From Salminus brasiliensis (taxonomy: Eukaryota > Chordata > Actinopteri > Characiformes > Bryconidae), in the NCBI RefSeq assembly GCF_030463535.1, contig NC_132881.1, forward strand, positions 39,801,973 through 39,865,972: DNA of 64,000 nt, in the 5' to 3' direction. Positions within the stretch are counted from its first letter, which is position 1, and each line of letters opens with the position of its first letter. The notes under the pieces are model-generated. The model saw only the letters and a list, made by a program, of their open reading frames with translations. It had not been told where the DNA came from and made no database searches. The position numbers and the translations under genes are program-made. Positions 1-64,000 of the stretch are shown piece after piece.

Positions 1-1589
1 TTTACTTGCAACCACAGGCTGATGAAAGAAGATCATTAGTTGGCTGATTTACCACAGCTCCACTAAACTAGAAGACTGATTAAAGACTGTCCTGATATAA
101 ATTCATTTTTAAAAATGCAGTGGTTGATAATAAAGCTTACTGTGAATTGTCATCATTACCATTAATTTTGCCATGTGGAGCTATGATAAACCTTGACACT
201 GTTGCTAAATGTCCTTGAACTGGCATTAAGAGTCATGTGAATTCTAAGCAACATATAATAAATAAATAATACTATACAGTATAATATGCATATAATATTT
301 TGTTGATGTAATGCAAAAACCAAGGATTTTATTTCAAGTCATCTTGGAGCATTTTTATTGATCCATTCATCAGCTCATTTTGAGCTACTGCCTGATATAT
401 GCCAAAATATATGATATATGTTTTTGTATTCACTTAAGTCAATTCATTCATGCATTCTTTGATGGTAGAGAACTGGCATGGTGCCAGTGGGTTCATATTT
501 ATCTGCTTCAGAGAGTCCTATTCTATTGGTAATATTTCTCTACAGGAACTAGACAAGCTGTATCAGGAATGGGTTCAATTTAAAGTAGCTATATGCATTC
601 ATGAAAAGGGATGTCTACAAGCATTTGGACATATTCCTAATACATTCCTTGGTATATATATTATTATATTAGATTTTATTATATTATATTATGATTCTAA
701 AGTTTTGCATTGTAATATAAGCTGGCGGAAGGGAAGAAGATGAGATGCATGTGCGTAGGCCCAGGCTAATTGCTCAACCATCGCCCACGTTCTCAGCAGT
801 TAAGTGCATGGCATGGTGAGCAGGAAGCAGTGCTGCTCAGGTATGATGAGGTGGCAGTTTACTCTCTGACAGCAGGCCATTCATTCATACTTTCTCTTTT
901 TTTCTACAGTGTAAAGCTTCAGTTTGTTCACCTCAGTACAGAAATAGCAAAGGTGGCAGATGGCCGTTCAGGGTGATTAAAAACACAAGGTGCTTATCTT
1001 CCCTCAGGTGAAACGACAGAAAAAATTGTTAAAATGATCTATTTAGATCCAAATAGAATTCAGAATGGTAGAAAATACATATATATTTTTTGTTTTTTAC
1101 TGTTTAAGAGTTTTTTTTAGTATCCTTAAAGGCCATGGCACACTGACCCAATATTCTACAACACCAACATAATGGAATTAAAAAATAAATAACGTTCAGA
1201 CGGGTGACGTGTTTACATCCCACCACCTTCTTTATCTCAATCTCAATAATGTTCCGGTACTGGAGTGAACGTGGAAAAACATGAATCTGGCCACGGCACA
1301 CTGACCCAACACTGACCCTCCAGCAAACACCAACATTATAAAGGTATAAAATACCTAAAGTTCAGTAACTTGAAGACTTTGCATCTTTAAATCTCCATCC
1401 TGTTCCTCAACCCTGAGAGTCCAGCCTTTGTTCATCAAGAAAGGTCTGGCCTTCAGTCTTAAAGCAGAACCTGCCCCGAATTCCAGCCCACAGTTTCAGA
1501 GTCCTCTCCCCGCTAAAGTCCTACCTTCTCTTCTCACAACTGTTTGTTGAAGGTGTGGCTGAACTTGCTTACAAACCTTGACCTTCAGC
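1..1589. other. Non-coding, AT-rich, one repeat fragment
   Basis: No convincing exon was seen on either strand; the short open frames have no splice context or protein-like composition. The stretch is AT-rich intergenic DNA. About 440-660 matches a widespread fish repeat (separate entry). The rest holds nothing I can name. Confidence 0.5.
440..660 (+). mobile_element. Fragment of a widespread fish DNA-transposon-like repeat
   Basis: The stretch carries phrases recognised from a high-copy fish repeat: TATTCTATTGGTAATATTTC, then CTACAGGAACTAGACAAGC, then a TTTGGACATAT end. Related phrases occur at 9890-10060 and in the interrupted copy at 25380-26100. No open frame survives. The family name is uncertain; assignment is from memory of the repeat. 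Confidence 0.5.
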
Positions 1590-1599
1590 TTAACACTGT

Positions 1600-2480
1600 T
1601 CTGGAACTACAACGTTGAAAGAGGTTCTAATCCAGACTGGGAAAAGACTCAGTGCATAAGAGAGAGCATTACACAACAGCAGGGATGGGGACAGCACCAC
1701 AGAACTGCAGAGAACAATGAAGAACATAAAACAGTGTGAATGTAGGAGAACGTTGTTGAAGTGTGTTACCTGGGAGAACAACAGGGTGAAAAAGGGGAAA
1801 AATTCTAGAACAGCATCAACGAGCAAGGGTTCTAGAACAGTGTTTCTAAGATGGTGTGAAAAGAGGAAGAACACTCTAGAACACAAAGAACAGGGAAGTA
1901 TGTTCTACAGCAGTGTGAAAAGAGGGAAACACTCTAGAACACTGAGGATGAGGAGAACATTCTACAGCAGTGTGAAAAGTGGAAGAACACTCTAGAACTC
2001 TAGAACAGTGTGAACATATGTTCTACAGCAGAAGAGGGAGAGCCCTAGAACATTAAACATGAAAGTATGTTCTACAGCAGTGTGAAAAGAGGGAGAACAC
2101 TCTAGAATTGTGTGAACAGGGATATATGTTCTACAGCAAAGAGGTAGAACACTAGAACACTAAACAGGGAAGTATGTGTGAAAAGAGGGAGAACACTCTA
2201 GGACACTGTAAATAGGGAAGTATTTGTTGGTGTTCTCTGGGCTTTACACCATAAGGGATTTGTGGAGAACATTCAAAGAGAAGGAATGGTTCTAAGACTG
2301 AGTCTGAATGGAGGTAGAATAGAACTTAGGAACAGGGAAGAAAGGTGCATTCCAAAAAAACAGTGTCAATGGAAGGAGAACCTTCTAGAACTTTAGATAA
2401 GGAGAACATTTCAGGACAATGTTAAGGTACGGAACAGTTTAAAAAGAGAACAACAAATCTAGAACAGTTTTATGATAGCT
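1600..2480 (+). repeat. GAACA-CTCTAGAAC minisatellite array
   Basis: Irregular tandem repetition of a purine-rich unit of roughly 40-60 bp: AGAACACTCTAGAAC alternates with CAGTGTGAAAAGAGGG and GTTCTACAGCAG blocks, most clearly at 1800-2240. Open frames of 90-98 aa on both strands are by-products of the repeat. The unit is the reverse complement of the array at 34971-35440 (TTCTAGAATGTTC plus TTCACACTG). One exact three-part heat-shock-element-like match (GAACCTTCTAGAA) lies at 2378-2390; most other units have one mismatch. Confidence 0.75.
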
Positions 2481-2888
2481 GAGAGTTTGTTGGAGAACAT
2501 GGAGTCAGTGTGCTATGTTTATACATCCGTGTTACAAAAATATCAAATCAACAAACAAATATTTAAATACTTCATTAATAATTAATGACACAAATCTCAT
2601 TCTGAGAATTTCTGGACAGTTGTGATCAGTGGTACGTTGTAGACCTGGTTACAGTAATACAGTGATATTAGGGTATGCTGTAAGTGAGCGGTTCGACCTG
2701 ACCAAATTCGACAACCATGCTGGCCCTGGAACTGGCTCTGCCATTTGCCACAGCAGTTTATCCTCCTGTGGGAGTTTTTTTTTTTTCACAATTTAAAAAG
2801 TAGGTCATTCTCCAGTCCACTCCTTGGACAAGCTGTTCTTAAATTAGCTTCTTCTTTAATTGTTAAATGGTTTAAACTTCTACTTCAG

Positions 2889-3005
2889 GCCATATTTTAG
2901 AATGCCTTCAACGCCAGCGTATCCTATTGCAGAGCAGAGCTACAGTAAGTCGTATCAACATGCTTACTCACAGGTTTTTGAAAAAGGACTGTGTGTTTTT
3001 GATGG
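2889..3005 (+). CDS. Orphan exon-like block, unidentified gene
   Basis: A pyrimidine-rich acceptor (CTTCTACTTCAG) precedes an uninterrupted 117-nt frame ending at a good donor (GATGG then GTAAGTCAG). The frame reads with phase 2 at both ends and encodes 38 codons including the stretch MPSTPAYPIAEQSYS and then SQVFEKGLCVFDG, which looks protein-like rather than random. An internal ATG at about 2902 could make it a first coding exon. A second strong donor-like site (CTACA then GTAAGT) lies inside, near 2945. I found no partner exons and do not recognise the protein. It could be a chance open stretch. Confidence 0.3.
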
Positions 3006-4980
3006 GTAAGTCAGTGCTACTGCTATTACTGTCATTGCTGCAGTTTGTCTGCATGATCAGCAGAAGTCCAACAGCCGACATATTTTGTTGACAGTTTTTG
3101 TTTTGTCCGTCATGTTGAGAGCGGAGAGAAGCTTATTCTACACTGTAAACCCTTCCACACAAAGGTTCAACACGAGCAGACATGACATTATTACTGTGTC
3201 CAGCAAAGCCCTGATATATATTTGTCCATCTTTATCCTGGTTTAGTCATAGACGAGTCTCAAACACCGCCAGTCTGAGAGACGGTGGCTCTGATGTGTAA
3301 GCCTCCCACTGACACGTCCAAGCAACCAGCAAAATTGCATTGTCAAAAGCCTCAGCGTGCTCAGAAGAAAAGACTAATCACTTGAGCACACCACAGACAT
3401 GACCATTTGGTGGCTGTTTGAGAAGGGCACTGCATGGAACTAGTCACACAGTGTGGTTCACTCTGGGAGGCTCACTGGTGGTGTCTGGAACATGGACATG
3501 GATATTCAGTTAAAGCAGCATTATGGGAGAATTGGTTTAGCTTGCTCTTGGGCACGCTCTACGATGGAGATCTGTAATTAACAGATGCTGTACACATTTC
3601 TGGACAAGCTGATGCAGAACCGGCGCTGAAAGTGAGAAAAGCATGTGACATAATGCAATGCAATGCATTTGGTGTGCACACTGCTTCACCAAAGTTACAT
3701 AGTGCAGTTAGTAGCTGTTTCTTTAAGGTATAAATGTCACGTATTGTTCCTTTAAAGTGACATTAGTCAAAATTCAGTTAAGAGGTGGTGCACCACACTA
3801 CTTTTTGTCTTAAGCTTCGCCTTCCATTTCCCGCCATTATCACAAACCACAAGACTTATCGTCTAATCATCCTCCCCACATACTCTACAACCCCTTCTTG
3901 GTAAAGCAATGGCATTTGGCTGGAACAGGCATCAAACTCTATATCTGAGGGGCGTGATGGTGCTGCCCACCACAACATTTAGCTTCTTGATAGTAAAAGG
4001 ATGAATCTACATTGGCATATTGACCAGCCCGTAGTTATTTGTCATGAGCTCCCAAGAGTTTGTCAGCCACCACCTGTGTTAGCTGGTTACGATTAGATGC
4101 AGTTGACCAGTATTACACATATTTCTCTGAAGGAGGTTCACCCAAAGCTTTACTTTACTTACTTTACACCTCTCTAAGTGATAAAGATTTATCTACTCGG
4201 GTTGTCTGAAGCCTGTCACTCAAACAGATCAGCGCATTATACAGATTTACAGCATTTACATGCCTGTTACATCACTAATCCTGTGTCCACCTTCGCTACC
4301 TGAACCTAATAATGAGGAAAAAAGCACTTCCACAGTTAACTCTGTTTAGCATGGGTTTTCTTGTGAAGCTTTTTGGCAGCACAGCATGTTTCTTGGCCCA
4401 CAGTGATACAGGGCACTGACCAGCTTCCTCCATATGTGTTAGTAGATCAGATGGAGAAGGGAGTGGAGTAATGAGGCATTGAGGAGTTGGGGTTGGAGTA
4501 GCGGGGTGCCTGGACAGCAGAGCTGTTTTTCGAATAGATTTCCTCATACATATGTGCTGATGCCATTATTAACATAATTTTAGATGATTAGATTTTTTAT
4601 GATCCACATATTTCACAGTTTTGAAGTAGAAAAAAGGAGAGAAAATCAATTAATGCTCCGTTAACTACACAGCAGGGCTCTGAGAGGGTGACTTGTGTGT
4701 ATATGTAACATGTATTCCATTAAAGATGACTGGTTACCTGCTCAAAAATGTAACTGTAACATAATCCTTTGGATTACTATATTAAAGTAACGTAATCTTA
4801 TTACCTTTAGTTACTTTTGGATAACTTGTCTTTTTAAAACCGTCACCTGTCTACTTAATTATGTTGAGCATCACTGCTGGATCAAAACACCCTCTAAAAT
4901 GGAAACAGGGCAAGGAAATGTAGGTATAAAAACATTGTAAAATGTGAAATTATTTCATTCCAAGTATTTTGGAGTGTTTA
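3006..4980. other. Intergenic, no gene seen
   Basis: No exon chain was found. A fragment of a TTAAAGCAGCATTATG-ended element begins at 3513 (separate entry). Nothing else is assignable. Confidence 0.4.
3513..3640 (+). mobile_element. MITE-like fragment, TTAAAGCAGCATTATG family
   Basis: Begins with TTAAAGCAGCATTATGG, the same terminus as the complete element at 52160-52386. The TTTCTGGACAAGCTGA phrase seen in other family members follows near 3598. The far inverted repeat is not visible, so the copy looks truncated. Confidence 0.45.
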
Positions 4981-4998
4981 TATGGGTCCATTCATCAT

Positions 4999-5245
4999 GA
5001 AACATTTACATTTATGGCATTTAGCTGACGCTCTCATCCAGAGCGACTTACAAGTGTACTCTTGTGTGTTACAAGGGTGGGCCAATGTAGTGTTAGGAGT
5101 CTTGCCCAAGAACTCTTATTGGTATAGCGCAGCACAGTCACCCAGACCAGGAATCGAACCCCAGTCTCCCAAGTGGTGTGGTAATTCATTGGCAGGTAGC
5201 GGTTTTATCTGTTGCGCCACACCAACCAACATATTGCGCCACACC
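4999..5245 (-). mobile_element. tRNA-derived SINE, leftward copy
   Basis: The + strand starts with the SINE tail (GGCATTTAGCTGACGCTCTC then CATCCAGAGCGACTTACAAG) and ends with a reversed tRNA-like head (GGAATCGAACCCCAG is the reverse of a B box; GTTGCGCCACACC the reverse of the A-box side). The same family occurs at 19853-20142 (near full length) and, as a tail only, at 49770-49852. The 89-aa open frame here is not a gene. Confidence 0.7.
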
Positions 5246-5249
5246 AACT

Positions 5250-7535
5250 GACACCAACCAAAAGTTCAAACATTAGACTTAGTCAAACAGCTTAGACCAG
5301 CACAAATTCCTTGCAGATCTAAATTGGTTTATGCTGGACTGGTGATGGTCTGGTTGGCTGGTGTAAGCTGGTATTTCCAGCATAGCAGTGTAAAGGGCAG
5401 TATTTGAGTATTTGAGTTTCATTATGTCCTTATTTAATTAAGATACAAAAGATTTAGCTTACAAGTTATTGTGATTAATGCTTCTAATTAACACTGTACT
5501 ATTAGTACTAAATACTACACAGAAACACACCTGCACACTCGTTTAGCAACAGGAAGGCACCACGGCATCCAGCAGTCAGCTAATCATACAGCAGTGCTGG
5601 CTATTCTACATGGATTCTATGGATATTTTCTTTCTGTACATTCAGATGTTTCTTCAAATTGAAGTGGAGTCTTTCGAGTTGAGAGAATATTTACTGCTGG
5701 AAGGTCTACTGTACAGTAGAGAGTGATATTATTGTCCCTTCCACCTATAAAAATAAAGGTCTTTGTACATTTACATTTGTGAATGTATTTTCACAGCACA
5801 ATTGGGAAGGCAACCCGAAGTTACACTCAACTAGACCAGTGTGAGGAAACGTCATGACCAGCATCAACAACAGCAGCATCTCACAAACACAAGTAATGAG
5901 CCTCTTTGGGCTGTAAAGTAATCCTGCTTGTAATCACTCTATTTTTAAATGTACCTGTGATCTAATTACTTACTTTTTTACTGTAACTGTAACAGATTAC
6001 ACGTATCGTGGTTTGTGTCCTGATTATGTAATGCTGTTATATGTATTTCCAGACCTTCAGCATTCAGTAAAGCCATCTGAGTAAGTATTCGCATACAGGG
6101 AATCAGTAAAAGTATAATGCAGCTTTTTGGGCAGATGGAACAAACATTGCCAAAATTAAATCTAAGAAGAAGTACAGTTCACCTGATGATGAATCTAGGG
6201 TTTCTTCAGACTGTTTGAGTGTGAATTAAGTCTCAGTCTCAGACACCCACACATTACATTTGATTGGCAGTCACTTGCAGAAGCATAGGAAACACACTTT
6301 TTTAGCACTTGGTAGCTCATAAGCAATATGTTGTCCTGGATGTGCTTCTCTTGTAGCTTTGTTATACAAAATCACCTTCCTCTAAAGTCACACAGAAAGA
6401 CAGCCTGCAACAGTTATTTTGCCTGTCAGTGAAATGACCATTTCCTAGCAAAGTCCTTGGCCATGTTAATGCAGAATAATGCGAGACCTGGCATTTTTTG
6501 CTCCTGGGCTTCTCCTACAGGAGGGGAGTGTAATTTACTTTTACTCCACTGCTGTAAATCCAAATCACACTGTGGGCTCCCCCTCTTACTGACAGCTGTA
6601 CACATGCATTTGTTGACAAGTCTAACATGTGAGCGGAGGTGTTACAGTAATATATACAGCATGCTACACAAACATGACTCAGTGCAGTGTTACACAGTCC
6701 TGGCCAGAGGCCTCGTGCAGCTGGACCTTCGGTGGATGTCCCTCTGATGCTCATGTCTTCTCCGGTGTCTACTGAAAGGAATGCTGGCCCTGGCTCTAGA
6801 GAGAGAGAGGGAGAGAGAGAACACAGCAAACACAAAATACATCATTGGACGCGACACCATCAAAGTTATATAGTGCAGTAAGCTGCATGCCAAGCCCAGC
6901 AAGACAATAATAGAGACACTATGCTCCATAGTACAGCACAGTCATTTTAGAGCTGGTATTTTAAGGTCAAATGCTACCTAATGCTGCTTTAAGCTGCACC
7001 AGACAGTCTAACCAGAAGTCCGGCGTGCAACTGTAAATTATACCATATCAGTCTTAAATGGAAAAATAGGATTAGCTTCATTTGCTTCATCACAGTTTTT
7101 CAGATTCTGTCAACAGGCTTCTCAAACAGGCCACTACAGTCACCTTAGTTACTGCTTATATTCTTTGGCCATACACACATCCTGTAGTAGTGTATCTCAC
7201 ATGTGTTAGTCATTTGAACCGTTTGCACGGTGGAAACTCTGGTAGTATGTGGGAAACAGGCTTATTTCTTCAGCAGGCTCCTACCTAACTAAATCCAGCC
7301 TTGAGTTGAGCATCACAGCATCACCACCCGGGGGGTTAGGAGGGGCCAAGAACTATGCCCAAAAGGATATCCAGGCATATTCAGTCAATTCTGGGTTTAT
7401 AACCTTCAGGTTGCCTGCTCACATTTGCTAGTAGCAAGTGCTCTTGAAGTAGTGTGTTAGTATTCTGTTTGAGTCTAGATAGTTAATAATTCTTGCCTAC
7501 TAGAATAAGAGGGGGTTCATTTGGATGATTAGCAA
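5250..7535. other. Intergenic, fragments of repeats only
   Basis: No gene recognised. About 6490-6990 contains pieces of the TTAAAGCAGCATTATG family: TTTTTGCTCCTGGGCTTCTC near 6495 and CTAATGCTGCTTTAAG near 6978. A GA-rich simple repeat (GAGAGAGAGGGAGAGAGAGA) lies near 6799. Overlapping 60-106 aa open frames on both strands near 6457-6929 have no splice context and low-complexity content. Confidence 0.45.
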
Positions 7536-7538
7536 AAT

Positions 7539-7810
7539 GGGGCAGTGGTGGCTCAGCAGTTAGAGCACTGGGTAACAGGGTTGTGGGTTCGATTCCCGGG
7601 CTCGGCAAGCTGCCACTGTTGGGCCCTTGAGCAAGGCCCTTTACCCCTCTCTGCTCCCCGGGCGCTGGAGTTGGCTGCCCACCGCTCTGGGTGTGTGTGT
7701 GTACTCACTGCCCCTAGTTCACTAGTGTGTGTGTGTGTTCACTACTACATATGGGTTAAATGCGGAGGACACATTTTGCTGTACAGTGACAAATACGTGC
7801 ACCTTTAATT
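7539..7810 (+). mobile_element. tRNA-derived SINE with intact A and B boxes
   Basis: Starts GGGGCAGTGG. An A-box-like TGGCTCAGCAGTTAGAGC (7549-7566) and a B box GGGTTCGATTCCC (about 7585) are followed by a conserved body (GGCAAGCTGCCACTGTTGGG) and a GT-rich tail with GGGTTAAATGCGGAGGACAC. Other copies in this window: 19432-19671 (leftward), 53197-53435 and part of 60265-60395. It is a SINE rather than a tRNA gene because no tRNA cloverleaf continues past the B box. Confidence 0.85.
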
Positions 7811-8384
7811 TAACCTTTAAAATATCTCTAGGATTACAAAAGCTTTACAGGTGTTACCAAATCTCCAAATTCAGCAAGAAAAAAACAGCAGAATATTTCA
7901 TTACTGTGCTATTCTGAGCTCCAAAAATACAACTACAGATTGCACCTGTAGACTATTTGATAAAAGTGCTGGTAGGCTTAGAAATGAAGCAGAAGTAGAC
8001 AAGATCTCCCCCTGGTGGCCAAACCGCTTAATACAGCACTCACTTATGAGGGCCATCTATAGGAGAACAGGAACTGAAAGCCTTAGTCTAGCAAGAAAGG
8101 TACTTCATTGGTAGCACTCTAGGGTTTGTACTAATTTAACGTAATATCTTGAAGACAAGCTCAAGACAGCAAAATATGAAACTAAGAGGGATATCTCATA
8201 CAGTCACTGATTCATGAGCCATTACATGAGGACGTCCCCAATAATATCAAAACTCAGAGTAAACAAATAAGACTAAACTGATGTTTGAGCCCCAATTAAG
8301 TCATAGTAGCCCATCCTTACTCATACCTGCAGTAGAGTTGGTCTCAGTTGAGGATGCCTTAGTCAGTAGGCTCTGTCATGACTG

Positions 8385-8640
8385 TGGACTGGTCAGGAGA
8401 TTGTGGGTTCGATCCCCAGTGAATCCACAGCTGTGGCCTGGAGTCCAGCTAGGCCCTCCAAATGGCCCTCCCTCTCCCCCAATTATTCAGTACAATGCTA
8501 TGTCTGTTTGCTGATGTAAGAGAATCGGCAGTGTGCTTTTCCCAGTGATGTTTGAAGATGACTGTGCTTCATGTGACTTGTAAGAAGTGTGTGGTGGTCT
8601 TCACTGTCCCAGGGCCAGCAAATTACACAGCTAATGACCA
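8385..8640 (+). mobile_element. Diverged tRNA-derived SINE
   Basis: A B-box-like GTGGGTTCGATCCCC at about 8403 is followed by body sequence (AATTATTCAGTACAATGC and later AGAAGTGTGTGGTGGTCTTC). The A box is weak. It is a different subfamily from the copy at 7539. Confidence 0.5.
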
Positions 8641-9158
8641 GGTTTGAAGCAACATAGACAAATTGCCCCTTCGCTTCCTGTAAATGAATAGTTTACTTTC
8701 ACAGCACGTGGTGCAGCTGGGCACATCCCCAAGCTCTGCCAGCGTTAATAACAAAAATTCAACTCAAATTGGGATCTTCATTGAAAAAGAGTTATTGAAT
8801 TTATTACAGCACAGCACTGCAAACCACAGCAGACGGTCAGTGTCTAAACATGCTTTTTAATAAATAAATGAAGAAATCACGTAATCGTTGTGGACACAGC
8901 ATACACAGTATTTACTGGTGACTGATTCCTTGGCTGAATAAAGAAGGCACTCTGAACCATAAAAGACAAATGAGCCTGTCAAAGACTTCGCTGGTGCTCA
9001 TTACAGTCCTGAAGACTGTCATTACAAATGAAAACTTCACAAGCAGTTGATCTTAATAAATAAAGACAAAACTTTAATAGACAGACATGACACAGCAGTA
9101 CAGATGCTCACATGTGGGGCTAAAACAGAAAGTAAGAGGTCACACAAACACACTTTAT

Positions 9159-9251
9159 TTACAGGTTCATATGTTGGATAATGTCTCCTCTCTGAAGCTG
9201 AACGAGGTATCTCTGAGCCACAGGAAACGCATTTCTCTCCAGAAAGGCATC
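9159..9251 (-). CDS. Terminal exon of an unidentified leftward gene
   Basis: Acceptor TTCCCCTGCCAG precedes 30 codons (DAFLERNAFPVAQRYLVQL at the start) and a TAA stop. The frame is phase 0 and joins directly to the exon at 10190-10294. An AATAAA overlaps the last base of the stop codon (TAAATAAAG), so the 3' UTR would be very short. Charged, helix-rich composition and codon pattern look like real coding sequence. I do not recognise the family. Confidence 0.5.
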   Translation of the reverse strand, partial: DAFLERNAFPVAQRYLVQLQRGDIIQHMNL

Positions 9252-9259
9252 CTGGCAGG

Positions 9260-10180
9260 GGAAAGAAACAATCATCTCACACTACCATTTCAGAGTAGCT
9301 TCACTTAAAGATCACAGGGTTGTCTAAGCTAGCACACCTAAACAAAGGCGAAGATACTCAGTCACTGATACTCAGTTCGCATGACAATAGGGGTGATATG
9401 AAGATACAGTATGTTATGACAATAAATTATGTCATAATACACTTTTCCAAGTATATAAAGGGTTTTGTTAGTATGTAAAGGGTATTTTTAGTAATTCTGA
9501 ATGTGGTATCTTGAAAAATGCAGATGTAGATCATTGTGATGTTGCCTGTAAACAAACAATGTATAGTAACTATATATATTTTTATGTGCTGCTACTGATC
9601 TGATGGGTCATTTCCATTTCAGCCTGTTTGTGAAATTCATAAAAATGAAATAGGACGATGTCTTATTTATCATTCTTCAGAAAACTGAACTAAAATATAT
9701 GCATTTGAATCATTTTGCCGTATTTTGTTGCCGTCACACAAGAAAGAAAAAACCTTTAGAACCTTTTATAGAAGTCAATGTAAAAACATTTTGTTCTCAC
9801 TAATTTTGGATAATTTCTATTGGTCAATTAATGTAAATCCAAGTAGATGTAGTTTCTTTCATCATGTATCGACACTGGTATCGGCCGACACGATGTATAC
9901 ACAAAAGTATTGGGACACCTTCACTACTTACTAGATTTTGTTGTTGTTGTGAGGATATGATAGTATTCAGTGAAAGCAGTGTTAGTGAGGTCAGGTTGTT
10001 GGATGATCTCCACATCCAGACACAAGACAGTCCTATTCTATTGGCAATGCTTCTCCATATTTTCTGGCCATATTTTAGCCATATTTCCCATCTTTACACA
10101 ACAGTACCAAAGACAGTGAAGGTTTTTTTATATTTACATGAGAGAAAAACACTAATGCAGGTTCAATAACATATTCAGCC
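9260..10180. other. Intron-like gap with a repeat fragment
   Basis: Lies between two in-phase leftward exons. It contains a fragment of the fish repeat described at 440 (CACAAAAGTATTGGGACACC at about 9900, GTTAGTGAGGTCAGGTTGTT at about 9979, TCCTATTCTATTGGCAATGC at about 10031). The rest is AT-rich with no other coding signal. Confidence 0.45.
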
Positions 10181-10189
10181 AATGGTTAC

Positions 10190-10294
10190 CTTTGCCCTCC
10201 TTCGGAGATAATCTCTGCGATTGTGTAGCATTTTAGTACAGCGTACGATCACCTCCGTCTCCTTCCCAGACAAGTATGGTAAAGCAGAAACGAT
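10190..10294 (-). CDS. Internal exon of an unidentified leftward gene
   Basis: A 105-nt phase 0-0 exon: acceptor GTGTGTTTTCAG, donor AAAG then GTAACC. It encodes 35 codons beginning IVSALPYLSGKETEVIVRC and rich in Arg/Lys towards its end (HNRRDYLRRRAK). It splices in frame to the terminal exon at 9159-9251. The helical, basic composition would suit the end of an alpha-helical repeat protein, but the family is not recognised. It is too short to show as a long open frame, and splice signals carry the call. Confidence 0.5.
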
Positions 10295-10388
10295 CTGAAA
10301 ACACACAGAAACGAGTGTTATTCCCGGTGATACCGACATATCATGGGTGATTTATCATCTGCCATGGAGTCCCTAACACAGATACAAC

Positions 10389-10478
10389 CTTTGCTGTAAT
10401 GGGCCCCCATTCAATGTTTCTGCTGTAGCAGGCCCTCTGCCAAACCTGAAACTGTGTCAGGATCTCTCTCGCCACCAC
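10389..10478 (-). CDS. Possible preceding exon of the same leftward gene
   Basis: Acceptor TTTCTGTGGACAG is followed by an open phase-0 frame starting VVAREILTQFQVWQRACYS. Two 3' ends are possible: after TTTCAG at 10446 (33 nt, donor GTTTGG) or after GCAAAG at 10389 (90 nt, donor GTTGTA). Both donors are weak. Either choice keeps the frame into the exon at 10190-10294. The longer form is shown because its reading stays protein-like throughout. Confidence 0.35.
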
Positions 10479-10514
10479 CTGTCCACAGAAACAAAAGATA
10501 CAAATAAGATCATG

Positions 10515-10800
10515 CAGCTCCGAGTGGCTCAGCAGGCTAACATGTTACTACAATGTCCTGGGGGTCATGAGTTCGAATCCCGAACCATGCCACTTTATGC
10601 CATCGGCGACAGAGTCAGAGAAAGCACAGTTGGCCATGCTCTCTCCCCTCATCACTCTTAAGTGATGCTGGCTGGCACAGGTGTCTGTTTGCTGGTACAG
10701 TGGAACCGAGGACTTGGCTCTTTCTTCCGAGCATGCCGGCATGCCGACAGTTTGAAAAGAGTTGATGACTGTCCTAGTTACGAAAAGGTGGGTTAATTGG
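10515..10800 (+). mobile_element. tRNA-derived SINE, second subfamily
   Basis: A-box-like GAGTGGCTCAGCAGGCTAAC and B-box-like GAGTTCGAATCCCG (about 10569) head a body with GCCATCGGCGACAGAGTCAG and CACTCTTAAGTGATGCTGGC. A reversed relative lies at 54130-54350. It is followed by an A/T-rich tail to about 10930. The 97-aa leftward open frame across it is not a gene. Confidence 0.65.
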
Positions 10801-11258
10801 CAGTACCAAATTGGTAGAAAAATGGAAAATATGACAAACAAATAATAAAATAATGAATTAAATTATTAATAATTTAAAATAAAAAAATAATAGTAATAAA
10901 ATTAATAAATAAAATCATAAAATAATATTCAAGAGTACAAATGGCACAGCGATATCAATGGTTATCAGCATATTGTTAGGGAAATAAATGAATCTGGTCC
11001 AATCCTGTAACAAATCTGGCCTGACATAAAACTCTTCCACTGTGTGACGTGATGTCAGCTCTGTTGTGTTTGAGTAGTTTAAGCAGAATAGCCTACTTTG
11101 CTCCTCTTAAGTGAAGAGCAGCAGTTAAAAACAGCTTATTTTAAAGCTTAGTAGGTTTTAGAGAAGATTTGCATTGGCAAAAGTGGCATTATGCCATCTC
11201 CATTCACCACCACAAGCAATTCAATGGCATTTGAAAATGAGAGCACTTACACTGAATG

Positions 11259-11332
11259 TTCTCTGTCTGCTTGTGGGATGCACTTTGTCCAGTTCTGTTG
11301 GATGATTTGATGGATGCTGTTGGGCCAACTGC

Positions 11333-11336
<4 letters not shown>
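11259..11336 (-). CDS. Doubtful additional exon, same leftward gene
   Basis: A TG-repeat runs directly into an acceptor (GTGTGTTGCAG), followed by 78 nt without a stop in phase 0 (26 codons starting LAQQHPSNHPTELDKVH) and a donor GTAAGT after TTCAGT. Phase matches the next exon at 10478. The other two frames are also open here, so the coding evidence is weak. It is kept only because both splice signals are good. Confidence 0.2.

Positions 11337-11392
<56 letters not shown>
11333..11392. repeat. (CA)n microsatellite
   Basis: About 29 uninterrupted CA units. Read leftward, the TG tract abuts the possible acceptor at 11337. The Cys-Val open frames nearby come from this repeat. Confidence 0.95.
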
Positions 11393-11394
<2 letters not shown>

Positions 11395-12570
11395 GAATCA
11401 GTACTCTGGCTTGATTTGGACACATTTTGATTGAAAATCTCATCATTTTTGAAACCAAACTTCTTAAACACATCAAATACAAAGAGAAAAGTTTCAAGCT
11501 CATGTAAAATTGACTGAGTCATTACTTCATGTTGGCGTGAAAGAAAAACCATGTGTCTCTAATAGGATGGATAAGGCCGGAGTCAGAAGTATGATTGAAA
11601 GTGAGGTTTTATTTATAAACGTATGAAGATCAGTTTGTGTTGCACTGGTGTACAAAGGAAAAAAAGACTCTCAAATTGAGCACACATCAGCTGAGGCTAC
11701 ATCAGGGGTGTTCACTCAGTCCTGGAGGGCCACAGTCCAGCACAGTCTGGTGATCCCCCTGCTGAGTAGTTGGACGAAGTGTGTTTTGGCAGGGAAATCG
11801 CCAAACTGGGCTGCCCTACTGGAGCCGGAATACACAGGCCTGATCTGTATGGTCAGGTGTGTGGGTCATCAGTCACTAGGAGGAACCTAGTTTTTCATTC
11901 TGCATCAGTTCATCAGAATGGGTGTATCTCCGGTGTGCTTCCCAATACCAAACATATTGGCAGTTCACGTTCACATTAAGCAACAGATGAAAAACAGATA
12001 TCGTGAATAACCTCTGAACTGGTTCTGAAGACAGTCTGGATCCAGTGTGGTGTCACTGTAAAAATGAGTTCAACATGCATGCAGAACAGTGTCCTTTGTA
12101 TTATAAAAATCCTGTATGCCAGTATTGAAATAGGTTGGTAGGTGTCCAGAGACGGATAGCTAAGCATAGCCCTGGACTAATCTCAACTGAAATGACTTTT
12201 AGATTTTTGGATTCTATTTTGGCTGCTGAACTTGCCTCAGGCACAAGCACATTTCTTTACGGTTATTATTCATGCTTGCCTTTTGATCTCCACTTCTTCC
12301 ACAGCAAGGCTGTTTTACTGACACTTACTTTTTATTCAGTTTACATGTGATATAGGTCTAAAGAACACAATACTAGAGGCTCAGCCCCAAGCTTCCACAG
12401 CAGCCCAGACAGTAATTGCATTTTTCTACAGATTACTTAACTTCCAGTCATTTACATGTCCTTACTAAACTCCAACACTGACATGGTGAAATACACTGTA
12501 TTATCTAACCTCTACAGTGTCTGTATGATAAGTAACTGGGAATAAGTGAGTCAAGCCTGCAATTAATAAA
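11393..12570. other. Intergenic, no gene seen
   Basis: Short open frames only, without splice context. TCAGTCCTGGAGGGCCACAG near 11717 is a phrase common in fish repeats. Nothing else is assignable. Confidence 0.4.
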
Positions 12571-12574
12571 AAAG

Positions 12575-12870
12575 GCAGGCTTGGATCCGGAAGGCCGGCG
12601 TTTTGATCCCCTGGACCAGCAGGAAGTGAGGCGGGAAACCGTGAAGGAACAGTACTTTCTCCTCCCTCAAAGTTCATGGCTGAGGTGTCCTTGAGGAAGG
12701 CACCTAACTCCACAATTGCTCTGTGGGTGATGAGGTGGCTGCCTTCCGCTCTAGGTGGGTGTTCTCTTTGTCCCAATTGACAAGTGTGTGTGTGCTCACT
12801 GCCATGGATGAGTTAAATGCAGAGGTTGAATTCCACTGTTTTGCTGTGCAATGGCTGAAAAATGATGTTT
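12575..12870 (+). mobile_element. Diverged tRNA-derived SINE
   Basis: Shares the SINE body (CTTGAGGAAGGCACCTAACT, GGGTGATGAGGTGGCTGCC) and tail (ACTGCCATGGATGAGTTAAA) with a decayed promoter region (TTTTGATCCCCTGGACCAGC). A sister copy lies at 13118-13360. Confidence 0.6.
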
Positions 12871-13117
12871 CTTCATGTTACATTCAACTGCTTAGAAGTT
12901 GCCTGTGTCAATATCTACCTGACCAACAACAATCCAGTAAGGCAAACTGACTCAAAACACTTTTATTAAGAGATAGTGTGGATCAGGCCTGTTAAAGGTG
13001 ATGGTGCCGCATGGGCTAATTGCATCTGTGTGGTCCACATCTCAAGCTATCTTTGCATCAACTCCTAATATATATATATATATAAGACATATATGAGAGA
13101 GAGTCTAAGACATAGTA

Positions 13118-13360
13118 GCGGTGGGTGTGCAAGAAAAAAAAATCCCCTTTACCTGCAATGGCCTAAAGGTTGCAAAAGTAGGCACTGGTTTAATCCCTGA
13201 CCAGCAGGAAGTCGGGGTGGGGGTGGGGGAATGAAGGAGCACCTCTCCTCTTGGCTGTGCTCACTTCCCCTATTTACTAGTGTGAGAGTATGTGTGTGTG
13301 TGTTCACTGATGCAGATGGGTTAAATGCAGAGGTTGAGTTCTGTTGTACTGCTGTGTGTT
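13118..13360 (+). mobile_element. Diverged tRNA-derived SINE
   Basis: Decayed relative of the 12575 copy: GGTTTAATCCCTGACCAGCA is a worn B box, followed by CCTCTTGGCTGTGCTCACTT and GATGCAGATGGGTTAAATGC. Insertions and deletions have damaged the 5' part. Confidence 0.55.
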
Positions 13361-13399
13361 CTGCGGCTTAAGTGTGGTCTTAATCTTAACAATGTGGAC

Positions 13400-14307
13400 A
13401 CCAAATAAAGAATTCAATTAAGTTGAGTTCTCTAGTCTGTTGTGCAGTGATCTCATTTAAAGAAAGAATCACATATGAAAAAAGAATGTCTGAAAAAACA
13501 CCACACTGCATATGTGAGACATAGGAGCTGCTGTTTATTAGACTAGAATATTTTGGCTTGAAATTTTTATGCTTTACTGCAGGAAGCAGTAGAAAATGAC
13601 CTTTTTTTAAATAAAAAAAAGGATAATTTAATAAAAAAAATATCTTTGCAACAGCATGTGACAACAGATGTAAAATCTGCAATGCGCACATTGGAGTAAA
13701 ACAATACACAGAACACTGGCTATTTTAGTCTTCCAGGCTTGCATAACATCCATGCATAATATTTTTTTTCGAATGGCAAAAAGCATGAAAATAATGATAC
13801 TGTATCCAGTGTGTCCGAAGGGAGGGTGTCCATTTACTCCAAATGTATGCATTGTAGACTGCAGCTCCACTGTTGCATCCTGTTGCCATATGACCCATAG
13901 CATCTAAACTGGTTTTACTTGGACCTTGGAATTTTTCACAGGTTGCGTTTTCAGTGTTTTCGTGTGAAACTAAAAACTTTTGTTCGAAGTTTAAAGAAAG
14001 TCAAATGGTGAATGGTTAAAAGTAAACTTTTCTGAACTGCAGAAAGTGAGTCAGACCATGCGCACTCCACACTGCCATAATATAAACGTCAGTGTCAAAG
14101 AAATCTCCCTCCCTTAAGAGAGACAAGGTGGTCATCATCAGCATTTGTCAGATCCTGCTGTTTGTGGACATCCTCTACGAAACTACATCAGCATACTGCT
14201 CATATTCTCAACATTTTGTTTTTGTGCATCCAAGTTTAGTCAGAGAATCGTATGAAATTCCAGAAGTTTGAATAATCATGACTACGCAGACTCGAGGAAC
14301 CTGTTAC
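13400..14307 (-). other. Probable 3' UTR and flank of zinc-finger gene A
   Basis: Follows the stop of gene A. An AATAAA on the leftward strand near 13532 is a possible polyadenylation signal. No further exon was seen. Confidence 0.35.
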
Positions 14308-15617
14308 TTAGTTCATTAAAGTTCCATGTACTTTCAGAAGATGGCCCTTAAGCTGCTTGAGGCACACAAAGGTCTTCCCACACTGACGGCAGGGACAGCT
14401 CTTCCCTGCCCGGCTGTGTCTTCTAAGGTGGATTCTCAGGTGAGTGGATCTATTGAACCTCATGCCGCAGTAGGTACAGTTGAAGAGCTTCTCGCGTGTG
14501 TGGATGTTCTGATGCTGCTTGAAGTTGCTCAGCCTGGTGAAGCCTTTGCCGCAGTGTGAGCAGACGTGGGGCCTCTCCCCAGAATGCTGCCGCTGGTGGT
14601 CCTTCAGCTCAAAGTTGTGAACAAAGGTCTTGTCGCACTGAAGGCAGCTGAGGGGCTTCTTACCCTTGTGGGTAAGCATGTGGACCTTCAGGTGACCCAC
14701 CTGAGCAAAGGACTTGCCACAGTGGATGCAACTGTGTGGCTTCTCGACATGGAGATTTTCACACATGCGAAGGCGGTCGCTCTGAGGAAAATGATCAGAG
14801 AGGAATCCCTTCTCACCTGGACCGAGCTCTTGAGGGACCAAAAGACCTTCTGGAAAACTCAGGTGTCCACTTTCAATCTGTTCAAGTGAACTGGATGTCT
14901 CAGGAATCGAAGCCAAAGCAAGGTGAACCGACTGACAAGGCTCAGCCTTGATGCCTTCAGACATCCCTGGGTTACACTTGACTGAATAGGACATTAAATA
15001 TGAAGATGGATCTGGCATGTTGAGAGTAGTTAGATTTGGAAAATTATCTACCTGTGTTTCCTCATGGTTCCAGGGTCCTCCGATGTCTCTGCGAGTCTGA
15101 TCACTTTCCGCGGGACCGCTGTCGTCTGTGCAATCCCACACTGGCAGCATCTCCTCCTCTTCTTTAATTGGAACCGGATCAGGCTCATGCTCCAATTTCA
15201 CAGCAGAACAGGGTGGTGAGGAGGTCAGTTCACCAGCCCCATCTTCCTCTGCTGAACTCTGCATTAGCCTGTTAGACTGGGTCAAATCTATTTCGTTATT
15301 GGGAATAAAGTCAATCCCAGGTGTCGTGCAGTGACTTTCTCTGGGTTTTGAGCCAGCACAGTGCTCATGAATTCCTGTTACTGCTGAATCGGGAAGGAGC
15401 TTATGTAAAACATGCTGAGGAAGCTGCACTGTGGTGTTCGTTGCGGAATCCTGCATCCTGCTCTGTTCAGGGGAGTCTGTCGTCTTCTGTGTGTGAGCAT
15501 GTGTCTCAGTAGGTGGGCAGGGGTCTAAACCCTCTGCAGACCTCCACACCTCACTGAATGGAGGCCTTTTCCCAGACTGTTCCCTCAGGCTAAGGCTGAA
15601 ACATAGAGTATCTGCAC
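14308..15617 (-). CDS. Gene A last exon: acidic spacer and five fingers
   Basis: Open from the acceptor at 15617 to the stop at 14308. Upstream in-frame residues to 15663 are intron read-through. Finger helices read from the first Cys pair: CIHC, CLQC, CSHC, CTYC, CRQC. The last finger has HLLKVH spacing (4 residues between the two His), which is allowed. Long open frames on the other strand here (77 and 107 aa) are shadows. Confidence 0.9.
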
Positions 15618-17340
15618 CTGCATCAGATAAAAATAGAGGGAAAAGGGGGTTAGTTGTGAACAATATTTTCCATTAGACTGCACAATAAAAGTCATCAATC
15701 TCAAATGTGTTTCTTTGTGGAAATATTCATCATTAGCAGATAATTAACCCATTGAAGGAATGGTGTGCTGATTTATACAAGCTTCTTCAGTTTAGTGCTG
15801 AAGCTAGGAAGCTAATGTGGCTAAAAAGAATAGAATTTAATAGTCACCCATATCTTCTCCATGAATACATCCCACAAAGATTCTCCCAACCTGCTCAAAC
15901 CACTTCCAGATATTCACTAAGGCTGTGCAGACATGCTGATCTGGTTTAGGGCAGCCGTAAGTTTGTCTTACTGTAACCATGTACCTGAACACTGTTGTGC
16001 CGAATTCCAACTCTCTGTCAGGCATTTGAATGTTTAGTGCATTTTTCTATAGGTATGTCCAGTAGATTGAGACCAGGGCCAATGATATGCCAGGCATATT
16101 TTAATGAATCAGGTATGGGGTATTTTGCCACAAGGCACCATTAATGGACTTTATTGCCCAGCCGGCAGCAGTAAGGTAATTCTCAGAAGGTAAATAAAAG
16201 AGTTGAGTCAGACTGGATTATAAGATATTAAACACTATAAAACAGTCATTTTACGAAAAGTCTCGACTAAACTAAATCAATCAGTCCAGAAAATCTTATT
16301 GTAGACATGGATACTAAAAATAAAGGGATTTTACTGAGTACATTAATCAGCAGCTCATCTAATCTAAATTGTGGGGCTGGATTATTTACACAAACACAAA
16401 GATCAGATCAGTATCTGCTGAGACTCAGGATTAGGAGACTCAGATTCTCATTCTGTGCCCTAAACCTAAAGCCTGTGCAACATTAACAAAGACCTGGGTG
16501 AGGTTTGAGTGGGTTAAGAAAAGGGTATATTTATATTTAATATTCTTCTAGTATTTATAAGCAAAGTTATCCTTGTAGCTCCAGCACTAAACTGAAGAAG
16601 CAACTGAAGAAGTGGACAGAAAGCATGCCTTGACTGATGAACCTGGTCTTGGGTAAGAGGAAGATTGTGTAAAGGTGATTTTTGCCACACCATTCCTTTA
16701 GTGTCTGAAACCTGCCTGAGCACAAACCTAAATAAATGTATCGAACATGTGCAACCATGTGTTTCTTGTGTGTGTGGTTTTTATGTTGTTAAATTCAGTC
16801 TTATAATCACACTGACTTTAAAAAAAAAACAATGGAAACCTGTAATTTGATTGTAAATAAAAGCATGAAAATTGTATGTAATCAAAATAATAATAAAACA
16901 AACAGGTACTGTTAGATGTTTGCACCCAAGCAAAGTGATACAGCATATACAGAATATATTCTGTGGCACTTGTCCTGACTAAAATCAGGCATTTTCAGAC
17001 ATGCACTGGTTACCCATTAACTATAAAAGTTTAATATGTGATCTATGGCACAGTTCTCCTCACCTGGATGAGCGTCTGCTGGTTGTTCTGCCGTTTCCTC
17101 ACCGCTGGCTGGGGTTTTACCACAGTCCACACACCGTACTCTCTTCTCCCTCTCTTTCAGTTTACTCTCATAAAACTGCAGCCGTCTCATGAGCAACTCC
17201 ACCTCCTGTTTGGCGTGGCCCACTTCCTCCATGAAGCTGTCCTCCACCAGCTTGGTGATCTCAAACATTGCCGATTTGAGGATCGTTTCCATGACAATAG
17301 AGAGCTGGGACTGGAAGGTGACGATGAGAGCGTCTGACAT
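14308..17340 (-). CDS. Zinc-finger gene A (5 C2H2 fingers), two coding exons
   Basis: Coding exons 17064-17340 and 14308-15617 join in phase 1 (donor CATCCAG/GTGAGG, acceptor GATGCAG) into 528 aa. Residues 1-50 carry the module shared with genes B-D (MSDALIVTFQSQLSIVMETI, then EITKLVEDSFMEE), followed by a basic heptad-like helix and a CVDCGKT motif. The middle is acidic with SUMO-type VKLE, IKEE and IKAE sites. Five C2H2 fingers lie at about 387-523 with mostly non-consensus linkers (KGKKP, SGERP, TREKL). It is probably a nuclear sequence-specific DNA-binding regulator; targets cannot be inferred. The second Met is chosen over one 8 codons upstream because it aligns with the starts of B and C. 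An unseen middle exon is possible, since B and C have one. Confidence 0.88.
15618..17063 (-). other. Gene A intron
   Basis: AT-rich with no recognisable exon or mobile element. A short open frame at 15752-15949 has no splice support. Confidence 0.6.
17064..17340 (-). CDS. Gene A first coding exon: shared N-terminal module
   Basis: 92 codons plus one base. A favourable A at -3 precedes the ATG. The core TFQSQLSIVMETILKSAMFE and the EITKLVEDSFMEE segment match the exons at 26157-26439 and 33056-33335 almost residue for residue. A 5' acceptor (GTTCGCAG at about 17412) implies an upstream non-coding exon. Confidence 0.9.
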
Positions 17341-17412
17341 TGTCGCACAGTTGTTGAGCCGCACCTCTTCAGGAGAAACTGGATCCCGATTTCGTGGTTA
17401 ATTTGAGGAACC

Positions 17413-18480
17413 TGCGAACAACCGAAAACCAACCGTTCAGTATTTCATAACTGGAGCGAATGCTGATTTTTATCAGACAAGTGGGTTTACACACGCTCTC
17501 CCTCTAGTCGTATCACAGTCTAATAAAAACATCTGTAAGAATAAGGTGTGTGTTTTTTTATTATTATTATGGCAACCTACTGCATGATGCTAGCCAGCTA
17601 AGGGGGGGTGGGGGGTGGGGGGGTGAGAGGGATCCCATTTTAGGCTAACTGAACACATTATAACCCATTGAAGCATCAGTCAATAGTTTTCCTGTATATT
17701 CTGTGTATACTGTATAATTATTATCTATAGATTTGATCCATCCTGTCTTGTATCTTTGATTGTCTATTTGACCAGACAGTCATCACAGCATTTCACTGTC
17801 AGTTGTCCCATGGAGGAGTGTGTGTATGTGACAAATTTGTATTAATTTGATAAATAAAATCAGATATCATCTGCATTTCCGTCTTTAAGGTCTCACAGCA
17901 ACAAAAACAGCCTGTTTTCCACCAATTAAGTGATTAAAAAGACATTAAAAAATAATTATTTGATTTATTTTATTATTTTAATTATTGATACTTGCTACAA
18001 AGAAACACACAAGCAGTCAAAAATCAATCTTAGGACTGTAAATGTACTAGATAACACAGAAGTCCTATATAGGGGGAAATAAAAACAAGGTTAGAGAGGA
18101 GCGGGTGAGGGATGCTGCGGTCATGGTGTGGAGGTGGGCCACGCCTCGTGAGAACACCATCTAACCCCATCATCTGAACTCCACAGTCCTTTATGAGCCT
18201 CTGTGTCTGACTGGCCACATTTCTCTTACAGTTTATTATTTAGATCAGTGGTATATTCAAGTCATCCGTCGTGATTTTTTCCTTTTCTTTTCTTTAATGC
18301 ACAAAAATAAATCAAAGTGTCAAATATTAAAATAGCAAATTCATGAAAGGTGCAGGGACATGGGTCAGGTCCCTCTGCTTGGGTTCGTACACCGTCCCGT
18401 CCTGGTTTCTGAGGACTGGTGGTTGAGTAAAGAGTTAATTTAGCTCTGTAAATCAACAGTGCAGAAGAAGAAATAACACA
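17413..18480. other. Upstream of gene A; G-rich tract, otherwise empty
   Basis: Likely a 5' intron of gene A. It contains a G-run block at 17602-17631 (separate entry) and AT-rich sequence. A leftward 62-aa open frame at 18030-18218 cannot be tied to a gene. Confidence 0.4.
17602..17631 (+). other. G-quadruplex-type G-run block
   Basis: Four G runs of 7, 6, 7 and 3 separated by T, T and TGAGA. The tract fits the usual four-run G-quadruplex pattern. It lies about 260 bp upstream of the gene A start codon, with G on the strand opposite to the gene's RNA. Confidence 0.6.
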
Positions 18481-18489
18481 AAGTGAACC

Positions 18490-18830
18490 CAATAGGCGCG
18501 CTGGTTAATTTCCTCTGGGTAAGCCCACAACTCACCCCTTAATGTCCTACTCATATAATACAGCCTTCGTGTACTTAACACGGCTATACAGACCCGTCCT
18601 GCTGCCCGCAGAACTGGATTAATCCCGTTAAATCACAAACACTGCCGTTAGCCAACTAACCTAGTTAGCAGCTGAGCTAGCTCGCTCCCTTCACCCATTC
18701 GCTCCTATTCTCCTGCAGCTGCACGTGTTATTACCCACTGGGAGACCTGAGCACCGTACTCGACACAATTTACCACCAGATAGTAAAATAACAGCTTAGT
18801 CGCTCATCAAACTCACTATGTACATCCAGA
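18490..18830 (-). promoter_or_regulatory. Possible promoter / first exon region of gene A
   Basis: CpG-containing, less AT-rich than its surroundings, with CAGCTGAGCTAGCTCGCTCC and an E-box-like CACGTG near 18722. The need for an upstream non-coding exon (acceptor at about 17412) makes this the best candidate. No TATA box or start site can be fixed. Confidence 0.25.
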
Positions 18831-19139
18831 GATGCTCCAGCACACAGATGGAAATCTGCTGGTCTGATGGATCTTTTTGTTATTGCTGTGGTTCAGCGCT
18901 ATTCCTGACTGACCCCTGCTGGCGTGGAGGGTCATCGAGCTTCTCTTGTTCTTACACACAAAAGCCTCACGGTTTTTTTCAGGGTTTTTCTGTGTTTATT
19001 CCCTTCTGATCTCTCCTTAAAACCTTTTAGTATTTTTAATAGTATTTTTTAATAAACCACAAAACATACTTGAATACTTCAGGTCTCACACCCCTAAAGT
19101 GAGCTCCTCATGGGTGCTTTAGCAATGCAATGATTTAAT

Positions 19140-19295
19140 GACACTAATGTTAATAGTGTAATAACTAGTGTAATAACTATAATAATAGTAATAATAGTAG
19201 TAATAGTAATAATAGTGTAATAACTAGTGTAATAACTATAATAATAGTAATAATAGTAGTAATAGTAATAATAGTGTAATAACTAGTGTTAATAG
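19140..19295. repeat. Tandem repeat of TAATAGTAATAA / GTGTAATAACTA
   Basis: A unit of about 60-70 bp built from GTGTAATAACTAGTGTAATA and AATAATAGTAATAATAGTAG is present in about two and a half copies with almost no change. It is a recent simple-repeat expansion. Confidence 0.85.
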
Positions 19296-19431
19296 TTATT
19301 TACCTGGTAGGATTTCAATTTTCTGTGGTGGAGAACACCTTCTTACCTTCAAAAACCTCTAAATGGATCTATGTAGCATATTTTTGATTTTCACTGTGTT
19401 TATGCTGCTGTAACTTTTCCTCTGGGAATGA

Positions 19432-19671
19432 CAAAGGTAAAGGTGTCGTTTGTCACTGTACAGCGAAATGTGCCCTCCGCATTTAACCCATCTGGTAGTG
19501 AACACACACACACACACACACACACAGAGCAGTGGGCAGCCAACTCCAGCGCCTGGGGAGCAGAGAAGGTAAAGGTGCCCAACAGTGGCAGCTTTCCAAG
19601 CCCGGGAATCGAACCCACAACCCTGTTATCGATATCCCGGCGCTCTAACCGCTGAGCCACCACTGCCCCTT
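19432..19671 (-). mobile_element. tRNA-derived SINE, leftward copy
   Basis: Reverse-oriented copy of the 7539 family. On the + strand the B box reads GGGAATCGAACCCAC at about 19603 and the head ends CGCTGAGCCACCACTGCCCC. An internal CA microsatellite lies at 19501-19526. The overlapping 75- and 87-aa open frames are not genes. Confidence 0.85.
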
Positions 19672-19852
19672 TGAGGGCCCCCAGCTATCTAAAAAGAGTA
19701 CTGTGAGTTATGAGCAAAAGAATGGATATACTGGATGTACTAAGACGTTCCACTGTGGTTCTGCAGGAAACCTAGTACTTGAGATTTTGTTTGCTATGTA
19801 ATTCAGGTCATTTTTCTGTACAGTTGAATTGGGAGTGTAAGCACACTCATCA

Positions 19853-20142
19853 TTTACATTTACATTTAAGGCATTTAGCAGACGCTCTTATCCAGAGCAA
19901 CTTACAAAAGCGCTTTGCTATTTACCCAAGAAAAACCTCAGCTAGTTAGAATAGACTAATAGTTCAAAGATACCTCTAAGCTTTAGACATTACTAAGCAC
20001 AAGTCAATAAGGTGACCATAGTACTCTGCTATTCGTAAAGCATACTACAGCTGCTGAAGCACACTCTGGGATTTGAACCTACAACCTTCAGAGCACAACA
20101 CCAGTGCCTTAACCCACTAGGCCACCCAGGGCTCCATCATGG
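19853..20142 (-). mobile_element. tRNA-derived SINE, near full length
   Basis: The + strand runs from the tail (ATTTAGCAGACGCTCTTATC, CAGAGCAACTTACAAAAGCG) to the reversed tRNA head (GGGATTTGAACCTACAACC; then CCACTAGGCCACCCAGGGC). Read leftward, this gives A-box-like GGTGGCCTAGTGGGTTAAGG and B-box GGTTCAAATCC. Confidence 0.75.
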
Positions 20143-20189
20143 ATGTGGATCTCATCATGGCAATTCAGTGATTTCTTTGTCTTCTGAAA

Positions 20190-20780
20190 TCAACACAAGG
20201 TCAGAAACATACACACATCACTCCTAATATTTGGTTCGATATCCCTTAGGAAGTTGTTCCCTCACCAGATGCTGCTGATAGCCATTAACCTGCATTTGAC
20301 CATCTTCTTAGCAGAATTGGTAACATTCAGTTAAATGTGTTTGTGTTTGGGATCACTTTCCTTTTTCCTGGAACAACCAATTGTGCCCAACGTCCCACCG
20401 TCTAGCTGATGGTTTGAGGTTATGAAGAATACTAAGGTAGCCCATCCCTCTTCATTATTCCATACACTTGACATCGGAGGACCCTTGAAGGCAGATTAAT
20501 TAGATCATTTTCCAAATGAAACTACTCTTAACATGCCATCTGTGGCTTTCATTCCTAAGAGCTTGAGTTCACTTGAACAGATTGAAAGTGGACACTTGAG
20601 TAAAAGTACTAGTTCTACTGGCCACAGAGTAATGCTACCACCACCACGCTTAACAGATGATACAGTGTTCTTAGTGCTGAATTTATTACCTTTACTTGAG
20701 GCCAAATAAATCAATCTTTGCCTCATCTGACCATAAAACCTTCCTACATAAGTCCATGTGGTAAACTACAGACCTGAACT
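20190..20780 (-). pseudogene. Decayed Tc1/mariner transposase
   Basis: Leftward translation with interruptions resembles the Tc1 catalytic region: SDEAKIDLFGLK, then a stop, then TKNTVSSVKRGGGSITLW, close to the family's W-S-D-E and GGGS-I-LW landmarks. Several stops and a lost frame show the copy is dead. Repeat-like sequence continues to about 21350 but I cannot assign it to the same element. Confidence 0.7.
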
Positions 20781-21700
20781 GACGGTGTCATGTTTTGGAG
20801 CAGTGGCATATTTATTGCACAGCAGTCCAAGGTGATGTAAAACTCGCTTGACATGAGCGTCCAGTTCATGTCAAGCCTGTCCACTGGTGTTTTTTTGGGT
20901 TGTTCCTGACCATTCAAACCAATTTCCTCTCAGCTGAGGGTGACAGATTGAGTGTTCTTACAGACCTCCACAAAGTGGCTATGGCAAGCTGTGCTTAAGT
21001 ACAGTTTTAACTGATCATCTTGGAATTGGCAGATTTGTACATTTCAGAAGTGACATTCCTGACTTGTGTAAAATCTACAATCATCCCTCTCAGATCTCTA
21101 CTGAGCTCGCTGGACTTTTCTTATTGTACTGTGTGTTGGTCAATCCAGTGAGTGCTGTCAGACATACCCTTTCAGCACCCCTGAATTAGCAATCTGTGTA
21201 TGTATATTTCTGACCTGTATGTAGGAGGTGTTGATTTCAGACCCCTCCACCTCCAATAAATATAAAACACATCCAAGGATTTTTTGTTTTTCTCTATTAC
21301 AAATGTATGTTGTAACTTGTTCTGTCCCTCTAAAAACAATTAAGAAATCACTGATAGCCCAATATTGCTGTGACATTTATGTCCATAATGGGTGTATGTA
21401 AACCTCAACTATACAACTGTAGATTCAGTCTCCATGGAGTAATTATTTCCTATGAAAGTGAAAAGCTGTGTCCTGCATTGCTGAATTTAAAGGTGTCAGG
21501 TTCCTGCTCCCAGAGAGCCATGTGCCAAACACACTTAATTAAGGTAAGTAATTAGGGTATGTAATAGGGTGTAATTATGTTCAATCCAGCTGAACTACTG
21601 TACCTTTAATTCCCCTGAGCATAAATGAATGGAAATTCAAGACATGTTTTTTGTTATCTGTCCACTATGACTTAAAACTAACGATCATGCATGACATGTA
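20781..21700. other. Intergenic, possibly more transposon sequence
   Basis: No gene seen. The 20781-21180 part has the look of non-coding transposon sequence adjoining the Tc1 remnant. Nothing definite. Confidence 0.3.
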
Positions 21701-21710
21701 TAAAAGGTCC

Positions 21711-21716
21711 TTTATT
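21711..21716 (-). terminator. Polyadenylation signal of zinc-finger gene B
   Basis: AATAAA on the leftward strand, 240 bases past the stop of gene B. It is the first canonical signal in a plausible position. Confidence 0.5.
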
Positions 21717-21955
21717 CATAAACCATAACGATGCCATTTCATGGCATTCAACTATGGAAAAAAAAAAAAAAAAAAGACTACCGCTATGCAAAGTCTTTAA
21801 GCACAGTATTGCTTAAATAGCCATAAAAGTCATACACTCATATACAAAACAACAAATGTACACAAATACAATAGTCTACAAACACCATGAACACAGAACA
21901 GCTCTTAACTCTCTCTCTCTCTCTCTCTCACAGAGCTAGACCATAACTCTAACTC

Positions 21956-23071
21956 TCACAGGTTGGCAGAGTGAATTCTCTGGTGTCTTTTCAGGTTGCA
22001 TTTCTGAGTAAACCTTTTGCCACAGGCCATGCAGATGTAGGGTCTCTCGCCTGTGTGGACCCTGCGATGTGCCTTCAGGTTGCTGAGCTTGGTGAAGCTG
22101 CGGCCACACAGACTGCAGCAGAACTGTCTTTCTCCTGTGTGGATCTGTTGATGGGCTCTCAGGTGACACAGGTGGGAGAAGCCTTTACCGCACTGGCTGC
22201 AGTTGTGTGGTGTCCTGACCACATGATGTCCAATATGACCACTAGTCCTAACGCTGAGCGTCTGCATGAGATTTCGTCCAGACTGCAAAGCGCCGATGCT
22301 TCTCTCCTCACCGTAGGCTCTCTGGAAGTGCTGAAGTGCCTGAGAGGGTTTAGGCAGAGAGGCTGGACTCTTGTGGACTGGCTGTCCTCTGGCTACATTC
22401 ACGGTACCAGAGTTGGAGGCCAGCACGCTGGCATGTTCTACCAGTTTGGTGGGTTTTTTTCCTGGTGTCCTGAGTTGCTGCGTGACCTGAGAAGCAGGGC
22501 TGCTGACCTTACCACATGGCCCAGGATAGACTACGCTTCCTTCCACTGGAGGTCTTGTGGGAGGAGGATCTACGTGCGGGGGTTCGTCCCGTGCTGGATT
22601 AGCTCTGCTGGGGGCAGTGGCGGTCCCAGACCTCACCCGGTCAACCTCTTCCCATTCTGGTGGTAGCACCACAACAACCTCCTGTTTGATGGCCACAGAG
22701 TTTGGACTCTTTGCCAGCTGTTTCACAGTGGGATACTCAGCAGATGGCACAGCTGCAGGCCCTGGCTGTGGGAGAGGTGACTGCACAGCATGATCTGCTT
22801 TAGAGTTCGGCCTTTTTGAATGTGATACGTTTTTCACTGACTCCTGAATACCAGGACTGCCAGACTTGGTGCCAGGGGGTTTGTCCCTCTGAGGGATCCT
22901 ATGATCAGGCAGTGATGCATGGAGGCCTGAGGTCTCGCCAACATTATGGCTCTGTGGCTCTCTGTGATCCGCAGTGTGACTGTGTACTGTTGAGTAGATC
23001 TGCAGGTCTGTATGTTCTGTGACCTCCTCTTTCATGGCTCCTCCCACTTTAGCTTCATCGACTTCAACAAT
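21956..23071 (-). CDS. Gene B last exon: spacer and three fingers
   Basis: Phase 0 entry reads IVEVDEAKVGGAMKEEV. The fingers open with CSQC, CSLC and CMAC; each has HxxxH spacing. The 231-aa rightward open frame covering 21971-22666 is an antisense shadow of this exon. Confidence 0.9.
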   Translation of the reverse strand: MVEVDEAKVGGAMKEEVTEHTDLQIYSTVHSHTADHREPQSHNVGETSGLHASLPDHRIPQRDKPPGTKSGSPGIQESVKNVSHSKRPNSKADHAVQSPLPQPGPAAVPSAEYPTVKQLAKSPNSVAIKQEVVVVLPPEWEEVDRVRSGTATAPSRANPARDEPPHVDPPPTRPPVEGSVVYPGPCGKVSSPASQVTQQLRTPGKKPTKLVEHASVLASNSGTVNVARGQPVHKSPASLPKPSQALQHFQRAYGEERSIGALQSGRNLMQTLSVRTSGHIGHHVVRTPHNCSQCGKGFSHLCHLRAHQQIHTGERQFCCSLCGRSFTKLSNLKAHRRVHTGERPYICMACGKRFTQKCNLKRHQRIHSANL

Positions 23072-26000
23072 CTGAAAAAAGAGGTTTGATAAGGTCAGTG
23101 AAAAAAGTAGGTTTCAAAGTATTTTGCTCAGATCAGATTTGGCAGTTGACATTCATAACCGTGACCTGCATCTGTCTGTAATGTGACCGAATCTGTCCTT
23201 GAAATTTTCTTTACAACAAACAGCAGAACAACATCACTAAGCACAAATTGTATTCAAGTCACATATTCTTGGTGCAGCACACAGGTTTTCAGATGATGTT
23301 CAGTCCTAAAATAATACATCATGCTGCTCACAAAACCTGACCAGTAGAAAGCATTGTACTGTAAAAGCAGGAGGCTGTCTAAGTGGAGGACAGATGTGTT
23401 AGTGACACTTTAAGCTTTTACTGAGCCGTTTCCACAGATGAACTCCAGAGAATGTCCAGGGAATCAGAACCGGACATTATCTGAGGTTATACTTTCACAC
23501 ATGTAGCATACAGCCTGAGATTTACTAGGAAATGTAGCGCATGCTGAAGGCACGGCAGGAAGCAAAAAGTATGCCGCTGAAGTAGCAGTGTTTTGTTTAC
23601 AGCACAGCCAAGATGGTGAACAAAGCTACCCACTCATCCATAATGATCTGACCGTTCACACGTCACACGCCCACAAACTTGATACAGAATATATAGGACT
23701 ATATATGAAAGAGTCTTAAATCTGAGATTTGATTTGAAAAGATTGGATTTGAGTAGAGGGGGGAAAAAGCCCTGTAGTCATAGATACATAAAATACATAG
23801 ATGTTCTGATGTCCTGAAACACCTGTTAGGAGTGTAAGTGTCTCTCTAAATTAATTTACGATACTGTACAAAAATAATAATGTAAAACAAGTAACAATTC
23901 AGTACACTTTGTTTTAACAGTTTAGTAATAGTATCTAATATTATTCAGTTCAACCCAGACAGATTAAATATCTGATAATCTGATCAAAAATGATGTTTAG
24001 TTCAATTTAATATGTACTGACGTGCCCCCTGTTTTTATTTAGTCTGATTTTATTTATTTAGTTATTTAATTAGTCTTTAGTTCTAAACAGAAATGTCTTC
24101 ATTTTGTCTGAGTATTGTTAAGTTAATTTTCTAAACAGTGTGGTTTACAACTGTAAATCTTTCTTGACAAGCTGCAAGTACAATACAGCTCTTCAAAAAA
24201 GTAACAACCTGTAATTATGATAATTAGTGCTGTTGTTAACTCGTTAATGTACATGATTAATCTGCAAACGTAACCTTTTTTTTTTTAGCACAAATTAATC
24301 ATCTTACCAAATTTGGCCCCAGCTTCCTGACGTAGGTCACTCTCTTTACACAGCCTATTGACGCATTAGCGGTTTTCTTTAGCAATGTAAACACAGCGTC
24401 GCTACTGTTGAGCTCAGAGGGAGCTCTCGCACACCCTCACACACTCCTACTCTTCTCTCTGCTCGCTTATTCCAGTCCAATGACTGATCCATCCATTGAT
24501 CTCTTAAAAGGCTGTTGAAGCATTTCCTCCATTAAAGCGTCTGTCTCGAGCTTCGCCGCGTTCGAGGCTAAACTTCTCAAAACTACAATGAGATATTATA
24601 TATATAAAAAAAACAAAAAACTAAAGCTAAATTAATCTAGACCTCACCTAGTTGAGCATAGCACATATTAATTTGTTCTCATGCTCAAAAACTCAAGGAC
24701 GTGCTAGCTAGCATTTTAACTTCACAATTAATTACAGAATATTGCAATATTGTACTGAAAGGATGAGACTGCTGTCACTCAAAAGTAATGGAAGCTTATA
24801 CCCTCCAATCTGCATCTGCATATGCTAAATCATCACACCCTTGCCTCAATCTTCATTGAGTTTTTTACTTAAATAGACTTGCTCATGTGGTTTATGACAC
24901 TATAATGCTTGCATTATAGATACAAAAGTGTGTAACAGCAGCAGCCATGTCTAGCGTTGAAGATAATGGCAAGTCAAAGTGTTAGAAACCACACAAGCAA
25001 GTCGATTTAATCATATTTGAGATTACTTACAGGTTTCGCATTTAATAAGCATTTGAATATGTCTTCTGCATTTGCTGTTGACACCAGGCATGTCTTGGCT
25101 AACTTCAAGAGACAGTGTTGACTGTGTGCTTCACCCACAGTAAAAAAAAAAAAACGGCTTACCTTAAGTTCAGCGTCTGGGATTGTTGAGGATGCCTCTT
25201 GGCCTGGAGTTACAGTTCCCTTCGCACTGCTTCTGCCACTGTCAGAGGAGCCTTCATGCTTCATGGTAACACCAACCAACTCCACACCTTTTAAATGATG
25301 GAATATTTTACAATATATCAATTAATGCAATGTTTAACGAATATGAGCAGCATATACGATATATACAATATACACCCAGCTGTTTGTTGACACCTGTATT
25401 AACAGAGAGCGGCCCATCTTTTCTGCAGGACCAGCCTCTACTCTTCTGGGAAGGCTTTACACTGGACCAATGACTGATCCATCCATTGATCTCTTAAAAG
25501 GCTGTTGAAGCATTTCCTCCATTAAAGCGTCTGTCTCGAGCTTCGCCGCGTTCGAGGCTAAACTTCTCAAAACTACAATGAGATATTATATATATAAAAA
25601 AAAACAAAAAACAAAAGCTAAATTAATCTAGACCTCACCTAGTTGAGCATAGCACATATTAATTTGTTCTCATGCTCAAAAACTCAAGGACGTGCTAGCT
25701 AGCATTTTAACTTCACAATTAATTACAGAATATTGTTGCGATTAACGCCATTCCATTATTTTCATCGATTGACTCTTCTGGGTAGGCTTTACACTGGACC
25801 TGGAGTTTCCTGAAGTATCCTTTATTTTCACTATTGCCAACATAACTGTTCAACTACTCAGCTTGTCAACAAGCGATTTCTGAGTTGAAACTGGTGTGTT
25901 AGAGGAATACGCTCAAATGTGTAAGACAGGGCTACTCTAGGAGGAAGGGTGGCAAAATTAGTGAGGTCAGGTACGGACGCTGGAAGATCTGGATCACAAA

Positions 26001-26439
26001 CTGCTCTCCAAATCATCTGCCCTACATGCTTGGCATCAGGCACAGTGATCTTAGGCTCATGGACAGCTGCTCTAGAGTATGCATGCACTAAAACTGCACA
26101 CAAATGTATGTCTGGATCCTTCTAGGCATACAGGGAGGTCTGAGGGTCCTGCTTACCAGTCTGCGGCCTTGAATCTCTCCCATCCGTTTCCTTCTTGGAG
26201 AATCCAGTTTTGCCACAATCCACACACTTCACCCTTTTGACTCTTTCCCGCTCGCCGAGTTTGCTTTCCAGGATTTGCAGTCTTCGCCTCAGAACGTCTG
26301 CTTCTCGTTTGCCACGACCAAGCTCCTCCAAGAAGCTGCCCTCCACCAGCCTGGTGATCTCACATACAGCTGACCTCAGGATGGTCTCCATGACCCCAGA
26401 GAGCTGGGTCTGGAAGGTGAGGAGGAGAGTATCTGCCAT
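21956..26439 (-). CDS. Zinc-finger gene B (3 C2H2 fingers), three coding exons
   Basis: Exons 26157-26439, 25163-25287 and 21956-23071 join in phases 1 and 0 into 507 aa. All junctions are good GT-AG: ACTG/GTAAGC to TTTAAAAG; CTTAAG/GTAAGC to TTTTTTCAG. Residues 1-55 carry the shared module (MADTLLLTFQTQLSGVMETI, EITRLVEGSFLEE), then a basic helix and KCVDCGKT. The spacer has SUMO-type sites (MKEEV, IKQEV) and a Pro-rich stretch. Three consensus fingers at about 425-503 with TGERQ and TGERP linkers end only four residues before the stop. Three fingers is few for this class. It is likely a DNA-binding regulator with a short recognition site. Confidence 0.88.
23072..25162 (-). other. Gene B intron 2, with a repeat copy
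   Basis: AT-rich, no exon seen. It contains repeat sequence from about 24226, including the 268-bp block 24477-24744 that is repeated at 25467-25735. Confidence 0.6.
24477..24744 (+). repeat. First copy of a 268-bp near-identical duplication
   Basis: From CCAATGACTGATCCATCC to TTACAGAATATTG this block repeats at 25467-25735 with only about three differences. It lies in intron 2 of gene B. It includes CpG-rich CTCGAGCTTCGCCGCGTTCG. A TTAACTCGTTAATG stretch upstream (about 24237) resembles termini of fish hAT-like repeats. Confidence 0.9.
25163..25287 (-). CDS. Gene B middle coding exon
   Basis: 125 nt, phase 1 to phase 0. It begins GVELVGVTMKHEGSSDSG and ends DAELK before a strong GTAAGC donor. 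It corresponds in position and phase to exon 31921-32057 of gene C (which also begins GV-E), supporting both models. Confidence 0.75.
25380..26110 (+). mobile_element. Fish DNA-transposon-like repeat, interrupted
   Basis: Matches the family at 440 and 9890: CTACTCTTCTGGGAAGGC, GTGAGGTCAGGTACGGACG, CACAGTGATCTTAGGCTCAT and GACAGCTGCTCTAGAGT are phrases of that repeat. The copy is split at 25469-25771 by the second 268-bp block. The element sits in intron 1 of gene B. Confidence 0.6.
25467..25735 (+). repeat. Second copy of the 268-bp duplication
   Basis: Inserted in the older repeat. The block and about 36 further bases (to 25771) are flanked by 29-bp direct repeats beginning ACTCTTCTGG at 25440-25468 and 25772-25800 with one mismatch. 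Such long flanks are unusual for a transposon target-site duplication. Confidence 0.85.
26157..26439 (-). CDS. Gene B first coding exon: shared N-terminal module
   Basis: 94 codons plus one base. The start is set at the Met aligned with genes A and C; the open frame runs 19 codons further upstream without homology. The motif order is TFQTQLSGVMET, EITRLVEGSFLEE, basic helix, CVDCGKT, then the phase 1 donor. Confidence 0.9.
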
Positions 26440-26960
26440 CCTGGCGAGTCTTCTGCAGTCCTTCCACACCACTGTGCCTGCAGTCCTTGTGTTCACACCT
26501 GGCTCTTATATGCCTTTAATGTGCGGCCTGGGAGAGACAGACTGAAGGGCAGGGTTGTCCATCACCAGTCTGAGCTGAGATTTGACTCAGTCAGCGGCGG
26601 TACTGCTCCACATGTGAGCTCGGAAAACACACGTTCATCCTCGGAGCATGAATTAAGTACAGCAGGAGTGGGTCTGAGGTGTATAGCCGCTGCAGTCTGC
26701 CGGTCTCTTTCACTAGTAACGCTGGTAGCGCTGCAGCTGCTGGGGCTGCTATAGCTAGCTCCCTGGTAACCAGTTAGCAAATAGCCCATACAACGCTACA
26801 CTGCCTCGATAACGGCGCCCGGTCTGCACTGGCTCGATACCACTCGAGGCCAAAGACTGATAGGAGATCGAAGAAACGCCAATTACTGTTGAATTAAGCA
26901 GAAAAACAATTAGATATGGTTGGATACAACGGTATAAAAAGGAAAACCTTGTTGTCCTCC
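26440..26960 (-). promoter_or_regulatory. Probable 5' UTR and promoter region of gene B
   Basis: Region upstream of the gene B start, richer in CpG than the flanks (CTCGATAACGGCGCCCGG at about 26804, TGACGTCATGCATCG at about 26962). TGACGTCA is an exact CRE-type site for CREB/ATF factors. Transcription start is not fixed. Confidence 0.35.
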
Positions 26961-27060
26961 GTGACGTCATGCATCGTACAGTGGCCTGGGAGGACAGAAT
27001 TCATGTAAACGGCGTGAGGTTAAATAAACACATCAGAGGATCAACAATACTGTATATGTG

Positions 27061-27067
<7 letters not shown>

Positions 27068-27126
<59 letters not shown>
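27068..27126. repeat. (AT)n microsatellite
   Basis: About 29 AT units, followed by a shorter CT/AT repeat at 27394-27436. Confidence 0.95.
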
Positions 27127-27128
<2 letters not shown>

Positions 27129-27226
27129 CTGTCAAATGAAAAACATTTATCTCTATTTATCTCTATCTATTTTTGCTGGGTTTGAACCCTGCTGCTAATC
27201 TGTACACTGTGTAAATACATCTAGAT

Positions 27227-27391
27227 AAATGGACCAATAGAAATTCTCCAAATTACTAATAATATAAACTCTTATTTTACATTAACTTCCATTTTAAAAT
27301 ATGGACAATTTTTTACCTACATGAATGAGATACATGAAAGTCACCATTTTGGAGATACATGTTTTTTATTGGACAGTGATGATATATCTGA

Positions 27392-27436
<45 letters not shown>

Positions 27437-27741
27437 TGTGGATGTACTATTTACTATCCAGTATCACCACTAATTTTACACATGCCTTCTGAGTTTTTAT
27501 ATGTAATATTAATAATGGTAAAATAGTGGTAAATCTTAAAATATAAGTTTTATATGGGGTGTATTTTTGGCTTATAACACCCTGCAAATGGACCAATAGA
27601 AATTCTCCAAATTACTAATAATATAAACTCTTATTTTACATTAACTTCCATTTAAAAACATGGACAATTGTACCTACATGATTGAGAAACATGAAAGTTT
27701 TGGAGATACATGTTTTTTATTGGACAGTGATGATATAGGCC
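27227..27741. repeat. Block duplication (units A, B, A')
   Basis: Unit A (about 27227-27386, starting AAATGGACCAATAGAAATTC) recurs as A' (27586-27741). Unit B (27449-27583, ending GGCTTATAACACCCTGC) recurs at 28778-28912. Copies differ at only a few positions. No coding content; AT-rich. Confidence 0.8.
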
Positions 27742-27925
27742 CCATGTTACAACTACAGGACTTAAAGGATCTGCTGCTAATGTCTTGGTACCAGATACCA
27801 TAGGACACCTTCAGAGGTCTTGAGGAGTCCATGCCTTAAATGCTCAGATCTGTTGTTGCAGCACGAAGGGGGACTACTTAATATTAAGCAGGTGGTACTA
27901 ATGCTATGGATAATAGGTGTATGTG
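27742..27925 (+). pseudogene. Tc1-like transposase C-terminal remnant
   Basis: Rightward translation gives LKDLLLMSWYQIP-type sequence (GACTTAAAGGATCTGCTGCT, then CTTGGTACCAGATACC), the end of the same transposase family seen at 47400-47470, then a typical element end (GCAGGTGGTACTAATGC). Frameshifted and truncated. Confidence 0.55.
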
Positions 27926-27929
27926 TGTG

Positions 27930-30175
27930 GGAGTATGCCTTAGACATAAAACTTTATATTACATTATATTATAAAATTAAATCTTTCAAATTGCCGACCC
28001 ATTACAACAGAAACACGTCCATCTGAAAGGTCAACTTTTTTTTATTGGCATCCAGTAAAAGCATCAGTTTTCATCCACAATTTCATCACATTTCAAATAA
28101 AAGAAAATCTTTTACATATAAAACACACACTTAAGACAGGACTGACTAGGGTGAAATGAACTCACACACTATTAAATAAGATAATCTCATTTAGCAAAAC
28201 AAAGCAGTTACAGAGGCACTGCAGCAAAGAACAGAAAATACCCGACTACACACTTTCTGAAACCAGGATGCAAAGTAACCTGAAACAACATGAGCAAAAT
28301 GAGCAAAACTAAGAAATGAAGGTTTTTACTGGTAAACGCGACTATATGAAGTTAAGAAAATTGGAAATGGCGAGTCTTGGTGTGTAAAGGTGGCAAATCA
28401 AAGCAGAATACAATAGTTGATCACTAATATAATAATATTGTAATTGTGTTCATATGCAGCCTTTTTTGGGCTGAATATATCCTTAATAATATCCTTAGTC
28501 TATGGGAACAAATTATAAGCTCTCTGTAAATAGATTTTGTAACAGCAGCCGTTTTTTAATACTATGGTCCTTTTTCACCCATGTGAGTTATCCACTGATC
28601 TTACAGTGACTTTAAATGGAAATTATGAATTTTTCTGCATTTTTAAGTCACTTACATTTCAGAATTCCTGCATAAATAGTTGAGATGACAAATGTATTCA
28701 GGTGGTCTGATGTAAAATTACTGTATTTAAAATGATAGTGATAGGAACCAGGGGTCTAAAAATGTACTCTATCCATCTTTACTATCCAGTATCACCACTA
28801 ATTTTACACATGCCTTCTGAGTTTTTATATGTAATATTAATAATGGTAAAATAGTGGTAAATCTTAAAATATAAGTTTTATCTGGGGTGTATTTTTGGCT
28901 TATAACACCCTGCTCATACCTCTCCTCCATTAACACATTTTAATACATTTAACAAAAATACATTTAAGGCCAGATCCTAAACCAACCACAAAACAGTGTC
29001 TCAGGCATTCGGCTTTAGATGTCTGGTTTCTATATCTACTGTCTAGCATGGTGCATTTCACACCAAACCATTCTGAACATGAATGAACAATTAAATTAAG
29101 AAAAAAATGATTTTCTCTTTATTCCAAAAGGGGTAGAAGAGGGTTTTATGGGAAAGAACATGGTTATAAAGGCAGATGACTTTTGTTGAGTTTGATCAAC
29201 TGGAGAGATTTCTTCTAATTTGATCTCCCTTCAAATGAAGCCCTGGGTGTATAGTATATACTGATAATTCAGTGTATTTGTGTTGAATAGAGCACTAAGG
29301 CTGTGCTTTATTTTGTAGTTAGCGGCATGCTACTATGACATATTTGGCAATCCAAGTTTAAGCTAGATTTACAAAGGCAAGAATGAAGGGAATTTAAAAT
29401 AAATATCACCTCCATCACATCCTGTAGTAAATAAATATGTTGAACCCCTACACTTCTTGTTCTGTCTACATTTTTCTCATTTACTTTACTGAATCCTCTG
29501 AATTAAGTCAAAATATGCACATTGCTACATGTAAGCTAATGCTACTGTGCACTGAATTGACATCATTAGACTGCAGCAAGCTTTGCCAGTCTGGTAGTTG
29601 GATTGTATTAGCAAGTTTAGCTTGAGAAGAAGTTGTTTATAGCACTGGTTGTTACCAGCTTGGTCACACTGATAGACCAGCTAAACCAACTCAAATGAAG
29701 CCATATGTTGTGCTGGTCAAGAGCTAAGCTGCTCAACCAGCTTGTTTAACAGCACAAGGTCTGGTTTCACCTGGATGGTAACGTGGGCTATGATGCTGAA
29801 ACACGCCAGAGCTTTCCCTTCTTAGCTTGCTTAGGCTACACTTTTCAACATGACCTGACTGAAAGTGGTTTTCACCTCTTTTGTGGTCATTCTTAAAGAA
29901 GGATGACAAACTAACGTGATATGACCGCCTTTCTAACTGATGCTCAGCAGCATTAGCTTGCATGTAGCGATATTAGTATTACGACACTCAAATGATCTCA
30001 GCATCCAGAGGATCCAGTTAAGTACAGGAGACAAAAATGCACACAGAACATAACATATAGAGTTCATTTTCAATGAAACTTGCTCTCGGAGTGCCGAATA
30101 TAGGCCTAACATGGCACCGGCTGCAAAATGACAGCATGGCTTCAGTGGTCTAGTAGTGTATTGACAACTGTGGTT
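27930..30175. other. Gene C 3' flank / 3' UTR, no other gene
   Basis: No exon found. A leftward AATAAA near 28040 could end a long gene C 3' UTR, but an earlier end is equally possible. It contains the second unit B (28778-28912). Confidence 0.35.
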
Positions 30176-31302
30176 CTAGTGATTGTTCAGGTCAGATCCA
30201 TGTTTGCGCTGGTGTGATCTGAGATGGTCGAGGCGTTTAAAGCTGAGTCCACACACCCTGCAGCAGTACGGCCTCTCTCCGGTGTGCGTCCGCTGGTGGA
30301 CTTTTAAGATGTCGGCCCGGGTGAAGCTTTTGTCGCACATGCTGCACTGGTGCGGTTTCTCCTGTGTGTGAATGCGGCGGTGCAACTTGAGGTTCCACAG
30401 GCGGCTGAACTTGTTCCCGCAGAGCGCGCAGCTGTAGGGCTTGTCTCCGGCCTGGCTGCACCGGTGCCTCCGCAGGTCGCTGAAAGACGAGTAGCCTTTC
30501 CCGCAGTGACTGCACAGGTGCAGTCCGTCCCTCTGGTGGATGCGTTGGTGGACTTTCAGGTTGCAGGCTTGGGTGAACTTCTTCCCACACTGGTTGCAGA
30601 CATAGCCAGGTGACGTGTTGGCTCTGTGAGTGAGCATGTGGGTCTTTAAAGACACCTGGTCTGGAAAACTGATCATACACTGAGAACAAGTGTGAGGTGT
30701 TTTGTCTCTCTCTACAGCCATTTCCATAGATTCACCGTGGTTCAGGTCTACTGGGTGGCTAAACGCATCTCCGCTGTAAAAGCAATTACTACTGTCACTA
30801 ACTGCATCTCTGCTGAACAAGGAATGTGCCCGATGTCCTGAGTCTCCAATAAGTCCACCTGGAACCTGAGGAAGAGCACTTATGTCCTGCAAATATCCCT
30901 CTTCATTAATAAGCAAACAGTTCAGATCACCTGCGTCCGGTGTGTTATGTAAAGAGGACGACCCTTTGTTTCCTCTCTTATTTCTAACGCGTCTTCCACT
31001 TTCTGCAGATGTACCCAGATCAGTTGGCAAAGAACCGGACAGTGCCCCGAATCCCAAAACCTCGCCACTTCTCTGTGTGGACTCTGTTAGTCCGTTCAGT
31101 TCTCCTATATCCAGCTCTTGATTTCCATAGTTTCCCAAGTCCTCCATGTTGTAGCGAGTTCTATATTGCAGAGCCTGGATATTATCTGGTTCAGGGACAG
31201 GGTTAGTGGCTTGATCTAAGCCTGAGCTCCAGTCATCCTGAATCTGCTGCAACTCCTGCTCACTGTAGGTCTTACTATGAGCGGAGTTGTCAGAACCTTC
31301 TG
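30176..31302 (-). CDS. Gene C last exon: spacer and six fingers
   Basis: The acceptor is a tandem ACAGCAG, so the exon can begin at 31302 or three bases later (31299), adding or dropping one Ala without frame change. Antisense and alternate-frame open stretches of 62-150 aa over 30183-31206 are shadows of this exon. Confidence 0.88.
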
Positions 31303-33335
31303 CTGTTGAAAAAACACACAAGAAATAAAGAATGTGTGTAAAGAAAGCAGCATAGTTTGTAAATAATGCTGATTTAAAATGATTCACTTTCAGTTGTGAA
31401 ATGTGTTATAAAGCTGAACTGCTTAGAAAAGTAACACACTGCCACAAAGATAAGTCATATTTAGCTGAAGTTTTAGATCCAAATGCTCTACTTACAACTG
31501 CATGTGCATTAAACAAATAACAGTTCTGAACTTTCAGACATTCATTAACTCATACCTTCAGAGGTCAGTCTCCACCCATCCTGTGGCTCAGTGCCAGCAT
31601 GAACAGCTTCTGCTTTAAGCATGCAGTCCAGCTTTCCTTCCTCTTGAGCTGCATTCTGCAAATAGCACATACAACCACAACCACCACATAACACTGCTTA
31701 AAAAAAACTGCACAACAAAATGTGTTGACACTTCATAGACATTCTCTACAACACTGGATAGACATCAAGATTTATAACTAATCTGCTTTTCACACCTAAA
31801 TCTGAGTACCAGCAGCAAACTACAACTACGAAACACAGAAATGAACTGCTGTGAATTTCTGTCAAAAGCCAGCAGCTCGTTTATGTTTGGTCTGAACAGA
31901 TAATTACATGCACTGCCCACCTCTGGAGGTTTCATTTGATTGGATACACCCTCAGATTCCACAATTCCAGAAAGTTCATCCTTCTTCTCAACTCCACAGC
32001 TCTTCCAATTCTCCTCCACTTCTCTCTCCTTTTTAAGATGTTGAGCATTTTCCACACCTATTGGATGATCAAAATAAATCAGATATCAAAAGAAATGCAC
32101 AGCTGCATAAGCTTGAACGGATCTAGGGATGCACAATATCTGCCCAGTTTCATTTCTTTTACTCGCACATTGTGTACATGATGAAGTGCAACATTAACAC
32201 TGCAACATGTTGGATCATTGAATTCCTGTATTTTTTAATATCACAATATGTATCGTACAAAAACACACCACTGCAATGTCAGTTGTTTCCTATAACATGC
32301 AGCTCTAAATGGATCCCAGTATATCCCTGTATGTCAAAGTCAATCTATGTGTATTACACTTTGAGAAAATGGCAACTTAACAGGAAAAGAAACTCTCTTA
32401 ACGTTCATAGGAAACCAATGTTAAAATACTTAAGTAATTATAGTAATTTTGGAGCATTTCTATTGGTCCATTATTCATGAAATTTTGGCACAACGTGAAA
32501 GACAGATGGAAGATTTAATTTCAGTCAAAAGTGACAAACAAAAAGGGGATTCTGGGATTTTCTGTACATTTCGTAATATTTTATTTTGTTCTCTAATCTT
32601 ACCCTGCTGAGAAAATAAACAGTCTGCCAGCTTATACTTCGTTAGCGTTTCACAGTTTAACTGGTCTACCAGCATGACCAACCCATCCACTGTAGTCAAC
32701 GAGTATTATAGAGCCGGCAATAAATCTAATCGAAGAGCATGACCAGTCTGACCACACTGATCCACCAGTATGACAAGCTTGACCAAACTTAGCCATGCAG
32801 ATAGACAAGCTAGTCATCCATCAAACTCAAATAAAAACTCTATGCCGGTCAGCTTAACCAGCTCTCCACCTTAAACCAGCTTTACAACCTCCCAAGGACC
32901 AACTTAGACCATCTGAAACCAGCTACCAGCAGGCTGATCTGATCTTGAGCTGGATTTCTCAGCAGGGATAGTCTGATCCTTTGTGTATATATATGTTTAA
33001 GACACTAAAGAACCCCATCTGTCTAGATCTGATCATCTCAACGTTTACAACTCACCTGTTTGGGTGTGTGAGGCTGTCTTGCTCTTTCCCTCGTCAGACA
33101 GCCTGGCATTGCCACAGTCTGCACACCTGAGCCTTCTCCCCTCTTGTTGGTCTTTGCGCTTCGTCTCGGACCACTGAAGTCTCTTCTTCAGAGATTCAAT
33201 CTGCTCTCTGCTTCGAGACACTTCCTCCAGAAAACTGTCCTCCACCAGCCTGGTGATCTCAAAAATAGCAGCTTTAAAAACAGTCTCCATGACGCCGGAG
33301 AGCTGGGTCTGAAACGTGGGGATGATTTCAGACAT
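30176..33335 (-). CDS. Zinc-finger gene C (6 C2H2 fingers), four coding exons
   Basis: Exons 33056-33335, 31921-32057, 31556-31655 and 30176-31302 join in phases 1, 0, 1 into 547 aa. Residues 1-50 are the shared module (MSEIIPTFQTQLSGVMETVF, EITRLVEDSFLEE) followed by a basic helix and RCADCGN. Exons 2-3 encode a Lys/Glu-rich spacer (LKAEA SUMO-type site). Fingers at about 376-540: CSQC, CNQC, CSHC, CALC, CSMC, CRVC. The third ends H-R-C-S-Q, so the last zinc-binding His is replaced by Gln and that finger is probably weakened. Head to head with gene D, 3.66 kb between start codons. Probable nuclear DNA-binding regulator. Confidence 0.87.
31556..31655 (-). CDS. Gene C third coding exon
   Basis: 100 nt, phase 0 to 1. 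It begins NAAQEEGKLDCMLKAEAV and ends GWRLTSE. Junctions: CTATTTGCAG acceptor and GAAG/GTATGAG donor. The acidic segment with one LKAE SUMO-type site is similar in character to the spacers of A and B. Confidence 0.75.
31921..32057 (-). CDS. Gene C second coding exon
   Basis: 137 nt, phase 1 to 0, beginning GVENAQHLKKEREVEENWKS and ending MKPPE before a GTGGGC donor. It is positionally equivalent to the gene B exon at 25163-25287. Confidence 0.7.
33056..33335 (-). CDS. Gene C first coding exon: shared N-terminal module
   Basis: 93 codons plus one base. The initiator Met opens the frame directly. The donor (ACAAACAG/GTGAGT) is strong. Just upstream (33345-33425) the 5' leader is a C/T-rich CTTCTGCTTC-type repeat on the coding strand. 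Confidence 0.92.
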
Positions 33336-33429
33336 TTTGAGCGTTGAATGGGGTGAAGCAGAAGAAGCAGAGGAGCAGGTGAAGCAGAGGAAGCAGAGGA
33401 GCAGAGGAAGCAGCAGCAGCTAGCTGATA

Positions 33430-34300
33430 GCTATGATCTAGAGCCCCCCTGAGCGTGGGACCACTTTTGTGTCCGTCAACCGCTAGATAGCATGAGCGCA
33501 CGGTTAGCTGGCTATGGTTCTTAAAATATAAATAAATGTATTATTGTGGCTTTCAGTTGTTGGTAAAGCCGTGAACCCTTTGTCTGAACGTGGTAAGGCT
33601 AATCTGCGTTAGGCTGCGTTGTCTTAGCTAGCTCAACTCAAATAACAGGCAGGCACTCGGTAGCTAGCCAGGTAGCTAACCAGCGAAGCTAACGTCCACA
33701 ATACTTCATTATTCCCGGGTTTCTCCCAAAATATAACCTTTAAAACCCAGAAATAATGAACACCTATACTTAATAAAGCAGATAACTTAGCTAGAGTACG
33801 AAACGTCTGCGGCAGTGTGGAGAGAAGAGTGAAAGTTCGTCCTAATCCAGGCTGTGCTCCTCTTTGTGATGGGGAACTAAAATAATGTTACACCGAAGCG
33901 GAGACGGCCGGGCGTGTTCACACGGTCCAGTGACCTTTAGGCCACAAAGGCCGTAAATGTGTTCCTTACTAATGAACCTCATCAGTTACAAAAAAAGACC
34001 AATTTACTGATCAAAAAGCATAAACAATAAACCCTAATGTTTACTGATATGGGTCACACACAGCTCAGAGGTACCATTGTCACACATGCTTTACTCAAGG
34101 GTGAAGATTTTGTGAGACAAAGGGGTGAAGGGGGGGATTGGGAGTGAAGGGGGGGATTGGGGGTAGCAAAGGTAATAGACAATAGCTAAACAGCATCTGA
34201 TTAGGATATTAGGTGAGAAAGGGATGTTATGGGTAGATTTACTGTATGATAGTGCTTTATGTGGCAACCTCAACTATAAAAATAAAAACTAACCAACGGC
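33430..34300 (-). promoter_or_regulatory. Probable promoter region of gene C
   Basis: CpG-bearing segments (CGGAGACGGCCGGGCGTGTT at about 33899) and a G-rich block at 34122-34163 (AGGGGTGAAGGGGGGG, repeated) lie upstream of gene C. Start site not determinable. No coding sequence. Confidence 0.3.
34122..34163 (+). other. G-quadruplex-type G-run block
   Basis: Six G runs: GGGG, GGGGGGG, GGG, GGGGGGG and GGGGG with short loops, built from two copies of GTGAAGGGGGGGATTGGG. About 790 bp upstream of the gene C start, G on the strand opposite the gene's RNA, as at 17602 for gene A. Confidence 0.6.
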
Positions 34301-34303
34301 ATT

Positions 34304-34411
34304 CGTCTGATTATTCGTCTGATTTTTCGTCTGATTTTTCGTCTGATTATCCGTCTGATTTTTTGTCTGATTTTTCGTCTGATTATCTGTCTGATTATTC
34401 GTCTAATTATT
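34304..34411. repeat. 12-bp minisatellite TCGTCTGATTWT
   Basis: Nine or so head-to-tail units of TCGTCTGATTAT / TCGTCTGATTTT with single-base variation, in the gene C-gene D divergent interval. Confidence 0.9.
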
Positions 34412-34749
34412 ATCTGTTGTGAAAAGGCCTACAGATATCTGTTACACTAAAAGGCTCATTTCTCATGTTCAGCGGAAGCGGGCATTTGTCTGGCCACATG
34501 TCTCTGGATCTGAAAAAAAAAAGCCTCTTAGGCTGTTGTGACGGGCAGCGTAATGGTCAAGCGTTAATGGTAATAACATTAGCTATGGTTGATAGTAATA
34601 ATAATGATAACAATGGTAGAGGTTCATTGATAAAGCACCTTTCTCAAACTCAAGCCAACAGTAACAAGTACAACAGACAGCAAACAAAGCACACACTGAC
34701 ACACACACACACACACACACAATTCACAGCCAGTGAGGACAAAACTTCC

Positions 34750-35940
34750 TCAGCAAAAATAGGGGTGAGTGTGAATAGGGGAACATATGCTAGAACAGTG
34801 TGAATGGGGAGAACGGTTGAGCACCGTCTTCAAATCTTGACCTTGACCTTGTTTCCAGTCCTGGATTTTGTGTTTGCTGGAACTGATTGGCCACTTAGTG
34901 TCACGCCTCACAAAGATTACAAAGCCCAGGAGTGGAAACTAGATTCAAGGTCCAGATTTGAAGACCTGGGTTCTAGAATGTTCTTCTCATTCACACTGTT
35001 CTAGAATGTTCTCCCCAAATCCATGATGTTCTAGAATGTTCTTCTCATTCACACTGTTCTTCTCATTCACACTGTTCTAAAATGTTCTCCCCAAATCCAT
35101 GATGTTCTAGAATGTTCTTCTCATTCACACTGTTCTTCTCATTCACACTGTTCTAAAATGTTCTCCCCAAATCCATGATGTTCTAGAATGGTCCTCCCAT
35201 TCACACTGTTCTTCTCATTCACACTGTTCTAAAATGTTCTCCCCAAATCCATGATGTTCTAGAATGGTCCTCCCATTCACACTGTTCTAGGATGTTCTCC
35301 CCAAATCCATGATGTTCGAGAATGGTCCTCCCATTCACACTGTTCTAGAATGTTCTTCTCATTCACACTGTTCTAGAATGTTCTCCCCAAATCCATGATG
35401 TTCTAGAATGTTCTTCTCATTCACACTATTCTAGAACCTCCAGAACACTGTGAGTGAGGGTAAACATTCTAGAACAGTAAAATGGGAGAAACAATAATAG
35501 GGGAACTAAAAAACGTGAATTGGGGGAAATGTGCGTTGATTGGGGGAACATTCTAGGACAATGTGAATGGGAGGAACATTCTAGAACCCAGATCTTCAAA
35601 TCTGGACCATGATCTTGTTTTCAGTCCTGGATTTTGTGTTTGCTGGAAGTTTATGTCAAGTAACTGATTAACATTTGTTAATTAACACCCAGGAGTGGAG
35701 ACTGGATTCAAGGTCCAGATTTGAAGACCTGGGTTCTAGAATGTTCTTCTCATTCACGCTGTTCTAGAATGCTTCCTCCAGAACACTGTGGTGTGAGGGT
35801 AAACGGTCTAGAACCGTAAAAAGGGGGACATTTTTAAGATATTCTAGAACGCGGAGGACTGGGGGGAAACAAGAAGAGCAAAATAGGGGAACTCTGAAAA
35901 ACGTGAATTTGGGGAAATGTGGGAGAACGTGGTTAAAGTA
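34750..35940. repeat. TTCTAGAATGTTC minisatellite array with inverted segments
   Basis: Core unit: TTCTAGAATGTTCTCCCC, AAATCCATGATG, then TTCTAGAATG and a TTCTCATTCACACTG block, at 34971-35440. The flanks (34750-34815, 35440-35600, 35780-35940) carry the same unit in the opposite orientation. At least eight exact TTCnnGAAnnTTC (or reverse) matches occur, at 34971, 34999, 35029, 35105, 35343, 35371, 35401, 35574 and 35734. Two copies of an inverted-repeat element (34828-34983 and 35574-35746) are embedded. It is the same family as 1600-2480. Confidence 0.85.
35574..35746. mobile_element. Inverted-repeat element embedded in the array
   Basis: Left arm GAACATTCTAGAACCCAG with ATCTTCAAATCTGGACC, right arm GGTCCAGATTTGAAGACC with TGGGTTCTAGAATGTTC. 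The arms of about 37 bp are near-perfect reverse complements around about 100 bp containing GTCCTGGATTTTGTGTTTGC. A sister copy lies at 34828-34983 with a decayed left arm. Hairpin-forming, MITE-like. Confidence 0.65.
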
Positions 35941-36008
35941 CCAAAAGTTCTGTCACTGGTATTCCATCAGTAAAAACACACTAATGTAGCTTGTTTTTCC
36001 CCCAAACA

Positions 36009-36041
<33 letters not shown>

Positions 36042-36720
36042 TTGTGTGGATGAGGGGGGTGGGGTTTAGCTTGTAGGGTGTCCAACTACACAGTCAGTGA
36101 AATTGCTTATTCGTGATCATTGCAGTCATTGTTGAAGTGCCTGTGAAACGTATCTGTCATTGTAGGAGAAAGTGAATCTGCTTAGTAATATTCTTCTTGC
36201 TGTAAATATATATATATATATTTTTAAATATTTTTTACTTTACAATTTATATCACCTACATTTATTTATATATGGGATATTATTTACAGTGTTGTACTGT
36301 ACTGATGGTAGCCTTTTCCAGAACGTGCCTTTTCCAACATGCCTTATATGACTGGGATTGGGACATTCCCTGAAGGTGCAGGGCAACATCCACAGCTGTG
36401 CCTTTACAGATCCAGGCGGGCTTGTTAGTCCTGCACAGTGAAGCTCAGTGTTTCCCAGCTCCAGTCCAGTCCACCTGCATGGCACGCATGGTCTTCTCCC
36501 TGCTTTCCTGCTCCAGCACACTTTTTGATTGAGCTCAAGAAGGACTTGCTCCTGAGGCAGGGAGCTCTACGCTGTAGAGCAGGTGCACTTCAGGACTGGA
36601 GGTGGTGGAACCCTACAGCAGATCCCTCCAGTATGTTTGGTTCGGAGGCGAGCTGTGAATTATGAATGATTAAATGCATGGATGGACTGCATGATGTTGC
36701 ATGATGAAATAAAGCTTTTA
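35941..36720. other. Non-coding upstream region of gene D
   Basis: TG microsatellite at about 36010-36041, then unique sequence without a gene. Short open frames at 36252-36665 lack support. Confidence 0.4.
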
Positions 36721-36994
36721 AATAAAGAAACATGGTAAACATGGTGCGGAAGTGCTGGATGTGTAGCGTTCGCCGTGAGGAGCTCGCGCAGATGTGCGCA
36801 GCTTCGCCGATCTGCACGCCATCGTGCTGCGACGGCGGCGTGCGGAGGTGATTTGTAGATCTGCGTTAACCCAAGCGCGTCCGTGCTGTCGCTCAGTGAT
36901 ACGTCACTGTAAACTTCGTCCTGTCTGCGAAAGAGAAACTAATCAAAACTCATCAAGTTTGCTCAAGTCGCCCCTGATCGCACTGGGTGTCAGT
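36721..36994 (+). promoter_or_regulatory. CpG-rich 5' leader of gene D with a Cys-rich uORF
   Basis: CpG density rises sharply at 36760-36900 (GTGCTGCGACGGCGGCGTGC). An upstream open frame at 36732-36851 (39 aa, MVNMVRKCWMCSVRREELA at its start, seven Cys in total) precedes the main ATG at 36995, which has A at -3 and G at +4. If transcribed, the uORF could limit gene D translation. Confidence 0.4.
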
Positions 36995-37256
36995 ATGGAG
37001 GAGAACGGCAGGTTTCAGACCCAGTTCACAGCGGTGATGGAAAGCGTGCTGCAGGCGGCCGTGGGAGAGGCGACCAAGCTGTTCGAGCGCACTTTGCACC
37101 AACTGAAAGCCGAGCTGCTTCACTTGAGGCAGGAGAACGCGGACTTAAAGACCGGGCTTTTTGCTCGACAATTCAAGACAAGACACGCCGGGGATGGACC
37201 TCAAAGGGGTGACCCTTCACCAGGACCACCCAGATGTGATACTGGTGTACAGTGCG
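36995..37256 (+). CDS. Gene D first coding exon: diverged N-terminal module
   Basis: 87 codons plus one base to donor TGCG/GTAAGG. Alignment with A-C is clear over the FQTQ...VMES...A and KLFE positions, but the C-terminal helix differs and the terminal CxDCG motif survives only as CDTGVQCG. It is the earliest-diverging or fastest-changing copy. Confidence 0.85.
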
Positions 37257-40200
37257 GTAAGGGTACAGTATAAACACATTTATAAACTACATGCATAAAA
37301 AAAAACACTTCCTGGAAAATTATTAACGACTCTCCAGACATGGTCATGTGAAAAAATAGAACACCCCATAAACTCATCATACTGAGAGATGGAGGTAATA
37401 ATGTCTGTGAAATGTAATGAACAGAAATGTAATGAAAAGTCTTGTGAGGAAAAGGTGCTTCACGTCCTAGAGAAAGAATCAGGTGCAGAACATCAGCAGC
37501 TGCAGACTATTAGAACGTGGCTAGAGAGGTTTCTGGAGGAGCCCGTCTTACTTAAGCTTCAGACGTTTACTGTGGTTTGCTCTTGATTGTTAAAGTGAGT
37601 GGGATCACCACCATGGCCAGATCCAAAGAGCTCTGTGTGGCCGTTAGAAAGATGTTTGCAGAAGCAGACGAGTCCGGGAAGGGGGTTAAAAAAACATCTC
37701 AGCAGTTAGAGATCAGACGATCCACAACATTACTTTTAACACTAAGTTTAAGACCTGCCAGTGTGGCCAGGTCAGGCCTTCCTCGCAAGTGCAGCCCAAG
37801 AGCAGACCGCAAGATGCATGAGGAACTAAATGATGATTAAAGAAGAAACTCTTTTAAAACCACATTCTGATCATCTGTAGTTTTGTCTCAGTGCTGTTTA
37901 AATAAATGAAGATAAAGGTACAGATGTTTAAAGATGTTTTTTTTAATGAGGGGCCTAATTAATTTTATATGACTGTAGTTACAAAGGGCCACTTCATTGT
38001 ACAGGCTGGTGGAACATGAAGATGCTCTGGCCTTTCATCACCGTATTTGTTGTTTATCTTTTGCTTAATTACTGGACTCCTGTAAAGCTGCTATGCGATA
38101 ACATCAGTTGTAAAATGTGATATACAAATACATTTGATTTGATTTGTTGTCATAATTCTGAAATGTTTAACTGCATTAATATTCAGTCTTAAAGAGATCA
38201 AAACAAAAACACAAAAACAATATCTGACAGCACCTGCACCTAACCCAAATATCCCCATAACCCTAACTATTACCATAACCATAACCTAACCATGACCATA
38301 ACCTAACCTAACCATGACCCTAACCCTAACCCTAACCTAATTATGACCCTAACATAATTATAACCTTAATTTTAACCCTAATCCTAACATAACTATAACC
38401 CTAACCTAACTATAACCCTAATCTAATTATAACCCTAACCTAACTATAACACTGACCCTAACTATCACCCTAACCCTAACCCTAACTATAACCCTAATCT
38501 AATTATAACCCTAACCCTAACTATTACCCTAACCCTAACTATAACCCTAACCCTAATCTAATTATAACCCTAACCCTAACTATAACCCTAACCCAACTAT
38601 AACCCTAATCTAATTATAACCCTGACCCTAACTATTACCCTAACTATAACCCTAACCCTAACTATTACCCTAACCCTAACCTAACTATAACCCTAATCCT
38701 AACTATAACCCTAACCCTAACTATTACCATAACCCTAATCCTAACTATAACCCTAATCTAACTATAATCCTAACCCTAACCTAACTATAACCCTAATCCT
38801 AACTATAACCCTAACCCTAACGATAACCCTAACCCTAACTATTACCATAACCCTAATCCTAACTATAACCCTAATCTAACTATAATCCTAACCTAAACAT
38901 AACCCTAACCTAACTATAACCTTAAACATAACCCTAACCTAACTATAACCCTGACCTAACTGTAATCATAACCCTAACCTAACCATAACCCTAACCTAAC
39001 TATTACTCTAACCCTAACCTACTAACAATAACCCTAAATATAACCCTAACTATAACCCTAACCATAACCCTAAGCTAACTATAACCCTGACCATAACTCT
39101 AACCTAACCCTAACCAACCCTAACGTAACTTTAACCTATAAAGTTATATATAGTTGTAGAGGACATTTATAGAGAACAAGTACCGTATTTTGAGGCCAGA
39201 GAAATTTATTTAAACTGCAGTAATGTATACATGATACATGATCAAATATATGAAATAAATGATCAGATATATTAAATAAATGACATTAAAAAACAAAATA
39301 GCAAACAAATATTGTAAAATATATAATGAGTGCCCTCAAAGCAGTGCCCTCTAGACTCATGTCACTGATGGTACTAGGTAAGAATAATCTTTTGTTTAAA
39401 ACAATATTCATCACAATGATGACATCACTTCACTTTCTTTTACCAAATTCCTGAAGATCTGGGATGAAAGACACATTGTGAATCCACTGTCTCTTTTCAG
39501 CAATCAGGACTTTTCGCAGTTATCATATAATGTCATACAGAGTTTTGTTAAAATCACCTACATTATTCTTTGGAGCGTGGATTAAATTACATACATAACT
39601 GCCATGACTACATTCAGTTTGGTACCATACAGTGGTCCTTTCGTTTCACCTTACTGGTTTTGCTTTAACTGGTGTTACCTTGCAAAAATGCAAAAAAAGT
39701 GAGTTTGTTATGTAATGTAATGTAATAATGTTGGTATGATTTCAGAATATGATTTCAGAGTAGATTTCAGAATAAGAAATACACTATGAATTGCAGAAAG
39801 ATTTTAAATTTGGTCTGTATCATTGTAATATTGAATAGAACATCTATAGAATATAGTTTATGAAACATAAATCGACAGTCAATTTAATCCAGTTCAATTC
39901 AAATTTATTTGTATAGGCTCACAAAGTAGCTTTACAGAGATCCAAGTCCGAGCCAGTGGTGACAGTGGCTAGGAAAAACTCCCTCAGACTGAGAGGAAGA
40001 AACCTTTAGAGGAACCTAGGCTCAAAAGGGGAACCCATCCTCCTCTGGTAGACGACGGATAGCACAGTAAAAAGCAAAGCAGAAAAAAACAATAATAAAA
40101 CAATACTGAATTAAGAGAACATGGAAATGTGCCGTCAGTCTGTAAGATTGAGTAGGATAGTAAAAACATTAATGACAGCTGATTTCAAAGCTTTAAACAG

Positions 40201-40268
40201 TACCATATAGATAGTGTATATTTTTACTACTACAATAAAAAGTATTTGTTTTGATTGAATTTGATATG

Positions 40269-40309
<41 letters not shown>

Positions 40310-43300
40310 CACTATTTAGTGTGTAACGCCTCCATTGTTCTGCTAACAGCATGACATAAAGGTGTTTTATATTTATATTGCAGAAAAGCCCCTCATGGTT
40401 GAAAGATGCTGTAGCCCAGCACAGTTTGGTGAACACCCTCTTCAGCTACAACACATCACAAGTGATCGTCTTGCAGATTTGTGTTCCAGTGCTTCAGAGG
40501 ACGGAAACCGTCAGCTTGCTTTGCTGCTCATTAAAAAAGAGGTCAGGTAGTAATATAATAGTATAATAGTTCCAGTAAGATTTTGTCTTTTTTGCCTGTT
40601 CAATTAAAATAATCTGTGAAATGAAAAAATGGGTTGTAATTTCTGCTGTTTAATTGTGTAATTATAGCGTTAGGAGGTGTTCCTGTTGTATGTATGCAAA
40701 GTTTGGGAACCTTCTGGAGGGTATTTCACAAAGCACGATTTTCCAGTAAGCCAACTAACTTGAGCCCAAAAGACTGTCCAATAGGAATGTCCCTCAGCTC
40801 TTCTCCTATTGGGCGAGTGTAAGTTACGGTTGTGGCTGGAATGTCATTGCAATGTTGTTTTCAGTTAATGTTATTCTTTTAGGGCAGAATGAGATTTAAT
40901 ACAAAAGCCCAGGTGAAAATTCAGAAAATTCCAGCTTTGTAAAATACCCTCTGGTCAGATTACACATTTTGTTTTGATTTTCTATGTGAAAATAAGTACA
41001 CATTCTCTGCACTAGTGCATGATAACTGATATCTTGCTTAATTTAACATATCAGAAAAAATACATAGAATTTGTGCTTTACAATTTGCCTAAAATGCCAT
41101 GTTTAAACTTATTTTATACAGGATGTGTTATTTTTCCAAGATCAACAAACATCATTTGAATAGGGTTGTCCAAGCATTTGCATATACGTTGTGTATTTAT
41201 TTATCTATTGATCTGTCCATCTTTAGCCTCAGGAGACTGAATGTGATGACTACGCACCTGGATACTTTCTACTAAAACAAGAGGGTGCTGAGCCAATACT
41301 TGTTCGTAAGGAGCCCTTTAAGAACACAATGGAAAGAGGTGTGAAAGTTCAGAATCATAATTAGATATTTGGAGTATTTTTTAATAGTGTATTCATGTTT
41401 TTGACAATAGCTTTCTGTAGGCCACGACCTCAATGTCAGATTTACATTCTGCTTCCTACGCTTGCAGCTAACTCTGCTTTCTCTTTCATATTTCTGCATG
41501 TCCACAGTTATGATCCCTTCAACATTCCAAACAGTGAGCAGATGTAATGGAAATCCCAAAGAAGTATCAATTGCTAACACCATCTCAACTACTAATCCAA
41601 CCTCAGCCTCTAATTCAGTGTCCTGCAGCCATAGAGTAGATGCCTCTAATGACAAAGTCACCCAGACTACAAGCACATCTACATTCAGAGGATTGACTCC
41701 TCCAAGTGATAAAGACAGACAAAAAAACTCTACATCGACTAAGAAATTAACTTTACCAGAACAACCAGCTAATTCTCAGTCATCTGTTCCTGTAGTTAAC
41801 TCATCTGCACCAACAGTCTCATTGTCTTTGTCCAGCAAAGTAGGTCAGATGCCAACACCTAGAAGTCATCCAACAGCTCCAGCTATTTCGGTTCAAATGA
41901 ATCGGCCCACTAAACCACGAGCCAACCTCAACACCCCCCAACCTCAGCAAAATGTTAAGAACATCCAGCATCCAGCTGCAGGGACATACCTCAATCCTCA
42001 GCCGGTGCCGCATCCTCTTCCTCAACGGCAGAATCTAGTGACAGGCTCTTGCACTTCTATTCAGTCATTACAAGCCCCAGTTGCAATGGCAAAAAAAAGA
42101 GTTTTACCAGCCTCAGTTAACCACACTGTGACACCACTAGCTCAGTCTTCCACTCAGCCCAGACGTCCATTACTCCCTCCATTTGAATCTGTTATTCCTC
42201 AAGTACAGAAGATGACTCCACAAGGTAGTGTTTTAGGTCCTAGAGTCCAGACTCCATTTTCTCCAGATCAGCACACAGCTGTGCCAGGCCAGGTTCCTAA
42301 GCCACTATCTCAGATTCCACCTCCACTAAACCATGCCACAAATCCATCCGTCCAAGGCCCAGTCCCATCTGTCCATGGCCCGCTTACATCTGTCAAAGAC
42401 CCCATGCCGCCTATTCAAGGCCCAGTTCCATCTGTCCGAGGACCTCTTCCACCTGAACAAAGCAGAATTCTACCCATGCAAGGTCCATCTCCACCTGTAC
42501 AAATTCGGCTTCCACCTGTCCAAGGCTTACTTCCACCTATCCAAGGTTCAGTTCCACCTATTCCAGGTCCACGCCCACTTGTCCAAGGTCCAGTTCCACC
42601 TGTCCAAAACCCAGTTTCATCTGTCCCTGGCCCAGTTCCGCCTATCCGCAGCCCAGTGTCATCTGTCCATGGTCAAATTCCACCTGTCCAAAGCTTAGTT
42701 CCTTCTCTCCAAAGCCCAATTTCATCTGTCCATGGCACAGTTCTACCTATCCAAGGCTTAGTTCCAGTGACACCAATCCATGCTCAAGTGCATGCTCGAT
42801 CAAATGAGACGCTTCCACCAAACTCACAGAGCTTAACTCAACAAGCTCATTTTCCTTGTGTTCCTTGTCACACTGGAACCACATCAGCCCGCCCACATTA
42901 TCCTCAGACTCAGATTCCATTTGCCAAGTCCTACATTCCAGTTCAATCAATGAAGTCCTCTGTGTCTCCAGTATCAATCTCCCAGACCAATGCTCCATCT
43001 CCATTAGAACAAATACCAGTTACTACATCCCACTATCAAATCCTGTCTGACCCTCTCTGTTCATCTTCAGACCAATTTTTCTCTCCGCCCGACAATACAT
43101 CGGATTTGCTGCAGGCCTTGCCTCCCATGCCTTTCCAATCACCGATTGTTCTAACCCAGCAGGAAGCTGCATTAGAGCAACCATCAATGATCCATTTACA
43201 GTCATCCGGACAACCCTTGCAGCTTGCACCACTTCTCACTTTGAAGGAACAGCAATTAGCAGCCTCCAACCAAGGCAGTGTGTTCAAGAGAGGACCTGTC

Positions 43301-44692
43301 ATACCTGGGGAAACAATGCTGTCTGGTGTTAGTAACTTTGAGGAACATCTACAAAAGTATCTCCCTTGCTCCAGCTCAACCATCAGTTGTGAGGGCAAAG
43401 ATTCCATCACTAATGAGATGCACAATGAAAACTCCTCTGAAAATGATCAGGATAGCAGTACAGCACTCAAGCCTGGAGTGAGAGAACATTATAAGGTTCT
43501 TTCCAAGCCGGAGTCAAATTCATCATCCAGGGTTCATTCACAGTCATCAGGACAACCTCTGCAGCTTGCACCACATCTTACCCAGACGGAACAGCAAGTA
43601 GCAGCCTCCAACCAAGGTAATGTGTCCAAGGGAGAACCTGCCATACCTGGGGAAATAATGGTGCCTTCTGTTAATAACTTTGAGGAGCATATGCAAAGGT
43701 TTCTCCCTTGCTCAAGCCCAACCATCAGTTGTGAGGGCAATGAATCCATCACCAATGAGATGCACAATGGAGACTCCTCAGATCAGGACGGCCGTATTGC
43801 ATTTATGCCTGGAGCGAGAGAACAATATAAGGTTCTTTCCAAGCCTGAATCAGATTTCAGAATGTTAGATTCCACAAAAGAACAGCAAACCTTCAGAATG
43901 AACACAGTTAAGGATCTGCATATTAACAGTGAGGTTGCTGAGCAGAACCAGACTGGATGCGATGCAGCTGGTCTAGTTTGGGAACCAACGGATTCATGTA
44001 GCGCGTTTCCGCATTCAGCTCTTAGTGGTTCTGCACCAAACAGGGGTCGCACACTGCAGAAGGCTTCGCGGAGAGTACTGGAGAGGAATACTGAGTGCTC
44101 TGAATGTGGCAGGATTCTTAGCAATGCGTCTTCACTGGAGAACCACATGAGGCTCCATAGAGGTGAGAGGCCATACAACTGCTCCCAATGCGGAAAGGCC
44201 TTTCCCAGTGTCCGAGGCCTCAATCGGCACGTAAAGGTCCACGCAGAGGAGAAAGGTTACAAGTGTGAGGAGTGTGGCAGGTGTTTTGTGTACCAGTTCA
44301 CACTAACGAAACACAAACTCATCCACTCTGGGGACAGGCCCTACCCCTGTAAAATATGCGGCAAGAAGTTCTTGGCCAAGGCCGACAGGTCCACTCATAT
44401 GCGCATGCATACAGGTGAGAAGCCGTTCTTCTGCAGTCAGTGTGGGAAGACATTCAAGCACAGAGTTGCGCTGAACATGCATTTACAGGGACATAAAGGT
44501 GAGAAACGTTATGTGTGCCCACATTGTGAGAAAGGCTTTGTGGATTTGGGTAATTTTAAGAGACACAAGCGTATCCACACAGGGGAGAAACCTTTCGAAT
44601 GCAAAGACTGTGGTAAGCGGTTTACTCAGTCAGCGCACCTCAAGAAGCATGTCAACACACAGCATGCAGTGTCAAAAATAAGTCCACCGTAA
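36995..44692 (+). CDS. Zinc-finger gene D (7 C2H2 fingers, repeat-rich spacer)
   Basis: Exons 36995-37256, 40384-40541, 41227-41338 and 41508-44692 join in phases 1, 0, 1 into about 1238 aa. Residues 5-45 are a diverged shared module (RFQTQFTAVMESVLQAAVGE, then ATKLFERTLHQLKAEL). Residues about 459-598 are about 20 seven-residue repeats of the (V/I)QGPVPP type. Residues about 742-968 are two tandem copies of a 114-residue block (SSGQPLQLAP...FEEH...CEG...ITNEMHN). Seven fingers at about 1039-1235 carry mostly TGEKP-like linkers. It is the largest and only rightward member of the cluster. The donor of exon 3 is uncertain (41338 or an upstream GTAAGG at about 41307, both phase 1). Probable DNA-binding regulator. 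Confidence 0.85.
37300..37990 (+). pseudogene. Tc1/mariner remnant with transposase N-terminal part
   Basis: At 37612-37840 the frame reads MARSKELCVAVRKMFAEAD, then GKGVKKTSQQLEI and later SGLPRKCSPRADRK, the helix-turn-helix start and GRPRK-SPR region of Tc1-type transposases. The catalytic part is missing. It lies in intron 1 of gene D. The 65-aa frame at 37389 just upstream is probably element non-coding sequence. Confidence 0.7.
38241..39135 (+). repeat. Degenerate telomere-type CCCTAA array (interstitial)
   Basis: About 0.9 kb built from CCCTAA and variants: CCCTAACCCTAACCTAA mixed with a derived CCCTAACTATAA 12-mer and CCTAATCTAATTATAA. Perfect CCCTAA runs are short (two to three units), so this is an old or variant telomere-like satellite, not a recent chromosome end. 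It lies wholly in intron 1 of gene D; the pre-mRNA would carry the C-rich strand. Confidence 0.9.
39136..40383 (+). other. Rest of gene D intron 1
   Basis: AT-rich, no exon. It includes the dispersed repeat at 39889-40075 and a CA microsatellite at 40266-40309 close to the acceptor of exon 2. Confidence 0.5.
39889..40075 (+). mobile_element. Widespread teleost interspersed repeat fragment
   Basis: CAATTCAAATTTATTTGTAT, then GCTTTACAGAGATCCAAGTC, GGCTAGGAAAAACTCCCTCA and GGGGAACCCATCCTCCTCTG are recognised from a very common fish repeat. No coding capacity. Class uncertain. Confidence 0.6.
40384..40541 (+). CDS. Gene D second coding exon
   Basis: 158 nt, phase 1 to 0: acceptor TTTATATTGCAG, reading EKPLMVERCCSPAQFGEHP to LLLIKKE, donor GAG/GTCAGG (weak). 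The alternative donor four bases on (CAG/GTAGTA) would break the phase to exon 3. The ending LIKKE resembles SUMO-type spacer sites in the sister genes. Confidence 0.65.
41227..41338 (+). CDS. Gene D third coding exon
   Basis: 112 nt, phase 0 to 1, beginning PQETECDDYAPGYFLLKQEG. Acceptor ATCTTTAG. Two possible donors keep the frame: AGAG/GTGTGA (shown) or GTTC/GTAAGG near 41307. LKQEG and VRKEP are SUMO-type motifs. Confidence 0.6.
41508..44692 (+). CDS. Gene D last exon: Ser/Pro/Gln spacer, repeats, seven fingers
   Basis: A single open frame of more than 1,060 codons. The start of the exon is set at acceptor CATGTCCACAG because another acceptor (GCTTGCAG, 41467) leads to a stop in the required phase. 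Low-complexity Ser/Thr/Pro/Gln-rich first half; then the 21-nt and 342-nt repeats; then fingers CSEC, CSQC, CEEC, CKIC, CSQC, CPHC and CKDC. The last ends HVNTQH (four residues between the His). Confidence 0.92.
42350..42769 (+). repeat. Coding 21-bp minisatellite, about 20 units
   Basis: Each 21-nt unit encodes seven residues of the pattern (V/I)(Q/H/R)(G/S/D)P(V/L)(P/S)(P/S). Units have diverged at third positions. Because the unit is a multiple of three, a second frame is open for 121 codons (42333-42698) across the array. Confidence 0.9.
43201..43880 (+). repeat. Coding tandem duplication, 342-bp unit
   Basis: Copy 1 starts at 43201 and copy 2 at 43543; each begins SSGQPLQLAP and ends YKVLSKPES. 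Period 342 nt = 114 codons, in frame. Copies differ at many residues, so the duplication is not very recent. Confidence 0.9.
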
Positions 44693-46700
44693 CTAGTCAG
44701 AGTGAGCTAGGTGGTCATCTTTATACCAGATTGCTTTGTGAGTACAAATGTTAATATATTATTCCTGCAAAGGTTACTGATTAATTCAACCCTTTTTTAA
44801 CTGCAGTATTTCTGCAAATGTTTAGCCAATTAATGCTCTGCTTCCTTTTTCAATCCATTTTAGCATAGAATTTCTTCTATGCTGTTAAGATGGTCACTGT
44901 GACAGAGTGCTACTGCCTTGAACATTTCAGGTCACATGTTTACATTTTACTGTAGCGATTTTAAGCTTTGAGTTACTACATGATAAGGGTTTTAAAAAGG
45001 TAACAAGATAATCAGTTTAAGTCAAATAAATCTAATAATGGGTCTAATAATATTTATGTACTATTTTTTACTTATTTATTGTTCATGTTTAACCACATAC
45101 ATGTATATTTTGGTCAAATGCCAAGGATGTCCAGTCTTAGACGAAAAGGGCCAGTGTGACAGCAGAGTTTCATTCCACTTGATTAATTATTTAAAAACCA
45201 ACTAAATAAACAAGTGGAATCTGGTGTGCTCTGGCTTCGTTGGAATTACACCTGCATCCACATCAGACCTTTAAAGTTGAGATTGGATATTCCTGAGTTA
45301 TGCTGCATTCCATTTACCATAGAAGTCAGAAAGCAGAGCCGGGAATGACGTCACACCCGAGGTGACCGTGTTCCAGTTAAACCTTCAGATAACTGTACAC
45401 TATTTCACAACACTTCCAAAAAACAGCTTGTCCCAGGTTAGCATTGTTAGCATTATGCTGTATTTTGTGCATTCAGACATCTTGGAAAAATGTCCATGGA
45501 TAGAAGAATGTCCATGGAAATCAGTATGACTGATTTAAGGAAACATGAATAGATAAAAGTGCTCAGTGGCTGGTGAGGCTCTCCCGACTTTCTGAGTAGA
45601 AAATCCAACTTTTGGGGGTGTTTCAACTGAAATTTCCTATTTGGAACTCGGATAATTCAACATACCGGTTCAAATGGAGCGCAGCAATAAACTCTTGAGA
45701 ACCTCAATGACTGGAAAAACTGTGAAAATGAGAATGCTGGTGATGTTCACTTTTGGTGTTTTAACTTTTAAAAAATGTAAAAAGGTTGCTTTGAAATGTT
45801 GAGATCAGTGAACTAATAGAAAATGAACAATACTAGAATCTGTGTCTTACATTCTACTTATCTGTTTGTTAAAAAAAAAAGAAATGTAAAGGCAGCTTGG
45901 TTACTTTTTTAAAAAACGGAATTACCTTAATTGTGTAATAATTCACAATTACGTTTAAGTTAATATCCAAAGTGATTATGCACTTATGAATACTTGGAAG
46001 TTAACATGCAAGTAATGCAAAGGTGGATGCATGTTGTTTTCTATATTATTGTCATTAAGCAGTGTGCTGTTGAATGAGTTTTTGTTTTGTGAAGTTGTAT
46101 TTCTTTATAAAGAAGTGTGATGATTTTTAATATGATTTTAAAAAAACATAAATTGCACCATTTGGGAATTTCTTTGTGCCATTTTCCCCTGAACCATCAA
46201 GCATTTTGACTATGATGAGCACTGAAGGAAAGATTAAATTATGAGGTTGATGAAGTTGAAGATGAAGTTTTTTTTTCATGTACATGCTTTAAAAGGCTTG
46301 ACTGTGAATTTTGGAATTTTCATATTTTATATACTGATAACCAATACAGTATTAAACTAATAGTTTATGATGCAGTGGTTGATTAATCTGTCATACTTTA
46401 CTTTAAGCCAACAGACAAACCTACAATCCCCATAAGAGAGTTGTGAAACAGGAAATGATGCTTTAACACACTTCTTAGTCTCTCGAGCCTTTAGGAGCCT
46501 TGCTGAAAACACCAGTTGGTTATGTGCTACAGTTGTTCTGTTGTGCCTGGCTGTTTGCAGGAGAAGTATTAAGCCATTTGTTGTCATTAAACAGGCCTTG
46601 TTTTTCTTTTTCACTTCTGTTTCTAGAAGCTGCTATGCTCTGATGAAGCCTAATAAAGCCCTTTCTTCTCTCTGCATGTTGTAGAGCCTTTCGTTTACAG
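44693..46700 (+). other. Gene D 3' UTR and flank, no other gene
   Basis: AATAAA-like signals occur several times (for example at about 45206 and 46652); which is used cannot be read. It contains the inverted-repeat element at 45301-45686. No other exon. Confidence 0.4.
45301..45686. mobile_element. MITE-like element with TGCTGCnTTCCATTT ends
   Basis: Left end TGCTGCATTCCATTTACC, right end reading CAAATGGAGCGCAGCA (reverse TGCTGCGCTCCATTTG). 386 bp, no coding capacity, internal GGAAGT/ACTTCC-type inverted motifs. Target-site duplication unclear. Confidence 0.6.
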
Positions 46701-47139
46701 ATTCACTCAGGTAAAATCATGACCAATATTGTTTTTGTTCAATCTTTTGGCCAAGCCAAGCAAGAAGCACACAAAATCAACCGTTGACTGAGACCAACTG
46801 ATTACACAATGAAATCTGCAGTCACATCGATCCTTTCCAGATGAGATTGGACACCCTGGGTTATACCCTTGGGATCCTTAGTCATCTGAAACAGTAAAAC
46901 TTACAATTATAGTGATTTAGACTTTTTTGTTATGTAAAATTATCAACCGGACTGCCTAAAAAGTTCAATAGAAAGTTCAACTAGGAGTGTAACAGGAATC
47001 TGTCTCTTATTTTCTCTTAATTTATAATCTAAACCTTCAAAAACCTCAAAATATTAGGCAGCCTGGTTACTGTTTGTTTTAAGTTGTCACCATTTCATAG
47101 TTTATTAATTGCTGCAAGTAGTGCAGGAGGTAAGCAGTC

Positions 47140-47475
47140 AGGTCTTGAAGCAGGAAAAATGGGCAAGCATTAGAATCTGAGCCACTTTGACAAGGACCAA
47201 ATTGTGATGGCTTAATGTCTGGGTCACAGCATCTCCAAAAAATCAGACAGGTGTTGTGGGGTTTTTCTGGTATGCAGTGGTCAGTACCTACCAAAAGCAG
47301 TCCAAGAAAGGACAATGGGTGCGATCTATAGAGGCCCCACCTCACAACTTAAGAAAGGACAACAGGTGCGATCTATAGAGGCCCCGCCTCACAACTTTCA
47401 GGACTTAAAAGATCTGCTGCTAACTTCTTGGTACCAGATACCACATGATGCCTTCAGAGGTCTACTGAAGTCCAT
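47140..47475 (+). pseudogene. Tc1-like transposase remnant (start and end fused)
   Basis: Rightward translation of 47190-47310 resembles the transposase helix-turn-helix (CAAATTGTGATGGC..., GTCACAGCATCTCCAAAA, TGCAGTGGTCAGTACCTACC). 47400-47470 reads LKDLLLTSWYQIPHDAFRG, the C-terminal end. The catalytic core is deleted. A 46-bp stretch (AAAGGACAA...GCGATCTATAGAGG) is repeated in tandem at about 47305 and 47352. Confidence 0.65.
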
Positions 47476-47516
47476 GCCTCAAACTAGGCATCAGTAATCA
47501 GGAAGGACACATTTAA

Positions 47517-47535
47517 TTTATTCATATTTTTTATT
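47517..47535 (-). terminator. Polyadenylation signals of vwa7
   Basis: Two AATAAA motifs on the leftward strand, 25 and 38 bases past the vwa7 stop, imply a very short 3' UTR. Confidence 0.55.
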
Positions 47536-47559
47536 TGCATTGGTAACATCAGTTATTTC

Positions 47560-48467
47560 TCATAACAGTGGAAATATATCCTGCATGTATCCTCCATGTA
47601 TTCCAAACCAGGCCTGCAGTGACAGATAGAAATGAAAAGCAAGCCCACCAGTCTCCTCAGAAACAGAATGCGAGCATTTACCCACATTTCCTTCCTTGTC
47701 CACAATGGACAAAGTCACATCAGGTGAGCAGCAGGAGGCACTGTAGTTCCCATTCACTACTGTTATGCCCCCGTTCACCACTGTTTCCTGGGAGAAGTTT
47801 CCCCTGCCTTGTTGGATGAAGATGTTTTCAATACCTACGCCGTTGCCGTCGGTAATGTTAACAGCCAGGTCCCAATTTGACTGGGTGCAGTCAGATGGGC
47901 AGTGAGCATTTACACCCACAATCTCACACACTGGAGGTGTGATATCAGTCACCTGTTTTACATTTACACAGAAAGAATAACACCATAAATCAGCATAAAT
48001 GTATGCAGGGCATGATGGTTTTTAACCATTTCTGGTATCACATAGAACATAGAAGTAGATTTCAGATTTCAGACACTTTTACAGTGGGCTCCACCTACTG
48101 TAAGAGCTTTGGAGTGCTAAAAAATATTGAAACTTTCATTGAAAATTTTTAATAAATTAAATTTTTCAATAAAAGTTTCAATATTTTAATACAACCACCA
48201 GATTCACATTATTTCAAAAACTGACAAACAGCAAAAATGGAGTTCCAAGGTTTTTGCATGACAGCAACGTTATGTTATTGAATAGAGCCAGATTTATATA
48301 TAATGACAGCTTGTCTGTAATTGGAAAGGAGAATCCCACTATATCACTATCCCATAATGTATACACTATTCCACATCATATACTTATTAGGTAGGCCTGC
48401 TTCTTATAAACGAAACCCTATAAATGACTGATTATAGCCTTATCTGTTACACTGTTTATTACCTCCC

Positions 48468-48498
<31 letters not shown>

Positions 48499-51400
48499 CA
48501 ACCCACACCAACACACACATGTTGGCCCCCTTCTATTAATAGACAGGGTGGAGGGGGGGCTGACAAAATGTGCAAGAACAGATGGGCTACAGTCTGTAAT
48601 TGTGTTTTTATATTGTAGGTGTACCTGATAAAATACCTGAGGCAGATAAAAGGCTGGCGTGCCTAATATGCTGAGCATAAGAGCTTCAGGTGAATGCAAG
48701 GTTCAAGAAATGGGTTGTAGCTGTTCTGTATTTGATCCTGTTTCTTCTTTAATAGTTCTCTGACCTTTTCACACTATCGAGGTCTGACTGTGGCAATAAG
48801 TGTAAGTATTTAATTGTTTACAGAAGTTACCTTGGAAAGAACAGTAAGACGCAGCACAGCATAGTTGGTTTCAAATCCTCCTGGCCCTTCAGCCACAATG
48901 GTCAGAGCAATATCAGTCCCTGACTCAGTATTAGCAGGTGGTTTCACAACCACTGTGCTTTTAGCACTGACCCCAGTCTCCAGGTTCAGCCTGAAATAAC
49001 AGAAATGATGCGGTCTGTATTTTCACAATGACAAAATAGTTTGTATATAATAGATATATCAGTAGAAATGTAAAGAAGAGCTTTTTAAAACTGTTAATAA
49101 TTATAATAATAATTATTAATGCTATTAATGTACCTCACTGTTGGCTGCTTTTACCAACATAATCAATTATTGTATTATGTATTTGTCTTGTTTTCTCAGT
49201 CTTGCTTACTTTGTGTTATAGGTAAGAGGAAAGCCTCTGTCGTTTCTGGCACTGATAGTGTAGGTGCCTCCGGCTCCAGTGGTTATTACAGTGAAGGGCA
49301 GTTTGAAGGGTTCTCCTGGCAGAAGGGTGCTGTCTACTGTAGCCTTCAGAAACAGGATAATGACACAGAAAAAGATTGCAGTGTTTTTTTGTTTTTTTTT
49401 GCTCCTGGGCTCCCCTTACTGTCGGGAAGTGTAATTTGCACTTTGAACCACCCCTAAGACACACTTTTCTGGACGAGCTGAGAGATACAGAACTGTCACT
49501 GAAAGTAGACTGATGGTGGAGTAATGGTGGAATATTACAGGATTTTACACAAATATACAAACTGTTGTGCAGTGTTACACAGTTCCCATGAGTGTTCGTC
49601 TGCCCACTTCATCAGACTAGTGCAGTTAGAAGTAGGGGTTTAACGGATCACAAAACTCACTATTTAAATCAGAGTCACTTTTATTTTCCAGTGGAACTTT
49701 GATTCCTCAGAAAATGTAATTTAGTTTAAGAAAATTTTCTGATATATTGGTTTATTCTAACTAGCTAAGGTTTTTCTTGGGTAATAGCAAAGCACTTTGT
49801 AAGTCGCTCTGGATAAGAGCGTCTGCTAAATGCCATAAATGTAAATGTAAATGATATATCAAATGGGCAGAGGTCTGTTGAGAATCACTGGTACTCAAAT
49901 TTAACTTGTCATAGGCATAGTGTTAGGTTTGATGCCTTAATAATATATTCTTAATTCTACATTTGTAATGTGCTACATTTGTAATTGTTATATACATTAT
50001 ATCAATTCATGTTGCGTTTTGCATTAGGCTCAGGCTACTGTACCCCCTCTACCTCTTTATTCTGAAAAATAATTATTTTTAATTGTTTATATCATTAGTT
50101 TGGGACAGAACATGTTTCTTTATCTTGGGAGAATTAGATATCTCGAAATAAATAAGACAAATGACTTTACTAGTATTATAATCACTATATAACTCTTATA
50201 TAACTATAAGTAAACATATAACTATGAACTAAAATATCTGCTTATTCAGCACTGGAGGTTTTGCTGGGTAGGACAAAGGCTATATCTATGCATTGAAGGA
50301 ACTGTGGCCCAATTCTGAGGACATGGCTTGCATGCTGCATAACAGAATGCACAACAGGAGGCTGTGTGTACCTTGACAGTGATTTTAGACAGAGACATCT
50401 GTGTAGTGCTCTGTCTTTGGAAGCGACTCGAGGTGGCCGTCTCTTCTCCTTTCAACATGATCACAAATTCTCCTTCTGGAACTTCACTCACAGTCACCAA
50501 GAAATCCCCACCTCCCATCGGATGTATTTTTCCATCTACCACACGGGTCCCTGAAACATCCACTAGACCAACCTCCTGTATCTTTAGATCTTCTGCGACC
50601 TTTTGCCCTGTTACTGTGAGCCACAGCGTAGTGGGTTTGCCTGAGGTATGAGAGGAACGGATGTGTTGATTTCATTATTCATCCTCAACAACACTACTGT
50701 TACTATTTCCATCAGATCTCATCTCCATAATTTACATAGTCATGTATTCACATTCATAGTGTAACTGATTTAAATGGCTTTGTGTTTTCCCATTGAACAC
50801 AATTCTGCATATACATAACTACTGTATAACTGCTATTTAACTAACAGAAGAAAGAACAGGAAGAAAGAGTTGAAAATAGGCCAAAGAACAGAAAACAGAG
50901 GTGTCAGACAGTCAAACAGAGGGCAGTGTTGTGCACAGTGTTCCTGGATTTCTCTCCAGACTTAATGTAGTTAGTTTAAAAGCAGCAGTAGATTTGATAA
51001 CTATTCCAACCTGTCTGTGGACGACCCTCGATTATAGCAAAACCTGGATGAGGCCCTTCAAATTTCTCCACAAAGTTATAAATGAATGTAATGTCACTTT
51101 GACCTGAAACACACACACACACACACAAACCACTTTTTTACACATAAAATAACTAAATATGCACACATATTATTTGCATAATACTGACAGTTTTTAAGTA
51201 CCATTGCACATATTTGTCATATTTGGCTTCATGTATCATCTGCTGCCGGAACAAAATCTTGCAGCTCCATTTTTTTGTACATATTTTTACATTTTTAAAT
51301 CTGGTATTTTGTATTGAAAACAATTAAATGAACACAGGTTTGGTTGCTGACTTCTCTGTGAACTCCAGACACTATAGGGATTTGCTCAGTTCCACCAGCA

Positions 51401-54400
51401 GCTCACCTGATTTACTTTAACGAAGGACTGATTAGATAACTAGGTACTGGATGGTAACTGTAAACATTGGGCCTTCTCGAGCAAAGCTTTGTAAATGGTT
51501 GATCTCACACTCATAAAGCCACAATGGACTGTTCTTGTTTCTGAGTATTCATTCGCCTAATATCTTTGCATGGTACCCCAGCTCACCAATGATTCTGATG
51601 GTGTAGGTCTTTTTGGACACTATTCTGACAGTCCACAGGCCAGTCTCTGTGGGAGAGTTGAACTGAAGGCGCCACAGGTTCCCCACAGTCTGAACCTTGG
51701 CAAGAGACCCAGGACCAACACCGTCAGACTGAGACACCCCTAAAAACACAAATAGATAATGTCAGGTCAGAGCTGATTTCTGGTTAATGTTTAAACTCAA
51801 GGTTATCCTCTCCATTGACAAAAGCATGGTTTAATTCAATATAAATTATTTCACACTTCTAGTTTTTTTTTTTATAAGCAGAGAAATGCTAGAGAAGGTT
51901 TAGATTCCAAGCTTCAATGAATCCTATTTGTGTCTGTATATGTTAATGCTAATTTTAGCATGAGAGTTTTAAGGCAAAACAACAGATAAAGAGTCTGATC
52001 TACTAATGCATTAATCCCTTCAAAAGCCAATTACCTGCCAGCAGGCAAAAAGCGTTATAACAAACTCCTATTACCAAAGAATAGTTTAGTTTGTACTGAA
52101 GTCCATGTAGTTCCTGAATAATATGCCTTAGTGTGTATTACGCCTTGGAGTGTTAGGGGTTAAAGCAACATTATGTAGTATGTTTACCTTAAAAACAGCT
52201 TAAAATTATTAAGTGACTTAAAAAAGGAGAACATCCTCTCTATCTTTGCTACTCCAGGCTCAGCATGTCCAGAAAGGCAAGTGTAAGGGGTGTCCTTTAG
52301 GAGTGTCTAAAAGCGTGAATAACACTCTCGGTCTCTAGGGGGAGCCCAGGAGCACAATATACCATTTCTCCATAATGCTGCCTTAATATTTATTCATTTC
52401 CTATATTATTGACACCATGCTTATATTTTCAGTGTTTTTTGTGGCAGAAAAAGTCTGTAAATGGTTTCACCCTCACCTGATGGGCTTTGCAGAGTGAATT
52501 TAAGTGAATCTCCTGTGATGTAGGCGATGACTTTGGACACTGACGAATCCAGCAGGAAAGAGAAACTCTCCTCATTGCCTGTTTTCCTGGCCCGCTGCAG
52601 AATTGTCACCTGAGATACAGAGAGGACTTGCACTCCATTAACAGACAATGCAGAAGATTCTTTACATCTTTCCTTACTAGAGCTGACAGCTACATGGCGC
52701 TAGTCACTGCATCTTTTCAAAGCTATTCTTCAGTGGACAGATGAATGTGCTGGTGCTGCTTTGTTTAACAGATGTCCACACTGGTTAGTATCAGTCTATA
52801 AAGTGCTTAGAGGGATAGCCATCCTAACCACCCAGAAATAGCGAGGCCAAATGTGCTGGCTACAGATGGCTATTACCAGAAACTCAGAAGTCTTCTATAC
52901 CGGTATACCAGTTCATTAAGTATACCATTTAAATCCATCCTTGGTCTGCATTTCTTATATACCATAACATTGTTATGCAACAAAAAAGTCCAGAACAAGC
53001 TTCAGTGCTGTGTAATTTAGACACATTACAAACAGCACAAATGCTTAGACATAATTTGTTGCTATTGACAGAAGACTAGCACACACACTCACTTCCCAAG
53101 CACCTCCAGGCTGTTTTCACATCTGTCTCATTTCAAGTTAACCTGCTCTAAACTCGCAATCATGGAGGAGATTAACCCACCGCTACTACAAGCGTGGGGT
53201 AGTGGTGGCTCAGCGCTTAGAGCTCTAGGCTATTGCTGATAGCGTTGTGGGTTCGATACCAGGCTCGGCAAGCTGCCACTGTTGGGCCTTTGAGCAAGAC
53301 CCTTCACCCTATCTGCTCCCCAGGCCCTGGAGTTGGCTGCCCACCGCTGTGTGTGTGTGTGTGTGTTCGCTACCATGGATGAGTCAAATACAGAGGACAC
53401 ATTTCGATGTACAGTGACGAATAACTTTACCTTTAAGCTAACTCATGATTACAGTCTGTAGAGATAAAGTCTCAACCAATGGGTCAGTGAGACATTTCAG
53501 CCACAGCCTTACCGAACACAAGAGAAGCTTTAGCTAACAACTCAACATATCTTTCTCTCTCTCTCTACACACACACACACCTGGATGGGGGTTCCAAACA
53601 CTTTCTGAACAGACTACAATAAGAACGTAAAACTAAAGGCTAAAGGTTCATTGATCATAAACTTTCGACAGGCATGTTTTAAAGAGAATGCAGCAATGAT
53701 AGATTTACCTATCTGTTGTTTAGGTATGCTAGAAAGGTGCACCAGCAAGTCTGTTTGAGAATACCTATGGGGGGACTCCCATTTCTACAACTGCTGCAAA
53801 CATGTCTGTGTGCGTCCTTCACTGGAGCCCCATTTCTAGAATGAGATTTTCTGGTTAAAGAACTATGTAAGCTGATAAATTTTTTTGTCAGCCAGATATC
53901 TAATACGGGCATAGGCACTGGCAAATTAACCGCAGAAAGAGAGACGTCTGTGGATTGTAAAGACCTAATGCACTTCCGATGAACTGTGTGCACTTTAATT
54001 CAGTTTCATTCAATTCAATCTTTAATCAGGAAAAACTCTAGTTTGTAAAAATGCTAGCTTGCTTATATAGATCAGTGGCTAGGTTAGCAATCAGGATTAT
54101 TTGTGGGCTTTTTTTTGTTGTTTGTCGACTTTTTCCTTTTTTCTTCCAATTCGTCATCGACAGCACCAGGCAGCCAACATGCTTGGGGGAAAGTAATCAA
54201 CATTGCTTAAGAGTGATGAAGAAAGAGAGCATGGTCAATTGTGCTCTCTCAGACTCTAGCTGCTGATGGCAAAGCTGCACAGCTCGGGATTCAAACTTGC
54301 GGTCATTGTGGTAGCGCATTAGACCGCTGAGCCACCACTAGGAGCCCACAAAGTCAGGGCTGTTTGTGTAGCCTGGAGTGTTCTTTTAACAACACAACAC

Positions 54401-54836
54401 AGGGCAAGCTGGTGCATATGCACTTCCAGAACTGTTAACTACATTAGCATCATAGCTCCAGTGCTCCAGTGTCCAATTAAAAGAGCTCTGGACACCAAAT
54501 ATCTCTTGGCTGCCAAAGTACATTTAAGAAAGGTAAAAAATGTGTAGAAATGTAATGTTAATTCATTTACTGAAATGTTTAAACTGCCTAGGACACACAT
54601 CATTTATAGACATTTTTCAAATCTTGATTATGCATTTAGGGTCAAGCATCAGTAAGATATCCTACCAGAGCAGATGTGGAGGTGTCAATGATGATGTCAG
54701 TGGCACTTGGCAGTTCAGACTTGGACACCTTTATAGCTTGACCTCCAGAGGCCAAAGCTAAGTCAGAATACAGCTGGAAATCTGAATGAACAGTTGATCT
54801 TCGGGATCTACCTTCTGACGTCTGATAAAAGGACAC
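47560..54836 (-). CDS. vwa7: vwa7 exons 9-16: C-terminal beta-rich half
   Basis: Exons 9-16 alternate short beta-strand-like segments (for example GLWTVRIVSKKTYTIRIIG in exon 11, GGTYTISARNDRGFP in exon 14), suggesting immunoglobulin-like or similar domains. The last exon contains CEIVGVNAHCPSDC and ASCCSPDV Cys groups and ends WFGIHGGYMQDIF plus a short hydrophobic tail. Confidence 0.85.
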
Positions 54837-57800
54837 CTAGTGTGAATAAGTTAGGAGAAGATGAGAAAAATGGACAGAAGGGAAAAAGTAAAAAGGCATA
54901 ATTATAGAAAAAGGGGTGCATTTATTAATGACCTTCATAACATAATTAGCTTTTGTACATTTGTAGTTAAATAATCCAAATTTCACATATGTATAATTTA
55001 ATAAAGGTTATGATTTTATACAATTTAGTTGTTTACAGTTTAGTTGTACCACTTTTTATACCCCCCCCCCCCTTTTAAGGTACAGTAATGGGCTATAGTG
55101 GTGTAATGTCTCCCTCTGCTGCAAGGTCAGTTTTCCTGAACTTGCAAATAAACAATGTTCACCTTTTGTACCAAAGATTCTGGTTGGCACTGTAAGCAAA
55201 GGATTCAGCATAGGTGACTAGTGACTAGTTTACTTAGGTTTAACTTGGGGCTTAATCTTCATGTAGGAAGAGGTCCTACCGTAGACTGGGTGCTGTCGAT
55301 GAGGGCGAAGACGGTTTTTTCTAGGTGGGTGTCTTTAGCTGGAGCGTCAGTAAAAACATAGATCTCAGAGGAGGTGGGCGATCCAGTCAGAGCCAGCTGA
55401 GGGACAGATAGACACAGTAGTAAAATGTAATGCCATGTGCATGAAAGGTCCTGACAGGCATAATACAGCATTATAGCCTCAGAGTGTGAAGAGGCCTGCT
55501 ATGTCATATTCAGCACTGCTTTCATTCGAGATTGTCAGTGTCCATCCTCAGTACCTGCAGTCCAGACATACACATCTCTGGTGCATCCCCGCCTCCGTGT
55601 GCACCAAGCTTTGAGATCTCTGCCTTCATCTTATTTGGGTCAGTGGTCCTCATAAGTGGTCCAAATTCTACAAATGAACAGTTTTATTCCAAAACCCAAC
55701 CATTTACAACAATTTTGCTTACTGGTTGATACACATCAATATGAGGTTCACCACCAGTTCTCATTAAAACACTGAAAATTAAATAATAATAACAAAAATG
55801 ACTTTTAAACAATTACTGTATAAAATGACCTCAAGTCAAAGTCAAGTCAAATATTCAGCATATTCTAATATAGTTCTAAATCAAAACATTATGATAAATC
55901 ATCACATAAATCTTTTATTGAATTTGGACAAGAGAAGGAAGACCCTTGTTTAAGCAATGTTGTTGCACTCATTTGTGTGGAGGGAAAAATGCCAGGTCAA
56001 TTACCTGGATCGTTGAATGGGACCAGGATGTATTCTGAAGGTTCATCCTGGGTGCCTTTCTTTTCGTCAATAATGTTGTGTGCAACTCGTTTAGCCTCAG
56101 CGATGTCATCAGCCATACTGCCTGTAGTGTCAATCACAAAGCACAGAACAACAGAGCGAGTGATGCCCATTAGCCTGAGAGAGAGAGAGAGAGAGAGAGA
56201 TGTTAAATCATCAAACTAGTCTCAGTATTCAGTCATTACTCATTAAGACTAGCTTTACTAGCTTTTTTTCAACAGCTTAGTTACTTGAAGCACACAGGAA
56301 ACTAAATGTCATTTGTGTTGCATAATGTGACATTGTGAAGCACTGTTGCAACAGTCTTTGGAAACTGCAATAACGAACCATGAGATAACATTGCGGCCTA
56401 ATAACAGCTGCTTTTGCCAGCGTTGTTTATATCATCCAGTGACCTCTATAAATGATCCTGTAACTAGTTTAAACTATCCAGGAACTACTATAGATTATCC
56501 AGTAGCCACTGTTAAATATTTGTAACTATTATTATTTATTCAGTAATACATAGACATTATTTAAGCAATTAATAAAAATGATCCAATAATTGTACTATAT
56601 TACTATACTAATTAATTATATTAAATTAAATTTAGTAATTAACTTTACTAAATTACTATAAATCATCCAATAATCTCTATAAATTATATGTAAGTACTAT
56701 AAATTATCCATTACCTACTATAAATGATCAAGCAACTATAAATGACACAGTAACTACTATAGATGATCCAGCAACTGCTACAAATTATATAGAATCTACT
56801 ATAAATGACACAGTAACTACTATAAATAATCCAGTAAACTTTAAAGATTACTCAGTAATCACTATAAATGATCCAGTAACTGCTATAAATTACCCAGTAG
56901 CCATTACAAATTGTCAACTACTATAAAATATTCAGTCACTACTATACATTAGCTACTAACTACTATAAACTATCCAGTAACCTATATACATCATTCAGTA
57001 GCTACCATAAACTACCCTGTGACCTCTATAAATGATCCATCAACTGCTATGAGAAATATCCAGCAACCACTATAAATGATCCACTAACCTCTATAACATC
57101 CAGTAACCTTGATAAATGATACAGTTCCTGTCCTGTCCCTCACCTCAGATAGTCCTTATTGCCGACTGCCCCAAGAATGTTCTCCAACAACTCAAATGAG
57201 GCCTCTGTTGCCAGAGTAACAGCTGCCTTGTGCAGGTCTGCATTATGGGCCCGCAGCTCATCTTTATTGATCCCTCCTCGAGGATCCTGGGTACTGCTCA
57301 GGTCAGAATCCCCACCATGACTGCATTTACCTGAACACACATAACTTTGTGGTGAACTTCATTTACACAAAGCAATGAAATTTTGTGATCAGCACACAAG
57401 AGCACGAGTCTTATTAATTCAGCATTACAATAATTATTGGAACAACAAATAATTGAAATAATATAATTATATAAATTTGCATGAAATTCCCAAGATTTGA
57501 TCATCACTTTTAAATACACACTGTATTTAATTTATTGCATACTGTATGTTCATGTGCATTCTCATACAGCTATCTTACTTACTTCAGAGGTAGCTACAGC
57601 TCTGTTTCCCACTATTTAGCTACATAAAACCAATGAAACTGTAGGGCACTGTAAAATATCTTTAACAAAACTGGTGTTGTGTTATTAAACAGTAGTGAAA
57701 ATAATCCCAGGTAGTGTGTGTAGGACTATTAGCTCTTATTAGCTGAGTGTGTGTTTGTTTGTCCAGGTGTTAAATCTGACCTTTAGGTTTGTTGGGAGAA

Positions 57801-60800
57801 GACAGGCCCAAGTACCCAGATGTGAGTTCCTTCTTGCTTAAAATGGAAGGCAACAGTTGGTTTGGACAAGTACCACTGGCACAGTCACTGCAGGTTGGAG
57901 TGTCCACATCTACACACACGTACATGCAAACACATATGCACACACACACACACATACTGGTGACACTGTTACAGTTTGCTTCAGTTTGAATATAAAACAC
58001 AGGAGCTAGTAATTATAACAATGTCTGCTTGTGTGTAATGGTGTAAGCAGCATTATGATTATTTTAATTGTTTATTATGTAAGTTGCAAGTGGTCTTTTT
58101 TGCTCTCTCATTACCTGCAACGTTGCTGATGGTAAAGTCACGTCTGATGAGGTTGGGGTGTGTTTTTTTGTTACCCAGCTCAACCCAGTTACTGTGGCTG
58201 TAAAAATCCTGAAAGAACAGGCATATTCAGATCACTCTTCCTGTAAACAAACCTGGAAATCAGTACAGTAAACACATATAACTGCACTGATCAAGGCCCT
58301 CAACCCTCTCTGCTGTAGGGGTGCCGTAAAATTCTATCCTTCAAACCTATATTCAAAGAGGTATGTTACAGGTACTGTAAGCGAATATTTCTAGCTGAAG
58401 TTAATCCAGCATTCTAGGAGGCTGTGGAGATGAGATGTATACGTGGGGTTTCACTTGAATGATATAAAGTAGTTTTTCATTGGAAGGAGAATGAAAATTG
58501 TCCGATGTCTGACCAAAATAAATCATTCAAAAGTCGTAGTGCTACACTTTTTCTTTTTTTTTTTTATTATAAAACTCACATTTCACACTTTCTACAAAAT
58601 ATAAACGAACGGTTAATCATCTTATTACCTAAACCAATGATGTTACTTACCAATGACTATTAGCACTCAGCTTTTATACTATACTGCTCCCCAGCTCATA
58701 CGTGAGTCACAATCAGGATTTATAAAGACAAGGTTCATTTATGACAGAATTAGTTAGTATGGGGTCTTCTACAATGTTATGACTACACTGTCAAAAATCC
58801 ACTTTAATGATCATATTAACCCACTTGGTTGAGCCAAAAACTTTAATAAAACTCTAAACTAAACAAGTAAACTAAACAAACTAAGCAACTAAACAAGTTT
58901 CTTAAACCAAGATGTCTTTCATTTCAATCAAGACAATAATTTTGACGAGCAGTATATAATATCTTAACATCCTAGGTTAAATTGACTATTTGAATGTTTC
59001 AAAAAGCTTTCTGCCCAATGTCAGCATGTGGGAAATTGACTGGCAGTGTGCCAAGTAAGAAGGTCTCAGACATTTTGTCCCCCGAGAGAGCCTACAATTT
59101 CTGTCAGTTGCAGACGGTCTGTTTTGGCAATTTAACAACACTCACTGTTTAACACGGTGAATGCATTCATTATAATTATTAATAGTTTGTATTTGACTCT
59201 TCTAAACTAAAGACACTGTCCCACAGCACATTTGCAGTTTGTCTCCTCTCAATGGTGGGATTAAAGGCTTGTTGACAGAATGAGAAGATTCTGGTGTTGT
59301 TGGTGTTAGTATTACACATTCTTGCTGCTGAAATTAATGAAACAAAAGCTTTTTTTCAAGGTAGAATGTGTTTCTGTGTCTTTACACTTCACTCCAGAGT
59401 ACTCTGTGTTCTTTAAGTCTAATAACAAATCATAATGTTTATTTGTGCTGATTTCAGATTTATAAGTTAGTTAACTTCAGAAAGCTTTGTTTAGTAAGTA
59501 ATAGTGTAATGGTTACATTAAGTACATTTAAAAGTAAGTTTGATAAACAAAGAAAAAATCAAAAAGTCAGTAAAACTTTTGATTTTGTTCAAGACTAGTT
59601 GTACTTGTTATTACCACATGTTCTCATGTTAGCTAAACTACATATTTCTGTTAGTGTTGACAAAAAAGATCAATCAGTCAGTATAACTCATACGTTTTTT
59701 TGTGCAAGCAAATGTAAGATAATGAGTTTATTTTATTTATGCATTTAAGCATTATTTTATTATTATTTCCTATTTTTGAATGATAAATTCTATTTTATTA
59801 TCAAAACAGGCATTTGACACATCTTCATCAAAAGTATCTTGTCTTGAAACGTATGGGTTTGGATGAAATTTCTAACTACAATGAAACTATTGTATAATTA
59901 TAAAAGGAAAAGTTAGGTGTATTTCACTTGCATATGAAGCATCGCAAATATTTAATACTGTATGTGATATTAGAGAAAGATGTGCCATTTCATCTCATTC
60001 CTTTCAGAAAAGATGCTGCAGAAAATCAGCAGACAATTTGCTGTATAGTTGTAAAGGAAACCAATATTGGCCAACTTGCAGATGACACAACACTCCGTTT
60101 GAAAGCTCAACATCAGGGTGAGAATCCTGTTGGGTTAATGTCTCAATCAAAACGAATGCTAATTCATGTCAATTCACTGCTGTCACTCTTAAGCAAGTTA
60201 TAAAGTTTTTTATAAAAAGAAGTTTTGAAATACATAGGCGTGGTTATCTACTACAGGTAACGGTCGCAGTGCTCAGTGGCTCAGCACTTATTAGTTAGAG
60301 CACAGCTATTGATGACAGAAGTGTGGGTTTGACATTTGGGCTAAGCAAGCTACCATTGTTAGGCCCTTGAGCAAGGCTCTCAACCCAAACCCAAAGTTGT
60401 TTTTCTCTCTCACTCACCTGAAGAGTGTGTAGGACTCGACCCAGCGTTTCTCTGGCAGCCTGGACGTTGCCTTTGAGGGTGTTGGATTTGACGGCAGCCA
60501 TGCCCTGTGTAATAAGAATTTGGCCCTCAGTGAAGGTCTCACCATTAAAGTGATGCATGTTACTGGCCATGAAGTCTCTGTCCACCAAGCCATGCTGCAG
60601 GTAGATCTGATTCAGGGCTTCATGGAACTTCGTTGCAGAGACCAAACCTGTGGTAGAACCGAGACATGCATTCAGTAGTTCCTCCACTGAGGAATCCTGT
60701 TATACACACACAATTAGAGAGAAAGAGAGAGAGAGATATATATATTAACAATCAATTAACAGTTGCACTACATACAGCAAACAGCAATACATGCACACAC

Positions 60801-61068
60801 ACACTCACACACATGCATAAATACACATGTAGCATCCCCACAGAGCAGGAGACATTTGTACAAAAGACAAACACACATACACCCTTACTGTTGGCTTGAA
60901 CTCTCTCCCCTCAGACTCAGCCTCAGCCTTGCACACTTCATTGATCGACTTCATCACAGCATCTCTGGTGATGGTCACATGTGTGTGACCTCCACTTCCA
61001 ACAGGCAAAAACGCCCGCACTCCAGACAACAGCACGCCCAGAACGATAACACACACTGTTGACCTCAT
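47560..61068 (-). CDS. vwa7: vwa7: von Willebrand factor A domain-containing protein 7
   Basis: Sixteen coding exons: 60889-61068, 60418-60696, 58115-58208, 57781-57909, 57144-57330, 56005-56174, 55555-55667, 55280-55396, 54666-54836, 52477-52609, 51587-51739, 51011-51103, 50372-50640, 49210-49343, 48831-48990, 47560-47952. All junctions are GT-AG, every phase matches, and the total is exactly 2775 nt (924 aa plus stop), near the usual length of the family. Signal peptide 1-19; Het-C-like N-terminal region to about 230 (DFYSHSNWVELG at 154-165); VWA domain about 295-480 with MIDAS D305-T-T-G-S and FTD at 399-401; beta-rich C-terminal half with Cys pairs near the end. Probably secreted; molecular function is not well established. 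No frameshift or missing exon, so it looks functional. A 5' acceptor (CACTCAG, about 61075) suggests an upstream non-coding exon. Confidence 0.92.
48121..48188. other. Near-perfect AT-rich palindrome
   Basis: Arms of about 28 bases (AAAATATTGAAACTTTCATT and its complement) around a loop of about 10 bases (AATAAATTAA). In vwa7 intron 15. It can fold into a long hairpin or cruciform. Confidence 0.7.
49385..49490 (+). mobile_element. Fragment of the TTAAAGCAGCATTATG MITE family
   Basis: TTTGCTCCTGGGCTCCCC and TTTTCTGGACGAGCTGAGAG match the body of the complete element at 52160-52386. Ends not visible. In a vwa7 intron. Confidence 0.5.
49770..49852 (+). mobile_element. SINE tail fragment
   Basis: TTGTAAGTCGCTCTGGATAA, GAGCGTCTGCTAAATGCC and AATGTAAATGTAAATG, the 3' tail of the SINE family seen whole at 19853-20142. 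In vwa7 intron 13. Confidence 0.7.
52160..52386. mobile_element. Complete 227-bp MITE, TTAAAGCAGCATTATG family
   Basis: 16-bp terminal inverted repeats TTAAAGCAACATTATG (52160-52175) and CATAATGCTGCCTTAA (52371-52386) match at 14 of 16 positions. No coding content. In the intron between vwa7 exons 10 and 11. Fragments lie at 3513, about 6490-6990 and 49385. Confidence 0.75.
53197..53435 (+). mobile_element. tRNA-derived SINE
   Basis: Copy of the 7539 family: GTGGTGGCTCAGCGCTTAGA (A box) and GTGGGTTCGATACCAGG (B box), body GGCAAGCTGCCACTGTTGGG. In the intron between vwa7 exons 9 and 10. Confidence 0.85.
54130..54350 (-). mobile_element. tRNA-derived SINE, second subfamily, leftward
   Basis: Reverse copy of the 10515 type: the + strand ends GGGATTCAAACTTGCGGTC and GACCGCTGAGCCACCACT. 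In the intron between vwa7 exons 9 and 10. Confidence 0.65.
55280..57330 (-). CDS. vwa7: vwa7 exons 5-8: VWA domain core
   Basis: Exon 5 (57144-57330) leads in; exon 6 (56005-56174) holds VVLCFVIDTTGSMADDI with the metal-site DxTxS; exon 7 (55555-55667) has the GGGDAPEM turn typical of this family; exon 8 (55280-55396) has EIYVFTDA supplying a further MIDAS Asp. All metal-binding positions I can identify are intact. Confidence 0.9.
56450..57125. repeat. Minisatellite, CTATAAATGATCCAGTAACTA type
   Basis: About 25-30 irregular units of 20-26 bp (ACTATAAATGATCCAGTAAC with variants) fill most of the intron between vwa7 exons 5 and 6, ending within about 20 bases of the exon 5 donor. Confidence 0.8.
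57781..58208 (-). CDS. vwa7: vwa7 exons 3-4: NWVELG motif and Cys-rich turn
   Basis: Exon 3 (58115-58208) carries DFYSHSNWVELGNKKTHP, the strongest family signature. Exon 4 (57781-57909) has a compact TCSDCASGTC Cys cluster, likely a disulfide loop; its donor GTCAGA is weaker than average. Confidence 0.88.
58209..60264 (-). other. vwa7 intron 2, no feature
   Basis: AT-rich intron. A 91-aa rightward frame at 59928-60203 lacks splice context. No repeat recognised apart from the SINE at its far end. Confidence 0.6.
60265..60395 (+). mobile_element. Truncated SINE next to a vwa7 splice donor
   Basis: Worn A box (CAGTGGCTCAGCACTTATTA), degraded B box (GTGGGTTTGACATTTGG) and body (TAGGCCCTTGAGCAAGGC), then stops. 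The vwa7 exon 2 donor lies at 60412-60417. Confidence 0.65.
60418..61068 (-). CDS. vwa7: vwa7 exons 1-2: signal peptide and start of Het-C-like region
   Basis: Exon 1 (60889-61068) encodes MRSTVCVIVLGVLLSGVRA, a clear signal peptide, then HTHVTITRDAV. The Met is chosen because the upstream in-frame codons extend past an intron acceptor. Exon 2 (60418-60696) gives a helical segment (SVEELLNACLGSTTG at its start). A SINE fragment ends only about 25 bases from its donor. Confidence 0.88.
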
Positions 61069-61084
61069 CTCCACCTGAGTGAGA

Positions 61085-62300
61085 GGGAAACACACCAGCC
61101 GTTATAGAATGACTTATAGAACAAGCACAGTAAATATCTAATAAATAAAAAGACACAATTTTAGTATTAAAGGTGTCACATAAAACTCAAGAGCTTATAT
61201 AACACATAAATCACAAACTTTAAAATTTCATCACTGTCACATCAAAACCCTGTATCTACATTTTAAAATCTAACAGAATGGGACAACTGCATGTTTTTGA
61301 GCTGCTGCTAATGCGAAATTCATCACAATATGACTATCATCGTGTCATCCTACCCATCTGGAGGTGCGAAACTTCTGGCCATGGATCACCCTGGATCAAA
61401 CCCACAATCCCAGGGCCAACACTTAGACAGCACTACTCGGGAGCCCTGGCTCTATGTCAGATCTGGCTCTAACCCAGATAACAAGGTGATGTTGATTCTT
61501 CATTTTCAACTGCTGCCTCTGAGAAAACATTTCCTAATGTAAAAATTTTCAGTTTCTCTGTGCCTTTTGGTAATAAATATCATTTATAACTAAATATTCA
61601 TTATTTGAAAACATTATTTAACATATTAACTAGTTTACCTTTTCAGTCATTAGCATGGGGAGCTAGCAAACATTAGTGTGGATAGTAGGATTGTAATTAT
61701 CATGAGGAAAACTCGCTAGGTAACATTATGTCGTAATGATACCTGACTTCAATGAGTTGGAAAATCTGTAACCTTTTTACATTGCCAAGCTTTTTGGAGA
61801 AGCTTTTTATACAACAATTACTGTCTTGCCTTGACTGTGCTGTAGGCTCTGTTATGCACCGGATTGCTTACACTGTAAAAAATCCTTTTTTCAAACTGTT
61901 CTCTAAACTAAAATAAGAATGTAATTTGAACTAAAATAAGTGAGTAGATGAAGTTTACATGTCATAATGAGTAATTTAAGCAAATTCAGCTCAAATTTAT
62001 TATAAACTAATTTCTCTTTGTTCGTGTAACTTACAATTCTATGTTTCTGATCCACAATACCAAGTAATTTAGTTAACGCATGCGCACTTCATGTCAGTGG
62101 AAGTTGCTATGGGGTTTCCCAGTCTTGGCAGGGGCTTAAGCACGTTCCTGAGAACAGCTAGCGTAGAGTACAGAAAGTCATTTACAACAGCTGATGAAGG
62201 TATCTTTGACTACGACTATTGTTAATGTGGATATATTAGCTGGAGTAATATGTGAAAATAAATTATCTTTGTAAAACAATGTTTGCAAGCCCAGAACTGC
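61085..62300. other. Upstream of vwa7, no gene seen
   Basis: AT-rich. A non-coding 5' exon of vwa7 may lie here but cannot be located. Confidence 0.3.
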
Positions 62301-63260
62301 TCGGGGTTAAAGTAGTGTTTCTCTGGCAGTGTGTTAGCTCGCTAGCCAGCTTGCTAGATTAACTAACATTAACATTTTGCTGTTGTGATTATTTTCCCAC
62401 AGAATAGGTTGGTTTTTCAACGCTTTTTTAAATTCGGTTTTAATATGTCGGAGTTTCTAGAAAAAACGTTGTTTTCAAATGTCACTTTCGACGGTTTTTC
62501 CATATATTTTAGTTAGCTAGCTAATGCTGCTTTTTTAACTAAAGGGGACGAGGCATGGCATATTCGTTGCCATACAGTTGTTTTTGTAATTGTGTCGAAG
62601 TAAATAGTTGGCGCAGTCTGCAGACTTTATTAGTCAGAGTTGCTACATTGCTCAAATCTGATTTTTAGCTCAGATTATTTTAGCTCGGACCTTTACGGCT
62701 CACTAACAAATGTAAGTGACCTCTATATTTGCGCAATGCGAACAAATCTGTCCCTAAAACGACTCACGAGCAAATTATATAAAACCTAGTATTTGTGAGG
62801 GGACTCGAGTAATATATATTCCTTGGTCATTTTTAGGCCACGTTAAAACGTGCAGAATTTATGCGCCGTACGCCATAACGGACAGCAGCCCTGACACTGC
62901 TTAAAGCTGATTAACACACCACTCACTATTCAGGCGCACCCTATACACGGTGGTTAAGAAATGCTAGCTCGCTATGGTAGCTGACTGCTTTATAACGGTA
63001 GCTCTGTGGCTTTGTAACTGTTGGATTATTGCTGAGAAAGAGAGTATATAGAGGGCATATTGTCAGTTGTCTAGATTGTTATTGCTGTGGTGTGTGAGTG
63101 AGAGAGAGAGAAGAGAGAACTTGAGAGCGAGAGACGCTGGGTTTAATCGTGCAGTATAGCCGCACGCGACGACAGCGAGCTGTGGTACAGCCGTTTGTTG
63201 TGCGATGGATATAATTTAATTCGTCATAAAAAATCAAATGTTGATACCTAGTCTGTTCAT
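62301..63260. promoter_or_regulatory. Possible promoter region between vwa7 and a rightward gene
   Basis: Contains scattered CpG clusters (CCGCACGCGACGACAGCGAG at about 63161, ATGCGCCGTACGCCATAACG at about 62860) in otherwise AT-rich DNA. It could serve vwa7 leftward or an unseen gene rightward. No start site is evident. Confidence 0.2.
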
Positions 63261-63440
63261 AATCTGCACCGATTTTAAAACTTGTGTATCCGAGGCTTAA
63301 GGCTTCTCATCCGACTTTCATTTAAATCTTTCCATTCTGCACTTCTCAGCACTGCTTTTCTTTCACAGTTAACCTCAAGTGCAGCACAAAATTACATGTT
63401 ATGAATTGTCCATTTGAATCTGCATATTTTTTTACTCTAG

Positions 63441-63513
63441 GATGTAGCCATTTTCCTGTTCTGGTTTTTTTCTGGATTCCTTCGACTTTTTTGATCACCG
63501 TGCCTGGAATTCA
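63441..63513 (+). other. Possible 5' non-coding exon of a rightward gene
   Basis: An acceptor-like TTTTTTTACTCTAG, 73 bases of non-coding sequence, then GAATTCAG/GTAATT. A further acceptor-like TTTTTCCCCAG lies at about 63608. No coding frame follows within the window, so this is weak. Confidence 0.15.
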
Positions 63514-63619
63514 GGTAATTGTGTTTTTTAATATACCTGTAGCCATATCTGGGATTCCTCTGTAATTTTATTTCTGTCTGAATCTGAAATGTCTGTGTTT
63601 TTCCCCAGATGTTAAGCTT

Positions 63620-64000
63620 CAGTGAGTGAGGACTCACTGAGGGACATGATGCTTCTTAGAATTAAAAAGCCAATTTATAGAATGTGGTTTTACTTGTGCT
63701 TATTTGTTCTTGAATGGTTGTTTTGCTTTTTTCCAGATGCAGCCCAGTTTTGGCACAACACAAATGTCATCTGCTGGGTTCTAATGATTCGTTCATGTTT
63801 TTTAATGGACAGCAACGATATGGTAATGGCTGTGTTGATGTTTTTTTTCTGTAGTGGGCTGGAGTAGCCACTTCCATGTTAAATGTTGCTTTGTAGATGA
63901 ACGTGATTCTTGACACACTTGATAAACACTGAACACAGAGCTGCTTGAATATTGCTGCAAGTATTGTCAACAGTATGTTTTCCCTTAGGTGAATGACATT
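63620..64000. other. Window end, no supported gene
   Basis: Open frames of 81 and 67 aa overlap on opposite strands without splice or compositional support. Confidence 0.4.

Follow-up and report, generated by a model that had tools for sequence, protein, structure and literature searches.

Ray-finned fish lack KRAB-ZNFs and TRIM28, according to part of the text of PMC11603059, and the means by which their zinc-finger (ZNF) proteins act on chromatin is therefore a question. It is raised in concrete form by four neighboring genes, A to D, in a window of Salminus brasiliensis DNA, the window being the whole stretch of 64,000 nucleotides that was analyzed. Each gene would encode a DNA-binding regulator in which a helical module, encoded by a separate exon, forms the N terminus and a C2H2 finger array the C terminus, joined by a linker that diverges fast. 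The identity and the role of the module are considered here.

The first coding exons lie on the minus strand at 17064-17340 in gene A (ATG 17340, 92 codons and one base, donor GT 17063), 26157-26439 in B (ATG 26439, donor GT 26156), and 33056-33335 in C (ATG 33335, donor GT 33055), and on the plus strand at 36995-37256 in D (ATG 36995, donor GT 37257), which holds a divergent copy of the module. Coding lengths up to the donor are 277, 283, 280, and 262 bases in A, B, C, and D, so that the GT donors are in phase 1 in all four genes, as an earlier preliminary description of the locus had stated. The interval of that description, 17064..37256, runs from the final coding base of exon A to that of exon D, and the finger exons of these two genes fall outside it.

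The same description had proposed that A to D share one N-terminal module, which is borne out by profile searches. A profile of any three members retrieves the left-out fourth (A at E 8.8e-33, B at 4.6e-32, C at 1e-28, and D at 1.2e-6) from the 2117 stop-to-stop peptides of 20 aa or longer in the window. Over the four runs against these peptides, the best non-module match reaches only E 0.29; in single-sequence blastp against the same set it is that of B with 58062-58226 on the minus strand (E 0.037, 34 residues). A four-sequence profile detects no further window peptide better than E 0.63 and gives E 3.4 at best with shuffled peptides. The resemblance among the four modules is beyond chance, and the first coding exons are homologous. 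The conserved N-terminal half is hydrophobic and follows the pattern FQTQLSxVMETxxxxAxxEITxLVExSFxEE. The shared N-terminal string holds only in part for D, which retains FQTQ..VME...A..E.T.L.E but lacks the EITRLVEDSFLEE string; judged by its sequence, the D module is a distant relative of the modules of A, B, and C.

Arrays of PF00096 are present in all four finger ORFs (5 stretches in A, 3 in B, 6 in C, and 7 in D; E 1.4e-13 to 6.5e-33), which assigns the genes, as far as sequence goes, to the C2H2 zinc-finger regulators. The last exon of A (14308-15617, minus strand, phase-1 acceptor 15617) encodes a linker holding three psi-K-x-E sites, followed by 5 C2H2 fingers and a stop, and that of B (21956-23071, minus strand) a linker with two such sites, 3 fingers, and a stop. 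The last exon of C (30176-31302, minus strand, phase-1 acceptor 31302 or 31299) encodes a linker and 6 fingers, five of them canonical by pattern and one degenerate, whereas that of D (41508-44692, plus strand, phase-1 acceptor 41508) encodes 7 fingers and a stop after a proline-rich linker of ∼860 aa (14% P) with 21-bp repeats. No psi-K-x-E site precedes the fingers in C or D. The fingers had been described as lying in one last exon; each gene indeed has one finger ORF, and direct phase-1 joining is possible in A, C, and D, but the best acceptor of B, 23071, is in phase 0. Gene B thus requires an intervening exon or a weaker acceptor, and it probably carries an additional coding exon, for which the candidate is a 125-nt segment at 25163-25287 on the minus strand (phase 1 to phase 0, weak acceptor, strong donor). 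No candidate middle exon was found in A, and the low-scoring candidates in C (two) and D (one) were rejected.

AlphaFold2 predicts a single uninterrupted helix for the modules of C (residues 4-74 of 85, pLDDT ∼96-98 over 11-60) and D (residues 2-65 of 87), in models built from input alignments of four sequences and with a pTM of 0.45-0.50. The net charge of the first 30 residues is -3, -2, -3, and -1 in A, B, C, and D, and that of the following 30 residues is +2, +4, +3, and +3. The 'basic helix' that had been placed after the module is therefore correct in its charge, but the models put both parts in one continuous helix. A long helix that stands alone and exposes many hydrophobic residues usually requires a partner. 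Beyond the continuous helix of the C and D models, signs of a coiled coil are confined to heptads of the second half, which stand out in A, are fainter in B and C, and do not extend to D. In one common register, second-half a/d hydrophobicity is matched by 5 (A), 84 (B), and 193 (C) of 2000 shuffles, while the weak signal of D lies in a different register and is equaled by 591 of 2000. A first-half heptad signal is absent in all four modules, with at least 1554 of 2000 shuffles doing equally well. A plain heptad running through the entire module was rejected (60 residues together equaled by 440 to 2000 of 2000 shuffles), as was amphipathicity by hydrophobic moment, since all eight halves are not above shuffles (581-4652 of 5000 reach them).

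Searches against Pfam gave no match of the four module exons at cut-off, and NCBIfam nothing near any cut-off. The preliminary description could not place the module among KRAB, SCAN, or BTB, and this stands: none of them (for KRAB, the A-box PF01352), nor DUF3669, is among the Pfam matches of the four exons at E up to 10, in a listing from which HMMER filters discard most matches above about 0.1. Neither was a Pfam domain with known function matched. The gene D exon resembles the coiled-coil family CCDC92 at E 0.0035, but its score of 17.6 bits falls short of the 28.3 cut-off. In the PDB, nothing lies below E 0.42 by sequence or below E 0.61 by profile, the two best profile matches being coiled-coil peptides at non-significant E 0.61 and 0.72. 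Pattern stretches in IMG/VR viruses (71) and in GTDB contigs of prokaryotes (34) gave no confirmed case, which has no bearing on spread in fish. Among the literature matches listed, which cover the running text of openly accessible papers, we recognized no paper describing the module by sequence or anatomy, and none contains the peptide strings from the window or strings of the kind seen in fish ZNF proteins. The module sequence does not occur in the portions of PMC10380595 and PMC9817673 that were covered.

The duplications that separate genes A, B, and C are old. Over whole exons, module dS is 1.28 between A and B, 1.98 between A and C, and 1.59 between B and C, and the corresponding dN/dS values of 0.24, 0.18, and 0.25 place the three modules under purifying selection. 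The linkers are not alignable between genes, the best E for two different genes being 0.14 in a listing of 8 rows. Finger contact residues mostly differ: the 20 fingers matched by pattern, which exclude the degenerate one of C, form 146 pairs between genes, and on average 0.36 of the 4 contacts are identical in a pair. In the pair of B finger 3 with C finger 2, 12 of the 17 positions compared and 3 of 4 contacts are the same. Among the four loci, blastn (E up to 1e-3) matches module exons and finger segments, with a single extra 37-bp inverted match between the B upstream flank and a C intron, and none between the module DNA of D and that of A, B, or C.

The proposal of local duplication is supported by the common module, the same exon phase, and the mostly tandem order. 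The likening to KRAB-ZNF clusters does not hold for young ones, given duplicates of such age (dS 1.3-2.0), unalignable linkers, and short arrays. Tetrapod clusters likewise combine tandem ZNF genes with an effector exon separate from the finger exon; here, in contrast, no KRAB similarity was found, fingers are few, the duplicates are old, and the window bears no sign of recent expansion. Because of the old duplicates, the unalignable linkers, and the mostly differing finger contacts, A to D look like a small, slowly evolving array rather than a young KRAB-type cluster. Constraint on the module amid changing fingers and linkers suggests that the genes share an interaction and not a target.

On balance, we favor the module as a helical oligomerization and cofactor-docking unit, comparable to DUF3669 of ZNF746, on probable repressors. 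The four genes would derive from an old local duplication, and the module would serve as a protein-protein docking unit. Through its charged C-terminal half, the module may form a coiled coil with another copy of itself or with a paralogue, and the N-terminal half, conserved and hydrophobic, may build the core of a bundle or a surface for a corepressor. Homo- and heterodimerization of paralogues could then bring different finger arrays together at one target, and repression may be aided by putative SUMO sites in the A and B linkers. In favor of docking stand the homology, the four phase-1 donors, the constraint on the modules of A to C beside unalignable linkers and differing finger contacts, the helix predicted for C and D, the second-half heptads of A to C, the sub-threshold coiled-coil matches in the PDB and Pfam, the psi-K-x-E sites of A and B, and the precedent of DUF3669; against it stand the lack of first-half heptads, the weak second-half signal of D, hydrophobic moments at shuffle level, the lack of psi-K-x-E sites in C and D, the shallow alignments and pTM of the helix models, and the ZNF777 domain described below.

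The closest functional precedent is DUF3669 (PF12417) of amniote ZNF746, ZNF777, ZNF212, ZNF282, ZNF398, and ZNF783, which likewise lies at the N terminus, ahead of the C2H2 array, in proteins of a small group of paralogues (PMC6923878, in part). In the same portion of that source, the domain of ZNF746 oligomerizes and adds modest repression, with a potential SUMO acceptor in the adjoining segment, while one of the two domains tested, that of ZNF777, does not self-associate. The human type of DUF3669 is known only from amniotes, where a variant KRAB accompanies it; DUF3669 has a consensus of 95 aa, against a helix of about 64-71 residues here, and the four exons gave no match to it in Pfam. 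FiNZ of cyprinid ZNFs is also an N-terminal module of fish ZNFs in its own exon with the fingers in the next. As described in part of PMC10547256, it is a glutamate-rich, cyprinid-only module of 28 aa, with about 700 zebrafish copies and positive selection in 4 of 7 tested clades. By that description, the present module would be set apart by its longer conserved stretch and predicted helix (about 64-71 residues), its 4 copies in the window, and the purifying selection on A to C.

An unlikely alternative to the docking unit, absent from the preliminary description, equates the module with the 'KRAB-like' domain that Carotti and colleagues described in actinopterygians; it would recruit TRIM33, which in turn would bring in NuRD and heterochromatin factors and so silence transposable elements. 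That domain is also N-terminal, followed by fingers, and found in ray-finned fish, and its co-immunoprecipitation of TRIM33 is worded as 'consistent with a possible interaction' (PMC9101882, PMC11603059, both in part). In a comparison by its named residues, B has both E33 and L37 at identical numbers and A has E33, although the numbering base may differ; the E33-L37-D42 spacing (E-x3-L-x4-D) is found in none of the four modules. KRAB similarity is likewise lacking in Pfam and in hhalign, where the module against a human ZNF10 KRAB query gives E 0.86 over 1 column. The KRAB domain has two short helices, whereas one straight helix is predicted here, and short arrays of old duplicates are unlike a transposon arms race.

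Less probable still is a role of the module in transactivation or as a mixed scaffold, with the genes being ordinary activators of development that persist in an old array of small size. The strong constraint, the shortness of the arrays, and the age of the genes suit conserved regulators better than transposon silencers, and the proline-rich composition of the gene D linker is often found in activators; however, no activation domain is among the Pfam and NCBIfam matches reported for the module, and the linkers of A and B carry SUMO-type sites, which are usually repressive. Exon shuffling, by which copies of a single module exon came to lie upstream of finger genes not related to one another, would account for clear homology limited to module exons besides the fingers, for unalignable linkers, and for the blastn pattern, including the unmatched module DNA of D, but is improbable. 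Three of the four genes follow each other on the same strand, every gene has a single finger ORF, all donors are in phase 1, and B finger 3 resembles C finger 2; near-saturated dS alone would erase introns and linkers.

Many predicted teleost ZNF proteins, we presume, begin with a segment similar to the module. It is conceivable, if doubtful, that A to D represent a further fish ZNF family besides FiNZ, defined by an uncatalogued helical exon for dimerization and corepressor docking, whose old, slowly evolving paralogues heterodimerize and so combine finger arrays. The conserved exon, which has no Pfam or NCBIfam model, offers a concrete handle: a model would allow the class to be counted across fish, and a construct of ∼80 residues would suffice for laboratory tests of the partner and activity of the module. 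If the proposal is true, ray-finned fish would have a combinatorial counterpart to the KRAB and SCAN ZNFs.

Translation of the window in six frames located the first coding exons of four neighbouring C2H2 zinc-finger genes, A to D, each encoding a common N-terminal segment, the module, for which a helix is predicted in C and D. The module exons run from an ATG to a GT donor at 17064-17340 (gene A, minus strand, 277 coding bases), 26157-26439 (gene B, minus, 283), 33056-33335 (gene C, minus, 280) and 36995-37256 (gene D, plus, 262). Because of these coding lengths, all four donors are in phase 1, with a single G carried across, and the preliminary description of a module shared by first coding exons with phase-1 ends is borne out. 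Each gene has one C2H2-finger ORF downstream on the same strand, in which Pfam detects five (A), three (B), six (C) and seven (D) PF00096 stretches and a pattern scan counts 5, 3, 5 and 7 fingers, one C finger being degenerate. Genes A, B and C lie in tandem and D is divergent from C. Single matches to the C2H2 pattern outside the four genes, at 5470 (+), 6343 (+) and 36741 (-), are probably chance or finger relics.

Phase-1 acceptors join exon 1 in frame at 15617 in gene A, 31302 or 31299 in gene C and 41508 in gene D. The best acceptor of the gene B finger ORF, at 23071, is in phase 0 and thus out of phase with the module exon; from splice signals and phase, we infer an extra coding exon at 25163-25287 (-), 125 nt from phase 1 to phase 0, that would reconcile the two. 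Its acceptor is weak and its donor strong, and it ranks first of three candidates, emerging only at loosened cut-offs; alternatively, weaker phase-1 acceptors within the finger ORF would serve without a middle exon. A degenerate telomere-like (TAACCC)n repeat forms an interstitial tract of about 880 bp in the intron of gene D (38257-39136). The linker of gene D, between module and finger array, harbors a 21-bp unit repeated about 20 times (42343-42766) and proline-rich in the D frame, and a block starting SSGQPLQLAP occurs in it twice by eye, from 43202 and 43544.

Elsewhere in the window, Rfam reports two UnaL2 LINE 3' elements, at 49786-49839 (+, 69.5 bits) and 19865-19918 (-, 62.1 bits). 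The latter lies about 180 bp from a stop-to-stop ORF at 19400-19684 (-), the peptide of which resembles a tRNA-derived SINE remnant; ARAGORN found no tRNA genes in the window. Pfam matches to VWA7_N (60295-60699, -, E 7.1e-16) and a hemicentin galactose-binding-like domain (52421-52699, -, E 1.4e-12) point to one VWA7-like gene at about 47560-61101 (-). Judged by such genes and by repeat types, the VWA7-like gene and the UnaL2 ends among them, the host is very probably a teleost.

Judged by sequence profiles, the likeness among the four modules is beyond chance. Three-module profiles run against 2117 window peptides recovered the left-out module at E 8.8e-33 (A), 4.6e-32 (B), 1e-28 (C) and 1.2e-6 (D), the top non-module match across the four runs being E 0.29. 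The four-sequence profile returned the four modules and no further match below E 0.63, and shuffled peptides reached E 3.4 at best. The top non-module match in single-sequence blastp, a peptide at 58062-58226 (-) aligned over 34 residues to B module residues 39-72 (E 0.037), is probably due to chance, since the four-sequence profile gives it only E 3. Pairwise identity is 61% over 94 columns for A-B, 53% over 79 for A-C, 46% over 90 for B-C and 34% over 62 for C-D. Homology of the D module thus stands, at the profile E-value, but is weaker than first worded: FQTQ, VME, A, E, T, L and E are retained, and the EITRLVEDSFLEE string is absent. Many predicted teleost zinc-finger proteins may start with a similar segment, which offers a lead.

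AlphaFold2, given an alignment of the four modules, predicts a single helix for C (residues 4-74 of 85; mean pLDDT 84.2, about 96-98 across residues 11-60; pTM 0.50) and for D (residues 2-65 of 87; mean pLDDT 78.4, pTM 0.45). In all four modules, net charge is negative over the first 30 residues and positive over the next 30. A coiled-coil pattern is confined to the second half and is uneven: a/d hydrophobicity was matched by 5, 84 and 193 of 2000 shuffles in A, B and C, which share a register, and by 591 of 2000 in D, whose register differs. The shuffle test detected no heptad signal in the first halves, and no half of any module has an unusual hydrophobic moment. A C-x2-C-G stretch near the helix end, common to A, B and C, looks like half a zinc finger; PDB matches on it are insignificant (E 1.9 or worse).

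Up to E 10, the Pfam matches of the four exons include none of KRAB, SCAN, BTB and DUF3669, in a search whose filters remove most matches above about 0.1; this supports the placing of the module outside the first three. Every Pfam match lies below the curated cut-off, the best being the coiled-coil CCDC92 for the D exon (E 0.0035, 17.6 bits against 28.3); NCBIfam gave nothing near cut-off and no solved structure matched the module by sequence. FiNZ is described in PMC10547256 as a glutamate-rich sequence of 28 aa, unique to cyprinids; the predicted module helix spans residues 4-74 in C and 2-65 in D. The closest name that may apply is the actinopterygian KRAB-like domain, a proposed TRIM33 binder in the available portions of PMC9101882 and PMC11603059; by published residue number, the text carrying no sequence letters, E33 is found in A and B, L37 in B and D42 in none.

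Because of an analogy with DUF3669, it appears somewhat probable that the module exon encodes an oligomerisation and docking helix. In the accessible text of PMC6923878, DUF3669 oligomerises, as shown directly for ZNF746, whereas that of ZNF777 lacks self-association; the domain contributes weak repression, and a potential SUMO acceptor lies close to it. Sites of the SUMO type psi-K-x-E number three in the A linker and two in the B linker, with none in those of C and D.

Nei-Gojobori estimates for A, B and C, computed across the complete module exon, gave dS 1.28, dN 0.30 and dN/dS 0.24 for A-B, 1.98, 0.36 and 0.18 for A-C, and 1.59, 0.40 and 0.25 for B-C. In roughly the final third of that exon, dS is saturated in two of three pairs. 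Inter-locus blastn (E up to 1e-3) aligned the A, B and C module exons, some finger segments and a single 37-bp inverted match between the B upstream flank and the C intron. No linker alignment between genes was found (best of 8 inter-gene rows, E 0.14). Comparison of 146 inter-gene finger pairs showed agreement at 0.36 of the 4 contact residues on average, and at 3 of 4 in the best pair, B3/C2. The low dN/dS, non-aligning linkers and differing contacts therefore suggest that the module has been conserved through changes in linker and targets. Such a pattern matches an old tandem array of small size and differs from the young clusters that a transposon arms race would predict. Wells et al., in the available text of PMC10547256, regard old conserved maternal FiNZ genes as hard to square with transposon targeting, and the same argument applies to A to D.
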